From positions 1-55,833 of the IMG/VR virus record IMGVR_UViG_3300032401_002140: a stretch of DNA of 55,833 nt; one strand, written 5' to 3'. A model generated the notes under the pieces. The model saw only the letters and a program-made list of their open reading frames with translations, was not told the DNA's origin and did no database searches. The translations under genes were made by a program, and so were the position numbers. The stretch comes from a virus. Positions 1 to 55,833 of the stretch are shown here, piece by piece; position 1 is the stretch's first letter, and each line of letters begins with the position of its first letter.

Positions 1-127
1 GAAGGGAAACCGGGGATTGGGAATTCGTATGAAAGTGTAATACGGTCCTGGTATTCCGATGAGACGGTAGAAGTTGTGAATGAACAGGGAGAACCGAGTG
101 GGACATTCGTGGAGAGATATGAATTTA
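1..127. repeat. Terminal direct repeat, left copy (circular join)
   Basis: Identical base for base to 55707-55833. The reading frame crossing the join stays open on both sides, so this is the overlap of a circular (or circularly permuted) assembly. The exact length of 127 is a common assembly k-mer size, which favours an assembly overlap over a biological terminal repeat. Confidence 0.95.
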
Positions 128-1164
128 CCCGGGAAGACCGGTTTGCCCTGGATTTATTTGGGACTCCCTGGTTTAGTTATTATACACATTTTATCCAGAA
201 GGAATGGGATGTCCTATTGGAATCATATGCGGATGTGGTGTTCGATCAGATTGATTTACGGTCCTATGAGAATACCAGTTGGGATTATAAACGGGCACGG
301 TTGACGGGTTCGATCCGGAATATATCGGGATTTATCTGGGTACCGGATTATACGAAACCGAATCATAAAAAGAAAGAGTTTAAAGATTATCTGGAATCGC
401 CCAATATCCCGATGGAAGTAGAGAAAACGGTGTACCGGTATGTGAATAAAGATCAAGCGAAGTTTTTATCCAGTTATTATAATATCAAACAACCGGAAGA
501 TTCATTGGATTCGGATTCATTCCGGCGGTGGACCTGGTTGTATACCCCGAAATGCGGGATGCTGGAAAAGGAACCGCCCCGGTATGAGACGGATATCAGA
601 AAGATGCAACCGGATAATATGATTGATCAGGATCCGGTATTTATGCAGGCGGAATCCAGTATTAAAATCTATACCCAGGATCATCCGAAACAATTCAGTA
701 TCCTGGTGAACCGGTTTTATTATAATGAGTTTGGATTAAAGAAACTTATTAAGAATGATATCACGCAACATCCCGGGAAAGTCCCGCGGGAGAAATCGTA
801 TCACCGGGCGATGCAGTTGGAGAGTGTGAGCGGGGAAGAAGGTAGCGATACCATGGATTCACCGGCGGATAAACATATCTTGCGATATCTGAATGCGATG
901 GAAGATGTGGATACATTGAGAGCATGGCGGGAGATGCTGGGACAATTGACAGGGGATTTGTGGTATCAGGTGGAATTGTCGGGGGATTATTTCATAGAAA
1001 AAGGATGGCCAGTGAATTTATATGATATCGAAAGTGTAGATGGAGAGAAGATTGTTAAACCGAGTTTAGCGGGTCAGGCATGGATTGAAGGGTTCCAGAC
1101 GGGGCATGATGGGAAACCGGGCAGCGCGGAGTCGATTGTATTGGTGGAAGGATCGTTAGTATGA
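1..1164 (+). CDS. Virion (baseplate/tail-hub-like) protein, 3' part; gene begins at 54852
   Basis: Frame 1 is open from base 1 and continues the gene that starts with ATG at 54852. Removing the 127-bp overlap gives one gene of 2019 nt, 672 aa. It is acidic and aromatic-rich, with no signal peptide or membrane segment. I recognise no domain. Its place after the tape-measure-like gene and before the fibre-like gene suggests a baseplate or distal tail protein; that is inference from position only. It is followed by a type A + type B repeat and then the gene at 1250. Confidence 0.85.
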   Translation, partial: EGKPGIGNSYESVIRSWYSDETVEVVNEQGEPSGTFVERYEFTREDRFALDLFGTPWFSYYTHFIQKEWDVLLESYADVVFDQIDLRSYENTSWDYKRARLTGSIRNISGFIWVPDYTKPNHKKKEFKDYLESPNIPMEVEKTVYRYVNKDQAKFLSSYYNIKQPEDSLDSDSFRRWTWLYTPKCGMLEKEPPRYETDIRKMQPDNMIDQDPVFMQAESSIKIYTQDHPKQFSILVNRFYYNEFGLKKLIKNDITQHPGKVPREKSYHRAMQLESVSGEEGSDTMDSPADKHILRYLNAMEDVDTLRAWREMLGQLTGDLWYQVELSGDYFIEKGWPVNLYDIESVDGEKIVKPSLAGQAWIEGFQTGHDGKPGSAESIVLVEGSLV

Positions 1165-1169
1165 AGAAA

Positions 1170-1233
1170 GTTTCTAGTTTAAAGTTTCTAGTTTCTAGTT
1201 CCCTCACCCTGGCCCTCTCCCAGGGGGAGAGGG
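1170..1233. repeat. Interspersed repeats A (TTTCTAG) and B (CCCTCACCC)
   Basis: Type A (tandem TTTCTAG/TTTAAAG units) runs 1170-1200. It is followed by type B at 1201-1233, an imperfect palindrome of CCCTCTCCC and GGGAGAGGG. The purine-rich end of B lies just upstream of the start of the next gene. Confidence 0.9.
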
Positions 1234-1249
1234 TGGAAAGGAATAAAAG

Positions 1250-1480
1250 ATGAAACGATATATCGGATTGGGGAATGTGGAGAGTGTGGAGAATTCAAGA
1301 AGGATAACACGGTTGAAGGATGAACAAGGGGAGTTGCAGGTGTTGGATAATTTGATATTGGGTATTTCCTTGAATCATGGATATGTACAGAATGCGGATG
1401 AAGCGGGGTTGTGGGGTTCGGAAGATGCAATTGTGGGTAGTATAGACCGGCATTCGGGGATAATATTAGATACGGTATAA
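1250..1480 (+). CDS. Small virion-associated protein, unknown
   Basis: 76 aa, ATG start preceded by GGAAAGGA, which lies directly after a type B repeat. Soluble, with no recognisable motif. It sits between the 672-aa tail protein and the 212-aa protein at 1577, in the same direction, so it probably belongs to the baseplate/fibre group. Not recognised. Confidence 0.7.
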   Translation: MKRYIGLGNVESVENSRRITRLKDEQGELQVLDNLILGISLNHGYVQNADEAGLWGSEDAIVGSIDRHSGIILDTV

Positions 1481-1483
1481 CCA

Positions 1484-1548
1484 GTTTCTAGTTTAAAGTT
1501 TCTAGTTTCTAGTTCCCTCACCCTAGCCCTCTCCCAGGGGTAGAGGGA
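1484..1548. repeat. Interspersed repeats A and B
   Basis: Type A at 1484-1514 followed by type B at 1515-1548, the same A+B order as at 1170-1233 and 44351-44416. Confidence 0.9.
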
Positions 1549-1576
1549 AAAAGAAATAGGAAAGAAAGGAAGATAG

Positions 1577-2215
1577 ATGGGGAAGTTAGCATTATATTGG
1601 CCGGATCATTATACGATTAATTTACAATCTATCCCATATTTATTATGCGGGCAGGGGATTGAGAAAATTATGACGTTGGAATTGTGGTATATGAAAGGTG
1701 AAACGGCTGGGAATCCATTGATAGGGTTGGAATTAACTGCCGGAATGTTGGGGGAGGATATGGCGGGCGGGAAGGATATGTTGGAGAATGGATATTTACA
1801 AATTAGGCAGGGTGGGAGTACAGACGTTTGGACGGTTTTGGATGGATCGAATACGTTTTATATCGGGAATATGGAAGTGAATACGATGTATCCATTGGAA
1901 ATACGAATTATGATTCCGGAAGGTGCATTGAGCCAAGGGAAAGTAGGATGGAGATTGTTAGAAATGAATAGTTCAGGAGATGTACAAGAGGATCTGGATG
2001 GGGAGTTTGCAATCGCCTATGATATAAGCGGGAATGAAATTCTGGATGATGGGATTATGGCAGTATTATATGGTGATGGAATTTATGGAGCGGAATATAG
2101 GGATTATAATCATCATGATAAGCATCAATTTAGTATCATTATGACAGCGTTTATTATGGATATAGTAGATATTGCCCGGCGTCGGGAAGGGGGATGGATA
2201 TTGAATTTGAATTAA
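1577..2215 (+). CDS. Tail/baseplate-associated protein, unknown
   Basis: 212 aa; AAAGGAAG precedes the ATG. Predominantly beta-like sequence, soluble. Residues around 80-88 (QGGSTDVWT) come from a copy of a short repeat (GGGAGTACAGACGT, 1814-1828) that also occurs in frame in the gene at 42081. Position between two tail genes suggests a structural role. No family recognised. Confidence 0.75.
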   Translation: MGKLALYWPDHYTINLQSIPYLLCGQGIEKIMTLELWYMKGETAGNPLIGLELTAGMLGEDMAGGKDMLENGYLQIRQGGSTDVWTVLDGSNTFYIGNMEVNTMYPLEIRIMIPEGALSQGKVGWRLLEMNSSGDVQEDLDGEFAIAYDISGNEILDDGIMAVLYGDGIYGAEYRDYNHHDKHQFSIIMTAFIMDIVDIARRREGGWILNLN

Positions 2216-2219
2216 GAAA

Positions 2220-2387
2220 AGCTATCGGCTGTCAGCTATCAACTATCGGCTAAATAAAGGCGTCGGGAAATATGTAAAGAACACTCCATTCCCGACGCAG
2301 AAGAATAAAAACAAGTTTCTAGTTATTGAATAGGGATTCTTCGCGTTGCTCAGAATGACAATATTTTTAATTCAACGTAGATTTATT
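2220..2387. repeat. Repeat cluster H-C-A-D-F
   Basis: The gap after 2215 is filled by repeats: type H (AGCTATCGGC units, 2220-2253), type C hairpin (arms GCGTCGGGAA 2260-2269 and TTCCCGACGC 2289-2298), a short type A (2314-2324), type D (2325-2361) and type F (ATTCAACGTAGA, 2370-2387). The C hairpin could act as a bidirectional terminator-like stem but has no T-run here. Confidence 0.85.
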
Positions 2388-2491
2388 ATTTTGGGATGGA
2401 AGATAATCTATGTCTTATGTTAAGAAGAAGTCTCTTCAGCAGTAAACCCTCACCCTATCCCTCTCCCAGAGAGAGAGGGAAGCATGGATCA

Positions 2492-4090
2492 TTGATTTAT
2501 ATCTACGGGATTTTATTCATCATGTTAATGTTGCCGGTGATGGGGTGGGGGTTTGGGGGGAGATATGATTGGTTCGATGTAGGGACGACGGTGGGGACTG
2601 ATACGATCGCGCATCCGCATTGGTATATAAATGAATTGGGACAGTTGAGTGTCCCGGCGGTGACGCAGTTGACGACGGGATGGAATTTTGGGGGAGGGAA
2701 TCAGAGTTATGTTCCTACTTCGGACACAGCATCTACGGCATTAAATATCGTAGGTGGTACATTTCCCCAGGCTACTACTACTCCCAAAGGTGGAATGTAT
2801 AGTAATTTAAGTGTGGGATATGCATCTAATGGCGGGGGAAGTTCTGTATTAACCATCACCACCACTCAATCAATAACATCTACTTCCGCCACTGGAGTAT
2901 TTGATATGTTCAGTTCAAAGAGTACCAAGAATTTTGCAGTTGTTACAACGGTAAACCATGATGGGATTGTTATGCCGTTTTTAGGAAATGACCAAGAAGA
3001 TGGAGTTCAATTAGCATTAGTATCTATATCTGCCACACAGTTTACTCAAATATATTTTGATATTGCCAGTGGTGATATGCCGATATCTTCAAGTGGTGAT
3101 TATTCTTTAAGTTCTGGCGGTGGATGGGTAGGAATTACCCCTACCAGTGATGGAACAAATGAATTTAATCAATCAGGAATGATGGTGTTTCCAAGTTCTG
3201 TAACTACATGGTGGGAAAGCACCACTATGAACAGTACTGGATACGCCTTTAAGAGATTTCTTCAGGAAGCATCTCAAGGCGATATAAATGGAACTCTGGA
3301 TGCTGTATCTTGTTATAATTTTACGTCCCAGAGTATAACTACGACACTCACGGCAGACAATATCTATGTTAATGGCAAAGTCTACGGCACTCCTACGGGA
3401 CTACCTGCGGGTACGTTTGGACAAGTTACGGGCAGTATACCCAACGGGAATTACTCTGGTCATACCACAACACCTTTAGCTGGTACGCATAGTGATAATA
3501 CTACTACTCCGATACCCGGCACTAACTCATCGCTAACAACTATAGCCAGTTCCATAGTTGGTGGAACAAATCCGACATTTAATTTATCAAGTTCCACTAC
3601 AGGATGGGTTAATGTACTATCTGTTAATTCTGCATATTCGGTGGTTACGGAATGGCGAAGTTTAAATATATATACTTTTGTAAATGGATATGCTTTTCCG
3701 GCGGCTGCAAGTGTTCCCTGGATTGGTTTCGGTGAGGGAATTATTATACCAAATAACGACGCACAAACTCTTTTTATTTTTCCGATAGGGGCACAAAATG
3801 GCGACCAGATTTTCGGAACAATAGTTACCGTTGAAGTCAATCATGCAAAAGATAGTGTTCAATGGTGGTTTAAATCTACTAAATCATCTGATAAATCAGC
3901 TAATTATACCAGTACCACAACCACTGTTTCAGGAACTGGGGGGTTTAGTGTCAATACAACAACTTGGAGTGCATACACTATTCCAGATGATGGTGTAGTG
4001 TATGTTCCACATTTAAAATTTATTGGTTATGCAAGTGTAGGAAGTAGGGTAGATGGAATATCAGTAGGATATATCAGAAGGAGATATTAG
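2492..4090 (+). CDS. Exported Ser/Thr/Gly-rich tail-fibre-like protein
   Basis: The frame is open from an ATG at 2396, but that ATG lacks a ribosome binding site, and the first ~30 residues would be a translated type B repeat (residues SPYPSPRERG). I prefer the TTG at 2492, 11 nt after GAGAGGGA supplied by the repeat; this gives 532 aa starting with a hydrophobic leader. The body is rich in T, S, G and N, with repeated TTTP/GT motifs around 3460-3600, typical of fibre or adhesin proteins. Its position before the lysis region fits a receptor-binding fibre. A signal-like leader on a fibre is unusual. The start is uncertain. Confidence 0.7.
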   Translation: MIYIYGILFIMLMLPVMGWGFGGRYDWFDVGTTVGTDTIAHPHWYINELGQLSVPAVTQLTTGWNFGGGNQSYVPTSDTASTALNIVGGTFPQATTTPKGGMYSNLSVGYASNGGGSSVLTITTTQSITSTSATGVFDMFSSKSTKNFAVVTTVNHDGIVMPFLGNDQEDGVQLALVSISATQFTQIYFDIASGDMPISSSGDYSLSSGGGWVGITPTSDGTNEFNQSGMMVFPSSVTTWWESTTMNSTGYAFKRFLQEASQGDINGTLDAVSCYNFTSQSITTTLTADNIYVNGKVYGTPTGLPAGTFGQVTGSIPNGNYSGHTTTPLAGTHSDNTTTPIPGTNSSLTTIASSIVGGTNPTFNLSSSTTGWVNVLSVNSAYSVVTEWRSLNIYTFVNGYAFPAAASVPWIGFGEGIIIPNNDAQTLFIFPIGAQNGDQIFGTIVTVEVNHAKDSVQWWFKSTKSSDKSANYTSTTTTVSGTGGFSVNTTTWSAYTIPDDGVVYVPHLKFIGYASVGSRVDGISVGYIRRRY

Positions 4091-4098
4091 GAAATAGC

Positions 4099-4527
4099 AT
4101 GAGAAAACTTTTATTTATAATCGTCATATTATCGTCAGTAACTTTTGCATATGCGTCAGGTATATATTCCCTATCGCTTGATTCGGTATGGAAACTAGAT
4201 ATCCCATCGGTGCTACAAGTGAAGTCTGATAAGTATGTCTTGCAGTATAAGGCAGTCGCTACGTTGGATAGTCTTGAACAATATAATGCCCTGCAAAAGG
4301 ATTCTACGATATTGGTATTGTTATCCAACGACACTATCCAGAATTGGAACATATTGCTTGATAAAAGGTTCAGGGGAATTGATAAAAGCAAAATTGTTAT
4401 TGTGGAAATCTACTATAAAATTACCGTTCCTGCTTTCAGCAAAGACCAAGCAGAAATGTCGGGGAATAAAGACAAGTTGTACATTGAAAAAAAATTGACG
4501 GAGAAAATATATAATGCCGGGAAGTAG
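4099..4527 (+). CDS. Exported small protein, unknown
   Basis: 142 aa. The N-terminus (MRKLLFIIVILSSVTFAYASG) is a classic Sec signal peptide with cleavage likely after AYA or YAS. The mature part is soluble and mixed alpha/beta, with no recognised domain. It lies 8 nt after the fibre-like gene and overlaps the next small gene, so it is probably co-transcribed with it. Possible roles are fibre accessory or envelope protein. Confidence 0.75.
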   Translation: MRKLLFIIVILSSVTFAYASGIYSLSLDSVWKLDIPSVLQVKSDKYVLQYKAVATLDSLEQYNALQKDSTILVLLSNDTIQNWNILLDKRFRGIDKSKIVIVEIYYKITVPAFSKDQAEMSGNKDKLYIEKKLTEKIYNAGK

Positions 4528-4675
4528 AGGTGGTCAACAAACCTATGGGCAAACATTAGCCCAAAATTCTATTCTTAGACAAGAAGATAAATTAATACAA
4601 ATAATTATTCTATTGAAAGAGATAAAAAAATTATTAATGGAGAAAAACGGTGACGCTGGACTTAGAAAGCATTAA
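4514..4675 (+). CDS. Small helical protein (53 aa)
   Basis: 53 aa, from ATG at 4514 with GGAG 8 nt upstream. It overlaps the end of the preceding gene by 14 nt and the start of the next by 26 nt, as expected of a compact lysis-type cluster. N-terminal Gly/Gln-rich stretch followed by an amphipathic helix rich in I, L, K and E. Function unknown. Confidence 0.6.
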   Translation: MPGSRGGQQTYGQTLAQNSILRQEDKLIQIIILLKEIKKLLMEKNGDAGLRKH

Positions 4676-4847
4676 ATACGTTGTCAATGTATTGGAAAAG
4701 AAAAAGGCATTAACTGCTTTTCTTATAGTTGCGTCTTTCTTTTTGGGTATGTATTGCCAAAAGCAAAGCACCGAATCGGCGTATCAATTACTGGAAAAAT
4801 CTTATGAACAATTAACCCACGCAAGTATTGAGGTACAGACCAGATGA
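4650..4847 (+). CDS. Small single-pass membrane protein (lysis-region)
   Basis: 65 aa, GTG start with GGAG 7 nt upstream. One hydrophobic segment near residues 20-35 (ALTAFLIVASFFLGMYC), then a polar helical C-terminus. The layout resembles spanin or small holin-accessory proteins, but no lipobox is clear enough for assignment. Overlaps the next gene by 4 nt (ATGA). Confidence 0.65.
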   Translation: MTLDLESIKYVVNVLEKKKALTAFLIVASFFLGMYCQKQSTESAYQLLEKSYEQLTHASIEVQTR

Positions 4848-5185
4848 AGATAGGAGACATTAGAAGCGGATATAGATATTATCGAGTATGTATATGGGGG
4901 TTGTTAAGTATGGCGTTGATATGGATTGTATTGCTTTTTAGTCTGATAGGAATGGCAGATGCACTTGATAATTCACCGAACAGTTTTATTACTTGGGGCG
5001 GTATCGCAATGTTTGTCGTTCCGGTTTTGCTTACATTGCTGGCATGGAGTTTTAAAAAACAGATGGATTCTTATATTAAACAGCTAGGGGAACATGATAG
5101 AGAATTGATGGAGATTCGAGAGGATTTAGCTAATCTCCGAGGAATTTTAGAAGGGAAGGAAAAAGCCAATGCTAGGAATAAGTAA
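4844..5185 (+). CDS. Two-TM membrane protein with C-terminal coiled coil (holin-like)
   Basis: 113 aa. Two transmembrane segments (about residues 17-38 and 50-68) followed by a charged helical tail. This is the general topology of small phage holins and of membrane proteins of lysis cassettes. ATGA overlap with the gene before and 17-nt overlap with the gene after indicate translational coupling. The family is not identified; the holin role is inference. Confidence 0.65.
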   Translation: MKIGDIRSGYRYYRVCIWGLLSMALIWIVLLFSLIGMADALDNSPNSFITWGGIAMFVVPVLLTLLAWSFKKQMDSYIKQLGEHDRELMEIREDLANLRGILEGKEKANARNK

Positions 5186-5672
5186 AATAATTTGGGCTAT
5201 GTTCCTGATAATTCTTATTTGGTTTTTAGGTTGGTTATTTATCGGTTTGTATCCGTTTCAAATTATCAGGATGAATGTATTTACCATAGCACATACGGAG
5301 AATATCCATCGTGTAACCCTGTCAGACGATACCGTATTTGCAGGAGATACTATATTTCATGTTGGCGATTTAGTCAGCATATATAGAGACTTTGATAAGT
5401 TTCATAGTTTAGTGGGGGATGCTGATTTTTCATTCACCAATGGGGAAAGTTATTTGATTGCATCGTGGAAGGCAAACCGTTTTTCTGGATACAATACTCG
5501 TATCAATACATTCGTTATTGGCCAGAATATTCTTAGTGGAACATACCAAGGTGAACTAGTTGTAACATATCATCTTTTTAAGGGATTACGGGAAGAGACA
5601 TTCCGGTTCAATACCAGAGAATTTACGGTTATCAATCCAAATGATAGATATAAACTGAAAGTGAGATTGTAA
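5169..5672 (+). CDS. Membrane-anchored extracytoplasmic protein
   Basis: 167 aa. One N-terminal transmembrane anchor (about residues 7-29), then a ~135-residue beta-rich domain with no recognised motif, probably outside the cytoplasmic membrane. It overlaps the preceding holin-like gene by 17 nt. It could be a spanin-like or exclusion protein; not determinable from sequence alone. Confidence 0.65.
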   Translation: MLGISKIIWAMFLIILIWFLGWLFIGLYPFQIIRMNVFTIAHTENIHRVTLSDDTVFAGDTIFHVGDLVSIYRDFDKFHSLVGDADFSFTNGESYLIASWKANRFSGYNTRINTFVIGQNILSGTYQGELVVTYHLFKGLREETFRFNTREFTVINPNDRYKLKVRL

Positions 5673-5674
5673 AT

Positions 5675-5782
5675 ATGCAATTCTGGATTATGTTTTCACA
5701 GATATTATTGATAATCTGCCCTATAGCGATTGTCATTGGAATCATTATGATAAGTACAGGGCATGATAAAAAGTTTTGGTGA
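5675..5782 (+). CDS. 35-aa membrane peptide
   Basis: ATG at 5675, two bases after the stop of the preceding gene, encoding 35 aa with one strong transmembrane helix (ILLIICPIAIVIGIIMI) and a short charged tail. No clear ribosome binding site, so it would depend on coupling. Gap-filling position and topology support a real gene, with moderate doubt. Confidence 0.5.
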   Translation: MQFWIMFSQILLIICPIAIVIGIIMISTGHDKKFW

Positions 5783-5790
5783 AGGAATAA

Positions 5791-6153
5791 ATGAGAAGAA
5801 AAAGAAGAAAAAGAAGAGAAATAAAAATTTTAAGAAGAATATTTAAGGTAATTTTGGTTATTTATATGATTAGAATTGCGAATTTATTATTGAAAGGGGT
5901 GAAAAGACTAATGGCAACACCAGATATTACAGCATTACAAGATGAGGTGGCTGCTTTAAAACAAGCGGATAGCGATATGAAAGGCCGGATTAAAACAGCG
6001 ATCGATAAACTGGAAGAAACAATTTCCAATCTGGAAAATCAATTAGCAGGGGTCCTTACCCAGGATCAAATCGATGCAATTACCGCGGATGTCAAAGGAG
6101 TCAAAGAAGATCTGGCTGGTGAAATCCCGGATCCAGATAATCCAGATTCTTAA
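5791..6153 (+). CDS. Basic membrane/coiled-coil protein with possible dual start
   Basis: 120 aa from ATG at 5791 (AAGGA upstream). The N-terminus is very basic (RRKRRKRRE), followed by a hydrophobic helix (residues 18-36) and a heptad-rich coiled coil (residues 45-110). A second in-frame ATG at 5911 with AAAGGGG upstream would yield an 80-aa soluble coiled coil starting MATPDIT. Two products from one frame are plausible. It is followed by a terminator. Confidence 0.65.
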   Translation: MRRKRRKRREIKILRRIFKVILVIYMIRIANLLLKGVKRLMATPDITALQDEVAALKQADSDMKGRIKTAIDKLEETISNLENQLAGVLTQDQIDAITADVKGVKEDLAGEIPDPDNPDS

Positions 6154-6235
6154 AGATTACATAAAATCTTCCAGTTTTAAGAGAATGCGAATAAATAACT
6201 GCCGGATAGGCCATTCGTTGGTTAGTGTAAAACAG

Positions 6236-6262
6236 AGCCGGTACTGGTGCACCAGCCAGTTC
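6236..6262 (+). terminator. Rho-independent terminator
   Basis: AGCCGG ... CCGGCT outer stem enclosing the perfect palindrome CTGGTGCACCAG, followed by a run of six T. It ends the small-membrane-protein cluster 4099-6153. Confidence 0.8.
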
Positions 6263-6302
6263 CGGCTTTTTTATTGAGTAAGGAAATGATCGGAAAGAAT
6301 AA

Positions 6303-6368
6303 GTTTCTAGTTTCTAGTTTAAAGTTTCTAATTAAAATATTGAATTCCAGCTTTAGCTGAAATGACAG
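6303..6368. repeat. Interspersed repeats A and E
   Basis: Type A at 6303-6332 and a diverged type E hairpin (ATTCCAGCTTTAGCTGAAATGACA) at 6342-6368. Confidence 0.8.
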
Positions 6369-6395
6369 GTTATTGGCGAAGGAGGTGAGGACGAG

Positions 6396-7010
6396 ATGAA
6401 GTTTAGATTATTTCTAGTAGTCTGCGTAATGATTTGTTTGGTATTGACTTTTATTATACCGTCTGTAATCCAGGCGGAACAAGTCATTAAGAAAGATTCG
6501 GGGACTCACCGGTATATAATTTTGGATATCCCACAATATTATCAGCAAAGGTTGATGTTGGGGACGAATTCAAACAGTACGGTGACGACAAATTTTGTAG
6601 TATCCGGGATTAGTTTACAGAATTTCTCAGCAGGTGTGGCCACCGATGAGTTATTTGGGTTGCACGGTAAAGCAGAAATTAAAACCTTAGCAGTTTTTCC
6701 GGTGATTGAATATTATACGAAGTCCGATGATGGAGTGACGTATAACCGGTTGATAAGTTTAGATTATAAAACTGAATTTAAAGAACATCATTTGTTATCG
6801 ATCGGCTGGGAGCTAAATAAAATCAATGACATCATCCGAAATGGATTGGGGACATCGAATGGAGTCATCAAGTTCCCGATCATATCTAACATTGCCGAGA
6901 ATTGGTTGGATTTGAAGATCAATTTTGATATCGGTCACGGGTCCAATCGGGGGAAACAGTTTATTAACGAGTTTGGGATTGGGTTGACGATAATCCAATT
7001 GAGCGGATAG
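6396..7010 (+). CDS. Exported beta-rich protein, unknown
   Basis: 204 aa. GGAGGTGAGG lies directly upstream of ATG 6396. Residues 1-27 form a signal peptide ending VIQA. The mature part has alternating hydrophobic/polar strands and ends with a strand-like stretch (FGIGLTIIQLS), so an outer-membrane barrel or periplasmic beta protein is possible. It is followed by a remnant of the type D repeat. No family recognised. Confidence 0.75.
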   Translation: MKFRLFLVVCVMICLVLTFIIPSVIQAEQVIKKDSGTHRYIILDIPQYYQQRLMLGTNSNSTVTTNFVVSGISLQNFSAGVATDELFGLHGKAEIKTLAVFPVIEYYTKSDDGVTYNRLISLDYKTEFKEHHLLSIGWELNKINDIIRNGLGTSNGVIKFPIISNIAENWLDLKINFDIGHGSNRGKQFINEFGIGLTIIQLSG

Positions 7011-7072
7011 CTGCGCTCAGAATGATAATGAAAAAATTTAAGGTTGTGCGTTTGTTGTTCGCATTGCTAAAA

Positions 7073-7092
7073 GGGGAGATTAATTTCTCCCC
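7073..7092 (+). terminator. Hairpin, possible weak terminator
   Basis: Perfect 7-bp stem GGGGAGA / TCTCCCC with a 6-nt loop, followed by TATTT, between the exported protein and the holin-like gene. The T-run is short, so it may only attenuate transcription. Confidence 0.45.
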
Positions 7093-7115
7093 TATTTAAA
7101 ACAGGAGGAAAAGAA

Positions 7116-7310
7116 ATGCAACCGAAATGGTTTATATTCTCAAAGACATTATGGGTTGGGGTTTTGCAGAAGATTGTAGCTGCGTATACGATTTATGCGG
7201 GATCTATACCAACCAAGTATGCCGGGTTGGCGTTGTTATTGTTCTCAATCGCGAATGATATTCTGCGATTCTTGACGGATACAACGTTGACATTTAAGAA
7301 ACCGGAATAG
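7116..7310 (+). CDS. Small holin-like membrane protein
   Basis: 64 aa, AGGAGGAAAAG directly upstream of ATG. Begins with a short polar head (FIFSKTLWVG), then a hydrophobic region with two possible membrane segments (residues 11-30 and 35-52) and a charged tail. The pattern SKTLWVGVLQKI resembles small phage holin-like proteins found beside endolysins. It precedes a peptidase and an amidase, which supports a lysis role. Confidence 0.65.
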   Translation: MQPKWFIFSKTLWVGVLQKIVAAYTIYAGSIPTKYAGLALLLFSIANDILRFLTDTTLTFKKPE

Positions 7311-7338
7311 AAACAGGGTTCAGGTTACAGTAAAAGAA

Positions 7339-7372
7339 CCCTCACCCTAACCCTCTCCCAAGGGTAGAGGGG
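7339..7372. repeat. Interspersed repeat B
   Basis: CCCTCACCC...CCCTCTCCC/GGTAGAGGGG imperfect palindrome. The purine-rich end runs into the ribosome binding region of the gene at 7388. Confidence 0.85.
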
Positions 7373-7387
7373 ATAGAAAGGAAAGAT

Positions 7388-8167
7388 ATGATCAGGAGTA
7401 ATATAGAAACAGGGTTCAGGAAGAGGTTTGGATGGAACCGTCAGCTCCCGGATCCGCGGGATTATGTCCGGAAATTGCGATTTATAACCAAGGTATATCC
7501 AGATTTAGTTGATTTGAGACCGCAATGCTCACCTGTCTATGATCAGAATACAATTAATGCCGGTAGTTGTACGGGTTGTGCACTCGCATGTAATGTTCAA
7601 TATGATCGAATCAAACAAGGTTTGCCGGATTTTGTTCCTTCACGATTGTTTATTTATTACAACGAAAGAGAAATTGAAGGGACAGTAGATTATGATGCGG
7701 GAGCCAATTTGCGGGATGGGATTAAATCTATCGCCAATCAGGGGGTTTGTCCGGAAGATGAATGGCCGTATATATTTGAAAATCTTACGAAGAAACCGTC
7801 GGATCAATGTTATACCGATGCTTTGAAATATAAGGCGGTGAGATATGAAGCGGTCCCACAAATCAGGATGCATTTTAAGAATACCTTATGCAGCGGATAT
7901 CTTATCGTCGGAGGGATATCGGTATTCGAGAATTTCCCAATGGAAAGTTCGACCGGGGATATCCCGATGCCATTACCGGATTCGGGAATATTGGGTGGAC
8001 ATGCGATCGTTATCGTGGGATATGATGATCGGATCAGAAAGTTTATAATCCGGAATTCATGGGGAGATAAATGGGGAGATAAAGGATATGGATATATCCC
8101 CTATGAATATATCCTGAACCATGATATGGCGAGCGATTTTTGGACGATGCAGTTATTTATGAATTAA
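7388..8167 (+). CDS. Papain-family (C1) cysteine peptidase
   Basis: 259 aa, no signal peptide. All catalytic elements of the papain fold are visible: nucleophile Cys61 in NAGSCTGCALA, His205 in GGHAIVIVGYDD, and Asn223 in IRNSWGDKWG. The N-terminal FGWNRQLPDPRDY resembles the propeptide-like start seen in bacterial and viral C1 peptidases. It sits between a holin-like gene and the amidase, so it may cleave cell-wall peptide bridges or a surface protein during lysis or entry. The fold and residues are seen directly; the substrate is inferred. Confidence 0.9.
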   Translation: MIRSNIETGFRKRFGWNRQLPDPRDYVRKLRFITKVYPDLVDLRPQCSPVYDQNTINAGSCTGCALACNVQYDRIKQGLPDFVPSRLFIYYNEREIEGTVDYDAGANLRDGIKSIANQGVCPEDEWPYIFENLTKKPSDQCYTDALKYKAVRYEAVPQIRMHFKNTLCSGYLIVGGISVFENFPMESSTGDIPMPLPDSGILGGHAIVIVGYDDRIRKFIIRNSWGDKWGDKGYGYIPYEYILNHDMASDFWTMQLFMN

Positions 8168-8205
8168 AAGAAAGGAGGGATGATATCGAAACAGGTTAAA
8201 CATGC

Positions 8206-8270
8206 CCGGGCAGGATAGCTATCTACTTCCCCCTTCAGATTTAAGTAGAAAATTGAGAGGTCCTGCCCGG
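8206..8270 (+). ncRNA. Candidate structured RNA element in the peptidase-amidase gap
   Basis: A perfect 10-bp stem (CCGGGCAGGA 8206-8215 with TCCTGCCCGG 8261-8270) encloses a second perfect 7-bp stem (TCTACTT 8222-8228 with AAGTAGA 8243-8249). Its C-rich loop could pair with GAGAGG at 8255-8260. There is no T-run, so it is not a simple terminator. It may be a leader or cis-element for the endolysin. Confidence 0.45.
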
Positions 8271-8296
8271 TATTAATAAAAGATATCGGAATAAAA

Positions 8297-8800
8297 ATGG
8301 ATTATCAAATTACAGAGAAATTGATACATCATAACCGGTCGGGGAAATTGTTACAGCCGATGGGAATTGTGATTCATTCAACGGCAACATTGGGAGCGAC
8401 GGCCGAGAATGAACAGCATTATTTTGATAGTGATGATCGGCATGCCTCGGCGCATTATTTTGTAGACTGGAATGAAATTGTCCGGTGTATCCCGGAGAAT
8501 GAGGTAGCCTGGCATGCGGGACCGACGGCAAATCGTTTATATCTTGGAATCGAGATGTGTGAACCGCGGGGATTTGATGTCGTTCAGTTTCAGCAAGTTT
8601 GGGATAATACATTATGGCTAGTGAAAGATATCTCCCGGCGGTGGAAATGGTCGGAATTAAAAATATTCAGTCATCGAGAAATCCATATCATGTATGGGGA
8701 TACCAGTCATATCGATCCGGATCCATATTTTGATAAATATAACCGGACTTGGAGACAGTTTAAGAATGAAATTGGGATGAAGATTATCGGGTTATCATAG
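8297..8800 (+). CDS. N-acetylmuramoyl-L-alanine amidase (endolysin)
   Basis: 167 aa Amidase_2/PGRP fold enzyme, predicted to cut the amide bond between MurNAc and L-Ala of peptidoglycan for host lysis. Visible features: GIVIHSTA with zinc ligand His27, HYFVDWNEIVRCIPE, AWHAG, LGIEMCEP, and TSHIDPDPYF carrying His138 and nearby Asp ligands. No separate cell-wall-binding domain, and length is typical of a catalytic domain alone. No signal peptide, so release would need a holin; a holin-like gene lies 1 kb upstream. Confidence 0.92.
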   Translation: MDYQITEKLIHHNRSGKLLQPMGIVIHSTATLGATAENEQHYFDSDDRHASAHYFVDWNEIVRCIPENEVAWHAGPTANRLYLGIEMCEPRGFDVVQFQQVWDNTLWLVKDISRRWKWSELKIFSHREIHIMYGDTSHIDPDPYFDKYNRTWRQFKNEIGMKIIGLS

Positions 8801-8801
8801 C

Positions 8802-8898
8802 AATCGGCTATCAGCTGTCGGCTCTCGGCTAAAGAATCCAGAACGGTTGAAGAATTCAATGGATTGAATAGGGATTCTTCGCTGCGCTCAGAATGACA
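8802..8898. repeat. Interspersed repeats H and D
   Basis: Type H (ATCGGCTATCAGCTGTCGGC) at 8802-8833 and type D (GGATTCTTCGCTGCGCTCAG core) at 8863-8898, filling the convergent gap between the amidase and the leftward block. Confidence 0.85.
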
Positions 8899-8910
8899 GG
8901 ATGGAAAATG

Positions 8911-9123
8911 TTATATCGAATCATGAGATTCATCCTTTTCTTTTGGTTTGGATCCGGAAAGATAACCGGTGGATTTGAGTTCTTTGGTAATAGTACGGAC
9001 AAGCCAATTATTTAATGATCGATCATCGGCTTTGGCAGCGATCTGTGCCCATTCATGTATCTCCCTAGGCAAACGAAGATCCGTATGAATGATATCTTTT
9101 TGAATTCCTTTGGGTCGGGTCAT
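8911..9123 (-). CDS. Arc/ribbon-helix-helix-type DNA-binding protein
   Basis: 70 aa. The segment HTDLRLPREIHEWAQIAAKADDRSLNNWLVRTITKEL has the beta-strand, helix, turn, helix pattern of Arc-family proteins that act on their operators as dimers. It overlaps the stop of the upstream recombinase gene by 4 nt (ATGA), so the two are co-translated; it may regulate or assist the recombinase. Confidence 0.8.
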   Translation of the reverse strand: MTRPKGIQKDIIHTDLRLPREIHEWAQIAAKADDRSLNNWLVRTITKELKSTGYLSGSKPKEKDESHDSI

Positions 9124-10070
9124 GCTACTTTGTTCCTTTCGGGTAATGGATTCAATTTTTCTAAAGCATTATACAACTTTTGGGTATCGGTGTGGGTATA
9201 AATCTGCGTGGTAGCGATGCTGGAATGGCCCAGGAGGGCTTGAATATCCAGGATGCTGATGTTCTTACCATGCCAGAGGGTCGCGCAGGTGTGACGCAAT
9301 TTGTGGGGGCTGATGTTTTTGGGAAGACCGATAGCGGCGCATTGTTTTTTAATGCGATCCCAGGCGGTCCAGGGTGTTAGGCGATGACCGGAATCGTTGA
9401 GGAGTAATGCCGGGGTGTCGGAGGTTGGCCGGATGTTGAGATATTCATAGATTACTTCGAGCAAATCCGGGAGGAGCGGGAGGAGACGTTGTTTGTTCCC
9501 TTTGCCGGTGATGAGTATGGTATGTGCGGAGAAGTCCAGGTCGGAGAGATTGATCCCTACCAGTTCGGATACCCGGAGACCGAGGTGCGCGAAGAGATTG
9601 ATGAGCAGATAGTCACAGCAACCCATAGCCGTGGTGCGGTCGGGATGATCCAGGAGCCGGTGGAGGTTTGGTTCGCTGAGATACACCGGCAGATGGTCGG
9701 GAATTTTGGGGGAGTCGAGGTCGAGCGTGGGGTCCTCGGGGATGTGGTGATGTTTGTTAAATGACTCACCATATTTTTTTATGTTATCAGCGATTCTTTG
9801 TTTTTTGATAAAAGCGAAGAACATCTTGAGGGAAGATATTTTCCGGCGGCGATCGTGCGGTCCAGAACCAGAGAGAGATGCTAGAAAGTCACGAAGGTGT
9901 TGCGCGGAAATCTTTTTCGCCGCGGAATTTACACCGGCGGATTCAAGATAGGAAAACAAACGGTTGAGATCGTGGCTATAGGCCGCGATGGTTTTGGGTG
10001 AATGGTTGAGTTCAGTTTTCAAATATCCCAGGAAGTCCGGGAGGTGTTCGTTTAAGGTTTTGTCTTTCAT
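9120..10070 (-). CDS. Tyrosine recombinase (XerC/D-like), copy 1
   Basis: 316 aa. N-terminal SAM-like core-binding domain (residues ~5-110) and C-terminal catalytic domain with R in GLRVSE, K in TGKGNKQR, H-x-x-R in HKLRHTCA, H in LLGHS and nucleophile Y in IYTH. AAAGGAGC precedes the ATG, and a promoter lies upstream (10110-10138). About 165 residues of the catalytic domain are identical, except for one residue, to copy 2 at 53439, while the N-terminal domains differ and this copy has an extra ~16-residue loop near residue 120. Possible dimer-resolution or inversion/integration enzyme. Confidence 0.93.
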   Translation of the reverse strand: MKDKTLNEHLPDFLGYLKTELNHSPKTIAAYSHDLNRLFSYLESAGVNSAAKKISAQHLRDFLASLSGSGPHDRRRKISSLKMFFAFIKKQRIADNIKKYGESFNKHHHIPEDPTLDLDSPKIPDHLPVYLSEPNLHRLLDHPDRTTAMGCCDYLLINLFAHLGLRVSELVGINLSDLDFSAHTILITGKGNKQRLLPLLPDLLEVIYEYLNIRPTSDTPALLLNDSGHRLTPWTAWDRIKKQCAAIGLPKNISPHKLRHTCATLWHGKNISILDIQALLGHSSIATTQIYTHTDTQKLYNALEKLNPLPERNKVA

Positions 10071-10109
10071 GTGGTGCTCCTTTCGGTAGATTAATATTAA
10101 TATGATAGT

Positions 10110-10138
10110 AGTCTAATAGCGTTTATAACGTTTGTCAA
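10110..10138 (-). promoter_or_regulatory. Sigma70-type promoter for recombinase copy 1
   Basis: On the minus strand, TTGACA (10133-10138), 17-bp spacer, TAGACT (10110-10115). The spacer contains the inverted repeat CGTTTATAACG (10120-10130), a possible operator for a repressor. Confidence 0.6.
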
Positions 10139-10213
10139 GTAAAAAAAATATCGAATTGATTTACCATATTTACAACCGGGGACTTCGTCATATATTGTAC
10201 CCACAAAAAGTCT

Positions 10214-10459
10214 TTAATCTCTGGTCTCCCGTTCCTTAAAAATTTCGTTTCCCCAATCATAAACAAATTGAGAAGCAGTTAGTGATCCAAAAAAATCATC
10301 AATGGCTTTGCGTATCTTTTTATCATCAGATTCGGGGAAACTAATTATATCTCCCGGGCCGTATTCGCGGCCATCAAATTTTGTTGCGAGTACCGGAAAT
10401 CCATAACGCGATCCCGATGTTTCGTTTGTTAGTTCGTACTCGCCCATATCGATTTTCAT
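10214..10459 (-). CDS. Small hypothetical protein
   Basis: 81 aa from ATG at 10459 with GAAAGGG 8 nt upstream; a GTG at 10468 is in frame but sits on the ribosome binding site. Acidic and soluble, with a beta-rich N-terminal half and a helical C-terminal half. It follows the 10485 gene by 25 nt, probably in the same operon. Not recognised. Confidence 0.7.
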   Translation of the reverse strand: MKIDMGEYELTNETSGSRYGFPVLATKFDGREYGPGDIISFPESDDKKIRKAIDDFFGSLTASQFVYDWGNEIFKERETRD

Positions 10460-10484
10460 TTTTTTCACCCTTTCTTTTTTAGTT

Positions 10485-11102
10485 TTAATCTACTGCATTT
10501 TTACAATATTCTAAGAAATTATCTTTCATCTCCTGTACAACTTTTTGGGAATCTTCGCCTTTTTCAATTCGTTCCATTGCCATTTTACCCTCTCCGGATT
10601 TAACATAATTATCTGAGTAATAATAGTCTTCGGCGATCAAATAATCGGCGGCTTTTGGATATTGGATTCTAAGTGATTTCAAATCCGATTTAATTCCCAC
10701 CGGTGGTTGGCACCCATCATTATCTTCATTTTCCATCATCCGAGCAAATTGATGGTGATAATTATCGATTTCATCCCGTGCATTTTCCAATTCTTTTAAT
10801 CCGGGGATGGATTGATATTTCTTATTGATTTCTTGCTGGATTTTTAAACTTTCTTCTGCTTTGATTTTATTTATTTCAGAAACCAAATAATCCCCTACTT
10901 CTTTTGGGAGTCCGATGAATCCCCACATCATCCAGTTTTCTTCTTCCCACCGGCTGCCGATTTTAGTTTTTTCTACCGGGCCACATTTTCGTAGATCCCC
11001 GGAAAATACCGGAATTGATTTTCCATTGATCAAAACATCCGGTAAATTTTGGCCATCTTTTTTAATGATTTCTATTACCCTACCTCTGATGGTGTTTTTC
11101 AT
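10485..11102 (-). CDS. Hypothetical soluble protein
   Basis: 205 aa from ATG 11102, which has AAAGGAG 8 nt upstream (an upstream ATG at 11150 lacks one and lies in the promoter). N-terminal ~80 residues are beta-like (IRGRVIEIIKKDGQNLPDVLINGK, then GDLRKCGPVEKTKIGSRW); the rest is helical with many K/E residues. Own promoter at 11123-11150. No family recognised. The isolated leftward location suggests an accessory or early gene. Confidence 0.75.
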   Translation of the reverse strand: MKNTIRGRVIEIIKKDGQNLPDVLINGKSIPVFSGDLRKCGPVEKTKIGSRWEEENWMMWGFIGLPKEVGDYLVSEINKIKAEESLKIQQEINKKYQSIPGLKELENARDEIDNYHHQFARMMENEDNDGCQPPVGIKSDLKSLRIQYPKAADYLIAEDYYYSDNYVKSGEGKMAMERIEKGEDSQKVVQEMKDNFLEYCKNAVD

Positions 11103-11122
11103 ATTATTCTCCTTTTGTATAT

Positions 11123-11150
11123 ATTGTATGTGTTTTTGTCCGTTTGTCAA
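11123..11150 (-). promoter_or_regulatory. Sigma70-type promoter
   Basis: Minus strand TTGACA (11145-11150), 16-bp spacer, TACAAT (11123-11128), followed by the ribosome binding site and ATG of the 11102 gene. Confidence 0.7.
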
Positions 11151-11305
11151 TTTTTTATTTCCGGTCCGGGTTGCCCGGAAGTTATTTTTTCAACGGGGAT
11201 TTTTAAATCATTCAAATCACCTCCTATCGCGGAATATTTTTTATCAAGATATTTTTCAGCTTTATCAGTATTTTCTTTTATTAAAATAGTATTGATTTTA
11301 TTCAT
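11147..11305 (-). CDS. Possible 52-aa small protein
   Basis: ATG at 11305 to TGA at 11147; begins MNKINTILIKENTDKAEKYL, lysine-rich and soluble. No good ribosome binding site, but a strong promoter lies 57 bp upstream and the gap is otherwise empty. Its stop overlaps the -35 box of the next gene. Tentative. Confidence 0.4.
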   Translation of the reverse strand: MNKINTILIKENTDKAEKYLDKKYSAIGGDLNDLKIPVEKITSGQPGPEIKN

Positions 11306-11361
11306 TTTATCGTTTGCTTTCTGTTTATCAGATACCGTTTATATAATATTATAATAATATT

Positions 11362-11390
11362 ATTTTAACAGTGTTTAACATGAATGTCAA
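11362..11390 (-). promoter_or_regulatory. Sigma70-type promoter with repeated GTTAAA
   Basis: Minus strand TTGACA (11385-11390), 17-bp spacer, TAAAAT (11362-11367). The spacer and -10 contain the direct repeat GTTAAA-CACT-GTTAAA, a possible regulator site. Drives the leftward genes 11305-10214. Confidence 0.65.
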
Positions 11391-11757
11391 GAAAAAAATT
11401 ATAAAAAATAATATTTTTATATATCATTGATTTATATTATGTTATAAAACTGTAATTCAATTCAATCATCATATTGTTATTTAATATTTATTGATCTGAT
11501 TAATTAATATATTGATACTAGCGGGTTGGGGGAATTGGGGAAGGAAATATTTTGAGAAAGTAGAATAGTGGATGGATTTTAAGAAGTAGAATAGGGGTAT
11601 GAGAGTTGAAGTTATATAATAATGATAGAGTACCTTTGGAAGTCAAGACAGGAATTGATAGGGAATGGATGGAAGGATAACCGGATGAGAGTATTTATTA
11701 TATATTGATGGGAAGTAGTTGGAGGGATGGGAGGAGTGGGAGTTCCTTTGAAAATAA

Positions 11758-11871
11758 GGGAGGGTCAGGAAAGATAGGGGATGGTCAGGAGGGTTTATAA
11801 AAGGGAGGGTCAGGAAAGATAGGGGATGGTCAGGAGGGTTTATAAAAGGGATGGTCTAGAATGATGAGGGA
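11758..11871. repeat. 45-bp tandem repeat, 2.5 copies
   Basis: Two full 45-bp units (11758-11802 and 11803-11847) starting GGGAGGGTCAGGAAAGATAG and ending GGGTTTATAAAA, followed by a diverged partial third unit from 11848. Each unit itself contains two related halves (GGGAGGGTCAGG and GGGATGGTCAGG). A further GGGATGGGTCAGGAGGG copy lies near 11941. Confidence 0.9.
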
Positions 11872-12228
11872 GATTATACAAGTTATAGTGAGGAGTTGAT
11901 GGGTGAGGTTGTCATATATAGTCTAACCGATGGGGAGGGGATGGGATGGGTCAGGAGGGAGGGGATGGGGTGAGGGGTTGAAAAGTACCATCCAATTAAA
12001 TATATGTTTAATTGGGTTGATTTATAAATGATTGATTTTATTTTAGTTACAATAATTGATAGATAATAAAATGGCATAAAATCAGGGGTTGACGGCCGGA
12101 TGGGGTCAAAAAGGTAGGGGTTTGAAACCCCCCCCGATTCTGGCGGGCGCAGATGAAATTTTGCGCGGCTTTTCATGGGGTAAAGAGATTTAGTATAGCA
12201 GGTTTTTTAAGAAAGGGGTTAAGTAATA

Positions 12229-12295
12229 GTTTCTAGTTTCTGTTTCCTAGTTTCTAATTATTGAATAGGGATTCTTTGCGGTGCTCAAAATGACG
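12229..12295. repeat. Interspersed repeats A and D
   Basis: Degenerate type A (12229-12257) and a type D variant (12260-12295). The D variant and its flank up to GGAATAGGGGTA are almost identical to 13904-13950, pointing to a recent duplication. Confidence 0.85.
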
Positions 12296-12464
12296 GGAAT
12301 AGGGGTAGGATAGGGTGATTTTGGTGGCGGTAAAAAGAGTTCCGAGGAAGGTGTTAGATTACATTACGGGTGACGATCGTCGTTTATAGGTCATCCTGGT
12401 GAGGAATTTTTTAGGAGATAGGTGATAGAAATTAGGAGTTAGGGAAAATGGCGGGAAAAAGGTT

Positions 12465-12496
12465 CCGGGGACGTAGAAGGGGGGTAACGTCCCCGG
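12465..12496 (-). terminator. Hairpin terminating the leftward early operon
   Basis: Perfect 10-bp arms CCGGGGACGT (12465-12474) and ACGTCCCCGG (12487-12496). On the minus strand the stem is followed after a few bases by CTTTTTCCC, so it can act as a terminator ~55 bp past the last early gene. Confidence 0.6.
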
Positions 12497-12551
12497 GTAT
12501 GGCTTATATATTTCCCATCCTATTAGGCTGTCAGAGCCAAATAGTCAGGAC

Positions 12552-12959
12552 CTATAAGCCAAAGGTTTTAAGATCGGGTTTGGGAGAGAGCCAATTACCA
12601 ATGATAATCATATCCGGAGGTGGAGTATAATATAGAAATCCCTGGAATCCGCGATAGAAAATCGGTTTAATCCAGTTCCAGGTATTAGCATTCATCAAGA
12701 TATAATGACCCGGTGGCCAGATCCGGAAGGTTACATCGCAATATACCTTATCATAATAATTGGCGATGCAATGGATGATACAGAATCCCCGGATAAAATT
12801 CTCTTCGGTATAGAAGATGCGGGATTTACCCGGGATGATTTGTTTAGGGATGGATGGGAGTTTACGAAAATAGATCCCGCTGTGGGTCCGGATGACTTCT
12901 TCAGCTTCCCTGGCACTGTTGGCGATTTCGGATTTAGGTGTCGTGACGATGATATCCAT
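12552..12959 (-). CDS. Conserved-looking phage hypothetical protein
   Basis: 135 aa, last gene of the leftward early operon. Aromatic-rich C-terminal half (WPPGHYILMNANTWNWIKPI, RGFQGF) and a CIIHCI segment. The pattern of compact aromatic motifs resembles small phage enzymes or RNA-binding folds, but I cannot assign one. No ribosome binding site is obvious because a type A repeat sits upstream (12970-13000). Confidence 0.7.
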   Translation of the reverse strand: MDIIVTTPKSEIANSAREAEEVIRTHSGIYFRKLPSIPKQIIPGKSRIFYTEENFIRGFCIIHCIANYYDKVYCDVTFRIWPPGHYILMNANTWNWIKPIFYRGFQGFLYYTPPPDMIIIGNWLSPKPDLKTFGL

Positions 12960-12969
12960 TTTAAAAATA

Positions 12970-13000
12970 GTTTCGAGTTTCTAGTTTAAAGTTTAAAGTT
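12970..13000. repeat. Interspersed repeat A
   Basis: GAGTTTCTAGTTTAAAGTTTAAAG type units between the 12552 and 12999 genes. Confidence 0.8.
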
Positions 13001-13472
13001 ATTTAATTTTGATTACGAGTTTATTGTTTTCGATGATGGCGCGGACTTTATAGGGTTTTTTATCTTCCAGTGCTTTTTTAATCTGCTCTTCGATAGATCC
13101 CCAAGAGTTATAGCGATAGACAATTTCCTTGGCCAATACAGCGGATTTGGCATCATTTTCCGGAGTCATTAGATTGATATCGTTACGATTTACGGAAATC
13201 ACTTTAATACCTTTATCATCCTGGATACATCGTTCCACATAGGGGATAACTGATAAATACAATGGTAAATTCATGTAATTGCCCTCTTTCTTTCGGATAT
13301 TATTTAAATCGGATTGAATCCAATTTTTAATAGTTTTAGAGATTGATTGATTATTTTTTTTCGATATTTTCTGGATCTTTTGATAATCCTGAGATAGGAC
13401 CACGGTAGAAATTTGAATTTTAGGATTTAGAACTGAATCCTTATTAAAACTACCGGGAAGCCGTGGGGACAT
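12999..13472 (-). CDS. Ribbon-helix-helix-like protein with C-terminal extension
   Basis: 157 aa; AAAGGAG before ATG 13472. Residues ~18-60 (QISTVVLSQDYQKIQKISKK ... ISKTIKNWIQSDL) fit a strand-helix-helix DNA-binding unit; the C-terminal part (residues 70-157) is an unknown mixed domain. Overlaps the upstream small gene by 23 nt. Possibly a regulator of the early operon. Confidence 0.7.
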   Translation of the reverse strand: MSPRLPGSFNKDSVLNPKIQISTVVLSQDYQKIQKISKKNNQSISKTIKNWIQSDLNNIRKKEGNYMNLPLYLSVIPYVERCIQDDKGIKVISVNRNDINLMTPENDAKSAVLAKEIVYRYNSWGSIEEQIKKALEDKKPYKVRAIIENNKLVIKIK

Positions 13473-13656
13473 TTAACTCCTTTCGGGAATAGATTTGAGA
13501 ATAAATAATATTTCTAATGCATTCAGAAAGATAGATATTTTGTTGATTGGAAAAGGATTGAATTTGTTCATAAGAATCCAAGGGGATATAAGAAGTAACG
13601 ATCTTGGTTGCGATATGGATATCCCTAGTATTTGGTTTACCGCGTCGTATTTTCAT
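13450..13656 (-). CDS. Small ribbon-helix-helix-like protein
   Basis: 68 aa from ATG 13656 with AAGGAGA 6 nt upstream; an upstream in-frame ATG at 13674 lies before that site. The sequence VTSYIPLDSYEQIQSFSNQQ followed by a second helix is RHH-like. Paired with the overlapping 12999 product, which has a similar N-terminus, so the two may be related DNA-binding proteins. Confidence 0.65.
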   Translation of the reverse strand: MKIRRGKPNTRDIHIATKIVTSYIPLDSYEQIQSFSNQQNIYLSECIRNIIYSQIYSRKELNVPTASR

Positions 13657-13683
13657 TTCAATCTCCTTATTCAAGTTTCGCAG

Positions 13684-13887
13684 TTATTGATTTTGAGTGA
13701 CTAATCTAGCCACTTCTCTACCATTTCGATAATATACCCGGGTATGTTTTTCAAATTTTGATGGGGTAGAATTCTTAATTAAATTATTTATACTGGTTAC
13801 TTTATTATCGATATCCAGTAGGATTACCAATAACATAAAGATCATAAGAATTAACATAATCCAAACGGTTTTTTCGATTATGTTCAT
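13684..13887 (-). CDS. Small single-pass membrane protein
   Basis: 67 aa; AAAGGAG 9 nt upstream of ATG. One long transmembrane helix (residues 6-25, VWIMLILMIFMLLVILLDI) then a polar basic tail. Within the early operon. Role unknown; could be a membrane-localised phage early or exclusion protein. Confidence 0.65.
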   Translation of the reverse strand: MNIIEKTVWIMLILMIFMLLVILLDIDNKVTSINNLIKNSTPSKFEKHTRVYYRNGREVARLVTQNQ

Positions 13888-13903
13888 AATTTGTTACTCC
13901 TTT

Positions 13904-13950
13904 CATTGAATCGGGATTCTTTGCGGTGCTCAAAATGACGGGAATAGGGG
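13904..13950. repeat. Interspersed repeat D variant
   Basis: ATTGAATCGGGATTCTTTGC variant, nearly identical to 12260-12306. It provides the last codons and the stop of the gene at 13930. Confidence 0.85.
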
Positions 13951-14226
13951 TAATTGATGGATCCGGCAATCTTTAAATGAACTCCAGCGATAAAAGAATT
14001 TGTACCAATATTTAAGATTGCCATGACCGGTACCATCGGGCGGATCAATATGGTCCAGGACTGCTTCCGCAATGAGGGTTTGTTTATTTTCATCGAAATA
14101 AAACTGAATTAGTTCACCCGGGTAGACATGGCCATGATAGGGAAGTGCAAAATATTTATATAAATATCCTTTCTTAGGCGGCTGGAATAAGAATTTCCGA
14201 TTGGGCGGATGGACAAATATTTTCAT
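13930..14226 (-). CDS. Small hypothetical protein downstream of dnaB
   Basis: 98 aa. Start and dnaB stop share TAATG, so it is translationally coupled to the helicase gene. Rich in aromatic, Pro and His residues (KIFVHPPNRKFLFQPPKKGYL, DPPDGTGHGN). The C-terminal LPLFPSF and the stop codon are encoded by a type D repeat, so the original C-terminus may have been altered by the repeat. Not recognised. Confidence 0.65.
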   Translation of the reverse strand: MKIFVHPPNRKFLFQPPKKGYLYKYFALPYHGHVYPGELIQFYFDENKQTLIAEAVLDHIDPPDGTGHGNLKYWYKFFYRWSSFKDCRIHQLPLFPSF

Positions 14227-15641
14227 TATTCGACCTCTGAATTCGGGATATCCGAAGGAGGCTGGTATCCGGAGGATAATTCCAATTCGGTGAATTGGGT
14301 GATGTTTTTATTAAAGCGCATAGGGATAATGCCGGTAGGACCATTACGTTGTTTGGCGACAATGATCTCGACGATATCATCCATGCCGGTGAGAGGACCG
14401 GTAGCAGCCGGCGGGGGATGATGCAGGAAGATTATGACATCAGCATCCTGTTCCAAGGCACCGGTTTCTTTGAGGTCCGATAGTTTGGGCCGGGATTTGT
14501 CACCGCGTTTTTCAATTTCCCGATTCAGTTGACCGATGAGGATTACCGGAAGATGTAATTCCCGGGCTAATTTTTTTAGGTTACCGGAGATCTGGCGCAT
14601 TTCCTCCTGATGATTTTCAGCTTTGGAAGAACCGGTCATGAGACCGAAATAATCTATGATGATAGCTGCCAGATTAGGGAATTTCATTTTCATCCGACGG
14701 GCTTTTCCGCAAAGTTCCATAACCGAGATAGCCGGAGTATCGTCCACATTAATCGGCATGGCGCTGATTTTATTAGCAGATTCAAATAATTGTTCCATAT
14801 TATTTTGATTGATATACCCCATCCGGACTTTTTCGGAGGAGATTTGCGCATCGGTACAGAGGATCCGATACGCCACTTGATGTTTGGACATCTCGAGTGA
14901 AAAGAGCAGAACAGGAAATTGTTTGTTGCCCATATTGAATAACATGTTATGCGCCAGGGATGATTTGCCGATGGAGGGACGGGCGGCAATAATAATCAAA
15001 TCGGAATTTTGGAATCCCGCGGTCATATTATCGAGTTTATAATATCCGGAAGGGATCCCGGTGAGTTCACCTTTATGCGCATAGGCATGTTCAATGGATT
15101 CCATGACGCCTTTTTTTTGTACCAGGATATCAAAGATGGATTCAATTTGGGAGGTATCACAGGTGGATACGATATCGAATATACTTTGAAGGGATTGGCG
15201 ATTCAGGGTATCGATATTAATTTCCTGATCCAGGGCATTTTGCGCAATTTGTCCTGCAGCTTGAATAAACCGGCGGGCGATATATTTATCTTTGACGATA
15301 GTCGCATGATGGATGATATTGGATGTAGAGAGTACATTTTCGACTAGAGTAGTGAGATAAAAGGCGCCGCCGATCGCATCGAGTTTACCATGGGTGGATA
15401 AAGATTCGGTTAAGGTGACGATATCGACCGCGGTATTTTTTACGAAGAGATCTTTGATGGATCGATAAATAATAGCATGACCGGTGTGATAGAAGGCATA
15501 TTCATCCAAGAGTGTCATGATATCGTAGAACTTTTGATTATCCATGAGAATGGTTCCCAAGATCGACCGTTCGGCATCTTCATTATGCGGTAATACCTGG
15601 GGATTGATGGATGATAGGATATTTGATGGTTTTTTAGTCAT
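14226..15641 (-). CDS. dnaB: Replicative DNA helicase, DnaB family
   Basis: 471 aa, full family length. N-terminal DnaB domain (residues ~14-115; LPHNEDAERSILGTILMD), linker, then RecA-like ATPase with Walker A ARPSIGKSS near residue 220, SLEMS motif, IIIDYFGLM Walker B, and QLNREIEKRGDKSRPKLSDL typical of DnaB. It unwinds DNA 5'-3' at the viral fork as a hexamer. It lies in the early operon with the putative initiator encoded 5 kb upstream. Confidence 0.97.
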   Translation of the reverse strand: MTKKPSNILSSINPQVLPHNEDAERSILGTILMDNQKFYDIMTLLDEYAFYHTGHAIIYRSIKDLFVKNTAVDIVTLTESLSTHGKLDAIGGAFYLTTLVENVLSTSNIIHHATIVKDKYIARRFIQAAGQIAQNALDQEINIDTLNRQSLQSIFDIVSTCDTSQIESIFDILVQKKGVMESIEHAYAHKGELTGIPSGYYKLDNMTAGFQNSDLIIIAARPSIGKSSLAHNMLFNMGNKQFPVLLFSLEMSKHQVAYRILCTDAQISSEKVRMGYINQNNMEQLFESANKISAMPINVDDTPAISVMELCGKARRMKMKFPNLAAIIIDYFGLMTGSSKAENHQEEMRQISGNLKKLARELHLPVILIGQLNREIEKRGDKSRPKLSDLKETGALEQDADVIIFLHHPPPAATGPLTGMDDIVEIIVAKQRNGPTGIIPMRFNKNITQFTELELSSGYQPPSDIPNSEVE

Positions 15642-15653
15642 GATAAATTTGGA

Positions 15654-15884
15654 TTAAAGATATCCCCGTTTGCGAATTAAATAAGAATGATAATCACGAA
15701 TTTTTTTCTTGCGGGAACGATATTTTATTTTACCCAACCGTTCGCGCATCCCGGTACAGATTTGGATTTTATCGGATACACCTGAAACTACAATCGATAA
15801 TTTCGGTCCGAATTTCATCGCATCCAAGATGGACCGGACCTTGGATAAAAAGAACATACGGGTATATTTTCTTTGGGATTTCAT
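15654..15884 (-). CDS. Small basic hypothetical protein
   Basis: 76 aa, AAGGAG upstream; its ATG shares TAATG with the stop of the HD gene. Strongly basic (many R and K), consistent with a nucleic-acid-binding protein. No family recognised. Lies between the HD hydrolase and DnaB genes. Confidence 0.65.
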   Translation of the reverse strand: MKSQRKYTRMFFLSKVRSILDAMKFGPKLSIVVSGVSDKIQICTGMRERLGKIKYRSRKKKIRDYHSYLIRKRGYL

Positions 15885-16453
15885 TACATTCTCCTTCGGA
15901 ATTGGGGATGATTATCATGATTGATATATTTATAATTGGTTAAGAGATGAAAGGCATTGAGGAATGCGGTTTCAGCTTGATGCGGGGTGAATGGGACAAT
16001 GGTTTTAAGCAGGGGTTCGCATCCTTCACAATCGAAAGTATCCGGATGCGGCATGAGATCGCGGGCTTCGGTTGCCAGGAGTATTTTATCCGGGATATGG
16101 ATCTGGGATTGATGATAAGGGGGAAGATTATATTTCATGGAAAGGGCATTTAAAATATTAAATTCCATAACGGATATTTCCGGGAATAGGAATTTAACCG
16201 GGGAGGGGATATCCGGAAGATAGGCTTCTGCAGAGTCATGGAGTAATGCCCAGAGTTTATGACATTGAATCGAAACCATAGAGACTCGTACGGAATGTTC
16301 GGCGACGGAATAAAAGGTTTTACAATGGCCATTGAACCGGCATTTTAGACTGAGGGCATGAGCGATATCGCGGATATCGATGATTTGGAAATCCGGATAT
16401 TGGATATCGAAATGTTGGCCGGTGAAAGTTTGAATGCAATTTATCATAATCAT
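15884..16453 (-). CDS. HD-domain hydrolase (YfbR-like 5'-nucleotidase family)
   Basis: 189 aa. Motifs typical of the phage/bacterial HD nucleotidase group: DIAHALSLKCRFNGH, YSVAEHSVRV with metal-ligand His, ALLHDSAEAYLPD with the HD pair, and DKILLATEARDLM. Such enzymes dephosphorylate deoxynucleoside monophosphates and may tune nucleotide pools for replication. The start overlaps the previous stop as TGATG. A type A repeat sits just upstream, so initiation depends on coupling. Confidence 0.85.
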   Translation of the reverse strand: MIMINCIQTFTGQHFDIQYPDFQIIDIRDIAHALSLKCRFNGHCKTFYSVAEHSVRVSMVSIQCHKLWALLHDSAEAYLPDIPSPVKFLFPEISVMEFNILNALSMKYNLPPYHQSQIHIPDKILLATEARDLMPHPDTFDCEGCEPLLKTIVPFTPHQAETAFLNAFHLLTNYKYINHDNHPQFRRRM

Positions 16454-16629
16454 CAGTTTCTAGTTTCTAGTTTCCGGTTTCTAGTTTTCCTAGAGGATCG
16501 GATTAATAACCGGATAGCTTTCCGCAAACGACTATAATCGGATAACCGCGGAGAAACCGCGATAAATTTGTGATAGGTCCGGCGTGAGATTGCGGTCGAT
16601 ACATGAATAGGGAATCGAGGTGCGCTCAT
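16453..16629 (-). CDS. 58-aa basic protein with repeat-encoded tail
   Basis: ATG 16629 with GGAAG upstream, just after the stop of the 16631 gene. Strongly basic; HVSTAISRRTYHKFIAVSPRLSDYSRLRKAIRLLI could be an RHH-like DNA-binding unit. The last ten residues (TRNRKLETRN) are a translated type A repeat. The TGA overlaps the next ATG. Confidence 0.6.
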   Translation of the reverse strand: MSAPRFPIHVSTAISRRTYHKFIAVSPRLSDYSRLRKAIRLLIRSSRKTRNRKLETRN

Positions 16630-16630
16630 G

Positions 16631-17137
16631 TTATTCTTCCGATACTCCCAGAAGGGCTTTACCGGCGGGTAATAGTTCATAGCCCTGATCGGTTTTAGTG
16701 AAGTAATTCTTTTTACTACATAAGGTTACTGCAACTAAAGAATCCGGTCTCTTGGATTGGAAATGAAAATGTAATTTATTTAATTCTCGATGAATATCTC
16801 TACCTCTCATGGGCATATCGGATTGATGTAATACTTTACAAATGGCAAATATTAATTTTTGGGCATTCTTTTTATAATCAGATTTTGGGGTACGGGGTTT
16901 TGATGGTTTATTGAATTGGGATTCTTCGCTGCGCTCAGAATGACAAGAAGAAGGTTTGGGGGCTATGGTACCTTGTGAATCTAATTTTAAAATATCGATC
17001 GTGCGGTTCAGAGCCTGATAATTTTCTTTGGCCGGCTGGATATTTTCCTGAATCAGGATGATCTTTTTTTCACCCTCATCCACGATATTTTTAAAATAGA
17101 GTAGTAACGATTCAATCTTTTCGGTCGAGATTTTCAT
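16631..17137 (-). CDS. Helical/winged-helix-like protein carrying an in-frame repeat
   Basis: 168 aa, 4-nt overlap with the ParB-like gene. N-terminal coiled coil (residues 1-50), linker, then an 85-residue basic domain with a winged-helix look (ICKVLHQSDMPMRGRDIHRE ... YFTKTDQGYELLPAG). The linker residues CHSERSEESQFN are a translated type D repeat (16910-16945), inserted in frame between the two domains. Possibly a DNA-binding partner of ParB; inference only. Confidence 0.75.
   Translation of the reverse strand: MKISTEKIESLLLYFKNIVDEGEKKIILIQENIQPAKENYQALNRTIDILKLDSQGTIAPKPSSCHSERSEESQFNKPSKPRTPKSDYKKNAQKLIFAICKVLHQSDMPMRGRDIHRELNKLHFHFQSKRPDSLVAVTLCSKKNYFTKTDQGYELLPAGKALLGVSEE
16910..16945. 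repeat. Type D repeat inside a coding sequence (in frame)
   Basis: TTGAATTGGGATTCTTCGCT and following bases, read on the minus strand as CHSERSEESQF within the 16631-17137 gene without disturbing the frame. Confidence 0.9.
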
Positions 17138-18756
17138 GATTGTTTTCCTTTCTTGGCGGAATTGGTATTTTTGATTTGTTGGATATGATGTTGGAGTTCT
17201 TGTTTATAATTAAGATTTAACGCCTGACAAATCCCCTGGGTGATATACATATGTTTATCGTAATAACAGTTCTCTTTTTCAAGCAATAAAAAGTAGAATT
17301 GGATAGCGCATTGCAATTCTGGAATCGAAGCCTTAGTGATGTAATCCAGCAGAATTTTATCTTCATTCTTGATCTCTTTTTTTTGAGCAATGATCTGCGC
17401 GAATTTCTTTGTTATAGAATAATTGCCATGTACAATAATTTTCTGAGCGATCAATTTCCAATCCCAAAACTTTTGTTGTTTAACTTTCTCCATAAGGGAT
17501 TCGATGAGTTTGGATTTAGCGAGTTCTTTGATTCTATTTTCTTTTTGATGTTGTTTTTCTTGATCCGATCGGGAATAAGAATCGCTCGACCATTTTTCTT
17601 TTTTAGCCAGGTCCCGGATTAAGGGATCCGCGACTTTTTGGGGTAACAGTTCATGGATAGCGCCTTGATCATCCACGGCGACCAGAGGGATAATCTTAAT
17701 TTCATCCTTACTCGGGATTTCCTGCATACGTTTCATCAATGCTTTAACCGGATTAGAATCAAAATGGATCAGATGGTCTTTAAGCAGGTTGCGATAATTC
17801 CGAGATTTATCGTCGGAATAACAGCGGTCGTTCAAATCGATATAATGGGAATCGCGCAATTGGCCGTTATAGAAACGGTCTTTATTCGGCGGGAGAATGG
17901 TATGCCCTTGCTTTTCCGCGGCGGCCAATTGTAGTGCGGTATTCTCTTGCACTTTTTGTTCATAACATCCCGGGTCCGTACAGACGTCTGTACTGGTGAT
18001 GTCGGGATAGAGGTTTTGTAGGTTCCCGGTACGTTTGGGACAGGTCATACAAGGACCGGCAGAGGGTAGAATCTTGGGATCAGTTTGGGAAAAGGAAGAG
18101 TCTTTCAACCGGATCATATAATCTTCTTCGATATGTTCTTTGGCTTCGCGATAGGTCATGGGGAAATGATTGCCGGTGTTCGGTTCCCAATCTCCCTCCT
18201 CGAGGATTTCTTTACAGGCTTTGGTTTGAGCGATGGGGTCGGGGATCCGGGCGATCAGCAAAGCCACGGAAGCGGATAGGGCACCTTTGAATAATTCTTT
18301 TTTGATTTTTTCCGGGAGGGTTGCTAATTTAATCCGGCCATAAACATGGGCGCGGGATTTCCCGACCCGTTCGGCGATTTGGTCCACGGTTAATTTTTTA
18401 TGATCTTGCAGGATGCGATAGGTATCGCCTTCTTCGATTTCGGTAATATCCTGGCGTTTAATATTTTCCGCCAGCTGCAGGTCGAGCGCCTGGTCATCGG
18501 ACATATCGCGGATGATACACTCGAGGGAATCGAGATTAACGAGTTTGGCGGCCCGGAGGCGACGTTCACCGACCTCCAATTCAAAGGTACCGGTGGGACT
18601 ATGATCTTTACCCAAGGCTCGAACCAGGATAGGTTGTGCGAGTCCGATGGATTTGATGGAATCCGCCAATTCTTTTAGTTTGGCAACATCAAAATATTTC
18701 CGCGGGTTATTTTTGGAGGATTGAATATGAGATAATTTAATAAGGGTGGCGTTCAT
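17134..18756 (-). CDS. ParB/RepB/Spo0J-family protein
   Basis: 540 aa. N-terminal ParB nucleotide-binding domain with LIKLSHIQSSKNNPRKYF, GERRLRAAK and ENIKRQDITEIEEG, followed by a helix-turn-helix (LTVDQIAERVGKSRAHVYGRI), a cysteine-containing middle region (CMTCPKRTGN, DVCTDPGCYEQK) and a helical C-terminal part. No ParA is present in the window, so it is more likely a regulator/adaptor of the phage-type ParB group or a CTP switch than a full partition system. Overlaps both neighbours by 4 nt. Confidence 0.9.
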   Translation of the reverse strand: MNATLIKLSHIQSSKNNPRKYFDVAKLKELADSIKSIGLAQPILVRALGKDHSPTGTFELEVGERRLRAAKLVNLDSLECIIRDMSDDQALDLQLAENIKRQDITEIEEGDTYRILQDHKKLTVDQIAERVGKSRAHVYGRIKLATLPEKIKKELFKGALSASVALLIARIPDPIAQTKACKEILEEGDWEPNTGNHFPMTYREAKEHIEEDYMIRLKDSSFSQTDPKILPSAGPCMTCPKRTGNLQNLYPDITSTDVCTDPGCYEQKVQENTALQLAAAEKQGHTILPPNKDRFYNGQLRDSHYIDLNDRCYSDDKSRNYRNLLKDHLIHFDSNPVKALMKRMQEIPSKDEIKIIPLVAVDDQGAIHELLPQKVADPLIRDLAKKEKWSSDSYSRSDQEKQHQKENRIKELAKSKLIESLMEKVKQQKFWDWKLIAQKIIVHGNYSITKKFAQIIAQKKEIKNEDKILLDYITKASIPELQCAIQFYFLLLEKENCYYDKHMYITQGICQALNLNYKQELQHHIQQIKNTNSAKKGKQS

Positions 18757-19907
18757 GATTTTCCTTTCATTGAATTGGGATTCTTCGCTGCGCTCAGAAT
18801 GACAGATTTGGGTTTATGGTTTTTAATTTTAAAAAAGTGGAGAATAATTTCGTCGGGTGGAGGAAGGGGGATGGATGGAAATTGGGACCATTCTTTTTTA
18901 TCCAGAAGACGACCGGCTTTTTGTTTCCCGACTCTTAAAGAAGCGGGCGAATCGAATTCTCTATCCCAATGATGAATCTCAGAATTAAAATGGGCATCTA
19001 ATAAATTTATTTTTGAAGTATCAATCTCCATTTCATATACCCATTCACCCCATTGTTTAAAAAAGAATGGGATATCGAAATGAATGCAATCATCCAGAAT
19101 CATTCGGAACCAATCTGGATGAGATGGACGGGCGTGTGGACCGGATTCACCGCCAGCGATCACTAGATCCAGATTAGGTTTATTTAATTGGGGGGGATTG
19201 AATTGGGATTCTTCGCTACGCTCAGAATGACAAGAGAGAGAATTTAGGGTAATAGGACTAAGAAGGGGTTCAAGAGAGATAAAGCGATAAGCTGCCGGGG
19301 AGTCTGCCAGGTAATGAAAGTTATCAGCGAATTCGGATTGGTTGCTAAAGGAGAAGCCGGGCATGATATTGGGGAAGAAGGAATGATTGGTGTGGTCAAG
19401 GATATTATCGAATTTCATTTGTAATGGAATTTGAAGATTTTCTGGTAAAGAATTTCCAGAAAGAATTTCATCGATGGCATCCAACCAATGAGTGGATAGA
19501 TCGGGTCGAGAGAGATATTCGTACAGGCGTTTGTACCGTTTGGTCAGGACCATGAAGAGATGCCAGTCCGCCAGACCCATGATGACGAAGGCTTTGTCGA
19601 TCTGTTGATCCGTGATGGATTCATGGAAAAGATCGGTCATAACGAAGATCCGGCGGGAACGGCGCCATTGGAACGGAAGAAATAGATCTTGTTCCCGGAA
19701 GCGGACAGTACCGGACCAATCCGGACCGTGATCAGTGGCCACGGTTAGCCCGGAATATTTCGCGGAGATTTTGGGATTGGGGTTACTCGCCAAGCGATGA
19801 GCGTCCCGGATGGCGTAACAATGGGCGCAGCCGGTATTGACTTTGGAACATCCCACGGTGATATACCAGGTGGCGTCCGCCCATTCAATGTTGGTGTGAT
19901 CAGACAT
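18753..19907 (-). CDS. DUF5131 (phage Gp37/Gp68-type) protein
   Basis: 384 aa. Starts with TNIEWADATWYITVGCSKVN and TGCAHCYA, the hallmark cysteine cluster of the phage Gp37/Gp68 family, which resembles radical-SAM-type C-x-x-C motifs; later VIAGGESGPHARP and FFFKQWGEW are also typical. Biochemical role unknown. Two type D repeats are read in frame: CHSERSEESQFN inside (19197-19232) and VILSAAKNPNS at the C-terminus (18769-18804), in two different frames of the same element. 4-nt overlap with the ParB-like gene. Confidence 0.9.
   Translation of the reverse strand: MSDHTNIEWADATWYITVGCSKVNTGCAHCYAIRDAHRLASNPNPKISAKYSGLTVATDHGPDWSGTVRFREQDLFLPFQWRRSRRIFVMTDLFHESITDQQIDKAFVIMGLADWHLFMVLTKRYKRLYEYLSRPDLSTHWLDAIDEILSGNSLPENLQIPLQMKFDNILDHTNHSFFPNIMPGFSFSNQSEFADNFHYLADSPAAYRFISLEPLLSPITLNSLSCHSERSEESQFNPPQLNKPNLDLVIAGGESGPHARPSHPDWFRMILDDCIHFDIPFFFKQWGEWVYEMEIDTSKINLLDAHFNSEIHHWDREFDSPASLRVGKQKAGRLLDKKEWSQFPSIPLPPPDEIILHFFKIKNHKPKSVILSAAKNPNSMKGKS
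18769..18804. repeat. Type D repeat encoding the C-terminus of the DUF5131 protein
   Basis: The minus-strand reading gives VILSAAKNPNS, the second reading frame of the same repeat that gives CHSERSEES elsewhere. Confidence 0.9.
19197..19232. repeat. Type D repeat inside the DUF5131 gene
   Basis: Read on the minus strand as CHSERSEESQFN between SLEPLLSPITLN and the conserved VIAGGESGPHARP region. Confidence 0.9.
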
Positions 19908-20046
19908 ATTTAATTATTTTTCCAATGATACATACGACCGGTTAAAAGATATATTATGAAACTGTATAAAAAACGAAGAAAGAAAAAATTATTATTTTTT
20001 ATAGAATTCCCGTTATGGAATTGGGATTTTTCGCGACCAGAATAAA

Positions 20047-20184
20047 TCATTTTTTTCTACCTTCAATTTTGTATATACTTGGATGGGGATTATGGATCAG
20101 CCAATACATTGAATCCCGTGCAAATAATCGATAATATTTACCATATCGCAGCCAATTTAAAAGATTTTGTAGATATCTAAACAT
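20047..20184 (-). CDS. 45-aa hypothetical protein
   Basis: ATG at 20184 overlapping the end of the initiator gene by 8 nt, with AAAGGA 9 nt upstream; TGA at 20047. Begins MFRYLQNLLNWLRYGKYY; aromatic and basic amphipathic helix followed by a polar tail. Well-placed ribosome binding site and overlap support it despite the small size. Role unknown. Confidence 0.6.
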   Translation of the reverse strand: MFRYLQNLLNWLRYGKYYRLFARDSMYWLIHNPHPSIYKIEGRKK

Positions 20185-21415
20185 TTAGATTATCCTTTGG
20201 TTTAACGGGTGTGGATTGAATGGAAAAGGATTTATAGTTTTTGACACAATTACGGAAAGCGATATCGAATTCATGAGAATATTTTTGAACCAGGACGGTT
20301 ATATCTGCTAATCCGGAGATTATAAAAACTCCATCCGATTCAATTAATTCCAGTTGATAAAATTCATCCAACATTTCTGAATGGAGACGTCCCTCGAGAT
20401 AGGATAGAATTTTTTTCCAGATGGCGGGTTGCGGGACCCGGGATGCAGATTTACCGTCTAAATAGGAAGTATCCAAGTCTTTCCAGGATTTGCCTAGGTC
20501 ATCGATGGAAGGTTTGGAAATGTTATCAATATGCCAATTACAACGTTTCTTTTCACCTTTCGGGAGTTTGCATTGGTCGAAGATAGCATGAATCTTATTG
20601 CGATATAGATCTTCAGGTACATTGGAACGGATTAATTTACCTAGAACACTATGGTCAATGATTTTATTGCTAATATAAGGTTCATGGTATTCGACGGAAT
20701 ATAGTTCTTTCCAGATTTTTGACCAGTTAGAACGTATTAAAATGAATTCTGAAGGGACTTTTTTAGTTTTTAAAGGTAGAGAAGATGGCGGTGAATGAAA
20801 TTCATCGCTATTCTTTTCTATATCTATAACTATATCTATAGGGGGACAATTATTAAAATTTTTTCCAATTGGGGACAATTCGTTAGAATTTTCTAAATTA
20901 GGACTAATTGGATTAATTTTTTCTAATTGGATATAATCTGCGAAATTTTCCCTAATTATCTCTAATTGGAGATAATTGGAACTAATTTTTCCAATTTTAC
21001 CAGACCATTGATTCCATTTAGGTTGTTTTAAATATTTATGATACCCTCGATAATTAATCAATTGTATAACCGGTTTAGAAATACATATAGATTGAGATTT
21101 TTTATGTAGGAGGGTAGCATTATACCAATGGATCAGACCTACCAGGTCATAGGCGGTTAGGACGATTGCCAGTTCTTTTTCGGATCTCCAGGTATTATTG
21201 GTGAGATAATTGCGCTGAATATCAAAGAGAGTAGCCGGTTCGACGAATCCATGTTCGTCGGCATGAATTAAAAGATAGGGATAGACGCATAAGGCTAAAT
21301 CTCCCAACGGTTGGAACTTATCCGGATTGACTTTAGTATGCTGTAACCGGTTTGCTACGATATATAATTTTTGTGATTGTGATAGAACCTTTTCAACCCA
21401 TCGACCCTCAGCCAT
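20177..21415 (-). CDS. Replication initiator-like protein
   Basis: 412 aa. N-terminal ~130 residues look like a winged-helix replication protein (GDLALCVYPYLLIHADEHGF, YDLVGLIHWYN, YRGYHKYLKQPKWNQW). The middle (~residues 140-225) is low-complexity N/I/E-rich. The C-terminal region (IWKKILSYLEGRL to FRNCVKNY, residues ~325-395) resembles the DnaA N-terminal domain found in phage initiators and helicase loaders. The middle segment is encoded by iteron-like repeats, recalling lambda O with its internal origin. Early-operon neighbours include DnaB. Confidence 0.75.
   Translation of the reverse strand: MAEGRWVEKVLSQSQKLYIVANRLQHTKVNPDKFQPLGDLALCVYPYLLIHADEHGFVEPATLFDIQRNYLTNNTWRSEKELAIVLTAYDLVGLIHWYNATLLHKKSQSICISKPVIQLINYRGYHKYLKQPKWNQWSGKIGKISSNYLQLEIIRENFADYIQLEKINPISPNLENSNELSPIGKNFNNCPPIDIVIDIEKNSDEFHSPPSSLPLKTKKVPSEFILIRSNWSKIWKELYSVEYHEPYISNKIIDHSVLGKLIRSNVPEDLYRNKIHAIFDQCKLPKGEKKRCNWHIDNISKPSIDDLGKSWKDLDTSYLDGKSASRVPQPAIWKKILSYLEGRLHSEMLDEFYQLELIESDGVFIISGLADITVLVQKYSHEFDIAFRNCVKNYKSFSIQSTPVKPKDNLNV
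20841..20998. repeat. Iteron-like TAATTGG repeats inside the initiator gene (candidate origin)
   Basis: CTAATTGGAT at 20904 and 20923, CTAATTATC at 20952, CTAATTGGAG at 20962, ATAATTGGAA at 20972, CTAATTTTT at 20982 and CCAATTTT at 20991, giving ~10-bp spacing in the last five. GGGGACAATT occurs twice (20842, 20871), and the perfect palindrome CCAATTGG lies at 20865. A very AT-rich stretch (20810-20840) flanks it. Confidence 0.55.
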
Positions 21416-21622
21416 TTATACTTTGCTACTTTCCGGAATCCTATTCAAAAAATTTTTCTTATCATCGATATGAAATAAAAAGACTTCCAATTTATTAAAT
21501 GTAACTTCATTAATTTCACACCAATCGCTGGTACAACGAAAGGTATAGATGATTTGATTAGTATCCCTTTTTTCAGATATATATTGCATAAATTTTGAAC
21601 ATTTTGGACAACGATAAAACAT
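21416..21622 (-). CDS. Small zinc-ribbon-like protein
   Basis: 68 aa. YRCPKCSKFM and FRCTSDWCEIN give a C-x2-C ... C-x4-C set consistent with a small zinc ribbon. Stop is directly next to the initiator's ATG. Early-operon position suggests a replication or transcription accessory role; not identified further. Confidence 0.7.
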   Translation of the reverse strand: MFYRCPKCSKFMQYISEKRDTNQIIYTFRCTSDWCEINEVTFNKLEVFLFHIDDKKNFLNRIPESSKV

Positions 21623-21626
21623 AAGT

Positions 21627-21899
21627 TTAGATTTTGAATGCCAATAATTCCTGTCGATCCGATTCAGATTTACGGATTTTATCGATAACAGCCACTTGGC
21701 CTTTGAAATACATGATGCGATACGAGTATCCGGTCCGGCCTATACGACGTGCATGTTTCATTGCGCCCCGGATGGTCCCTTCAAATTCACAAAGGAAAGT
21801 CAAGGATTCTTTATCCTGGTGTTGAATGCGTTCTTGATCATTAATTTTTAAATCCAAGGTTATAGGAGCCGGTTGGATTTCATAAATTTCCAGTTTCAT
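21627..21899 (-). CDS. Small hypothetical early protein
   Basis: 90 aa, 4-nt overlap with the preceding gene and 4-nt gap before the zinc ribbon. Soluble, with a basic middle (GAMKHARRIGRTGYSYRIMY) that could contact nucleic acid. Not recognised. Confidence 0.7.
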   Translation of the reverse strand: MKLEIYEIQPAPITLDLKINDQERIQHQDKESLTFLCEFEGTIRGAMKHARRIGRTGYSYRIMYFKGQVAVIDKIRKSESDRQELLAFKI

Positions 21900-22243
21900 A
21901 TTGACGGATCACCTCCCATCGAAGAAACAAAAATTAATAAAAAATAAAAGAATAAGGCGAATATAACGATAGATATGAATTCAGGAATCCAATCTTTCCA
22001 ATGAAATTCCCGTGGCCACTGATCCCACCTCCTGGTATTATGGATGAGTAGGGGTGGTTTATGTTGCGGTAAGGTTGTAGGAAGTGGGGTGTTTTTTTTA
22101 TGCCGTGAAAAAAATAATTCCGCGCCGGATATGGTAATAGTATTGTTATTATTGGACTTACTAAATTTCAGAAAATATTTAAAAAAGGAATACGGAAATT
22201 GAAAATTTCGTGTACGGGGCGGAATGAGTTGGAGGTGGATCAT
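21896..22243 (-). CDS. Single-pass membrane protein
   Basis: 115 aa, overlapping the integrase stop by 4 nt. Polar, basic N-terminal ~85 residues and one transmembrane helix near residues 90-110 (FISIVIFALFFYFLLIFVSS). Tail-anchored topology. Role unknown; position after integrase fits an early or lysogeny accessory gene. Confidence 0.65.
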   Translation of the reverse strand: MIHLQLIPPRTRNFQFPYSFFKYFLKFSKSNNNNTITISGAELFFSRHKKNTPLPTTLPQHKPPLLIHNTRRWDQWPREFHWKDWIPEFISIVIFALFFYFLLIFVSSMGGDPSI

Positions 22244-23445
22244 TGATATACCACCTTCTTACCCGGATTACTGAAAAGAGGAATTGCGGTAATATTGTGC
22301 GGAAAAATGGTATCAAGATTATAGGGACACCGAGTTTCTTCTTCTATCGACCGGAGATAAATATCGGTTGTCTGCCGCTGGGCATGACCTAATTGGGATT
22401 GAATGAATTCCTTATCGATATGTGACCGATCCAATAAGGAGGCATAATAGGACCGTAAACCTTTTAATCCAAAGTTCGGGAGTTGTCCCGCAATAATAAT
22501 TTCTTGCATCCGGGTATAGATGAATTTTTGAGAGAAAGGTTTATCTTTGCTTTTCGAGAAGAGGTATCCGGATGGTGAAGAGATCCGGGATTGTAGTAAG
22601 AGTGATAAATTTCGCGGGATAAAAATTTTCCGGACGCGTTTATTTTTGGTAGTAGATTCTTTTCCCAGGAAAATAGACCGCTGGATCATAATATAATCGT
22701 ATTGGAAATTACAATCGGATCGTTTAATCCCAACCGCTTCCATCGGCCGACAACCGGTTCCCAATAAGGTTAATAAGAATTCATGGAAATCCGTATCGAG
22801 TTGTTTGGCCAGGGATAAAAGGGTGTCGATATGAGAAATAGTCCAGGTTTTTTCGCAGGGATTTTTTTTCATTCCGGAGGATTTGAAAGTATACGTGAGA
22901 TGTGTTGCCGGATTATCCTGGATGATTCCGGAGAAGATCCCGTATTCCATGATGTTGTGTATTATACTCTTCACTCTAATTACCTGAGCCATACTTTGTT
23001 TTTTATTTATTAACAGTTCGGTCAACATATCATGGATTTCTTTACGTGTCAAGTCTTGTAATTTTATATGACCCAGGACCGGGATAATAATATTTTTAAG
23101 AATGGAACGGTAATTAATTTGAGAAGAGCGGGAGAGATGGGTGAGAACATATTCCGAAAACCATTGTTCTGAAAAATCCGATAACAAAACAGTTCCGGGT
23201 ACAATATGTTTCATAATGCGATACCGGAGTTTACGCCATAATTCCCGTTCAAATTCCTGAACATTCACCAGATGCGGGTCGACAGTCCATTGGTGGCGAT
23301 GGTCCATATAATTTTCATTGAAACGAATATGTCCATTGGATAACGTATGCCGAACTATATTTGGATGTTTCATGTTGTTATTCATCCCATTAATAAACAC
23401 ATATTGGGGAATAATATTGTGATTGATAGAGAATCTTTCTGTCAA
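22240..23445 (-). CDS. int: Phage integrase (tyrosine recombinase)
   Basis: 401 aa. TTG start at 23445 with AAGGA 8 nt upstream, 2 nt after the repressor candidate's stop. N-terminal DNA-binding part, core-binding domain (FSEQWFSEYVLTHLSRSSQINYRSIL), and catalytic domain with R in GTGCRPMEA, R in KGLRSYYASLL (the usual HxLR His replaced by Lys-Gly), H in LGHAQRQTTDIYLRS and nucleophile Y. Unrelated in detail to the two Xer-like copies. Likely the lysogeny integrase; no attachment site could be recognised. Confidence 0.88.
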   Translation of the reverse strand: MTERFSINHNIIPQYVFINGMNNNMKHPNIVRHTLSNGHIRFNENYMDHRHQWTVDPHLVNVQEFERELWRKLRYRIMKHIVPGTVLLSDFSEQWFSEYVLTHLSRSSQINYRSILKNIIIPVLGHIKLQDLTRKEIHDMLTELLINKKQSMAQVIRVKSIIHNIMEYGIFSGIIQDNPATHLTYTFKSSGMKKNPCEKTWTISHIDTLLSLAKQLDTDFHEFLLTLLGTGCRPMEAVGIKRSDCNFQYDYIMIQRSIFLGKESTTKNKRVRKIFIPRNLSLLLQSRISSPSGYLFSKSKDKPFSQKFIYTRMQEIIIAGQLPNFGLKGLRSYYASLLDRSHIDKEFIQSQLGHAQRQTTDIYLRSIEEETRCPYNLDTIFPHNITAIPLFSNPGKKVVYQ

Positions 23446-23447
23446 GT

Positions 23448-23621
23448 TTAAATATCCTTTTTAATAATTTTATCGCGACGTTTCATTTCTTGTTGAATCA
23501 GCCAAATGAGTTCATCATTCGCCGAGCGCAAATCTTTATCCGCCATATTTTTTAAATCATTCCAATCTTTATTAGGACAGCGGAAGTTGACGATGATTAA
23601 GTTTTTATTTTTTGCAACCAT
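23448..23621 (-). CDS. Leaderless ribbon-helix-helix (Arc-like) repressor candidate
   Basis: 57 aa. NLIIVNFRCPNKDWNDLKNM and the following helix fit the Arc/MetJ fold (strand, helix, turn, helix). ATG 23621 has no ribosome binding site, but a near-consensus promoter places the transcription start at or next to the ATG, as for lambda cI from PRM. It heads the leftward operon, next to integrase, opposite the late operon starting at 23822. Good candidate for the lysogeny or early switch repressor; that role is inference. Confidence 0.8.
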   Translation of the reverse strand: MVAKNKNLIIVNFRCPNKDWNDLKNMADKDLRSANDELIWLIQQEMKRRDKIIKKDI

Positions 23622-23628
23622 GCAATCT

Positions 23629-23656
23629 ATAATAGCATAATTTTGGCATTTGTCAA
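23629..23656 (-). promoter_or_regulatory. Promoter for the leaderless repressor/integrase operon
   Basis: Minus strand TTGACA (23651-23656), 16-bp spacer, TATTAT (23629-23634), then 7 nt to the ATG at 23621. Transcription is expected to start within ~1-2 nt of the ATG. Confidence 0.75.
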
Positions 23657-23690
23657 GTAAATAATTTTTAAAGCCATTTAGGTGATAGAA

Positions 23691-23793
23691 AATAGGTCTT
23701 ATGGGACATATGGGGGCGGTTATGAAAAGAACTGGATTCCGGCTTTCGCCGGAATGACGGAAGGAGAATCTAATTCAACGTAGAAATATAAAG
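23691..23793. repeat. Repeat cluster G-E-F in the divergent control region
   Basis: Type G (ATAGGTCTTATGGGACATAT) 23691-23720, type E hairpin (GGATTCCGGC/GCCGGAATGA) 23733-23760 and type F (AATTCAACGTAGAAATATAA) 23772-23793 lie between the repressor promoter and the first late gene. Confidence 0.85.
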
Positions 23794-23821
23794 TAAGCCC
23801 GATTACTATTTATTAAATAAT

Positions 23822-24196
23822 ATGGAATCCATCAGTAAAATGGAATTAGCCCGCCGGATAGGAACGGAGTTTTATTTATTGCAGAATTGTTTTCAGAATA
23901 AATTGATCCCAAATCATTTATTCCGATTAATTCCCAGGGAATTAAAATTATTGAAACCGGTGCGGGGATGTCCTTTGAAATATGAATATGATGTGGAAGG
24001 GATACGGGGTTGGTACCAGAATTATGTATTGACCCAGGGAAAGAGGAAGGAACGGGGACAAAATCAATTAATGCCATTGACTTTGCGGATATCTAAAATC
24101 GTTTATGACAAATTAAAAATTGAAGCGGGAGAAAACGGATACCGGTCAATGTCGCGATATGTCCGGCAGATATTATCCCAACGAGTGAAAGAATGA
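23822..24196 (+). CDS. HTH + ribbon-helix-helix regulator heading the late operon
   Basis: 124 aa. Residues 1-55 look like an excisionase/MerR-type HTH (MELARRIGTEFYLLQNCFQN); residues 80-124 (LMPLTLRISKIVYDKLKIEA ... YVRQILSQRV) fit an RHH domain. Could be a late-gene regulator, an Xis-like protein, or the DNA-recognition subunit of terminase. No clear ribosome binding site precedes ATG 23822. Overlaps the next gene by 4 nt. Confidence 0.7.
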   Translation: MESISKMELARRIGTEFYLLQNCFQNKLIPNHLFRLIPRELKLLKPVRGCPLKYEYDVEGIRGWYQNYVLTQGKRKERGQNQLMPLTLRISKIVYDKLKIEAGENGYRSMSRYVRQILSQRVKE

Positions 24197-24840
24197 GTGA
24201 AGAAAAGATCAATAAAGAATTATTTGATTTATACCGTTACGATATTTTAAAAGAGATCAAGGTATCGGAAGTGAGACTGATCCGGGACTGGTCCAAACAT
24301 ATCGGGCAATTACCCGGGATTCAGAATGCGTTACGCTGGGAAGAGAGAATAGACGATAAGCAATGGGATTTAAAAAAAGAATTGTATCAAAGTGTGATAT
24401 CCGATTTATTACAGTATGCCGTAGAGAATCCGTTACGTCCGGTATCCGCTTTATACATGATGGTGAATCCGGTATTGGCCAGAAAATTAATGGCCCGGAT
24501 CATGATGGATAACCCGACCGCCAAAGAATTGGATCCGTATAAACAATTATTACAAACATTACGCGGGATCATTAAAGATATCACGACCGTAGCGGGATTC
24601 AGCGAAGAAATTACCAAGAGTCTTTCTATTCAGGAACATATCATTACGGAACGGATCTCCCATCAGAATGAGGTTATCTTTCGGTTGGCCATCGATTATA
24701 CCTTGCAGGATTTAATTAAATTGAAAATGATGAACGATACATTAAAAGAAAAGTTTTATGGATTATTTGAAGAGAATCTAGAGAAAGCCGCGAAGGAAAA
24801 GTTCGATGTTGAAACCACCGCCACCCCGGAACCGGTTTGA
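24193..24840 (+). CDS. Putative terminase small subunit
   Basis: 215 aa, almost wholly alpha-helical and charged, with a coiled-coil-like C-terminus. It lies immediately upstream of and overlaps the large terminase gene (35 nt), the usual place for the DNA-recognition subunit. No sequence motif confirms this; the assignment is positional. Confidence 0.6.
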   Translation: MSEEKINKELFDLYRYDILKEIKVSEVRLIRDWSKHIGQLPGIQNALRWEERIDDKQWDLKKELYQSVISDLLQYAVENPLRPVSALYMMVNPVLARKLMARIMMDNPTAKELDPYKQLLQTLRGIIKDITTVAGFSEEITKSLSIQEHIITERISHQNEVIFRLAIDYTLQDLIKLKMMNDTLKEKFYGLFEENLEKAAKEKFDVETTATPEPV

Positions 24841-26686
24841 TTTCGCCAGTTATGTTTCCCGTGAAACCATGAGTCGAGCGGGATTGAATTCGGAGAATCT
24901 CCCGACCAAAACCCGATTGGGTGAGAAGTCCAATGACCCGGATTTTATCGAGATCATGCCGCATCCCTTGGATTATTTCGACAAGATATTGGGAATTAAT
25001 CCGTATGGATATTGTGAGGGGCATAAACGAAAAAAACTGCAAGAAAAGTTAATTGTAGATATTTGCGGGGAGAATCCGCGGGAATTCCGGCGAGGGAAAG
25101 GATTTCTACAAAAGCACGATAACCGGTTATTGATCGCCACCGGCGGCGGGAAAGATTTTATTATTCCCGGTTGTTTGCATTATTTACGGGATAAATTACT
25201 CTGTTGTCGAAACCCACAAAAAATCTTAAAAAAACATCCCTTATCCAAGATTGAATTTTATTTAGTATCTTTTACCGAACAGAATGCCAATAATAATATT
25301 TGGAGCACCTATTTGAATTTTTTACGAGGGTGTCCAAAATTAGTTAAATGGCTGGCGGAGCGGGGTTTTGATTATACAGATCGGACGGGAGATATCAAAA
25401 CCAATGAAGTGCGATATCCCAAAAATATATATACCCGTTTATTAAATGCCAAATATTATTCGGCGAAATCGAATGAGGGATATTGTTATGTATTCAATGA
25501 AGTAAGTTCAGTAGCTTTTGAAACTGCGAAAATGGGTTATGAGGAAATGCGCCGGAATAGCGATGGCCGGTTTGAAGAATTTAATATTAATATATTAATG
25601 AGCGCGCCGGATCCCAAGAAAGAAGAGAACACAGATTATATGTGTTTTGCGATTAAGGAAGGACAAAGGGGTAAAATCACAGATGAATTTGGGAATGTAG
25701 AAACGGAATTAGAGGATGAGATTTATACCTTCGTAGGACCCACTTGTTGTATGAACCCAACAAAATCTTATGCCTCGATTGCCATGAAATGTGAAGATCC
25801 CAATATCTCGGATGAAGAACGGTATAACAATAATTTAGCCTATTTATTAAAACGATTACCGTTACGCGGGGAGGAGAGTTTTTTTAAATTTACAGACCGG
25901 ATTTACGCGGGATTTGAAAAGGATTTGAATTTTATCTGCCGATGGGAACCGGCTTTGAGGGAACATCACGATACAAAGACCGGGAAAATAAAAAAATATA
26001 TCGGAGCGCGGTTATTGGATTTAAAATCTGAAAAGACGTTTAGTTATATCTGCGCCGCGGATACTTCAGAGATGCGCTGTGCGACCGTAGAGGTCATGGG
26101 TCATGTAGATGGGGACGGGAATATGGTGATTGATTTAATCGTTCCCCTGGTACCGGATGTGAAGAAACAGATTGCAGTAGATTACGCGGGACCGGAACGG
26201 GTGGAAGGAATGAAGTTACCGGATTCAGACCGGACGGGGTTATTGGATAATTTGGAACTATTGGCGGAGCGCAGAAATATACGGAAATATGTATTTGATA
26301 AATTCGATACCCCACCATTGGCGCAGAAATTGGAGCAAGTCACGAAAGTAACCGTGGAATTACATCATTTTCAAAATGCCCAGCAAGTACGATTTTATAA
26401 AACGTTACGGGCATTGATCGATGCCGGGAAGTTTCATTGTCCATATTTTGAGATCACGGATGAAAAGAATAACCGGTTAATCGATATCCATTCCGCGATG
26501 TTCACGGTGAAATCTATTATGACGGCGGGTGGACAATTAAAAATCATTACCCCGTTCAAGGATTATATCGATCCGATAGCTCATATATGCGGGGAATTTT
26601 TCGATCCCCCGGATGAGGATACGACTTATAACAATTATACGAAAGAAGAGAAACAGGGAATGATCAGACAAATGGGATGGGTTTAA
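24806..26686 (+). CDS. terL: Terminase large subunit
   Basis: 626 aa; AAGGAA upstream of ATG 24806. ATPase domain with Walker A-like ATGGGKDF (residues ~111-118) and Walker B-like YVFNEV (~228-233; Asn where Asp is usual), then a nuclease domain with an acidic motif AADTS (Asp419) and further D residues around 476-500. It packages viral DNA into proheads using ATP and cuts the concatemer. Followed by repeats and the portal gene. Highly diverged from familiar TerL groups. Confidence 0.85.
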   Translation: MLKPPPPRNRFDFASYVSRETMSRAGLNSENLPTKTRLGEKSNDPDFIEIMPHPLDYFDKILGINPYGYCEGHKRKKLQEKLIVDICGENPREFRRGKGFLQKHDNRLLIATGGGKDFIIPGCLHYLRDKLLCCRNPQKILKKHPLSKIEFYLVSFTEQNANNNIWSTYLNFLRGCPKLVKWLAERGFDYTDRTGDIKTNEVRYPKNIYTRLLNAKYYSAKSNEGYCYVFNEVSSVAFETAKMGYEEMRRNSDGRFEEFNINILMSAPDPKKEENTDYMCFAIKEGQRGKITDEFGNVETELEDEIYTFVGPTCCMNPTKSYASIAMKCEDPNISDEERYNNNLAYLLKRLPLRGEESFFKFTDRIYAGFEKDLNFICRWEPALREHHDTKTGKIKKYIGARLLDLKSEKTFSYICAADTSEMRCATVEVMGHVDGDGNMVIDLIVPLVPDVKKQIAVDYAGPERVEGMKLPDSDRTGLLDNLELLAERRNIRKYVFDKFDTPPLAQKLEQVTKVTVELHHFQNAQQVRFYKTLRALIDAGKFHCPYFEITDEKNNRLIDIHSAMFTVKSIMTAGGQLKIITPFKDYIDPIAHICGEFFDPPDEDTTYNNYTKEEKQGMIRQMGWV

Positions 26687-26691
26687 AAATT

Positions 26692-26795
26692 AGTTTCTAG
26701 TTTCTAGTTTAAAGTTTAAGGTTCAGAGCAATAGGTCTGATAGGACTTATAGGGCGGATAGGAAAGCAAAAAGTTAATTCAACGTAGATTTATTT
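26692..26795. repeat. Repeat cluster A-G-F
   Basis: Type A 26692-26721, type G (CAATAGGTCTGATAGGACTT) 26727-26762, type F (AATTCAACGTAGATTTATTT) 26776-26795, filling the terL-portal gap. Confidence 0.85.
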
Positions 26796-26825
26796 TAAGA
26801 AAGCGGGGTAAGGTCGAAGGCGATT

Positions 26826-28607
26826 ATGAAATTCAATTTACAGTTTGATAGCGGTTTAAGAAAAGTAAAATCTATATTTAAATCCAAATTACCTATAAAG
26901 ATCAATGAGGAATTAAAAGCGACCCGGGAAAAGAATTGGATTACCCTGGGACGGGAAGATCATTTATCCGGAAAACCCACCCTGCAAGCCTCTTATTACC
27001 GGATCAAAGAAATCAATGAGGAATTGCAAGCCTCCTGGACGGATCCGAACGGATGGTGGAACCCTTACCGGAACCGGACCGTGAACCCATCAGGAAGCGT
27101 GAATTTAGCGCAACCGACTAATTTCTATGAACAATTAATGACCTCACGGGTGATGTATGGGGAACCGATTACCCGACGGGATGATGAAGTCTTATCGACG
27201 ATCACCACCTATATGGATTTCAAAGTACATGCCGCAGTGGGATATGGGTGCATGATCATACCGAAAATGGTGATGGGGCCGGGGATGGGGATCCAGGCAC
27301 AATTAAATGCATTGCATTGTTTGAAAGAAATATTTAATAAAGATTATACCGGGGAACAGATACAAAAAGTGGAAAAGGAATTAATGGCTCAATCGCAATC
27401 GGTGATGAAACCTACTGAATGGGAAGATGCCATGAAATTAAAAAAGGTATTCGATTGGTGGACCCGGAATATTAATGACGAGCGGTTTTTTAAGAACGGG
27501 CAATTGGACGGGCCGGTAATCGATATCGATTCCGGATTTAACGGAGTCCGGTATCAACTCCACCGGCAGATTTATGAAGGATTAGTCGTGATGCGATATA
27601 CCCGGGATGAAGTAAAAACCCCTTATGGCCTATATAATTTACCGACCACGATCAGTTTTATCGATCCAATGATGATTGAACCCTATGATCTTAAAACCGG
27701 GGAATTATTAATGGATAAATTTTTTATGAATTATGAGCAAAGTATATCTTTTGGCCAGGTAGGATGGAAATATAAACAGGAATATGCCAATGGTATGAAA
27801 TTGGTTAATGATAAAAATGTACGATACCTGGTACGGAAAATGTTTTGTCGGCAAGGGCAATTGATGCCGGTTCCGTTTTTAATCCGGAAAGATGTATTTG
27901 CGATTGCGTTGATTATCCGAATGATGAAAAATATGGATTATGCTTTATCGCGCGGGACGGTGGATTATTTCTTTTTAATCACCTTAGACGGGAAAGAATT
28001 GAAAGAATTGGGATTCGATAAAATGGATATCCAAGATTGGATGACGGAAACATCCGCTAAATTTAAACAGAGATTATCCAATACCATGGCGTATGTGGGA
28101 TTACCCGGGACGAAAGCAGAAATGATCCAGCCGGATCTAGCCGCTTTGATTAACCAGGGTAAATATGCACCATTTTACCGGATGCTATTGGATGCGATGG
28201 ATATGCCTTCCATAGATGTGGACGATACCGGACGAATGAAATCGGTATTAAATCCGAAAGTATTTTTAGCGGCGATGGAATGGCTGGGGTTATGGGAAAA
28301 GGAATTATGGGAACATTGTATATTTGAGAATGAGATCTTGGGACAGAATCCGGTTTTAATGAAATTAGCGAATGGGGAAGTACCTAATCTGTGGTTATGT
28401 CCAAAGACGATATTTGAAACTCAAGCGACCACCCGAACGAGAGAAAGTTTATTCAAAGCGGGATATTCGGATTATGGTTCGATGGCACGGTCGATTGGGA
28501 TGGATCCGGATGCGGTAACTTCTATGAGGAAAATAGAGAATGAAAGCGGATTAGCGGATATTATGTTACCGATTCAGACTTTTACACAAGGGGTGAATAA
28601 AAAATAA
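26826..28607 (+). CDS. Portal protein (by position and size)
   Basis: 593 aa, between terL and the protease/scaffold gene. Mixed alpha/beta with a central region (RMMKNMDYALSRGTVDYFFL, then LSNTMAYVGLPGTKAEMIQP) and a helical C-terminus, consistent with a portal's wing, stem and crown layout. Expected to form the dodecameric DNA channel and to dock terminase. No strong sequence motif; assignment rests on order and length. Confidence 0.7.
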   Translation: MKFNLQFDSGLRKVKSIFKSKLPIKINEELKATREKNWITLGREDHLSGKPTLQASYYRIKEINEELQASWTDPNGWWNPYRNRTVNPSGSVNLAQPTNFYEQLMTSRVMYGEPITRRDDEVLSTITTYMDFKVHAAVGYGCMIIPKMVMGPGMGIQAQLNALHCLKEIFNKDYTGEQIQKVEKELMAQSQSVMKPTEWEDAMKLKKVFDWWTRNINDERFFKNGQLDGPVIDIDSGFNGVRYQLHRQIYEGLVVMRYTRDEVKTPYGLYNLPTTISFIDPMMIEPYDLKTGELLMDKFFMNYEQSISFGQVGWKYKQEYANGMKLVNDKNVRYLVRKMFCRQGQLMPVPFLIRKDVFAIALIIRMMKNMDYALSRGTVDYFFLITLDGKELKELGFDKMDIQDWMTETSAKFKQRLSNTMAYVGLPGTKAEMIQPDLAALINQGKYAPFYRMLLDAMDMPSIDVDDTGRMKSVLNPKVFLAAMEWLGLWEKELWEHCIFENEILGQNPVLMKLANGEVPNLWLCPKTIFETQATTRTRESLFKAGYSDYGSMARSIGMDPDAVTSMRKIENESGLADIMLPIQTFTQGVNKK

Positions 28608-28645
28608 GTTTCTAGTTTCTAGTTTAAAGTTTAAAGTTTAAAGTT
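28607..28645. repeat. Interspersed repeat A
   Basis: Five TTTCTAG/TTTAAAG-type units directly after the portal stop codon. Confidence 0.9.
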
Positions 28646-28670
28646 ACAGGGAAAAAAGGTTGAAGAGAAT

Positions 28671-29042
28671 ATGAAAAAATTGTTAATTATAATTTTGTTT
28701 ATATTACCGGTGTTGGGATTTGGATTGGCGAATGTAAGCAGTTTTAGTATAGAAACGGTGGATGATTATGTAAATGAGCATATCCAGCATACAGTATGTA
28801 CGACCCAGAATTATGATGTAAGCACAGTATGTTTTTATAATCAATCGACGGTGAATGTAGATATGCGATGTTTACAGGATACCACGGTGATAACATTTAT
28901 AAATCCGAATAGGAAAGAAGTAAAGATTAGGGAATGGGAATTATGGCCAGGGGAAATTATACCTACACAGAAGGAATATGAATTGATACGAGTGGAAGTG
29001 GATGGGAATAATATAATTATAATAAAGTATTTTAAAAGATAG
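28671..29042 (+). CDS. Exported small protein in the head module
   Basis: 123 aa; GTTGAAGAG upstream. Clear signal peptide (MKKLLIIILFILPVLGFGLA). The mature part has two cysteines near residues 44-52 and one near 63 and is beta-like. A secreted product between portal and prohead protease is unusual for a tailed phage. No family recognised. Confidence 0.75.
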   Translation: MKKLLIIILFILPVLGFGLANVSSFSIETVDDYVNEHIQHTVCTTQNYDVSTVCFYNQSTVNVDMRCLQDTTVITFINPNRKEVKIREWELWPGEIIPTQKEYELIRVEVDGNNIIIIKYFKR

Positions 29043-29055
29043 GAGTCTAGTGAAT

Positions 29056-29116
29056 GGAATAGGGATTCTTCTCTGCGCTCAGAATGACAATTTTTAATTC
29101 AACGTAGATTTATTTT
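29056..29116. repeat. Interspersed repeats D and F
   Basis: Type D (GAATAGGGATTCTTCTCTGC) 29056-29090 and type F 29096-29116. Confidence 0.85.
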
Positions 29117-29142
29117 ATAAAACTGTTTTACGATAACATACC

Positions 29143-31143
29143 ATGAAAAGAAAAAGCGATAATAATGCTCTTGGAGCGATAGAAATACAAGCCCGGCAGT
29201 TTGATTTTGTGAATGAGAACGGTGATAAAATCCAGGAATTATTCGGGGATGGGAATAAATATCAGCATATCCATTTATTATTGGCGGTCTTCGATCAGAA
29301 AATCCAACCGTTTGGTTTGGATAAATATAAAGCGGTGGATTGTGAAATCAGCGGAGCCTATGCCGAGAAAGCCTTGGAACGATTCCCGGAAACGAATATC
29401 AGTTTAAATCACGGGAAGAATGTGGGATGTTGGAATATCGTCGGGAAACCATCCAAGATTGTAGATTTAGACGGCGGGAAAAGGGGATTGGATGCTTATG
29501 GAACGATTTGGAAGAAAAATTTTTCAGACGATGAAATTGTGGCGTGCCAATATGATTTACAGAATAGTTCTCTAGGCGGATCGGTCGAGACATTTCCCAC
29601 CGATTATGAAGTAAACGCTACAAAAACATTATATATGAATAAATATTTATTAAGCGGCGGCGCCATGGTGAACGGGTCTATTGTATCGCCCGCGGAAATG
29701 ATGACTTTAGGTACCGCGGAGATTTTAGCCCGGTCTGCGAATGGAATTATTATCCCGATAGATATGATGGAGCTGGTGGAGCGGGCACCGGAGATATTAG
29801 CGAAAGCGATGAAAGAGGCAGGGATTGAAGGATACGGGATGGAAATTTTGGGAATGACCACCAAGGAAATTATATTCTGCTGCGGCTGTAAAGAAGGAAT
29901 CAAAATTCTGGATTATCCCTATGAATTAAGTTATATGGACGGGGAATTGCGGGCGGAATTAGGGGATCCGATAACGGAAGAGAAATATGAAATATTGAAT
30001 GCAGAATGTGTTTCGGGACCCGATTCGGAATTAATGGCCAAAGTATTAACCGCCAAAGAACGGAATGCCATACCGGATAGTTTGTTTGCCCTGGTGATTA
30101 ATGTCAAGAATAAAAAGACGGGCAAAGAACGGAAGATCCGAATGTTTCCGTTACCCGATGAAACCCATGTGCATGATGCGAAATCATATTTAGGACATAA
30201 GGATGTACAAAATACATTATCCAAATTAGGCGTATCCAAGGATACGATCTTACAAAAAATCGAAGAAAGGGAAAAGGAATTGGGTATGAAAAAAGAAATT
30301 AAAATCATCAAAGGGGCGGGAAAGAAAGACCATGAAATCCAGGCGAAGTTGCAATTGACGGATGATCAGTTACGGCGGTCATTAATGGAAGAAATCCAAG
30401 AGGTACCGGGGTTTGAGAAACCAGATAAAGATTCCGGTATGTATTGGGAATATTATCTAGGACCGGTTATCTTTGCGGATGACGGGATGAGTGTGGTGGT
30501 GATGAAAGAAAATAAGAATTACCGATTCCCGTTCACGTTGGATGCGGATAATAATGTGATATTAACCACTTATGTGGAATGTGAAATGCAGTATACGGAT
30601 GTGGGAGAACCGATTCCGATTCCTGCGGATACGGATGAAAATGAAGTTCAATCACTCAAAAATAAAAAGCATAAGGGAGGTGATGATGAGATGAAACCAG
30701 AAGAAATATTAGCGATTATGAAACCATTATTGGATCCTCTCGTCACCCAAGTGGGTGAGTTGGCAGCGCGAGTGGATAAAATCGCACCCATTACTCCCGA
30801 GAAATTGGAAGTGACCCAGGAAGTCGCGGAATTACGCGCCGCTATGTTATCAGAAATCAAACCGTTCAGTTCGGATATGGAACGAGCGGGTTGGATTGTG
30901 CGCTGTAAAGAATTATCGAAAGACGATTTCGATAAAGAATTGAAAGCGCGGCGGGAAATTCAAGCCATGGAAACCAAACCGGCGGATGCCGAAGCCGAGG
31001 AAGCCGCCAAGAAAGAAGCAGAAGCCAAAGCTGCCAAAGATAAAGAAGGCGAAGGTGAAGTCGCGGCGATTGGCGCAGGGACCGGCGGCGACGGAAAAGG
31101 TTTAAAACTCGGCAGTGATCCTTACGCCGGATTTTCATTATAA
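29143..31143 (+). CDS. Prohead protease-scaffold fusion
   Basis: 666 aa. Residues ~1-190 fit an HK97-type capsid maturation protease: ISLNHGKNVGCWNIVGKPSK with the catalytic-type His and SSLGGSVE with the Ser. Residues ~190-515 hold an extra region including FALVINVKNKKTGKERKIRM and THVHDAKSYLGHKDV, similar in style to domains added to some phage proteases. Residues 517-666 are a Glu/Lys/Ala-rich helical scaffold ending in a Gly-rich tail, with its own internal start. ATG 29143 lacks an obvious ribosome binding site. Confidence 0.8.
   Translation: MKRKSDNNALGAIEIQARQFDFVNENGDKIQELFGDGNKYQHIHLLLAVFDQKIQPFGLDKYKAVDCEISGAYAEKALERFPETNISLNHGKNVGCWNIVGKPSKIVDLDGGKRGLDAYGTIWKKNFSDDEIVACQYDLQNSSLGGSVETFPTDYEVNATKTLYMNKYLLSGGAMVNGSIVSPAEMMTLGTAEILARSANGIIIPIDMMELVERAPEILAKAMKEAGIEGYGMEILGMTTKEIIFCCGCKEGIKILDYPYELSYMDGELRAELGDPITEEKYEILNAECVSGPDSELMAKVLTAKERNAIPDSLFALVINVKNKKTGKERKIRMFPLPDETHVHDAKSYLGHKDVQNTLSKLGVSKDTILQKIEEREKELGMKKEIKIIKGAGKKDHEIQAKLQLTDDQLRRSLMEEIQEVPGFEKPDKDSGMYWEYYLGPVIFADDGMSVVVMKENKNYRFPFTLDADNNVILTTYVECEMQYTDVGEPIPIPADTDENEVQSLKNKKHKGGDDEMKPEEILAIMKPLLDPLVTQVGELAARVDKIAPITPEKLEVTQEVAELRAAMLSEIKPFSSDMERAGWIVRCKELSKDDFDKELKARREIQAMETKPADAEAEEAAKKEAEAKAAKDKEGEGEVAAIGAGTGGDGKGLKLGSDPYAGFSL
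30691..31143 (+). CDS. Nested scaffolding protein (internal in-frame start)
   Basis: ATG 30691 is in frame with the protease gene and is preceded by AAGGGAGGTGA (30673-30683), the best ribosome binding site in the area, inside coding sequence. It would yield a separate 150-aa scaffold (KPEEILAIMKPLLDP ... GSDPYAGFSL), as in lambda C/Nu3, giving a mixture of fused and free scaffold during prohead assembly. Confidence 0.7.
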   Translation: MKPEEILAIMKPLLDPLVTQVGELAARVDKIAPITPEKLEVTQEVAELRAAMLSEIKPFSSDMERAGWIVRCKELSKDDFDKELKARREIQAMETKPADAEAEEAAKKEAEAKAAKDKEGEGEVAAIGAGTGGDGKGLKLGSDPYAGFSL

Positions 31144-31257
31144 AGGAACGGTTTGTACAAACGTATGTACAAAAACATAAATCTAAAAATTAGCTTGGGA
31201 AAGAAGAATGATCATTATGATGCATAGTATTCAAACCCAAAGCAGAAAGGAAAACAG

Positions 31258-31746
31258 ATGGGCAAAGTCAATATCGAGATTTTAAACCGGGATATCGTCC
31301 CGTTTTCGATGCAATTGAACGGTTATCTATTGGGTGAAAGTTCAGCCGGTGTGAAATATGTGAACTATCCAGGCAAGTTCTGTTATGTAGGCCAGGACAG
31401 TGTAGGTGCATCCAACGGCAAACGAATTATCCCCATATCCATAGCGGGAGTTCCTTTGGAAGGATTAACCCGGGATGTATCCGCAAAATTGGTGGTGGGT
31501 ATCATTCCCCCCTGGGCGGATTATACGCAAGAGGGAGGGATTGTATGTCCGATTCCGATCATTCCCGGATTGCGATTCAAGACGGATACGGTGGATGGGA
31601 CCAAGATTCCTACCGTAGACAATTACGTAGCTTTCCTGGATGACGCGATTCTTGGAAACGATTTATCTTCCAGTCCGTTACAAGGGGCGAATATGTATTG
31701 TTACGATATCCAGGGGACAAAATACTTTATCGAGATTATACGATAA
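31258..31746 (+). CDS. Putative capsid decoration protein
   Basis: 162 aa; AGAAAGGAAAACAG before ATG. Beta-rich, soluble, no signal peptide. Located between scaffold and major capsid protein, where lambda-like phages encode the head decoration protein. Assignment by position and size. Confidence 0.6.
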   Translation: MGKVNIEILNRDIVPFSMQLNGYLLGESSAGVKYVNYPGKFCYVGQDSVGASNGKRIIPISIAGVPLEGLTRDVSAKLVVGIIPPWADYTQEGGIVCPIPIIPGLRFKTDTVDGTKIPTVDNYVAFLDDAILGNDLSSSPLQGANMYCYDIQGTKYFIEIIR

Positions 31747-31751
31747 AAGTG

Positions 31752-31784
31752 GCGTCGGGAAAGAAAAGGATTCATTCCCGACGC
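31752..31784. repeat. Type C hairpin repeat
   Basis: Arms GCGTCGGGAA (31752-31761) and TTCCCGACGC (31775-31784), perfect 10-bp stem, between decoration and capsid genes. May attenuate transcription or protect mRNA ends. Confidence 0.85.
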
Positions 31785-31837
31785 AGCATAATTAGAAAAG
31801 AATTATATTTCAACTTAAAAGGAGGTTGAAAACAGAT

Positions 31838-33091
31838 ATGAAAAAAGGAAAACAAGATTCAACGGAAATTCGGGCTACCAGTGAGCCGTTTATCCGGGAA
31901 CAAGTGGATGTTTATAAACGCAAAACCCAAATTGATTTGAATCTGGTAAAGAATGATGTCGGACAAAAAGGCACAGAACTATTGGCCAAATTAAATCAAT
32001 TAGTAGCGCGAAGTTTTGCGGAAGAAGATCCGCGGTATATCAAGGCAGCGATTGGATTTGACCCGTTACGATTTGATTTAGGAAAGACCATTCAACAAAT
32101 CCGGGATGACGGGGAAGTGAAAGCACGATTGATTGCCGGAACCATTCCGTTTTTACCCGCTTATCGACCCATGATGCAGCAATGTTTGGCGAAAGCGGCG
32201 GATGTGGATATCGAACAATTGCGGGCCCGGGAACCTTTGGAATATGATCAGGACATGGTAACCGACGTAGGGATGCAAATCTCGACGGATGGCGGGATCG
32301 ATTGCCGCAGTGTGGACATTAATAAAGTAGATATCACGATTCCAGCCCCTACCGTCACGAAACAAATTCCGTTACGACGCGCGGAATGGTTTAAGTGGCT
32401 GGGAATGGAAGCATTTAATGTCCGGCAGAAATTGCAGGATTCATTCGGTATGACGATAGATGGGACATTCCTGGATGGAGCCATAGCCGCGGTTCCGAAC
32501 GGTGTTGCGAAGAATGATAACATCGAAAAATTCCTAGGAAGCATTCCCAATCACATTGTAGTGGATACCACCGGCGGCGATGGCGGCGGGATTAATTTAC
32601 AAAAAGTATTCCAGACAGCCCGGTTACTGGATTATAAAGAACAAATCCCGATCTATTCTTCACCAGTGGATAAATGGCTGGTGGAAGACCGATTCATTAC
32701 CGACTTGCAAAACCTGGGCAAGAAATATTGGTCGGAAGCATCAGCGGAAGCCTATTTCCAGGATTTAATATCCGGGAAATTATTGGGCGATGCCGATAGT
32801 AAATCCAATAGCGGAATGCCCATCATGAAGAATCGATTACGCCGAACTGTAGCGGTAAGCGATACCACCCCGGAGAACCATTTAGTATTAGGTCCTCCAG
32901 ACCGAGTGGGGTTCTGGTGTTATGTCAGTGAAGGCGGACGAACTTCGTATTTAGAAGTGAGCGGATTCGGCCAGGGGTTACGCTGGTTTGAAAATGCATC
33001 CGCCTGGGCAGGCTCCCGAGTCGTGCAATTTATCGCAAATCCGTATGCGATGGCATTATATCAATTGCAAAAACGTTCGACGGATTATTAA
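31838..33091 (+). CDS. Major capsid protein
   Basis: 417 aa from ATG 31838, with AAAGGAGG 12 nt upstream (an upstream in-frame TTG at 31826 touches that site and is rejected). Follows protease, scaffold and decoration genes, as expected for an HK97-fold capsid protein. The N-terminal ~90 charged residues may be a cleavable delta-like domain; the rest is mixed alpha/beta ending in an aromatic-rich segment. It forms the icosahedral shell. Fold assignment is by context. Confidence 0.78.
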   Translation: MKKGKQDSTEIRATSEPFIREQVDVYKRKTQIDLNLVKNDVGQKGTELLAKLNQLVARSFAEEDPRYIKAAIGFDPLRFDLGKTIQQIRDDGEVKARLIAGTIPFLPAYRPMMQQCLAKAADVDIEQLRAREPLEYDQDMVTDVGMQISTDGGIDCRSVDINKVDITIPAPTVTKQIPLRRAEWFKWLGMEAFNVRQKLQDSFGMTIDGTFLDGAIAAVPNGVAKNDNIEKFLGSIPNHIVVDTTGGDGGGINLQKVFQTARLLDYKEQIPIYSSPVDKWLVEDRFITDLQNLGKKYWSEASAEAYFQDLISGKLLGDADSKSNSGMPIMKNRLRRTVAVSDTTPENHLVLGPPDRVGFWCYVSEGGRTSYLEVSGFGQGLRWFENASAWAGSRVVQFIANPYAMALYQLQKRSTDY

Positions 33092-33095
33092 GAAA

Positions 33096-33131
33096 ACCAC
33101 CCCTTGATCCCCTCCTTAAAAAAGGAGGGGA
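33096..33131. repeat. Hairpin repeat type I after the capsid gene
   Basis: CCCCTCCTT (33109-33117) and AAGGAGGGG (33122-33130) form a 9-bp stem with an AAAA loop; the whole unit resembles another widespread bacterial repeat. It also places AGGAGGGG about 40 bp before the next ATG. Confidence 0.8.
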
Positions 33132-33168
33132 AAGAGCGGTGGAAATTTACAAAAGAAGAAGGTGAGTT

Positions 33169-33519
33169 ATGGCAATACATCGAGTAACGTATATTGGCGA
33201 GAAAGCCATACCGATTGAACGCGGGAAAAATGATCCCCACCGGTTTATATTAAAACCGGGTGTGCAGGATATCGATTCGATGAAATTTAAGTTTCACCAG
33301 GAACAATTATCCGCTTTATTGAATTCCGGTGAATTAGTTATGGATGAAATATCCAATAAACAAATCCTGGAAAGACGGGATGCGGTAAAAGCCAAAGCCA
33401 AAGAATTAGCGGAAATCGTGGCAGCTCGAAAGAAAGCGGATAAGGTATACCAGGAAGAAATTGCCAAATTGGAAGAACGGCGCCGACAGGCAATCGCACC
33501 CAACAAACCAGAAAAATAA
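33169..33519 (+). CDS. Small coiled-coil protein, paralogue of 35122
   Basis: 116 aa. Beta-like N-terminal half (RVTYIGEKAIPIERGKN) and a strongly helical, K/E/A-rich C-terminus. It aligns with the 85-aa product at 35122 (LKPG, HQEQLSALLNSGEL versus HKQELAPLLHTGIL, then KQIxER/RQ), so the two are paralogues flanking the exported-protein trio. Possible connector or head accessory. Confidence 0.7.
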   Translation: MAIHRVTYIGEKAIPIERGKNDPHRFILKPGVQDIDSMKFKFHQEQLSALLNSGELVMDEISNKQILERRDAVKAKAKELAEIVAARKKADKVYQEEIAKLEERRRQAIAPNKPEK

Positions 33520-33580
33520 AATAAAAACGTGCAGGGTTCAGGGTTTAAGTTAAAAAAATCAAATAAAGAAAGGAGAAGGA

Positions 33581-34057
33581 ATGAAAAAAAGATTTAGAAT
33601 CTTTCCAATTTTAATAGGTATAGCATGTATTGCTATGCTTGGTGGTTATGTCCAGGCGCAGGTTGTCGGGGGTAATTATCAGAATGTTCAACGAGTGGTG
33701 AATGTGAACGGAAATCCGATGTTGAAAGACACCGGTCAATTATTCTCGATATTACAAGTCAGTAAAGCGACAACCGTTGCCGTAAATACCACCTGTGCCA
33801 TTGATTGGATATGGGTAACCAATTTAGATTCCAGTAATGCTCATTATTTTGAGATTGCGGATGGGAAAACTGTAGCTGCCGTAACGAGCGGGAATAAGAG
33901 CGCACCTTATGTTGTGCCACCTGCCGGAACTCAACCTAATACGGTATTGATACCCTTGATGGAATCTCCCATTCCAATATCGAATAAACTGGTAATTTAC
34001 TGTGATAGCACCACATTATGCATTACCGGTAAATATCATAAAGTAGGCGGGAAATAA
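33581..34057 (+). CDS. Exported head-module protein, paralogue 1
   Basis: 158 aa; AAAGGAGAAGG upstream. Signal peptide (ILIGIACIAMLGGYVQAQ, cleavage after AQA/VQA). The mature part contains VVNVNGNPMLKDTGQLF, a VNTTCAIDW cysteine motif, EIADGKTVAAVTSGNKSAP and C-terminal YHKVGGK. Its close relative is encoded directly downstream. The strand-rich mature domain resembles small jelly-roll decoration or fibre domains, but export is unexpected. Confidence 0.8.
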   Translation: MKKRFRIFPILIGIACIAMLGGYVQAQVVGGNYQNVQRVVNVNGNPMLKDTGQLFSILQVSKATTVAVNTTCAIDWIWVTNLDSSNAHYFEIADGKTVAAVTSGNKSAPYVVPPAGTQPNTVLIPLMESPIPISNKLVIYCDSTTLCITGKYHKVGGK

Positions 34058-34578
34058 TGAAGGCGATTAGAATTTTGGAAATATTACTGATTATAATCCT
34101 GGCGGTTATATTCAGTAGTATCGTCCTAGCCCAGATCATCGGTGGGAATATTGAAAACCATCAAAATGTAGTGAACGTGAATGGCAGGCCGATGTTGAAA
34201 GATACCGGTCAGATATTTACGATAAACCCATTCGGGACCTTTACAACTATCGCTGTGAATACAACCTGCGCAATTGAATGGTTAATGATCACCAATACCG
34301 ATCCATCCAATTCCCATTATATCGAGATTGCGGATGGGAATACCGTGGCTGCCGTAACCAGCGGGAATAAGAGCGCACCCATTCAAATAGCACCGATGAA
34401 TTTCCTGGTCGGACATGGATTAACGTCCGCCTTTGATATCAGTTTGGTAGAACCGACAAAAATAACAATGCCCTTGACCGGATCTCCTCTGCCGATTGCC
34501 AAAAAATTAGTGATTTATATGGATAGTACCACGTTTTTGGCGGTATCCGGAAAAACCCATAAAGTAGGCGGTAAATAA
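34057..34578 (+). CDS. Exported head-module protein, paralogue 2
   Basis: 173 aa; ATG overlaps the previous stop (TAATG). Signal peptide (LLIIILAVIFSSIVLAQ). Tandem duplicate of the 33581 protein: shared VVNVNGxPMLKDTGQ, VNTTCAI, IADGxTVAAVTSGNKSAP and HKVGGK, with a ~20-residue insertion near residue 115. Duplication plus retention of both leaders suggests that export matters. Confidence 0.8.
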   Translation: MKAIRILEILLIIILAVIFSSIVLAQIIGGNIENHQNVVNVNGRPMLKDTGQIFTINPFGTFTTIAVNTTCAIEWLMITNTDPSNSHYIEIADGNTVAAVTSGNKSAPIQIAPMNFLVGHGLTSAFDISLVEPTKITMPLTGSPLPIAKKLVIYMDSTTFLAVSGKTHKVGGK

Positions 34579-34581
34579 TCT

Positions 34582-35106
34582 ATGATGGAAAAAACTCATA
34601 ACCGGTATCCCTCTTCCCGGGGAATAGGGATACCTTTTTTTTCAATGCTGATCCTGGTGATATTATGCAGTTGGTGTTATGGAATTGAGAATGGCCGATC
34701 TGTACCGGTACCCAATCAACCCGGGACTTTACTATTTGGATATTCCACTACTACCTGTAGTGTAGATACCACGCATGTAGATTTGAACATGTTTCCAGGA
34801 CAAGGATTATTACCGGCTTTTGATTTGGTACAATATTCGGTATCCAGTGTCTTTGCATTAAGTACAGTCCGCTGCCAATTGGGAGATTTATTTTGCAGCA
34901 GCACCACCACGACTCAAAAATATATCGCATTATTCGATACATCCAGCACAGGAGGTATAGGGATTAAGAATTTTCGATATGGATTTTGGGTCAGAGCCTA
35001 TCCAGACCCGGTGCATATCCCTTTTACATCCCCGCCGGTATTTTTCAATGGATGTTGGGTCATCCAATCCGAGGGATTAGAAACCGGTGGAACAGTTTAC
35101 CGATAA
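34582..35106 (+). CDS. Third exported protein of the head module
   Basis: 174 aa, 3 nt after the preceding gene. Hydrophobic leader (IPFFSMLILVILCSWCYG) after a basic N-terminus. The mature part carries four cysteines and T/S-rich stretches. Similar size and position to the two paralogues before it, but sequence similarity is weak. Function unknown. Confidence 0.7.
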   Translation: MMEKTHNRYPSSRGIGIPFFSMLILVILCSWCYGIENGRSVPVPNQPGTLLFGYSTTTCSVDTTHVDLNMFPGQGLLPAFDLVQYSVSSVFALSTVRCQLGDLFCSSTTTTQKYIALFDTSSTGGIGIKNFRYGFWVRAYPDPVHIPFTSPPVFFNGCWVIQSEGLETGGTVYR

Positions 35107-35121
35107 GAAAGAAGGGATCAT

Positions 35122-35379
35122 ATGCATGAAATAACAGTGACCTGGCTGGGAAAAGAAAATCAAAAAATCGGCGATGGGGTTGATGCATTGGAATTGAAGC
35201 CGGGCCGGCAAATGATTCAACGGAAATTGATGTTGGTTCATAAGCAGGAACTGGCGCCATTACTGCATACGGGAATATTATGCCCGGCTAGTTTGACGGA
35301 TAAACAAATTGAAGTGCGACAGAAAATGGTCGTAAAGCGGATCTGTAGGAAAGAAAAAGCTGCGAAAAATAAAACTTAA
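35122..35379 (+). CDS. Small protein, paralogue of 33169
   Basis: 85 aa. Starts MHEITVTWLGKENQKIG; shares the LKPGRQ ... LLHTGIL ... DKQIEVRQ pattern with the 116-aa product at 33169 but has a shorter, very basic tail (KRICRKEKAAKNKT). Followed by a type E repeat. Confidence 0.65.
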   Translation: MHEITVTWLGKENQKIGDGVDALELKPGRQMIQRKLMLVHKQELAPLLHTGILCPASLTDKQIEVRQKMVVKRICRKEKAAKNKT

Positions 35380-35381
35380 AA

Positions 35382-35408
35382 TGGATTCCAGCTTTCGCTG
35401 GAATGACA
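35382..35408. repeat. Type E hairpin repeat
   Basis: GGATTCCAGC-TTTC-GCTGGAATGA hairpin, 3 nt after the 35122 gene stop. Confidence 0.9.
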
Positions 35409-35426
35409 ATACGGGTATATTAAAAA

Positions 35427-35963
35427 ATGAAATTAGGCGATTTAAATATGATGGTGAGAGAAGCATTGGGCGATATCCATTATGACAGCAATGGGGATAT
35501 TATCACCAAATCCCAACGGTATCATGATAAACAAATTGCTTATTATACGGCACGAGCGATTGTGGATAAGGAAGCCATATTTCCGGAAGGAATACAACTT
35601 TCATCCAGCATCATAAGCGGAGTAGATAATGATACTACCCTCACGCCGGATTTAACGGAACGATATAAAACATTAATTGCGGATATTGTAGCGCGACAAC
35701 GGCAACCGATAGTGGATAAATCGAAACGGAATCCAGATGGATCGGGGATATCGATTCGATTATCCAAGAGTTCCCAGACGGTAGTGGAATTGGTAGCGGA
35801 TTATAAACATGAGTTCTTAAAGGCGCAAGGTATGGGCGCCGGTGAAGCTCAAATTATGGATACCACCGGTACAACCGATAATGCAGATAATGATTTAGTC
35901 AAACAAACCAAGGATATCGATAAGTCCTATCAATCGAGTGAAACTTTAGCAAATTATGGCTAA
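35427..35963 (+). CDS. Putative head-tail connector protein
   Basis: 178 aa, mostly helical at the N-terminus and polar at the C-terminus, ending in a D/N/T-rich tail. Position after the capsid block and before tail genes fits a head completion (gp6-like) adaptor. No motif confirms this. No strong ribosome binding site upstream. Confidence 0.65.
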   Translation: MKLGDLNMMVREALGDIHYDSNGDIITKSQRYHDKQIAYYTARAIVDKEAIFPEGIQLSSSIISGVDNDTTLTPDLTERYKTLIADIVARQRQPIVDKSKRNPDGSGISIRLSKSSQTVVELVADYKHEFLKAQGMGAGEAQIMDTTGTTDNADNDLVKQTKDIDKSYQSSETLANYG

Positions 35964-35983
35964 GTGCCAAATGAGAGGATTTA

Positions 35984-36409
35984 ATGGGCCGGAATGAATT
36001 TGATTTGGGGGAACAATTCCAAGAATCGTATGATGATTTTGGTACAGAAGAATGCCATGTTATCCGATATTCAAAATCAGGCGGATCAGCTTATGGCGGG
36101 TCATATCCCAAAGAGACAGAATTGTTTCCGGAAGAGAGATATCCAATCATTATCCAGAATTTAAATCAGAACCGGATCGGGTCCTGGTATGGTCCGCAAG
36201 TACAAAAAGCAGCAGCCGTATTGGATGAAAAAAGATTAGGTGTAAATATAATGACCAGCGGGAAATTGGTAATGGTTAAAGGGATTCAATTACAGAAAGA
36301 GGATTTAATTGAATATCCCATCGGAAGCGGGAAAACGTTTCATGTGGGTATCGCATCATTGCAATGGGATACGATCCATGAAATCAGCCAATGTATCGTA
36401 CAGATGTAA
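35984..36409 (+). CDS. Putative head-tail/stopper protein
   Basis: 141 aa, short gap after the previous gene; GAGG upstream. Acidic, beta-rich (VIRYSKSGGSAYGGSYPKET). Located where phages encode stopper or neck proteins; unconfirmed. Confidence 0.6.
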   Translation: MGRNEFDLGEQFQESYDDFGTEECHVIRYSKSGGSAYGGSYPKETELFPEERYPIIIQNLNQNRIGSWYGPQVQKAAAVLDEKRLGVNIMTSGKLVMVKGIQLQKEDLIEYPIGSGKTFHVGIASLQWDTIHEISQCIVQM

Positions 36410-36428
36410 CAAAATTGAAAGGAGAGAT

Positions 36429-37361
36429 ATGAAAAAAGTATTAGCTATTATAACGGGAATATTCCTGATCACGAGTTGGGTATTAGGTTCCATAACGATC
36501 ACACAGGAATATGTAAATCCCAGCAACCGGATCAAAGGGACCAAATCTGTATCCATAGATATCATTTCGATGCGGACGGATCCATCCGACCAGGCCAGTG
36601 AAACCTATTTATTACGAGCCTGGGATAACAGTGCCGCCACCACCCGAACCGATATACCATTGGATGCGGTTATTCGGCAATTATTGGATGGGAAAGACAG
36701 TTCACCCCAACCGAATGTAGTCGAGAGTTATTTGAATCAAGCGGTGGTTGGAGCGAATACTGCGGTTACTATTTATGTAGATAATGGGACAGGATTTCTC
36801 AATAATCAACCCATCGCGATCGCTTCCACTTACAATCAATTGACCAATAATACGGGAGTTTGTTATGGAATAGTCAGTTCATTAAGCGATACAACAACCA
36901 TTCAATTAATCCTTCCTATCACGGTGGATTATCCGATAGGCGCGATTGTGCAACAATTAAATCCCAAAGGAGCATCAACAAATCAGAATGGCGAATTGGG
37001 ATTAAAAGCGAAATTTGAAAGACCTTTACCGCCGGTGACCTTGAGTGTATCCACAACCACCAGCACGGGAGGGAAATTACGAGTTGGATGGACCGCCTCT
37101 GCCAGTACCGTAGCCACCTATTATGATCTGTATGTCAGCCAGACAGCCATCAGCGGGAATTTTGAGAATACCATCCCGGCTTATCGCAATGCGACCTGGA
37201 GTATTAATACCGCAAGTATCAGCACAGGATTATTGATAACCACTCCATTGAGCACCACCGGTTATTATGTCTATATCGTGAGTAAAGATGCGGTAGGAAT
37301 ACATGATGTTAACCGGTCCAATATACTGGGGACTAGTCAGGCGTATATTTCATCGCCGTAA
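36429..37361 (+). CDS. Exported protein with fibronectin-III-like domain
   Basis: 310 aa from ATG 36429 with AAAGGAGAG upstream (an in-frame ATG at 36309 lies inside the previous gene). Signal peptide (MKKVLAIITGIFLITSWVLGS). The last ~100 residues (PPVTLSVSTTTSTGGKLRVG ... TGYYVYIVSKDAVG) look like an FN3 domain, common in phage surface proteins and thought to bind carbohydrate. Export of such a protein from the connector region is unusual. Confidence 0.75.
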   Translation: MKKVLAIITGIFLITSWVLGSITITQEYVNPSNRIKGTKSVSIDIISMRTDPSDQASETYLLRAWDNSAATTRTDIPLDAVIRQLLDGKDSSPQPNVVESYLNQAVVGANTAVTIYVDNGTGFLNNQPIAIASTYNQLTNNTGVCYGIVSSLSDTTTIQLILPITVDYPIGAIVQQLNPKGASTNQNGELGLKAKFERPLPPVTLSVSTTTSTGGKLRVGWTASASTVATYYDLYVSQTAISGNFENTIPAYRNATWSINTASISTGLLITTPLSTTGYYVYIVSKDAVGIHDVNRSNILGTSQAYISSP

Positions 37362-37401
37362 TAAAAGAGCAATCAGCTATCAGCAAAAAGAAAGAGAAAG
37401 A

Positions 37402-37977
37402 ATGCAATTATTAACAGCGGCAGCCAGACCCAGGAATTTAGAATTATCGATCCAGAATGCCATTCAACAAGCATTAGCACAATTGGATCCATTTCCGGTA
37501 TGGCTGGAGAAAGATTATTCCAATTTATGCTGGGATGAAGAAGGGTTCGATCCGCAATCCGAAGAAATTGCCAATGAAGGGAAATGGTTATTTGATGTCT
37601 GGGTGCGATTTGAATGGATCCAGAATCAAATTACCCGGAATGGCCGGAATATATTACGGATACGCTGTGAAGGCCGAATGGATACCAAACCGCCGGATCC
37701 GCGGGGACATGGGGTTGCTCTGGTGCGGGACGATATGATCAGTGTGATGACGGCATTAAGCTGGTCCGCTCAAAAAATCTATGATTATGGCACGGAATTG
37801 GAACCTATTGGAGATGATGAAACCCAGGATACCGGGAGGGAATGTACTATTATGGCGGTGATGGCGAGCCGGACCCGGGATGAAGCCATTAAAAAAGAAC
37901 GGAATTTATATGGAATTATATCGCATGAATTAATGTATGAGATTCCATCAGATGCCAAGACAGAATTTAAATATTAA
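37402..37977 (+). CDS. Putative tail completion/neck protein
   Basis: 191 aa from ATG 37402 (GAGAAAG upstream); a longer frame starting at 37303 overlaps the FN3 gene and lacks a site. Soluble, with an aromatic-rich middle (WLFDVWVRFEWIQNQI). Position suggests a neck or tail-terminator protein. Not recognised. Confidence 0.65.
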   Translation: MQLLTAAARPRNLELSIQNAIQQALAQLDPFPVWLEKDYSNLCWDEEGFDPQSEEIANEGKWLFDVWVRFEWIQNQITRNGRNILRIRCEGRMDTKPPDPRGHGVALVRDDMISVMTALSWSAQKIYDYGTELEPIGDDETQDTGRECTIMAVMASRTRDEAIKKERNLYGIISHELMYEIPSDAKTEFKY

Positions 37978-38004
37978 AAAATTAGAGAAGAAAGGAATGA
38001 GATT

Positions 38005-38796
38005 ATGGGAAATGATGTAAGCGCATTTGGATCGACGGTCGATCCATTATTGGAAACCTATTCTGAAAACAGTAATGTCATGTTTATCACTCAACAGGAT
38101 GGCGCTATTACCCGGGAATTTAAACTGATCCCCGCCATGTCCTATACCGGAATGATCAAACCGGAAAAGTTTACGGGCGTAGGCGCGAAAGGATTGGAAG
38201 GATCGGATACGAATCCGTTTGGCCGGGATTTAAAATTAGCCCGGGAAACAAAAATGGAAGATATCCAAAAAGCCACCCGACAAGCGGTGGATAATGTCGG
38301 AGTTGCCCATCAGCCGGGAGACGATAAAAATTTATTGAAATATTCAGAATTGATATATCACCGGGTGATTTGCGTGGTGGAAGTTATGGGAGAAGGAACG
38401 ATTCCGAATAATGTCGCGGGATATGATTTCAGTGTCAAGAAAAATGCCGGTGAAGGGATCCCGGCGGATATCGTTATAAACCCGTTGATTCAAGGCGGAA
38501 CTCCCCCGAATAATGTTTGTATAACCATTCCAGCAGGTGCGACCTGGGATTATATGAAACAATCCGATTTACGAAATTTTGCGACCTGGGGATTAACATT
38601 TAAATATTGGATCCCGGGAAGCGATCCATTTACAGATCATTTAATCACCCCATCGGCCTTATGGGATAATTTCATAGCCCAGGCATTTTCCTCCGCTTTA
38701 ACCGGATATACCCTGGTACGGATTGCGGTATTTAACGATTATTGGCAAGAACAATTAACCATGGATGAGTTTCGCAGCGATGATGATAATGCATAA
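38005..38796 (+). CDS. Putative tail tube/major tail protein
   Basis: 263 aa; AAAGGAATGAG upstream. Beta-rich with several aromatic strands (NFATWGLTFKYWIPGSDPFT) and no helical bundles. It is the best candidate for the tail tube subunit given its size and place downstream of the connectors. Motif support is lacking. Confidence 0.55.
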   Translation: MGNDVSAFGSTVDPLLETYSENSNVMFITQQDGAITREFKLIPAMSYTGMIKPEKFTGVGAKGLEGSDTNPFGRDLKLARETKMEDIQKATRQAVDNVGVAHQPGDDKNLLKYSELIYHRVICVVEVMGEGTIPNNVAGYDFSVKKNAGEGIPADIVINPLIQGGTPPNNVCITIPAGATWDYMKQSDLRNFATWGLTFKYWIPGSDPFTDHLITPSALWDNFIAQAFSSALTGYTLVRIAVFNDYWQEQLTMDEFRSDDDNA

Positions 38797-38807
38797 GGAA
38801 AAATGGC

Positions 38808-39449
38808 ATGGGAAGTTTGGTAACGAGAGACCGGGCGTATTGGGCATGTCCCCGTATTGAGAGGCCGGAAAAAGATGAATATACCGATGGAACGCAAAAA
38901 TATATACAATCCGCCTACCGATGGCATAAATCCTTATTTTTATGGTATGCGCTAGGAACGACCCCTTCTGAATCAGAGATCAGCGATGCGTTAGCAGAAG
39001 AGTTTTCACCCGGGACGGATTATGTATGTTCTCCCCAATTGTTATCGGGATTAGTCCAAGAACATCCCGACTTATCTTATTGTCATTTACATTATATCGG
39101 GATTAAGTTATCGAATGGATTACCGGATATCACCGGACAGATACCCTATTATTTACCGGTTGCCGCAGTTCAACAAATTAAAATATCCCGACGCCCATTA
39201 GCCGATGGGAATCAAGACCCGCAAAATTTAGGAACCTATCAAGAGATCCGATATCAGGTACGATGGGCACGGTGTGCGAATGAAAACTCGTCCCAAATAA
39301 CGAAATTTATTTCACAATTTTTTTATCCCCAGACGAATTATATACTGGATATGCAGAGTTTAATCAGCAGTTTACGACCTATTTCGCCCAAGAATAATGC
39401 GATCGGCCGGTTTGACGGGATATTGATTGGGAAATATTTAACTAATTAG
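38808..39449 (+). CDS. Tail-module protein, unknown
   Basis: 213 aa, 11 nt after the preceding gene. Tyr/Trp/Pro-rich N-terminal half (RAYWACPRIERPEKDEY) and a C-terminal ISRRPLADG ... LIGKYLTN. Same operon as the tail genes; function unknown. Confidence 0.65.
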   Translation: MGSLVTRDRAYWACPRIERPEKDEYTDGTQKYIQSAYRWHKSLFLWYALGTTPSESEISDALAEEFSPGTDYVCSPQLLSGLVQEHPDLSYCHLHYIGIKLSNGLPDITGQIPYYLPVAAVQQIKISRRPLADGNQDPQNLGTYQEIRYQVRWARCANENSSQITKFISQFFYPQTNYILDMQSLISSLRPISPKNNAIGRFDGILIGKYLTN

Positions 39450-39459
39450 GAGAACGATT

Positions 39460-40449
39460 ATGGTTGAAATAGATGTTGAGATGAAAAAGGCCATGACATT
39501 TTTTGAAGCCGTCATGGCGATGAATCATGGCGATATGGAATTACCCGGAATCAGACAAATCCAGATTAATTATATCAAAGAAATATTCATGATGATTTAT
39601 GGTGAAAATATTCAAGCCTTATCACCCGAACAACAGGCGATCCTGGTTCAAAGATTTGAGAAATATGGGATGGTAGAACCGAAAGAACGAATATTATTAT
39701 CGGCAATTTATAAAAGTTTAAGCGATACAGATTATTTAAAAAAGAATGGCGCGGATAAAGTGGTTGACGATGTACGGAAATTTTTATATCCGATATTTAA
39801 CCAGGATCTGCCGGAAGCAGTCTTAGCGGATGTAAAAGAAGAATCCATAAATTTGGAAGAGGAGGATCGGATATTTAACCGATTTCCAAACGATGTGAGA
39901 TATTTAAGCAAGAAAGAAACCGAGGAACGATATGAGAAATCGGAAAAGCAAAAGGATTATCTGAAAGGAAATGTTAAAGATTTGGCCATATTATGGGATG
40001 AGAACCGGAAGCAAGCGCATTTGGGAGAGGAACCGGCAGCCAAAAGAGCATCCGCTCAAGATTGGTTATGGATATGGTACCTGGAAATGCAATCCAAGAA
40101 AGTGAAAGTGGATTTGGGGATGTTGGAATTGCGGGTACGATTACAGCATTGGATAAATTTTTTATGGCCGAACCAGACTCAGGTGGATCGATATAATGAA
40201 TCAAGAATAAAAGAGAAGTTACCGCGGTGGGTCCGGGAAAATCAAAATGAACCCCCTTCCTGGTATCTGGAGATATTAAAGAAAATAGAAACCGACGGGA
40301 AAACAAAATTTGACCGGATTAAAGAACGGATTAAGTTTTATTTGAATGAATTGAATAATCGATTGTTGTCCTATCATAATCCGGATTTATTGATAACGGT
40401 ATCGGCGATAGAGAATCGTCCCGATGCAGAAAGAAATAAGAAAAAATAA
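39460..40449 (+). CDS. Large helical tail-module protein (assembly-chaperone candidate)
   Basis: 329 aa; AGGAGAACG upstream. Almost entirely alpha-helical and highly charged. It overlaps the next gene as TAATG. Tail assembly chaperones are helical and encoded between tube and tape-measure genes, but I see no slippery site, so the assignment is tentative. Confidence 0.6.
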   Translation: MVEIDVEMKKAMTFFEAVMAMNHGDMELPGIRQIQINYIKEIFMMIYGENIQALSPEQQAILVQRFEKYGMVEPKERILLSAIYKSLSDTDYLKKNGADKVVDDVRKFLYPIFNQDLPEAVLADVKEESINLEEEDRIFNRFPNDVRYLSKKETEERYEKSEKQKDYLKGNVKDLAILWDENRKQAHLGEEPAAKRASAQDWLWIWYLEMQSKKVKVDLGMLELRVRLQHWINFLWPNQTQVDRYNESRIKEKLPRWVRENQNEPPSWYLEILKKIETDGKTKFDRIKERIKFYLNELNNRLLSYHNPDLLITVSAIENRPDAERNKKK

Positions 40450-41222
40450 TGTATCCCCGATCAGTTATCATAAATGGACAAGATAAACGGACGGTAGTTA
40501 ATCCGATTACAGAGACGGAATATACCCTGGTTGGGAATTCGGGGTTGAATACGTTGCGATTGCGTGAATCTCCCAGTAATATCAGCCCGAATACTCTGGG
40601 TATAACCAGTGTGGGTCATCCCGGGAGTTATGTATATTCGATTGTCAATCATCAACCCATCGCCGGTGGAGAATTTCGGGTAGATTGGAATAATAACCGG
40701 ATATTTATTTATGCGTTTGCCGCGGACGATGCGATTTCGATCAGTTATAAGGGTAAAGGGACTGTCCGGTTAATCGATGATTTGAAATTAATATACCTGG
40801 AACAGAAATTAAAAGTTGATTTTGTCGGATCCCCATCGCCGGGAGAGGTTTTGGGGAAGCGATATACAGGATTGGATAAATTGTTGAATGCAGAACCTTT
40901 GCAATATGCGACGCAAACCGCCGATCAGTTTTTGGATATTACCATGTTTGAAATTAATCTGGATCGACAGGCCACGGACGATATATTGCAGTTACGATTT
41001 GAGGCGGTGAATGGAGCGAATGCGATTGAATCGTATTATGAATTGACGGATTTGATCACGAAAAATAGCGGGAATTATTTTTTACAAAGCGCCGCAGCGG
41101 GGAATTATTTATTGCGGATATCCAAGAGTCATCCGTATTTACGAATATTATGTAAAGACGGATCGGCATTGAGCGGAGTAACGGGAGTTCATATTCAGGG
41201 ATATTGCATAGAAATAGTTTAG
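40449..41222 (+). CDS. Tail-module beta-rich protein
   Basis: 257 aa. Begins MYPRSVIINGQDKRTVVNPI; long beta-rich region followed by a jelly-roll-like C-terminal half (FLDITMFEINLDRQATDDIL ... HIQGYCIEIV). Resembles distal tail or tail-surface proteins in style. Translationally coupled to the preceding gene. Confidence 0.65.
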   Translation: MYPRSVIINGQDKRTVVNPITETEYTLVGNSGLNTLRLRESPSNISPNTLGITSVGHPGSYVYSIVNHQPIAGGEFRVDWNNNRIFIYAFAADDAISISYKGKGTVRLIDDLKLIYLEQKLKVDFVGSPSPGEVLGKRYTGLDKLLNAEPLQYATQTADQFLDITMFEINLDRQATDDILQLRFEAVNGANAIESYYELTDLITKNSGNYFLQSAAAGNYLLRISKSHPYLRILCKDGSALSGVTGVHIQGYCIEIV

Positions 41223-41281
41223 AGTTTCTAGTTTAAAGTTTCTAGTTGGAAAGATGGATTCCAGCTTTCGCTGGAATGACA
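41223..41281. repeat. Interspersed repeats A and E
   Basis: Type A 41223-41248 and type E hairpin 41255-41281. Confidence 0.9.
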
Positions 41282-41303
41282 AATTGAATAATAGATAAAA
41301 AAT

Positions 41304-41621
41304 ATGGCGCCATTACAACCACCGATTGAAGTCTTTGACGGGAATGATACGTATGTCAGTATCGAGACTGTGGAAGAGGATCAATTAAAAATTCATGGTC
41401 AGCGGTTTATAGAGTTTCAGCGGGATAATGAAGGACGGAGAGTGGAAGATGATGAGGGGGTTGGTAGTATAGCCCGTAATAATAATGATGTTAAGAAACA
41501 GGGGGTATTGATTACGTTCTTTGAATCGGATCGGTTGGGAACCGGGAAACATGCGTTTGTTGGAACACCGACTATTCAATATCAACGATTGAGTATCGGG
41601 CCGTCGGAGTTTGTAACTTAA
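41304..41621 (+). CDS. Small acidic tail-module protein
   Basis: 105 aa, soluble and acidic (VEDDEGVGSIARNNNDVKKQ). No recognised domain and no strong ribosome binding site; the repeat cluster sits directly upstream. Confidence 0.6.
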   Translation: MAPLQPPIEVFDGNDTYVSIETVEEDQLKIHGQRFIEFQRDNEGRRVEDDEGVGSIARNNNDVKKQGVLITFFESDRLGTGKHAFVGTPTIQYQRLSIGPSEFVT

Positions 41622-41626
41622 AAACA

Positions 41627-41762
41627 AGTTTCTAGTTTAAAGTTTCTAGTTTCTAGTTGAAAGAGCTATTGGCTATCAGCTAAAGAAGAAGTTTCTAGTT
41701 TAAAGTTTCTAGTTTCTAGTTTGGGTGTCGGGAAAGAGATAAGACGTATCATTCCCGACGCT
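41627..41762. repeat. Repeat cluster A-H-A-C
   Basis: Type A 41627-41659, H 41664-41685, A 41690-41722 and C hairpin 41725-41762 (arms GTGTCGGGAA and TTCCCGACGC). Almost the whole gap is repeat. Confidence 0.9.
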
Positions 41763-41803
41763 GCAGAAAGCTTAAGATTTAAAGTTGAAAGGAAGTGAAT
41801 GAA

Positions 41804-42004
41804 ATGAAAATGTATAAAAGCGGGAATAATTCATTAAAAATTAATGGGATCCAATATCCGTTGGGAGAAGAAATTCCAAAAGAAATAGTTGATAATTTGA
41901 CTCCTGACAGAAAGATAAATTTGATCAGTATGTTGCGAATGGTCATATCAAAGCCATTGAAATACTTGATGAAATATAAGAAAGATGGGAATAGGATACC
42001 GTAA
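41804..42004 (+). CDS. 66-aa basic protein
   Basis: ATG 41804 with AAAGGAAG 8 nt upstream; the GTG at 41795 touches that site. Begins MKMYKSGNNSLKINGIQYPL. Very basic, short, without membrane segment. Might be a small tail-tip or regulatory protein; not recognised. Confidence 0.6.
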   Translation: MKMYKSGNNSLKINGIQYPLGEEIPKEIVDNLTPDRKINLISMLRMVISKPLKYLMKYKKDGNRIP

Positions 42005-42008
42005 AAGA

Positions 42009-42042
42009 ACCCTCACCCTGGCCCTCTCCCAGAGGGAGAGGG
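42009..42042. repeat. Interspersed repeat B
   Basis: CCCTCACCCTGGCCCTCTCC / GAGGGAGAGGG imperfect palindrome, upstream of the 42081 gene. Confidence 0.9.
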
Positions 42043-42080
42043 AAAAGAAAGATGACCAATGAAGAGGGAAAGAGTAAAAG

Positions 42081-44345
42081 ATGGCGATTGGAGATTTATT
42101 AATCCCGACGGAGTTACCGACTGAGAATTTAATTAATTGGGATGCGGCGCGCCAGCGGTGTAATTGTATCTTTCCAGCGGGTCATCTATTCGCCGGTCAA
42201 CGGGTTTGTAAGAGACGGGATAATTTGGGATTAGCGATCATCTCCTCGGTTGGCGGGATTAAATATTATCTTGAGGAATTACGCAGTTATTGGTCCAGTA
42301 TATTTCAGATCTGTTTTGGATATTTCCCGGTCGAATGGTTTCCAAATTATTGGACGCATGTGATTTATCCGGATCCGCCGGCTATACCCTATGATGCCTA
42401 TTCAATTCCCATTCATGGATTTAGTTCTTATGAACCGAATTTTATTAATTTGGAAGATGTAATTTATGTAACCTCCGGGGAGATCAATATTCTTGAGATA
42501 GAGAAACAGGACGAGGGGGATATCTTAACCACGAATGTAGATTTACGGAATTTGAAATTTGGGAAAAGTTATTATTCCATTGAATATCCGGATGCTCAAC
42601 CGCGGTGTATCTATAATATTGATTGGGTGGATACGGATGAAAATGAAGTACCGGTTTATCCTTTGGAATGCGGCAAGAATAATGGGCATATCTATACGGA
42701 ACATTGGACGGGATGCGGGAATTTCAAACGTAAAAAGATCAGTCCATGGGCGGAATATTATGGATTACGGTCCCAGGAACATACGGATGCAACCAAAGGG
42801 ATTCCCTGTGCTAATACCCAATGTCCGGATTATCAGAATCTGCAAGTAACAACTATTGGGGGAGAGAATCCCGGACCTCAATCCTATCGAATATCCGTGG
42901 ATATATCATGCAGTATCCAGGAAGGGGATGTGATTGTATTCACCCAGGGATATTTATCCAATCCGGTCTATGCCAATAATGTGGGGAAAAGTTTAATGTA
43001 TCATGGCGGGAGACAATTCCTGGTGGATAAGATATTACCGGATGATGGGGTTTATACTAAAATTAAATTAAAGAATGTCTGTCAGAATGATTTAATTAAT
43101 GCGCCGTTTGGGAGTTATGGCGGGGATTCGTTTGTAGTGGTGCGGTTAAAAGATTCACCGGTATGGAGTTGGGTAACAGATAATCAAAGACGAATGGTGT
43201 ATGGGAATTATCTGGAAACTGATGTAATCAGTATACCGAATCGGGGAACGATAGAAATTTGGGAGTTCAATGGGGAAGGTAATTTGCGGGAAGGGGATAT
43301 TGCCAGAGTCGGGAAGGAATATATCCAGATTATGTCGGTGGATTCGGAGGGAGATATTATGAGTTGTCATGTCCGGAGGGGGTATTTTGATGAGAATTTA
43401 TTGATGTATAATCAGAATGATAATGAAGGCGGGGATGAGAATATTCATCCGATTCCCTGCGTTGAACCGATCACGGAAGATAATTCTATCATGCATCGTC
43501 ATCCGAAAGGATCCGGGGTGGTGGTGGATATGCGGAAATGTTGGTTTGATTATACGGATCATTGCAATGGAATAATTTGTATCCGGCGAAGACCGAGTAT
43601 AGCAGATAAATACCAAGGCGGGAGTACAGACGTCTGTACAAATACAACCTGTCATACCTATTGGTCCCGACCGGCGATCTATCGTTCGACCATATTCCAT
43701 GAGTTAGTCCATCGGGTGACAACCCGGGAAGGACATCAGCAAACGGCTATTATCTATAATGATAAAGGAAATTCAACAGCGACTATATTGGATTATTTCT
43801 TAACGGAAGTTACGGGACCGTCGGCGATGGCCTGTTTGGGGAAATGGGGATTGATTGAGACTATGGGAAGTAGCCAATATTTACCCTATTATTTTAATAC
43901 CGGGATATTAAATTGCCGGAATTATGGCTGGAGACGGACCTATGGCGCAGATATTGTAGAAGGGGAATTAGAGGTAGAGTTTGATGAATCTGGGGATCCG
44001 ATCGATTATGGCCATCCGCATAATGGGGCGATATGCCAGTTTAGGGAGGATGCTTTGATGTATATCGATAATACCTGGCAATTGATTAATGGCGGGGATT
44101 GGGTGGTTGGTGGGGATATTGCGGTATTTGCCGGGATGGATGGGAATGTAAAGCCGGGAATTATTTATCAGGCCTTGGGTGCGATGTCTTATAGGAATAG
44201 GCATTTTTATGATGAGAATGACAAACCAACGGGGAGTGGGATGATTGTGGGTATGAGACGGTTATCTTTATTATCATGGTGTATAAAGCCATTAAATGGG
44301 TTTAGTGGGAATAGTTTGTGGAATGGGGTAGAGAGATGGGTGTAA
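42081..44345 (+). CDS. Large Cys-rich virion protein with HExxH peptidase motif
   Basis: 754 aa. Many cysteine pairs (CNCIFPAGHLFAGQRVC, ECGKNNGH, GCGNFKRKK, CANTQCPDY), suggesting disulfides or zinc sites. Residues 540-544 are HELVH in TIFHELVHRVTTREGHQ, a zincin-type metallopeptidase signature, followed by YFLTEVTGPSAM with a Glu suited as third ligand. Likely a virion-associated peptidase for host-surface digestion or tail maturation. In-frame repeat QGGSTDVCT near residue 514. Peptidase function is inferred from the motif. Confidence 0.75.
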   Translation: MAIGDLLIPTELPTENLINWDAARQRCNCIFPAGHLFAGQRVCKRRDNLGLAIISSVGGIKYYLEELRSYWSSIFQICFGYFPVEWFPNYWTHVIYPDPPAIPYDAYSIPIHGFSSYEPNFINLEDVIYVTSGEINILEIEKQDEGDILTTNVDLRNLKFGKSYYSIEYPDAQPRCIYNIDWVDTDENEVPVYPLECGKNNGHIYTEHWTGCGNFKRKKISPWAEYYGLRSQEHTDATKGIPCANTQCPDYQNLQVTTIGGENPGPQSYRISVDISCSIQEGDVIVFTQGYLSNPVYANNVGKSLMYHGGRQFLVDKILPDDGVYTKIKLKNVCQNDLINAPFGSYGGDSFVVVRLKDSPVWSWVTDNQRRMVYGNYLETDVISIPNRGTIEIWEFNGEGNLREGDIARVGKEYIQIMSVDSEGDIMSCHVRRGYFDENLLMYNQNDNEGGDENIHPIPCVEPITEDNSIMHRHPKGSGVVVDMRKCWFDYTDHCNGIICIRRRPSIADKYQGGSTDVCTNTTCHTYWSRPAIYRSTIFHELVHRVTTREGHQQTAIIYNDKGNSTATILDYFLTEVTGPSAMACLGKWGLIETMGSSQYLPYYFNTGILNCRNYGWRRTYGADIVEGELEVEFDESGDPIDYGHPHNGAICQFREDALMYIDNTWQLINGGDWVVGGDIAVFAGMDGNVKPGIIYQALGAMSYRNRHFYDENDKPTGSGMIVGMRRLSLLSWCIKPLNGFSGNSLWNGVERWV
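43624..43639. repeat. Palindromic repeat GTACAGACGTCTGTAC within coding sequence
   Basis: Perfect 16-bp palindrome. With its flank GGCGGGAGTACAGACGTCTG it matches 1811-1831 in the 1577 gene, both read as QGGSTDV(C/W)T. The same 16-mer occurs at 17978-17993 in the ParB-like gene, and a degenerate copy lies at 31155-31170. Confidence 0.8.
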
Positions 44346-44350
44346 TAATA

Positions 44351-44416
44351 AGTTTCTAGTTTAAAGTTTCTAGTTTCTAGTTCCCTCACCCTGGCCCTCT
44401 CCCAGAGGGAGAGGGA
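44351..44416. repeat. Interspersed repeats A and B
   Basis: Type A 44351-44382 and type B 44382-44416 directly upstream of the 44453 gene. Confidence 0.9.
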
Positions 44417-44452
44417 AAAGAAAGATGAAGAGTAGAAAAGAAAGGAAGATAG

Positions 44453-47400
44453 ATGGGGAATAGTAGTAAAGGTGGAGATGGTCATGAAACGCAAAGGCCG
44501 ATATTAGCCGATGATGCGTGTGGTATACCGGAGTCTATGCTCCCTCCGGCTGGGGAAGCGTGCGGGTTTATAGAATATTATAAACATATTCCTTATGAAG
44601 CGGAATTTATTCGGTTCCCCCGCCGGCAGGATTATCAATATACCCAAAAGGTACAGGCTAAAATAATCAAACCGCATAAGGATCCGGCATTAAAAAGTTA
44701 TGATTTCAAGAAACGATCGGATGGGTCAACGGTATCGAAACGATTATTGTTAAGCGAGATTGATCATGGGATGGCGCGCAGCGGGGAGGATAGCCGATGG
44801 GATGAGGATTATGAACCGTTGGATTGGTCAAATTGGCTGGCGCAAAATGAATCTTTACCGGAAACATTCCTGGCTTGGACAGAGAAATATAAGAAAATCA
44901 CCGGAGCGGTGAATCAATTGTATTCCACGGGGATATTATGCGATGGGGATTTACGGAAATTTGTATTCATAAACGGGGGATATGATAAGAACGATGACCG
45001 GGATTCAGATGAGATTGAGGAAGATGATAATTTCCAGATCTTGAATGTAACCGATACGAAACTATGTCATGTTAATCATTTTGAAGCAAATATCATGATG
45101 GGCGGGAATATCTGCGGTCGACCGGATACGTATAATGTCAGTGATGAAGTGGATTTTGAATTGGGGGAAATCGATTCAAAAGCGGTAGAATTGGATTGTA
45201 TCTGGTTTCAACCGGATGGATATAAAGATATCCGGAATTGTTTTAGTATCAAGCGTGCCATTCCCTGTCATGCCGGTGCACCGACAATATCCCAGATCCC
45301 GATTATAGTAAAAAAGACCAATCATGCGGATGTCCCGGTATCCCCAGATAATTGGAATTTATTGAATTTGAATTTGGATTTTATAGAAATCTGCGATCAA
45401 TATGGCGAAGTACTATTGCCCAGTGAAGCGGTGATCTATTTGGATGCGGGGGATGAGAATACGGTGCATGTTACGGAAGAGATGGATTTTGGGATTTATT
45501 CCATTGGCCGGATTAAACCCGGATCGTTGCGGGTATTGGATGTGGGTTATCCCGGATATACAGATGAAGGGGAAGGCGGGATTCAATATCCGAATGTGAA
45601 TGGATATCAAGGGCCGGTGGAGTTGGTAGAAGGGGAAGGCGCAGATTATAGTATACCGAGTTATGGATGTATTGTGGGACAAATTGATTTGAATATCGGA
45701 TTAAAATTCAAATGGAAATCGGTTCATGAATCCACCCGTCAGGATCAATATATGATTACGGGTTATGAGGTATCAAATGGGTATTTGTTATTGAATGCAG
45801 CAGCGACAGAAATTATCCGGATAACCCGGAATGGCGAGGAGGATGAGAGTTGGGAATTTGATTTTGATGAACCCAAGAAAATCCCCCTGGATAATTTAGT
45901 ATTGGATGAAGTGATTGAAGTGGAATATAAATGGGTTCGACCAATTTGTGTCCGGATGGAATGTGAGATTATCGACCGGAGTAATGAAAATATGTTTGCC
46001 ACATGGAGGGATGAATTAATAGCGGTAGCGAATGAATGTAAGATTGTGAAATATACGAAATTTACACCAGAATTGGTAGGATATGGCGCTATCCGGTTTA
46101 ATGCCGGATTGATATTATATACGCCCTATCCACCGGTGGAACCCTCTTATTTTTTAAATGCCGGCAATGGGAAATATCCCGCATTTAATGGGACTGAATT
46201 AACCCGACCGGTCTATATCACCTCATCCGGAGTCGGAGGTATCGGACATAAAGGACAGGTACCCGGAAAATTTCAGAATTTATATGTGGTCGATGAATAT
46301 TATGGAGAAGTTATTCCATTTAATTCCATCGGGGGATTAATGGTATTATGCCAATATGGGAAAGATATTATCAAGAAAGTAACCGCCCGAGTGCAAGTGA
46401 ATAATATGTCGTTCCATAAACAGACTTGTACACAAGGAGATGAGTCTCATGTAAATAGCGGTGCGATGGCGTTTCGGGATACGTTATATCAACCCGGGGA
46501 AATGGAAGGATGGGATGCGGAATTCACAGATTGGACAGAACAATCGATTGCAGAAGCTCAACCGAAATTAGCGTGTAAAATTGTTTATACCCAGAAACAA
46601 GAAATCGGAGCACAGAATTTGAAATTGAAGTTAACTAATTGTATGAATTATAAAGAGGGGATTGGCGGGGGAATCGGAGGATGTGAAATTGGAAAGGCAG
46701 GATTGGGCGGGGTTTATTCATCCTGGATGTATCATATGAGTTCATCCTGTAAATATCGTCATCCCTTATCCCAACGGGACGGATGTGGATATGAAGAGAC
46801 GGGCGGAGGGGGAGTGATGTTTGATGATAATGGGGCGGATAGTTGGGAGAGTGCGGAAGGATATTTTCGGAGTCATACGAATGATTTTGGATTACATGCC
46901 TTGGAAGATAATTTCCCATTCGGACGAACGGCTCATACGGCCGTCTTGGATCCGTTTTTGTTTTATCCATATGATGAAGTCGGGGATCATCCGGAGTATA
47001 CCGCCTTGGGATGGAACTTGAATCAGGATCATGGAATCAGATGCGGGATATCATTGGCGGGGGATTCGTTGGGGAATACCCGGGTGATTTCAAAATGGCA
47101 TGGGTTGTTTGACGGGGAAGGGAAAGCGATCGCAGAGGAACCGATAACGGACCCGGATCAGATTATTGATTTTGATATTACGGAAGCGATTGTTTGGATG
47201 ATAGAACATATCAATGAACATCCGAATTTCGGGTTATATTTTTGTTCACATTTTGCGGTGGATGGGACGCAACCGACGGATGAATGGATGTGCTATTCTC
47301 AACGCGATGAAGCGGAATCGTTTAATTATGCCTGGAGTTATGAAGCCTGGCAGGATTTGATGCAGGTGACGTTATTGGAATTGGCGGTGGAGTTTAAGAA

Positions 47401-47464
47401 GGATACTAAGATGGTGGAGGATCAGGTGCAGGAGGTTGTTCATTATCCGTTTATACAAAAATAA
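44453..47464 (+). CDS. Giant tail protein, unknown (1003 aa)
   Basis: 1003 aa; AAAGGAAGATAG before ATG. Acidic and rich in Tyr, Asp and Gly, with scattered cysteines (DDACGI, GEACGF, GCIVGQ) and Gly-rich loops (GIGGGIGGCEIGKAGLGG near residues 740-757). A region around 785-800 carries several His/Cys residues (SSCKYRHPLSQRDGCGYEE), perhaps a metal site. Follows the HExxH protein; likely a baseplate or tail-tip structural component. No domain recognised. Confidence 0.7.
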   Translation: MGNSSKGGDGHETQRPILADDACGIPESMLPPAGEACGFIEYYKHIPYEAEFIRFPRRQDYQYTQKVQAKIIKPHKDPALKSYDFKKRSDGSTVSKRLLLSEIDHGMARSGEDSRWDEDYEPLDWSNWLAQNESLPETFLAWTEKYKKITGAVNQLYSTGILCDGDLRKFVFINGGYDKNDDRDSDEIEEDDNFQILNVTDTKLCHVNHFEANIMMGGNICGRPDTYNVSDEVDFELGEIDSKAVELDCIWFQPDGYKDIRNCFSIKRAIPCHAGAPTISQIPIIVKKTNHADVPVSPDNWNLLNLNLDFIEICDQYGEVLLPSEAVIYLDAGDENTVHVTEEMDFGIYSIGRIKPGSLRVLDVGYPGYTDEGEGGIQYPNVNGYQGPVELVEGEGADYSIPSYGCIVGQIDLNIGLKFKWKSVHESTRQDQYMITGYEVSNGYLLLNAAATEIIRITRNGEEDESWEFDFDEPKKIPLDNLVLDEVIEVEYKWVRPICVRMECEIIDRSNENMFATWRDELIAVANECKIVKYTKFTPELVGYGAIRFNAGLILYTPYPPVEPSYFLNAGNGKYPAFNGTELTRPVYITSSGVGGIGHKGQVPGKFQNLYVVDEYYGEVIPFNSIGGLMVLCQYGKDIIKKVTARVQVNNMSFHKQTCTQGDESHVNSGAMAFRDTLYQPGEMEGWDAEFTDWTEQSIAEAQPKLACKIVYTQKQEIGAQNLKLKLTNCMNYKEGIGGGIGGCEIGKAGLGGVYSSWMYHMSSSCKYRHPLSQRDGCGYEETGGGGVMFDDNGADSWESAEGYFRSHTNDFGLHALEDNFPFGRTAHTAVLDPFLFYPYDEVGDHPEYTALGWNLNQDHGIRCGISLAGDSLGNTRVISKWHGLFDGEGKAIAEEPITDPDQIIDFDITEAIVWMIEHINEHPNFGLYFCSHFAVDGTQPTDEWMCYSQRDEAESFNYAWSYEAWQDLMQVTLLELAVEFKKDTKMVEDQVQEVVHYPFIQK

Positions 47465-47598
47465 GTTTCTAGTTTCTAGTTTAAAGTTTCTAGGTGGCGT
47501 CGGGAAATACACAAAGATCGTTTCATTCCCGACGCAGAGAGTTTAAAGTTTCTAGTTGGCGTCGGGAAATACACAAAGGACGTTTCATTCCCGACGCA
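47464..47598. repeat. Repeat cluster A-C-A-C
   Basis: Type A 47464-47493, C hairpin 47496-47535, short A 47541-47556 and a second C hairpin 47557-47598 that is nearly identical to the first. The paired A-C units look like a recent tandem duplication. Two strong stems after a 3-kb gene may serve as terminators in both directions. Confidence 0.9.
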
Positions 47599-47604
47599 GA
47601 GAAT

Positions 47605-48042
47605 TTAGAAGAATTGAATAAAAAACATAAACAGTAAACCTAGAAACATAATAAAAAGAATTAAAGCCAGTGGATTGAGGCGATGAAATATGAGTAATGA
47701 ATTATCTTTATTAAAAAGAGGGAAGGATAGATCTATAATGAAAATTTTCCAGAGACAGAAAAATGATATATATAAGCAGAAAAGAAATGGGAGGTAATCT
47801 AAAAGGATTAATGGAAAAGAATAATCAGAATTATATTCCGGTTTATTTTTGGGCCATATTGGCGCAGCTCCATTTTTTATATCTTTAGCAATTTGTTCCG
47901 GATCAAACGGTTCATTAAAGGATTTATGTTCTAAAAACAATTGATGTTGATGCAATATATAATATTGACGATAAGTAACAATTAAAAAGAGAAATCCAAA
48001 AATGAAGTATAAAATAAATCTAAAATCTTTAGACCCTTTCAT
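47605..48042 (-). CDS. Leaderless membrane protein sharing a motif with the tape-measure N-terminus
   Basis: 145 aa from ATG 48042 (a TTG at 48060 lies upstream of the -10 box). Three transmembrane segments (about residues 7-25, 78-100 and 125-145). Between TM1 and TM2 is DIKNGAAPIWP (47851-47883), matching DIKRGASPIWP at residues 25-35 of the adjacent tape-measure-like protein. AT-rich, antisense to the late operon, no ribosome binding site, promoter 6 nt before the ATG. Fits a lysogenic-conversion or superinfection-exclusion gene; function inferred. Confidence 0.75.
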   Translation of the reverse strand: MKGSKDFRFILYFIFGFLFLIVTYRQYYILHQHQLFLEHKSFNEPFDPEQIAKDIKNGAAPIWPKNKPEYNSDYSFPLILLDYLPFLFCLYISFFCLWKIFIIDLSFPLFNKDNSLLIFHRLNPLALILFIMFLGLLFMFFIQFF

Positions 48043-48048
48043 GGAAAT

Positions 48049-48077
48049 AGTATATGGCAATTAAAAGAATTATTCAA
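48049..48077 (-). promoter_or_regulatory. Promoter of the leaderless membrane gene
   Basis: Minus strand TTGAAT (48072-48077), 17-bp spacer, TATACT (48049-48054), then 6 nt to ATG 48042. The -35 box lies inside a type F repeat (48071-48091). Confidence 0.6.
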
Positions 48078-48263
48078 TGTAGAAATATAAAATGAGGAGG
48101 ATTAGAATCAAGGCATGAAAGATCAGGAAAGTTTCTAGTTTCCAGGTGGCGTCGGGAAATACACAAAGAACGTTTCATTCCCGACGCAGCAGAAAACCCT
48201 CACCCTGACCCTCTCCCAGAGGGAGAGGGATAAAGATGGATTCCAGCTTTCGCTGGAATGACA
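48071..48263. repeat. Repeat cluster F-A-C-B-E
   Basis: Type F 48071-48091, A 48131-48145, C hairpin 48147-48189, B 48196-48230 and E hairpin 48237-48263 fill the divergent gap before the tape-measure-like gene. Confidence 0.9.
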
Positions 48264-48294
48264 GGTGATTGGGGAAAGAGGAAAGGAAAATGAT

Positions 48295-51200
48295 ATGCCG
48301 TTTGAAGGAAGACAGAATCCATACGCGGGAATGAGTGAAGATGAGATAGCGTTTATTATCTCGAATGATATCAAGCGCGGGGCAAGCCCGATTTGGCCAA
48401 CGACCGGTCAAATGATTAGCAGTCCGCAGAATGCATTATCCGGGGCGTATTATCAATTTACCGGGAAGGCAGCGCCAGCAGGGCAAGGCGCATTATCCTT
48501 AACCCTGGATGCACCGTTTACCTGGATGCGGAAGAATGTCGGGAAGATGGTGGAAGATGTCACGGATATAATCCAAGGGGTGGAAGGGAAAAAGAGTTGG
48601 GAACAGGTATTAAAAGATATGACGCAGTTTGGGTCGTATGCGGAGAATTTCAATTGGTTTGGTCCGAAACATCCAGTATATAATTTCGCTGCGGAAATGT
48701 TAACAACGCCATTCCCATCCCTATCCAAGATCCCGGGAATGGCAAAGATCGTGAGTTCATTCGGATCGGTGGGTCGGGGTGTGATAGATCAGGGAATGAC
48801 GGGTTTGGGGAGGTTATCACCCAAAAGCGCAGAGTATACGAGATATTTATTTTCCCCGACGGGAGAAGGGATTGGCGGAAAAGCCAAAGATATCATTGAT
48901 CAAATCCATATGGGACCAGTATTTTATGGGGGAGGAAGCGCAAAAGCCTGGTTGCCCAGTCATTTTGATCCGGATATAACCAATGCCATACGAGCGGATG
49001 CTCCCCAGTTAATGCAGACATTTTTTAATAGTAGACCGATCAATATGCTGGATAAAATGGCACGCGGGATCCAGCCATTAATATTGATGAAGAATTTGGG
49101 AAGTTTTATTACGGGAAATATTTTATCGGATGCAATCAAAGGAATTATATCATCCCGGATAGAAGGCGCAAGTTATAAGGATATAGTTACGGATATAGTA
49201 AAAGCCATGAGAATGAGCACGTTAGAAGCCCAGGAGAAATGGGGGGCGCAACTCATGCATGTGAATGTCATGAGCGGAGAAAGAGGAAGCGCATATCGGA
49301 TGATGAATTTGAGCGGGGGATATGGGAAAGAGATGGGATTCAAGTTGGGGAAATATTCTTTTCCTATTGAGAGTTCGATTATGAATCCAATGATCACGGA
49401 TGTTCAATCACATATCCCGATTAATTTGAATATGGATTATTTAAAGACCATTAATCCGCTGCGGGCGGGAAGTATAGAATTGGAATATCAGCGTTGGGCG
49501 CGATTATTTTCCCAACAGATGACGGGTGGTATGGTCCGGGGACAACCGATACATTATGCGGATGTATTGAGCGGGAAGGTTTCACGTGGAATCAATTATG
49601 ATGCCCAGAAAATTCAACAGGTGGTGAATGAATTAGGATTGGTCGGTCGAGCAACCGAGCAAGAAGTATACCAGGCGATCTTGTCAAAGAATTATGCGGT
49701 ACCGATGCGGATGCCATTTTATCCAAGGAATGCGGGATCCGCGCAGGATTATTTCATGCAAATGATGACCGGGTTGAATGTCGAGAAATTGCAGGGGTTA
49801 TCGAATATGAAAGGTCCGGGGATAGTGAATCGATCATTATCCTTTTTATCGACGGATACTTTTTACCGGAAGTATGCCGGGCTTATGGCGGAGAGAATGG
49901 GACTGGACCCGACACAAACGATCAAGAATATATATTTTAATTATGGTGTTGGCGGGCGGTTAAATCTACAGAATGTACCTATAGTCGGATCCGCGTTTCC
50001 ATTTATCACTCCAACGATTAAAGAATTAGGTTGGGTAGCCAAATACCCGGTGTATCGCGGAATGGAATATGGATGGAATTATTCAAGAGCAATGATGGCA
50101 TGGAAGAATCGACCCGGGACAGAGGATTTAACCGAACATCAGAAATTTCTAACACCGCATCCCTTGAATCCATTATTGCGAGGATTGGGATCGGATTATC
50201 AATTTATGGCGAATCCATGGGGGCGGTTATGGATGGATCCAATTACGCAATTGACAATGCTGGGAGGCGGTGCAGAAGATATTAAAATAACCGATACGGT
50301 TAGTTTTATGGGGATTCATAATCTTAATCCGATCTATGAGACAGCTCTAACAGCATTGCAAGGCGGGGGTGTGAAACCATTACCTCTGCCATTTGTTCCG
50401 GAGAGTATATCGTTATGGAAATATTATCAAAACAGAAATGCCGTTGCCGGGGAAGGGAATAAATATTCAGAGATCTATCGCCAACAATTAGCATCCCGCC
50501 ATTTAAAAGCGGCGATCCAGGGATTTTTACCGATGGTATCGATGGGCGGGACTTTGCAATTGCCGATGAATATGAATGTAGAGATGCCGAGAAGTATGGG
50601 ATCAGTACAAAGAATGAATTATCATATTAACCGGCGAACACTGAATCAGATTCTAAATGACAGAGTGGGTGGCGGGCCTTGGTCAGATTTTGAAAATAAT
50701 ATTGGCAAAGGATTAGCCATAGGAGGAATGATTAAAGGGGGATTTTCACTTCGTGATTATTTGAAAGCAAGCGATATTGAAAAGATTGAGATGATGGGAT
50801 TAAAAGTACCCAATTCTGGATCTTCCCCGATGCGGAATTATTTATCACGGAGCGGACCGGAAATTACGTTGAATGCAGAAGGACCATTAACCGAGAAATT
50901 AGGAACCGTTATGGAACGGTCTCCCGCTCAGGTGAATGTGAAGATTACGCCAGGGATAGAGGAACGGTTGGCAACTTATAAACAATATCCTAATGCGGGA
51001 ATACGGTATCGAGCGCCCAAATATACCCCTATAGAGAATATAATAAAAGAATCAACTATACCTGGGACAGGAATGATATCGCCAGAGGAATCTTATATAG
51101 GCGGGGAATATCGATTAAATTCACAGACTTTGGAAGCGATGATGGAAAGTGGTGAAGGTGGACCAAGCCAATATTTGCGACAGATGAGTCGGAAAATGAA

Positions 51201-52410
51201 AATAGATCGTTTTGGTAGATTGGGAGGATATGTTAAATGGGGAACGATGGGGATTAACTTGATTGTTTCGGGATTGCAAGCTAAAGAGGAATTAGAATCG
51301 GGTGAAACGCCGGGATTTGTAGGAGCGAAAACAGCGGCTGGGTTGGGGGGATTATTATTAGTAGCTGAAACAATATCAGGACCACCTGGATGGACTACTA
51401 TGTTAATGCAAGGGATATTAGGGACTGGAGCATATTTTGCCGGGCGAGGAGCGATGGGTGAATTATATCCCTGGCAGAAACGGGAAGAACAAGGAATTTT
51501 ACAACCGGAAGTGAGATGGAATATGCTACAAAGATATAAACAAGATTATTCCCCGCGTGGGTCTAAATTCATGTCTCATATAGCCACGTCTGAAGAATTA
51601 TCATTGTATCAAAATCAGGATTTAAATACCTATCAAGTCACGCAATTACGTAATTTACAAGCCTATGGAAATGCACCGAAAGGGATACGGGGATTATTGA
51701 TCAAGCAATTGGGGAAAGAAGAACAAGCATTTGAAGATCAATTGAAAATAGATATGATAGAAAAAGGATATACGGAAAGAAATCTTGCCACGATGAAAGT
51801 GCGATCAGGATTTTATGGGGGAATGAGCCGCCGACCGGGATTGACGAAAGCGGAATTGGGATGGATATATCAGAAACAAGGTAATGCTCTAATGCAAGAA
51901 GCCAAAACTTTAGGATATAAAGGTAATGAATATCATCCTTTTACATTAAAAGAGATTATAGCGCAATATAGGATAGGTGAAAATATAAAAACCAAAGGGA
52001 TTGCGTTTGAGATAGCAGCGGAGAAAGCGAATTTACCGCGACAGGGACGGATGGAATCGTATGGCGGGGAACCGTTTACATTTGACCGGATGAGCGAATA
52101 TATGCCGACGCCGAATAGATTGGATTTAAGCGGGGATGTATCGATGGAGACTTTGATGCAATTGACGTATGAAATGCCCTGGGTGGAACAATCTGTAGAT
52201 ATCAATAATCGATATGTAGGGAGTTGGGAAGGGAAAATTAGCCGTAGAGCAGCGAAGGAAATAAGGGATATTGTAGAGGATAAATATATAGCTATACAAA
52301 AAGAAAATAAAAAACAAGAAATAATGGATGATGCGATAAGATCAGCTATGTCGTTTGAAAATGAAATGTTGGGATTATATAGTACAGATGTTACAGGACA
52401 TCGCATTTAA
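48295..52410 (+). CDS. Tape-measure-like giant virion protein (1371 aa)
   Basis: ATG 48295 with GAGGAAAGGAAA upstream (a GTG at 48265 is less likely). Longest gene in the window. The N-terminus contains NDIKRGASPIWPTTG; hydrophobic stretches include residues ~990-1065 (TAAGLGGLLLVAETI, MLMQGILGTGAYFAG). Long helical segments and NVPIVGSAFPFITPTIKEL recall tape-measure or DNA-ejection proteins. If it is a tape measure, ~0.15 nm per residue predicts a tail near 200 nm. Flanked by antisense membrane genes. Confidence 0.7.
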   Translation: MPFEGRQNPYAGMSEDEIAFIISNDIKRGASPIWPTTGQMISSPQNALSGAYYQFTGKAAPAGQGALSLTLDAPFTWMRKNVGKMVEDVTDIIQGVEGKKSWEQVLKDMTQFGSYAENFNWFGPKHPVYNFAAEMLTTPFPSLSKIPGMAKIVSSFGSVGRGVIDQGMTGLGRLSPKSAEYTRYLFSPTGEGIGGKAKDIIDQIHMGPVFYGGGSAKAWLPSHFDPDITNAIRADAPQLMQTFFNSRPINMLDKMARGIQPLILMKNLGSFITGNILSDAIKGIISSRIEGASYKDIVTDIVKAMRMSTLEAQEKWGAQLMHVNVMSGERGSAYRMMNLSGGYGKEMGFKLGKYSFPIESSIMNPMITDVQSHIPINLNMDYLKTINPLRAGSIELEYQRWARLFSQQMTGGMVRGQPIHYADVLSGKVSRGINYDAQKIQQVVNELGLVGRATEQEVYQAILSKNYAVPMRMPFYPRNAGSAQDYFMQMMTGLNVEKLQGLSNMKGPGIVNRSLSFLSTDTFYRKYAGLMAERMGLDPTQTIKNIYFNYGVGGRLNLQNVPIVGSAFPFITPTIKELGWVAKYPVYRGMEYGWNYSRAMMAWKNRPGTEDLTEHQKFLTPHPLNPLLRGLGSDYQFMANPWGRLWMDPITQLTMLGGGAEDIKITDTVSFMGIHNLNPIYETALTALQGGGVKPLPLPFVPESISLWKYYQNRNAVAGEGNKYSEIYRQQLASRHLKAAIQGFLPMVSMGGTLQLPMNMNVEMPRSMGSVQRMNYHINRRTLNQILNDRVGGGPWSDFENNIGKGLAIGGMIKGGFSLRDYLKASDIEKIEMMGLKVPNSGSSPMRNYLSRSGPEITLNAEGPLTEKLGTVMERSPAQVNVKITPGIEERLATYKQYPNAGIRYRAPKYTPIENIIKESTIPGTGMISPEESYIGGEYRLNSQTLEAMMESGEGGPSQYLRQMSRKMKIDRFGRLGGYVKWGTMGINLIVSGLQAKEELESGETPGFVGAKTAAGLGGLLLVAETISGPPGWTTMLMQGILGTGAYFAGRGAMGELYPWQKREEQGILQPEVRWNMLQRYKQDYSPRGSKFMSHIATSEELSLYQNQDLNTYQVTQLRNLQAYGNAPKGIRGLLIKQLGKEEQAFEDQLKIDMIEKGYTERNLATMKVRSGFYGGMSRRPGLTKAELGWIYQKQGNALMQEAKTLGYKGNEYHPFTLKEIIAQYRIGENIKTKGIAFEIAAEKANLPRQGRMESYGGEPFTFDRMSEYMPTPNRLDLSGDVSMETLMQLTYEMPWVEQSVDINNRYVGSWEGKISRRAAKEIRDIVEDKYIAIQKENKKQEIMDDAIRSAMSFENEMLGLYSTDVTGHRI

Positions 52411-52413
52411 AAA

Positions 52414-52827
52414 TTATGTTTTATATGATGGACTAAAAAGTTTAGTTAATACAACAGCACCAAGAAGTTTCGTATGTAAATCCAATTGATTGTCGAAGAA
52501 TAAAGATATCAATGAAATGATAATAAAATAAAAGGTAAATCTAGTACTAAAACGAAAAAATATATATGATGAATCAATTAAATATGAGAGAAAATTCATT
52601 TTTATAGAATATATATTTTGTATAAGACTTATAACAAAAATAATTGAATAATTATAAAGTAGAAAAAGTAAAGATGGAATACCGAAACATACTAATAAGA
52701 AGATATATAATGGTTCAGAAAAAAGGTCTGGAGAAGTATAAAATATATAAATGAAGAAGAATAAAATGCACCATGATAAAAAGTATATAATTCTTTTTAT
52801 TGAGGACTTATATACAATGTTAGCCAT
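52414..52827 (-). CDS. Small membrane protein, paralogue of 52836 product
   Basis: 137 aa from ATG 52827 (an in-frame TTG at 52839 overlaps the previous stop). Three or four transmembrane helices; FFFIYIFYTSPDLFSEPLYI matches FFMYIFFVSPDLFAEPFYY in the neighbour. No ribosome binding site visible, so probably coupled to the upstream gene. AT-rich moron-type gene, convergent with the tape-measure gene end (3-nt gap). Confidence 0.65.
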   Translation of the reverse strand: MANIVYKSSIKRIIYFLSWCILFFFIYIFYTSPDLFSEPLYIFLLVCFGIPSLLFLLYNYSIIFVISLIQNIYSIKMNFLSYLIDSSYIFFRFSTRFTFYFIIISLISLFFDNQLDLHTKLLGAVVLTKLFSPSYKT

Positions 52828-52835
52828 GCTGATAA

Positions 52836-53384
52836 TCAAAGATGACCATATATAATGGCAAATAGAAAAATTGAAATTGCCATTTTAATACTGAATGCAC
52901 AAAAAGAGGCGAGTAAAAAACAATAAACATAATACCAAGGCCAGTGATTATCATGATATTCCTTACAATAAGCAATAGAGATACGAAAAAATAAAAGGAA
53001 AAGAAAAATTATAAAGATTGGAGTACATATCCAAAACAATAGAATTAAAGTAAATATTAAACGAAAATATTCCCAAGATGTAGTGGGTTTTTTGAACATT
53101 GGAAAATCATAATTCAAAGACTTTTGATTATCCACTTTTGGATTCATGGGAATGATGGGGGTAATGGTTGGAGAATTAGGAGAAGACTGATTTATCTGTT
53201 TAATTTTTAAAAAAATGAATTTGATATTCATAAAGAGAAAATATATAAAGACCGGAAGACCGATCAAGAAAAGCAAATTGTAATAAAATGGTTCAGCAAA
53301 AAGGTCTGGAGAAACGAAAAATATATACATGAAAAACAAGAGAATCAAGAGAGATAAAAAATAGAGATATTTTTGAAGGGACAT
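52836..53384 (-). CDS. Leaderless membrane protein (moron candidate)
   Basis: 182 aa from ATG 53384; the longer TTG-initiated frame starts inside the -35 box. Four predicted transmembrane segments (residues ~6-24, 31-50, 100-125, 150-175) with a Pro/Asn-rich loop (SSPNSPTITPIIPMNP). Shares YIFxxSPDLFxEPxY with the downstream paralogue. Promoter 7 nt before the ATG, no ribosome binding site. Possible phage-exclusion or envelope-modifying protein. Confidence 0.7.
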   Translation of the reverse strand: MSLQKYLYFLSLLILLFFMYIFFVSPDLFAEPFYYNLLFLIGLPVFIYFLFMNIKFIFLKIKQINQSSPNSPTITPIIPMNPKVDNQKSLNYDFPMFKKPTTSWEYFRLIFTLILLFWICTPIFIIFLFLLFFRISIAYCKEYHDNHWPWYYVYCFLLASFCAFSIKMAISIFLFAIIYGHL

Positions 53385-53391
53385 GGACAGC

Positions 53392-53420
53392 ATGATAGTA
53401 CAATTATTTAAAAGAGTCAA
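53392..53420 (-). promoter_or_regulatory. Promoter of the leaderless membrane-protein pair
   Basis: Minus strand TTGACT (53415-53420), 17-bp spacer, TATCAT (53392-53397), then 7 nt to ATG 53384. Confidence 0.6.
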
Positions 53421-53438
53421 TGATTATATGGGATATAT

Positions 53439-54341
53439 TTAAGCAACTTGGCTCCAATGGGTAGAAGGATTGAGTTTCTCCAGGGCGTTATAGAGTTTTT
53501 GGGTATCGGTATGGGTATAAATCTGCGTAGTAGCGATACAAGAATGACCCAGGAGGGCTTGAATATCGAGGATGCTGATGTTCTTACCATGCCAGAGGGT
53601 CGCGCAGGTGTGGCGCAATTTGTGAGGGCTGATGTTTTTGGGAAGACCGATAGCGGCGCATTGTTTTTTAATGCGGTCCCAGGCGGTCCAAGGGGTAAGG
53701 CGATGACCGGAATCGTTGAGGAGTAATGCCGGGGTGTCGGAGGTTGGCCGGATGTTGAGATATTCATAGATTACTTCGAGCAAATCCGGGAGGAGCGGGA
53801 GGAGACGTTGTTTGTTCCCTTTACCGGTGATGAGAATGGTGTGCGCAGAGAAGTCCAGGTCAGAGAGATTGATCCCGACCAATTCAGAGACCCGGAGGCC
53901 GAGATGAGCGAAGAGATTGATGAGCAGATAGTCACAGCAACCCATAGCCGTGGTGCGGTCGGGGTTATCCAAGAGGCGTTGAAGATTGGGTTCGGAAAGA
54001 TAGACCGGAAGATATTGGGGAATGGCGGGAGATTCGAGGTCGAGCGTAGGGTCAATGGGAATATGGTTTTGTTTTTTAAGGAAAGCGAAGAACATCTTGA
54101 GAGCCGATATCTTCCGCCGGCGGTCGTGTGGTCCGGAACTGAAGAGAGACGTCAGGAAGTCACGGAGATTTTGGGCGGTAATCTTTTTAGTCCGGGGATT
54201 AATGCCAGCGGATTCGAGAAAAGTAAACAACCGATGGAGATCATGGCTGTATGCCGCAATGGTTTTGGGTGAACGGTTGAGTTCAGTTTTTAAATATCCC
54301 AGGAAATCAGGGAGGTATTCGGATAATGATTGGTCTTTCAT
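53439..54341 (-). CDS. Tyrosine recombinase (XerC/D-like), copy 2
   Basis: 300 aa; AAAGGAGC upstream of ATG. Same domain layout as copy 1 (9120-10070), with all catalytic residues (GLRVSE, TGKGNKQR, HKLRHTCA, LLGHS, IYTH). The catalytic domain differs from copy 1 at one residue (GHSC for GHSS) over about 165, whereas the N-terminal core-binding domain and last ten residues diverge. Preceded by the zinc-ribbon gene in one operon. The pair may act as heteromers or at two distinct sites. Confidence 0.93.
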   Translation of the reverse strand: MKDQSLSEYLPDFLGYLKTELNRSPKTIAAYSHDLHRLFTFLESAGINPRTKKITAQNLRDFLTSLFSSGPHDRRRKISALKMFFAFLKKQNHIPIDPTLDLESPAIPQYLPVYLSEPNLQRLLDNPDRTTAMGCCDYLLINLFAHLGLRVSELVGINLSDLDFSAHTILITGKGNKQRLLPLLPDLLEVIYEYLNIRPTSDTPALLLNDSGHRLTPWTAWDRIKKQCAAIGLPKNISPHKLRHTCATLWHGKNISILDIQALLGHSCIATTQIYTHTDTQKLYNALEKLNPSTHWSQVA

Positions 54342-54363
54342 GTGATGCTCCTTTATTAAAAGA

Positions 54364-54498
54364 TTATTTGATTTTGGTTCTTCTTTCTTTATTCCAATAA
54401 GGACTTTTACATTTCGGACATATAATTATTTCAGGACCTCGTGGAGTCCAAGAATGATTACAGCGTTTGCAATGAAGTGTTATGGTTTTTATTTTCAT
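54364..54498 (-). CDS. Leaderless 44-aa zinc-ribbon protein
   Basis: 44 aa from ATG 54498; CKRC and CPKC (Cys10, 13, 27, 30) with CPKCKSPYWNK, typical of small bacterial and archaeal zinc ribbons that bind DNA. A promoter lies 7 nt before the ATG and there is no ribosome binding site. It precedes recombinase copy 2 by 22 nt and may regulate it. A longer frame to 54549 crosses the promoter and is rejected. Confidence 0.75.
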   Translation of the reverse strand: MKIKTITLHCKRCNHSWTPRGPEIIICPKCKSPYWNKERRTKIK

Positions 54499-54505
54499 AT
54501 TTAGA

Positions 54506-54534
54506 AGTATAACCCATAGGTAAGAAGATGTCAA
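54506..54534 (-). promoter_or_regulatory. Promoter of the leaderless zinc-ribbon/recombinase operon
   Basis: Minus strand consensus TTGACA (54529-54534), 17-bp spacer, TATACT (54506-54511), 7 nt to ATG 54498. A type F repeat lies just upstream (54543-54563). Confidence 0.75.
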
Positions 54535-54542
54535 GTAAAAAA

Positions 54543-54827
54543 TATTCAACGTAGAAATATAAAGAATGTAGGAATAGGGTTAAAAGCAATGGGTCTTATA
54601 GGATTTATAGGGCGGATAGGAGGAGAATTGGATTCCGGCTTTCGCCGGAATGACGAAAGGAAAGTTAAAAAGAGCTATCGGCTATCAGCTAAAGAAAGGC
54701 GTCGGGAAATGCGTAAAGAACACTTCATTCCCGACGCAGAGAAATATAAAAAGCAAGATGGATTCCGGCTTTCGCCGGAATGACAAATAAAAATAAGTTT
54801 CTAGTTTCTAGTTTAAAGTTTAAAGTT
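54543..54827. repeat. Repeat-only intergenic region F-G-E-H-C-E-A
   Basis: The 353-bp gap 54499-54851 holds no gene. It carries F 54543-54563, G 54586-54621, E 54630-54655, H 54672-54694, C hairpin 54698-54739, E 54760-54784 and A 54796-54827: seven repeats from six families in 285 bp, the densest cluster in the genome. Confidence 0.9.
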
Positions 54828-54851
54828 AAAAGATAGAAGGGAATAAAAAAG

Positions 54852-55833
54852 ATGCGGATTGATGGAGATATCGGGTTAAATAACGGGCAGGGATATATCT
54901 ATATGCAGCCGGAGCGGAGTTTGTTTCCTACCTATTTGGGAACGAAGACCCGGACGAATGAGGATTTTAATTTTGAGGATATCTTAAACGCCATTATCGG
55001 GGGATATGAAACGAATATATTGGTAACGGGAGAGACTAAGATTGCCAACCAGGATGAGAATGAGGGATGGATTACACGTGTGGCGGGGAAAGGAATTGCA
55101 TCCCAAGCGATGCGGAAAGCTCCGCGGAAATCTTTACTGTATTTATCATTGACGGATGATGAATATAGTATGTTGAATGATGCGGTGAATAAGGTATACG
55201 GGGCCTGGACTAATATCCCCAGTTGGATTGTATTGCCCTATACTGGAGCGGATGAGTTTGGGGTGGGGGGATTAACTTCACATTGGTTTTTGGAGGATAT
55301 GATTACCCGGATGGGGTTTAGTCCGCAGATCGGGATCCCGTCGCATTGGGTGAGACAGTTGACATGCCGGGATTCGGAGAGTTTTGGGAGCGCGATACAA
55401 AATTTAATTGAGCCGTATGATCCGATAGTATATATCCAGGGGAATTATTTTTTCATACAGAGTAAAGCGAATGTGAATAGTTATGGCGGGTCGGTAGGAT
55501 TTCAATCGGCACGGGATATAACCTCGAAGAAAGTATATCGACCGAAACCGGAGAAGTATTATATTATCGGGTCGGCTCAGGGACAATTCGATCCGCAGAG
55601 GTATCGCGGGACGGTCTATACTGGCAGCCAGTCGGATACGATACCGGTCTATGATCCGGAAGCGAATGACGGCCAGGGCGGGATGGTGGATTGGACTCAG
55701 AGATGGGAAGGGAAACCGGGGATTGGGAATTCGTATGAAAGTGTAATACGGTCCTGGTATTCCGATGAGACGGTAGAAGTTGTGAATGAACAGGGAGAAC
55801 CGAGTGGGACATTCGTGGAGAGATATGAATTTA
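54852..55833 (+). CDS. Virion (baseplate/tail-hub-like) protein, 5' part
   Basis: ATG 54852 with AGAAGGGA 10 nt upstream. The frame is open to the window end and continues in frame at base 1 to stop at 1164 (672 aa in total). Begins MRIDGDIGLNNGQGYIYMQP; soluble, aromatic, beta-rich. First gene of the rightward block that ends in lysis genes. Baseplate or tail-hub role is by position only. Confidence 0.85.
   Translation, partial: MRIDGDIGLNNGQGYIYMQPERSLFPTYLGTKTRTNEDFNFEDILNAIIGGYETNILVTGETKIANQDENEGWITRVAGKGIASQAMRKAPRKSLLYLSLTDDEYSMLNDAVNKVYGAWTNIPSWIVLPYTGADEFGVGGLTSHWFLEDMITRMGFSPQIGIPSHWVRQLTCRDSESFGSAIQNLIEPYDPIVYIQGNYFFIQSKANVNSYGGSVGFQSARDITSKKVYRPKPEKYYIIGSAQGQFDPQRYRGTVYTGSQSDTIPVYDPEANDGQGGMVDWTQRWEGKPGIGNSYESVIRSWYSDETVEVVNEQGEPSGTFVERYEF
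55707..55833. repeat. Terminal direct repeat, right copy (circular join)
   Basis: Exact copy of bases 1-127, within the coding sequence that crosses the join. Confidence 0.95.

What the first reader, a model, noticed from the sequence alone, without database searches (positions are those of the whole stretch)
23448..54534. A set of four leaderless genes with matched promoter-to-ATG geometry
Four leftward genes lack a ribosome binding site but have a sigma70-type promoter ending 6-7 nt before the ATG: RHH repressor candidate (TTGACA-16-TATTAT-7-ATG, 23621), membrane protein (TTGAAT-17-TATACT-6-ATG, 48042), membrane protein (TTGACT-17-TATCAT-7-ATG, 53384) and zinc ribbon (TTGACA-17-TATACT-7-ATG, 54498). 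Most other genes have AGGAG-type sites. All four encode regulator or moron-like products. This looks like a prophage-state regulon using leaderless mRNA, like lambda cI from PRM but spread over several loci.
Basis: partly seen in the sequence, partly recalled or inferred. Interest (0 to 1): 0.75.

Follow-up and report, generated by a model that had tools for sequence, protein, structure and literature searches.

The report
Four phage genes starting at promoters
An uncultured temperate-type phage has four scattered genes whose promoters sit so close to the start codon that the messenger RNA should begin at the start codon itself, without a ribosome-binding leader; the geometry is real and far beyond chance, but nothing shows that the four are controlled together.

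Summary
All four promoter-to-ATG layouts are present letter for letter. When all 67 gene starts are scored the same way, these four are the top four. They also exceed all 2,183 other ATGs in the window, and local shuffles almost never reproduce them (4 observed, mean 0.025, maximum 2 in 3,000 rounds). The same scoring recovers the known leaderless lambda cI geometry. It finds nothing comparable in about 190 genes of PY54, HK97, N15 and part of P22, and 2 cases among 693 genes from unrelated genomes. Three of the four genes have no usable alternative start. Leaderless expression from host sigma-70-type promoters is therefore the best reading (about 0.8), although no 5' end has been mapped.

The 'prophage-state regulon' is not shown. 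The four share no operator. Three equally strong leftward promoters of the same phage drive ordinary leadered genes, including one of two XerC-like twins. Three of the four genes lie in counter-oriented AT-rich islands in the late region (moron-like); one is an Arc-like regulator ahead of the integrase. Host and relatives could not be found, so a host-wide leaderless habit remains a serious ordinary rival.

Verdict: a real, unusual clustering of a known kind of gene start.

The parts
23619..23656 (-). Leaderless promoter of the RHH gene: -35 TTGACA 23656-23651, 16-nt spacer, -10 TATTAT 23634-23629 (extended-10-like TGC before it), 7 nt, ATG 23621-23619
   Evidence: 11.5 bits; the only in-frame start codon
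23448..23621 (-). 57-aa Arc-like ribbon-helix-helix protein, first gene of the leftward cluster, next to the integrase
   Evidence: PHROG 6506 Arc-like E=3.8e-5; Pfam Arc 17.9 bits, below cut-off 20.4; coding signal 0.44 versus -0.95 shuffled
22240..23445 (-). Tyrosine integrase directly downstream of the RHH gene (2 nt between the listed reading frames)
   Evidence: PHROG 1 integrase 1.5e-45; Pfam Phage_integrase 6e-16
48040..48077 (-). Leaderless promoter of membrane protein MP1: -35 TTGAAT 48077-48072 (the end of a repeated 20-mer), 17 nt, -10 TATACT 48054-48049, 6 nt, ATG 48042
   Evidence: 11.5 bits
47605..48042 (-). MP1, 145-aa membrane protein, counter-oriented between late genes; GC 27%
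   Evidence: no Pfam or PHROG hit; hydropathy and blastp; GC
53382..53420 (-). Leaderless promoter of membrane protein MP2: -35 TTGACT 53420-53415, 17 nt, -10 TATCAT 53397-53392, 7 nt, ATG 53384
   Evidence: 12.0 bits
52836..53384 (-). MP2, 182-aa membrane protein; GC 28%
   Evidence: no family hit
52414..52827 (-). MP3, tandem paralogue of MP2, directly adjacent, no strong promoter of this kind of its own
   Evidence: 34% identity to MP2, E=1.5e-15
54496..54534 (-). Leaderless promoter of the zinc-ribbon gene: -35 TTGACA 54534-54529, 17 nt, -10 TATACT 54511-54506, 7 nt, ATG 54498; the strongest sigma-70 site in the window
   Evidence: 13.9 bits
54364..54498 (-). 44-aa CxxC...CxxC zinc-ribbon protein, first gene upstream of XerC-like copy b
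   Evidence: sub-threshold zinc-ribbon hits in Pfam, phrog_4875 E=0.0025
53439..54341 (-). XerC-like recombinase copy b, SD-led (AAAGGAG), downstream of the zinc-ribbon gene
   Evidence: PHROG 1 integrase 1.9e-45; SD
10068..10138 (-). Leadered contrast: TTGACA 10138-10133, 17 nt, TAGACT 10115-10110, 39-nt leader gap with AAAGGAG, ATG 10070 of XerC-like copy a (9120-10070)
   Evidence: 12.6 bits
11100..11150 (-). Leadered contrast: TTGACA 11150-11145, 16 nt, TACAAT 11128-11123, 20 nt with AAAGGAG, ATG 11102 of 10485-11102
   Evidence: 12.1 bits
11303..11390 (-). Leadered contrast: TTGACA 11390-11385, 17 nt, TAAAAT 11367-11362, 56 nt, ATG 11305 of a 52-aa ORF
   Evidence: 13.3 bits

Best explanation
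The four genes are transcribed by host RNA polymerase from four separate, near-consensus sigma-70-type promoters placed so that the transcription start falls on, or within one or two bases of, the A of the start codon. Their mRNAs are therefore leaderless and would be read by the SD-independent route (5'-terminal AUG). The strength of the sites and the layout (a regulator ahead of the integrase, and counter-oriented AT-rich islands inside the late gene block) suggest constitutive expression that does not depend on the phage's lytic programme: maintenance or moron-type genes. Shown: the sequence geometry, its excess over chance, the absence of SD and of usable alternative starts, and the contrast with leadered genes of the same phage. 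Inferred: the real start sites, the translation mode, expression in the lysogen, and the gene functions. Not shown, and thought unlikely as stated: a common regulator.
For: Exact layout at all four sites. Top four of 67 starts and above all 2,183 control ATGs. Shuffle mean 0.025, maximum 2 in 3,000. Scanning every promoter-to-ATG distance up to 44 nt, sites of at least 10 bits occur only at d=6-7 (these four) and at 20 and 39 (leadered, SD-led genes). The base before the ATG is a pyrimidine in all four, which favours initiation at A. RHH, MP1 and ZnR have no downstream in-frame start in the stretch examined; the upstream ATG of MP2 overlaps the -10 box. Coding signal above shuffles for RHH, MP1, MP2 and ZnR. 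Positive control: lambda and HK97 cI recovered at d=6. Comparison: no site of 9 bits or more in PY54, HK97, N15 and part of P22, where P22 mnt, arc and sieA and the HK97 morons score best in leadered positions; 2 of 693 genes in unrelated loci, 0 of 425 at matching GC. MP1 and MP2 promoters are no more alike than shuffles, so the layout did not come by their duplication.
Against: No 5' end is mapped. The host is unknown, so its promoter consensus is assumed from E. coli. No relatives were found for a conservation test. AT-rich genes are richer in promoter-like DNA; local shuffles control for this but not for every form of it. MP1 and MP2 have no homologues outside the window, so their reality rests on open frames, coding signal and the MP2/MP3 paralogy.
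Confidence: 0.78

Rival explanations
1. Host habit: the unknown host belongs to a clade in which many transcription units are leaderless, so a phage that uses host promoters naturally has some. The mRNAs are leaderless, but the set has no special meaning for the phage. (This competes with a phage-specific meaning, not with leaderlessness itself.)
For: Leaderless (TANNNT-led) genes are widespread in bacteria: 4-7% in several phyla, about 20% in Actinobacteria and about 40% in Deinococcus-Thermus (PMC3160421; PMC12340547). Four of 67 genes is about 6%.
Against: Other equally strong promoters of the same phage are leadered and SD-led, and about 40 of 67 starts carry an SD match, so SD-led initiation is the rule here. 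The host could not be identified.
Confidence: 0.4
2. A prophage-state regulon: the four promoters are controlled together, for example by the RHH protein.
For: All four are leftward, against the late genes; one is a DNA-binding protein next to the integrase; an imperfect ATGCnAT...ATnGCAT palindrome overlaps the RHH -10 box and ATG. Three of the four have the 20-mer TTTATATTTCTACRTTGAAT upstream.
Against: The palindrome is not found at the other three promoters and near-matches occur at chance level. No inverted repeat above background at any of the four. The 20-mer lies at different distances, is absent upstream of MP2, and its 12-nt core is a general intergenic repeat with three more exact copies beside rightward late genes. 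Leadered promoters of equal strength lie on the same strand.
Confidence: 0.12
3. The proteins are made from longer transcripts that start at other promoters further upstream; the near-ATG promoter is incidental or makes an untranslated RNA.
For: Weaker promoter-like sites exist upstream in the AT-rich repeats.
Against: No SD in front of any of the four, the strongest sites in the area are these, and the spacing is nearly the same in all four.
Confidence: 0.12
4. Chance matches picked out by eye in AT-rich DNA.
For: The genes are AT-rich, 27-32% GC in the four.
Against: Per-gene shuffles, control ATGs and 693 foreign genes.
Confidence: 0.02

Closest known systems
Lambda cI transcribed from PRM (and HK97 cI)
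   Same: ATG at the transcription start, -10 box ending 6 nt before it, no SD; recovered by the same scan
   Different: PRM is weak (5.9 bits) and needs CI; here the sites are near consensus (11.5-13.9 bits), the repressor candidate is RHH rather than HTH, and three further genes share the layout
Yersinia phage PY54 cI and cro, both leaderless by RACE (PMC4488713)
   Same: More than one leaderless gene in one temperate phage; cro recovered at d=6
   Different: Only the immunity switch pair is reported; here membrane and zinc-ribbon genes scattered over the genome
PaaR2 regulator of cryptic prophage CP-933P (PMC8630535)
   Same: Leaderless prophage regulator, confirmed by RACE and N-terminal sequencing
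   Different: One gene, in a lambda-like switch region with divergent operators
-10-motif-led genes of Deinococcus-Thermus and other bacteria (PMC12340547, PMC3160421)
   Same: -10 box directly before the ORF
   Different: In D. radiodurans the -10 motif alone can serve as promoter; here all four have a good -35 at 16-17 nt
Phage morons (HK97 gp15, gp22, gp23; P22 sieA)
   Same: Small genes, sometimes counter-oriented, inserted among late genes
   Different: Those examples score best as leadered and show SD-like AGGAG sequences before the start

Membership tests
Leaderless (-10-led) bacterial genes | -10-like hexamer about 5-9 nt before the start codon | tested here: met
   d = 6, 7, 7, 7
Leaderless (-10-led) bacterial genes | No Shine-Dalgarno sequence before the start | tested here: met
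   0- to 3-nt matches only
Leaderless (-10-led) bacterial genes | AUG start with no usable alternative start | tested here: met
   for MP2 downstream TTG/ATG codons exist but without SD
Leaderless (-10-led) bacterial genes | Mapped 5' end at the start codon | not testable with these tools
   no transcriptome for this uncultured phage
Moron genes (MP1, MP2/MP3, ZnR) | Own sigma-70-type promoter, inserted between genes of another unit | tested here: met
Moron genes (MP1, MP2/MP3, ZnR) | Composition different from neighbours | tested here: met
   GC 22-31% versus 41% genome. XerC copy b in the same island is 50%
Moron genes (MP1, MP2/MP3, ZnR) | Own terminator | tested here: inconclusive
   hairpin repeats follow MP1 but without a T-run; terminator-like sites not above shuffles
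Moron genes (MP1, MP2/MP3, ZnR) | Absent from related phages at the same place | not testable with these tools
   no relatives found
Arc/Mnt ribbon-helix-helix repressors (23448-23621) | Significant match to the family profile | tested here: inconclusive
   PHROG E=3.8e-5, Pfam below cut-off; single-sequence monomer model shows only a helix
Coordinated regulon | Shared operator or regulator site at the promoters | tested here: not met

The most novel reading that the evidence does not exclude
A temperate phage keeps two translation modes apart: genes needed outside the lytic cycle (regulator, membrane exclusion-type proteins, zinc ribbon) are leaderless, while replication, recombination and virion genes are SD-led. 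The lysogenic set would then be translated by the leaderless route, for example in starved or stressed cells, without sharing a regulator.
Probability: 0.18. Interest if true: 0.65.

Novelty: new variant of a known kind. Interest (0 to 1): 0.42.

Why it matters
Leaderless phage genes are documented as single cases or as a repressor pair. Four in one genome, two of them orphan membrane proteins in moron-like islands, with leadered promoters of equal strength as built-in contrasts, would make the phage a natural test of whether leaderless expression is selected for genes used outside the lytic cycle. It also gives a simple filter (a strong promoter ending 6-7 nt before an ATG) for finding such genes and correcting start sites in viral genomes.

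Tried and rejected
Relatives by terminase, XerC, DnaB, capsid-like protein, MP2 and portal in IMG/VR: none. Known phages: only about 21-27% identity terminases of Rhodococcus and Thermus phages, no capsid match, distant integrases, no RHH match, only insignificant zinc-ribbon matches. Host by intergenic repeats: the 20-mer is absent from other viral contigs; a 16-mer in genome contigs gave scattered, chance-level hits, so that scan was wasted by too short a pattern; the AGTTTCTAGTTT repeat gave one near-match in 285 Omnitrophota genomes, was absent from 30 further genomes of other groups and from other viral contigs, not enough to name a host. The 20-mer repeat as a regulon signal: rejected, its core is a general intergenic repeat. 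RHH operator at the other promoters: not found. Origin of MP1 and MP2 promoters by duplication: not supported. AlphaFold of the RHH monomer: uninformative.

Full report
What the window is. The record is a virus contig of 55,833 nt with a 127-nt direct repeat at its ends, so the unit is about 55,706 nt and probably circular or circularly permuted. The late genes run rightward from 23822 round to about 8800. They include a divergent terminase at 24806 (weak PHROG and phage matches), very large proteins at 42081, 44453 and 48295, and, judged from sequence alone, lysis-type genes near 7388 and 8297. A leftward cluster runs from 23621 to 8911 with an RHH gene, an integrase and DnaB. Two short leftward islands interrupt the late block: 47605-48042 and 52414-54498.

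The observation. All four promoter-to-ATG layouts are present exactly as written. I scored every gene start with a sigma-70 weight matrix that allows spacers of 15-19 nt and a -10 box ending 4-9 nt before the start. The four genes are the four best of 67 (11.5, 11.5, 12.0, 13.9 bits; fifth 6.6), and all 2,183 other ATGs of both strands score lower. Shuffling each upstream region with its dinucleotides kept gives 0.025 such genes on average and never more than two in 3,000 rounds. With an ORF-based version of the same test, 693 genes from over a hundred unrelated bacterial and archaeal loci give two such sites, and none among 425 genes of similar GC, against four of 72 ORFs in the window. One caution: the window run used ORFs of at least 40 aa and the foreign loci at least 80 aa.

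Is it leaderless? When the -10-to-ATG distance is scanned from 1 to 44 nt, sites of at least 10 bits occur at d=6 (one), d=7 (three), d=20 and d=39 (one each). The last two are ordinary leadered genes with AAAGGAG before the ATG: 11102 and the XerC-like copy a at 10070. So the same phage offers internal contrasts of equal promoter strength. At d=6-7 with a pyrimidine before the ATG, the A of the ATG is the expected start; this uses general knowledge of sigma-70 initiation. RHH has no other in-frame start in the stretch examined, ZnR and MP1 only upstream TTG codons that lie in or before the promoter, and the ATG nine bases upstream of the MP2 start overlaps the -10 box. The method recovers lambda and HK97 cI (TAGATA-17-TAGATT-6-ATG) and PY54 cro; leaderless mRNAs are documented for lambda cI and paaR2 (PMC8630535) and for PY54 cI and cro (PMC4488713).

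The genes. The RHH protein is Arc-like by PHROGs (E=3.8e-5) but below the Pfam cut-off. It lies directly ahead of the integrase. The zinc ribbon has only sub-threshold matches and precedes a XerC-like recombinase. MP1 and MP2 have several hydrophobic segments and no known relatives; MP2 and MP3 are tandem paralogues (34%, E=1.5e-15) and MP1 is weakly similar to MP2 (E=0.004). The four leaderless genes are 27-32% GC in a 41% genome. RHH, MP1, MP2 and ZnR all show codon signal above shuffles.

Regulon or not? I looked for a common control site. The four -60 to +20 regions share no inverted repeat above background. An imperfect palindrome over the RHH -10 box and ATG is unique to that gene, and near-matches elsewhere occur at chance level. 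RHH and ZnR share TTTACTTGACA, but so does the leadered 10070 promoter. The 20-mer TTTATATTTCTACRTTGAAT precedes three of the four (0.05 expected), yet at different distances; its core TCTACRTTGAAT is an intergenic repeat that also sits beside three rightward late genes. In MP1 the repeat happens to supply the -35 box. The promoters are not whole copies of each other: ZnR shares the upstream repeat with MP1 and an A/T-rich tract plus -35 box with RHH, and the parts from spacer to ATG differ. I therefore keep 'four leaderless genes' and set aside 'one regulon'.

Comparison with known phages. In PY54, HK97, N15 and part of P22 (187 scored genes) nothing reaches 9 bits in the leaderless position. 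P22 mnt, arc and sieA and the HK97 gp15 moron score best as leadered. Four strong leaderless promoters in one phage are thus unusual in this small comparison. Leaderless genes as such are widespread, with shares of 4-7% in several phyla and 20-40% in a few (PMC3160421). If the host is of the latter kind, the finding is ordinary. I could not identify the host or any close relative.

Mechanism proposed. Host RNA polymerase starts at the AUG; ribosomes bind the 5'-terminal AUG; the proteins are made irrespective of the lytic programme. Steps shown: promoter geometry, lack of SD, lack of usable alternative starts, contrast with leadered genes. Steps inferred: start sites, translation mode, expression in the lysogen, functions. 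Confidence in leaderless expression 0.78; in a shared regulator about 0.12.

Noticed in passing
window 1156-54846, intergenic, e.g. 12215, 28600, 47457-47600, 54600-54830: The phage is peppered with short interspersed repeats of the kind seen in bacterial chromosomes: 14 copies of AGTTTCTAGTTTCTAGTTTAAAGTTT, 8 of GGATTCTTCGCTGCGCTCAGAATGACA, 6 of GGATTCCGGCTTTCGCCGGAATGAC, 7 of CCCTCACCCT...CTCCCAGAGGGAGAGGG, 6 of GCGTCGGGAAAT...CATTCCCGACGC. Unusual density for a phage.
   Followed up: partly
window 16631-17137, 18753-19907, 2396-4090: Some of these repeats lie inside genes and are translated (SCHSERSEESQFN in two proteins, SPYPSPRERG in a third), suggesting recent spread.
   Followed up: no
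window 9120-10070 and 53439-54341: Twin XerC-like recombinases, 84% identical, both leftward and near 50% GC. One has its own leadered promoter; the other lies behind the leaderless zinc-ribbon gene.
   Followed up: partly
window 47605-48042 (MP1) and 48295-52410: MP1 carries IAKDIKNGAAPIWP and the adjacent divergent large virion-type protein carries ISNDIKRGASPIWP near its N-terminus (71% over 14 aa). Possibly a mimic of a virion or injection protein, as an exclusion protein would need; weak statistics.
   Followed up: partly
window 1-127 and 55707-55833: The 127-nt terminal repeat equals a common assembler k-mer length, so it may mark a circular assembly rather than true terminal redundancy.
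   Followed up: no
window, - strand: All seven of the highest-scoring sigma-70-type sites are leftward (one of them just inside an ORF whose listed start is too early); the late rightward genes have none of comparable strength ahead of them, so late transcription probably uses other signals.
   Followed up: partly
L126:32512 (PY54 cI) and L128:34705 (N15 cB): The best leaderless-type promoter (TAGCCA-17-TATGAT-7-ATG) lies before an ATG 12 nt downstream of the annotated starts of both repressors, so the true start may be four codons further in.
   Followed up: no
window 33581-34057 and 34057-34578: Tandem paralogous secreted-type proteins, 53% identical.
   Followed up: no
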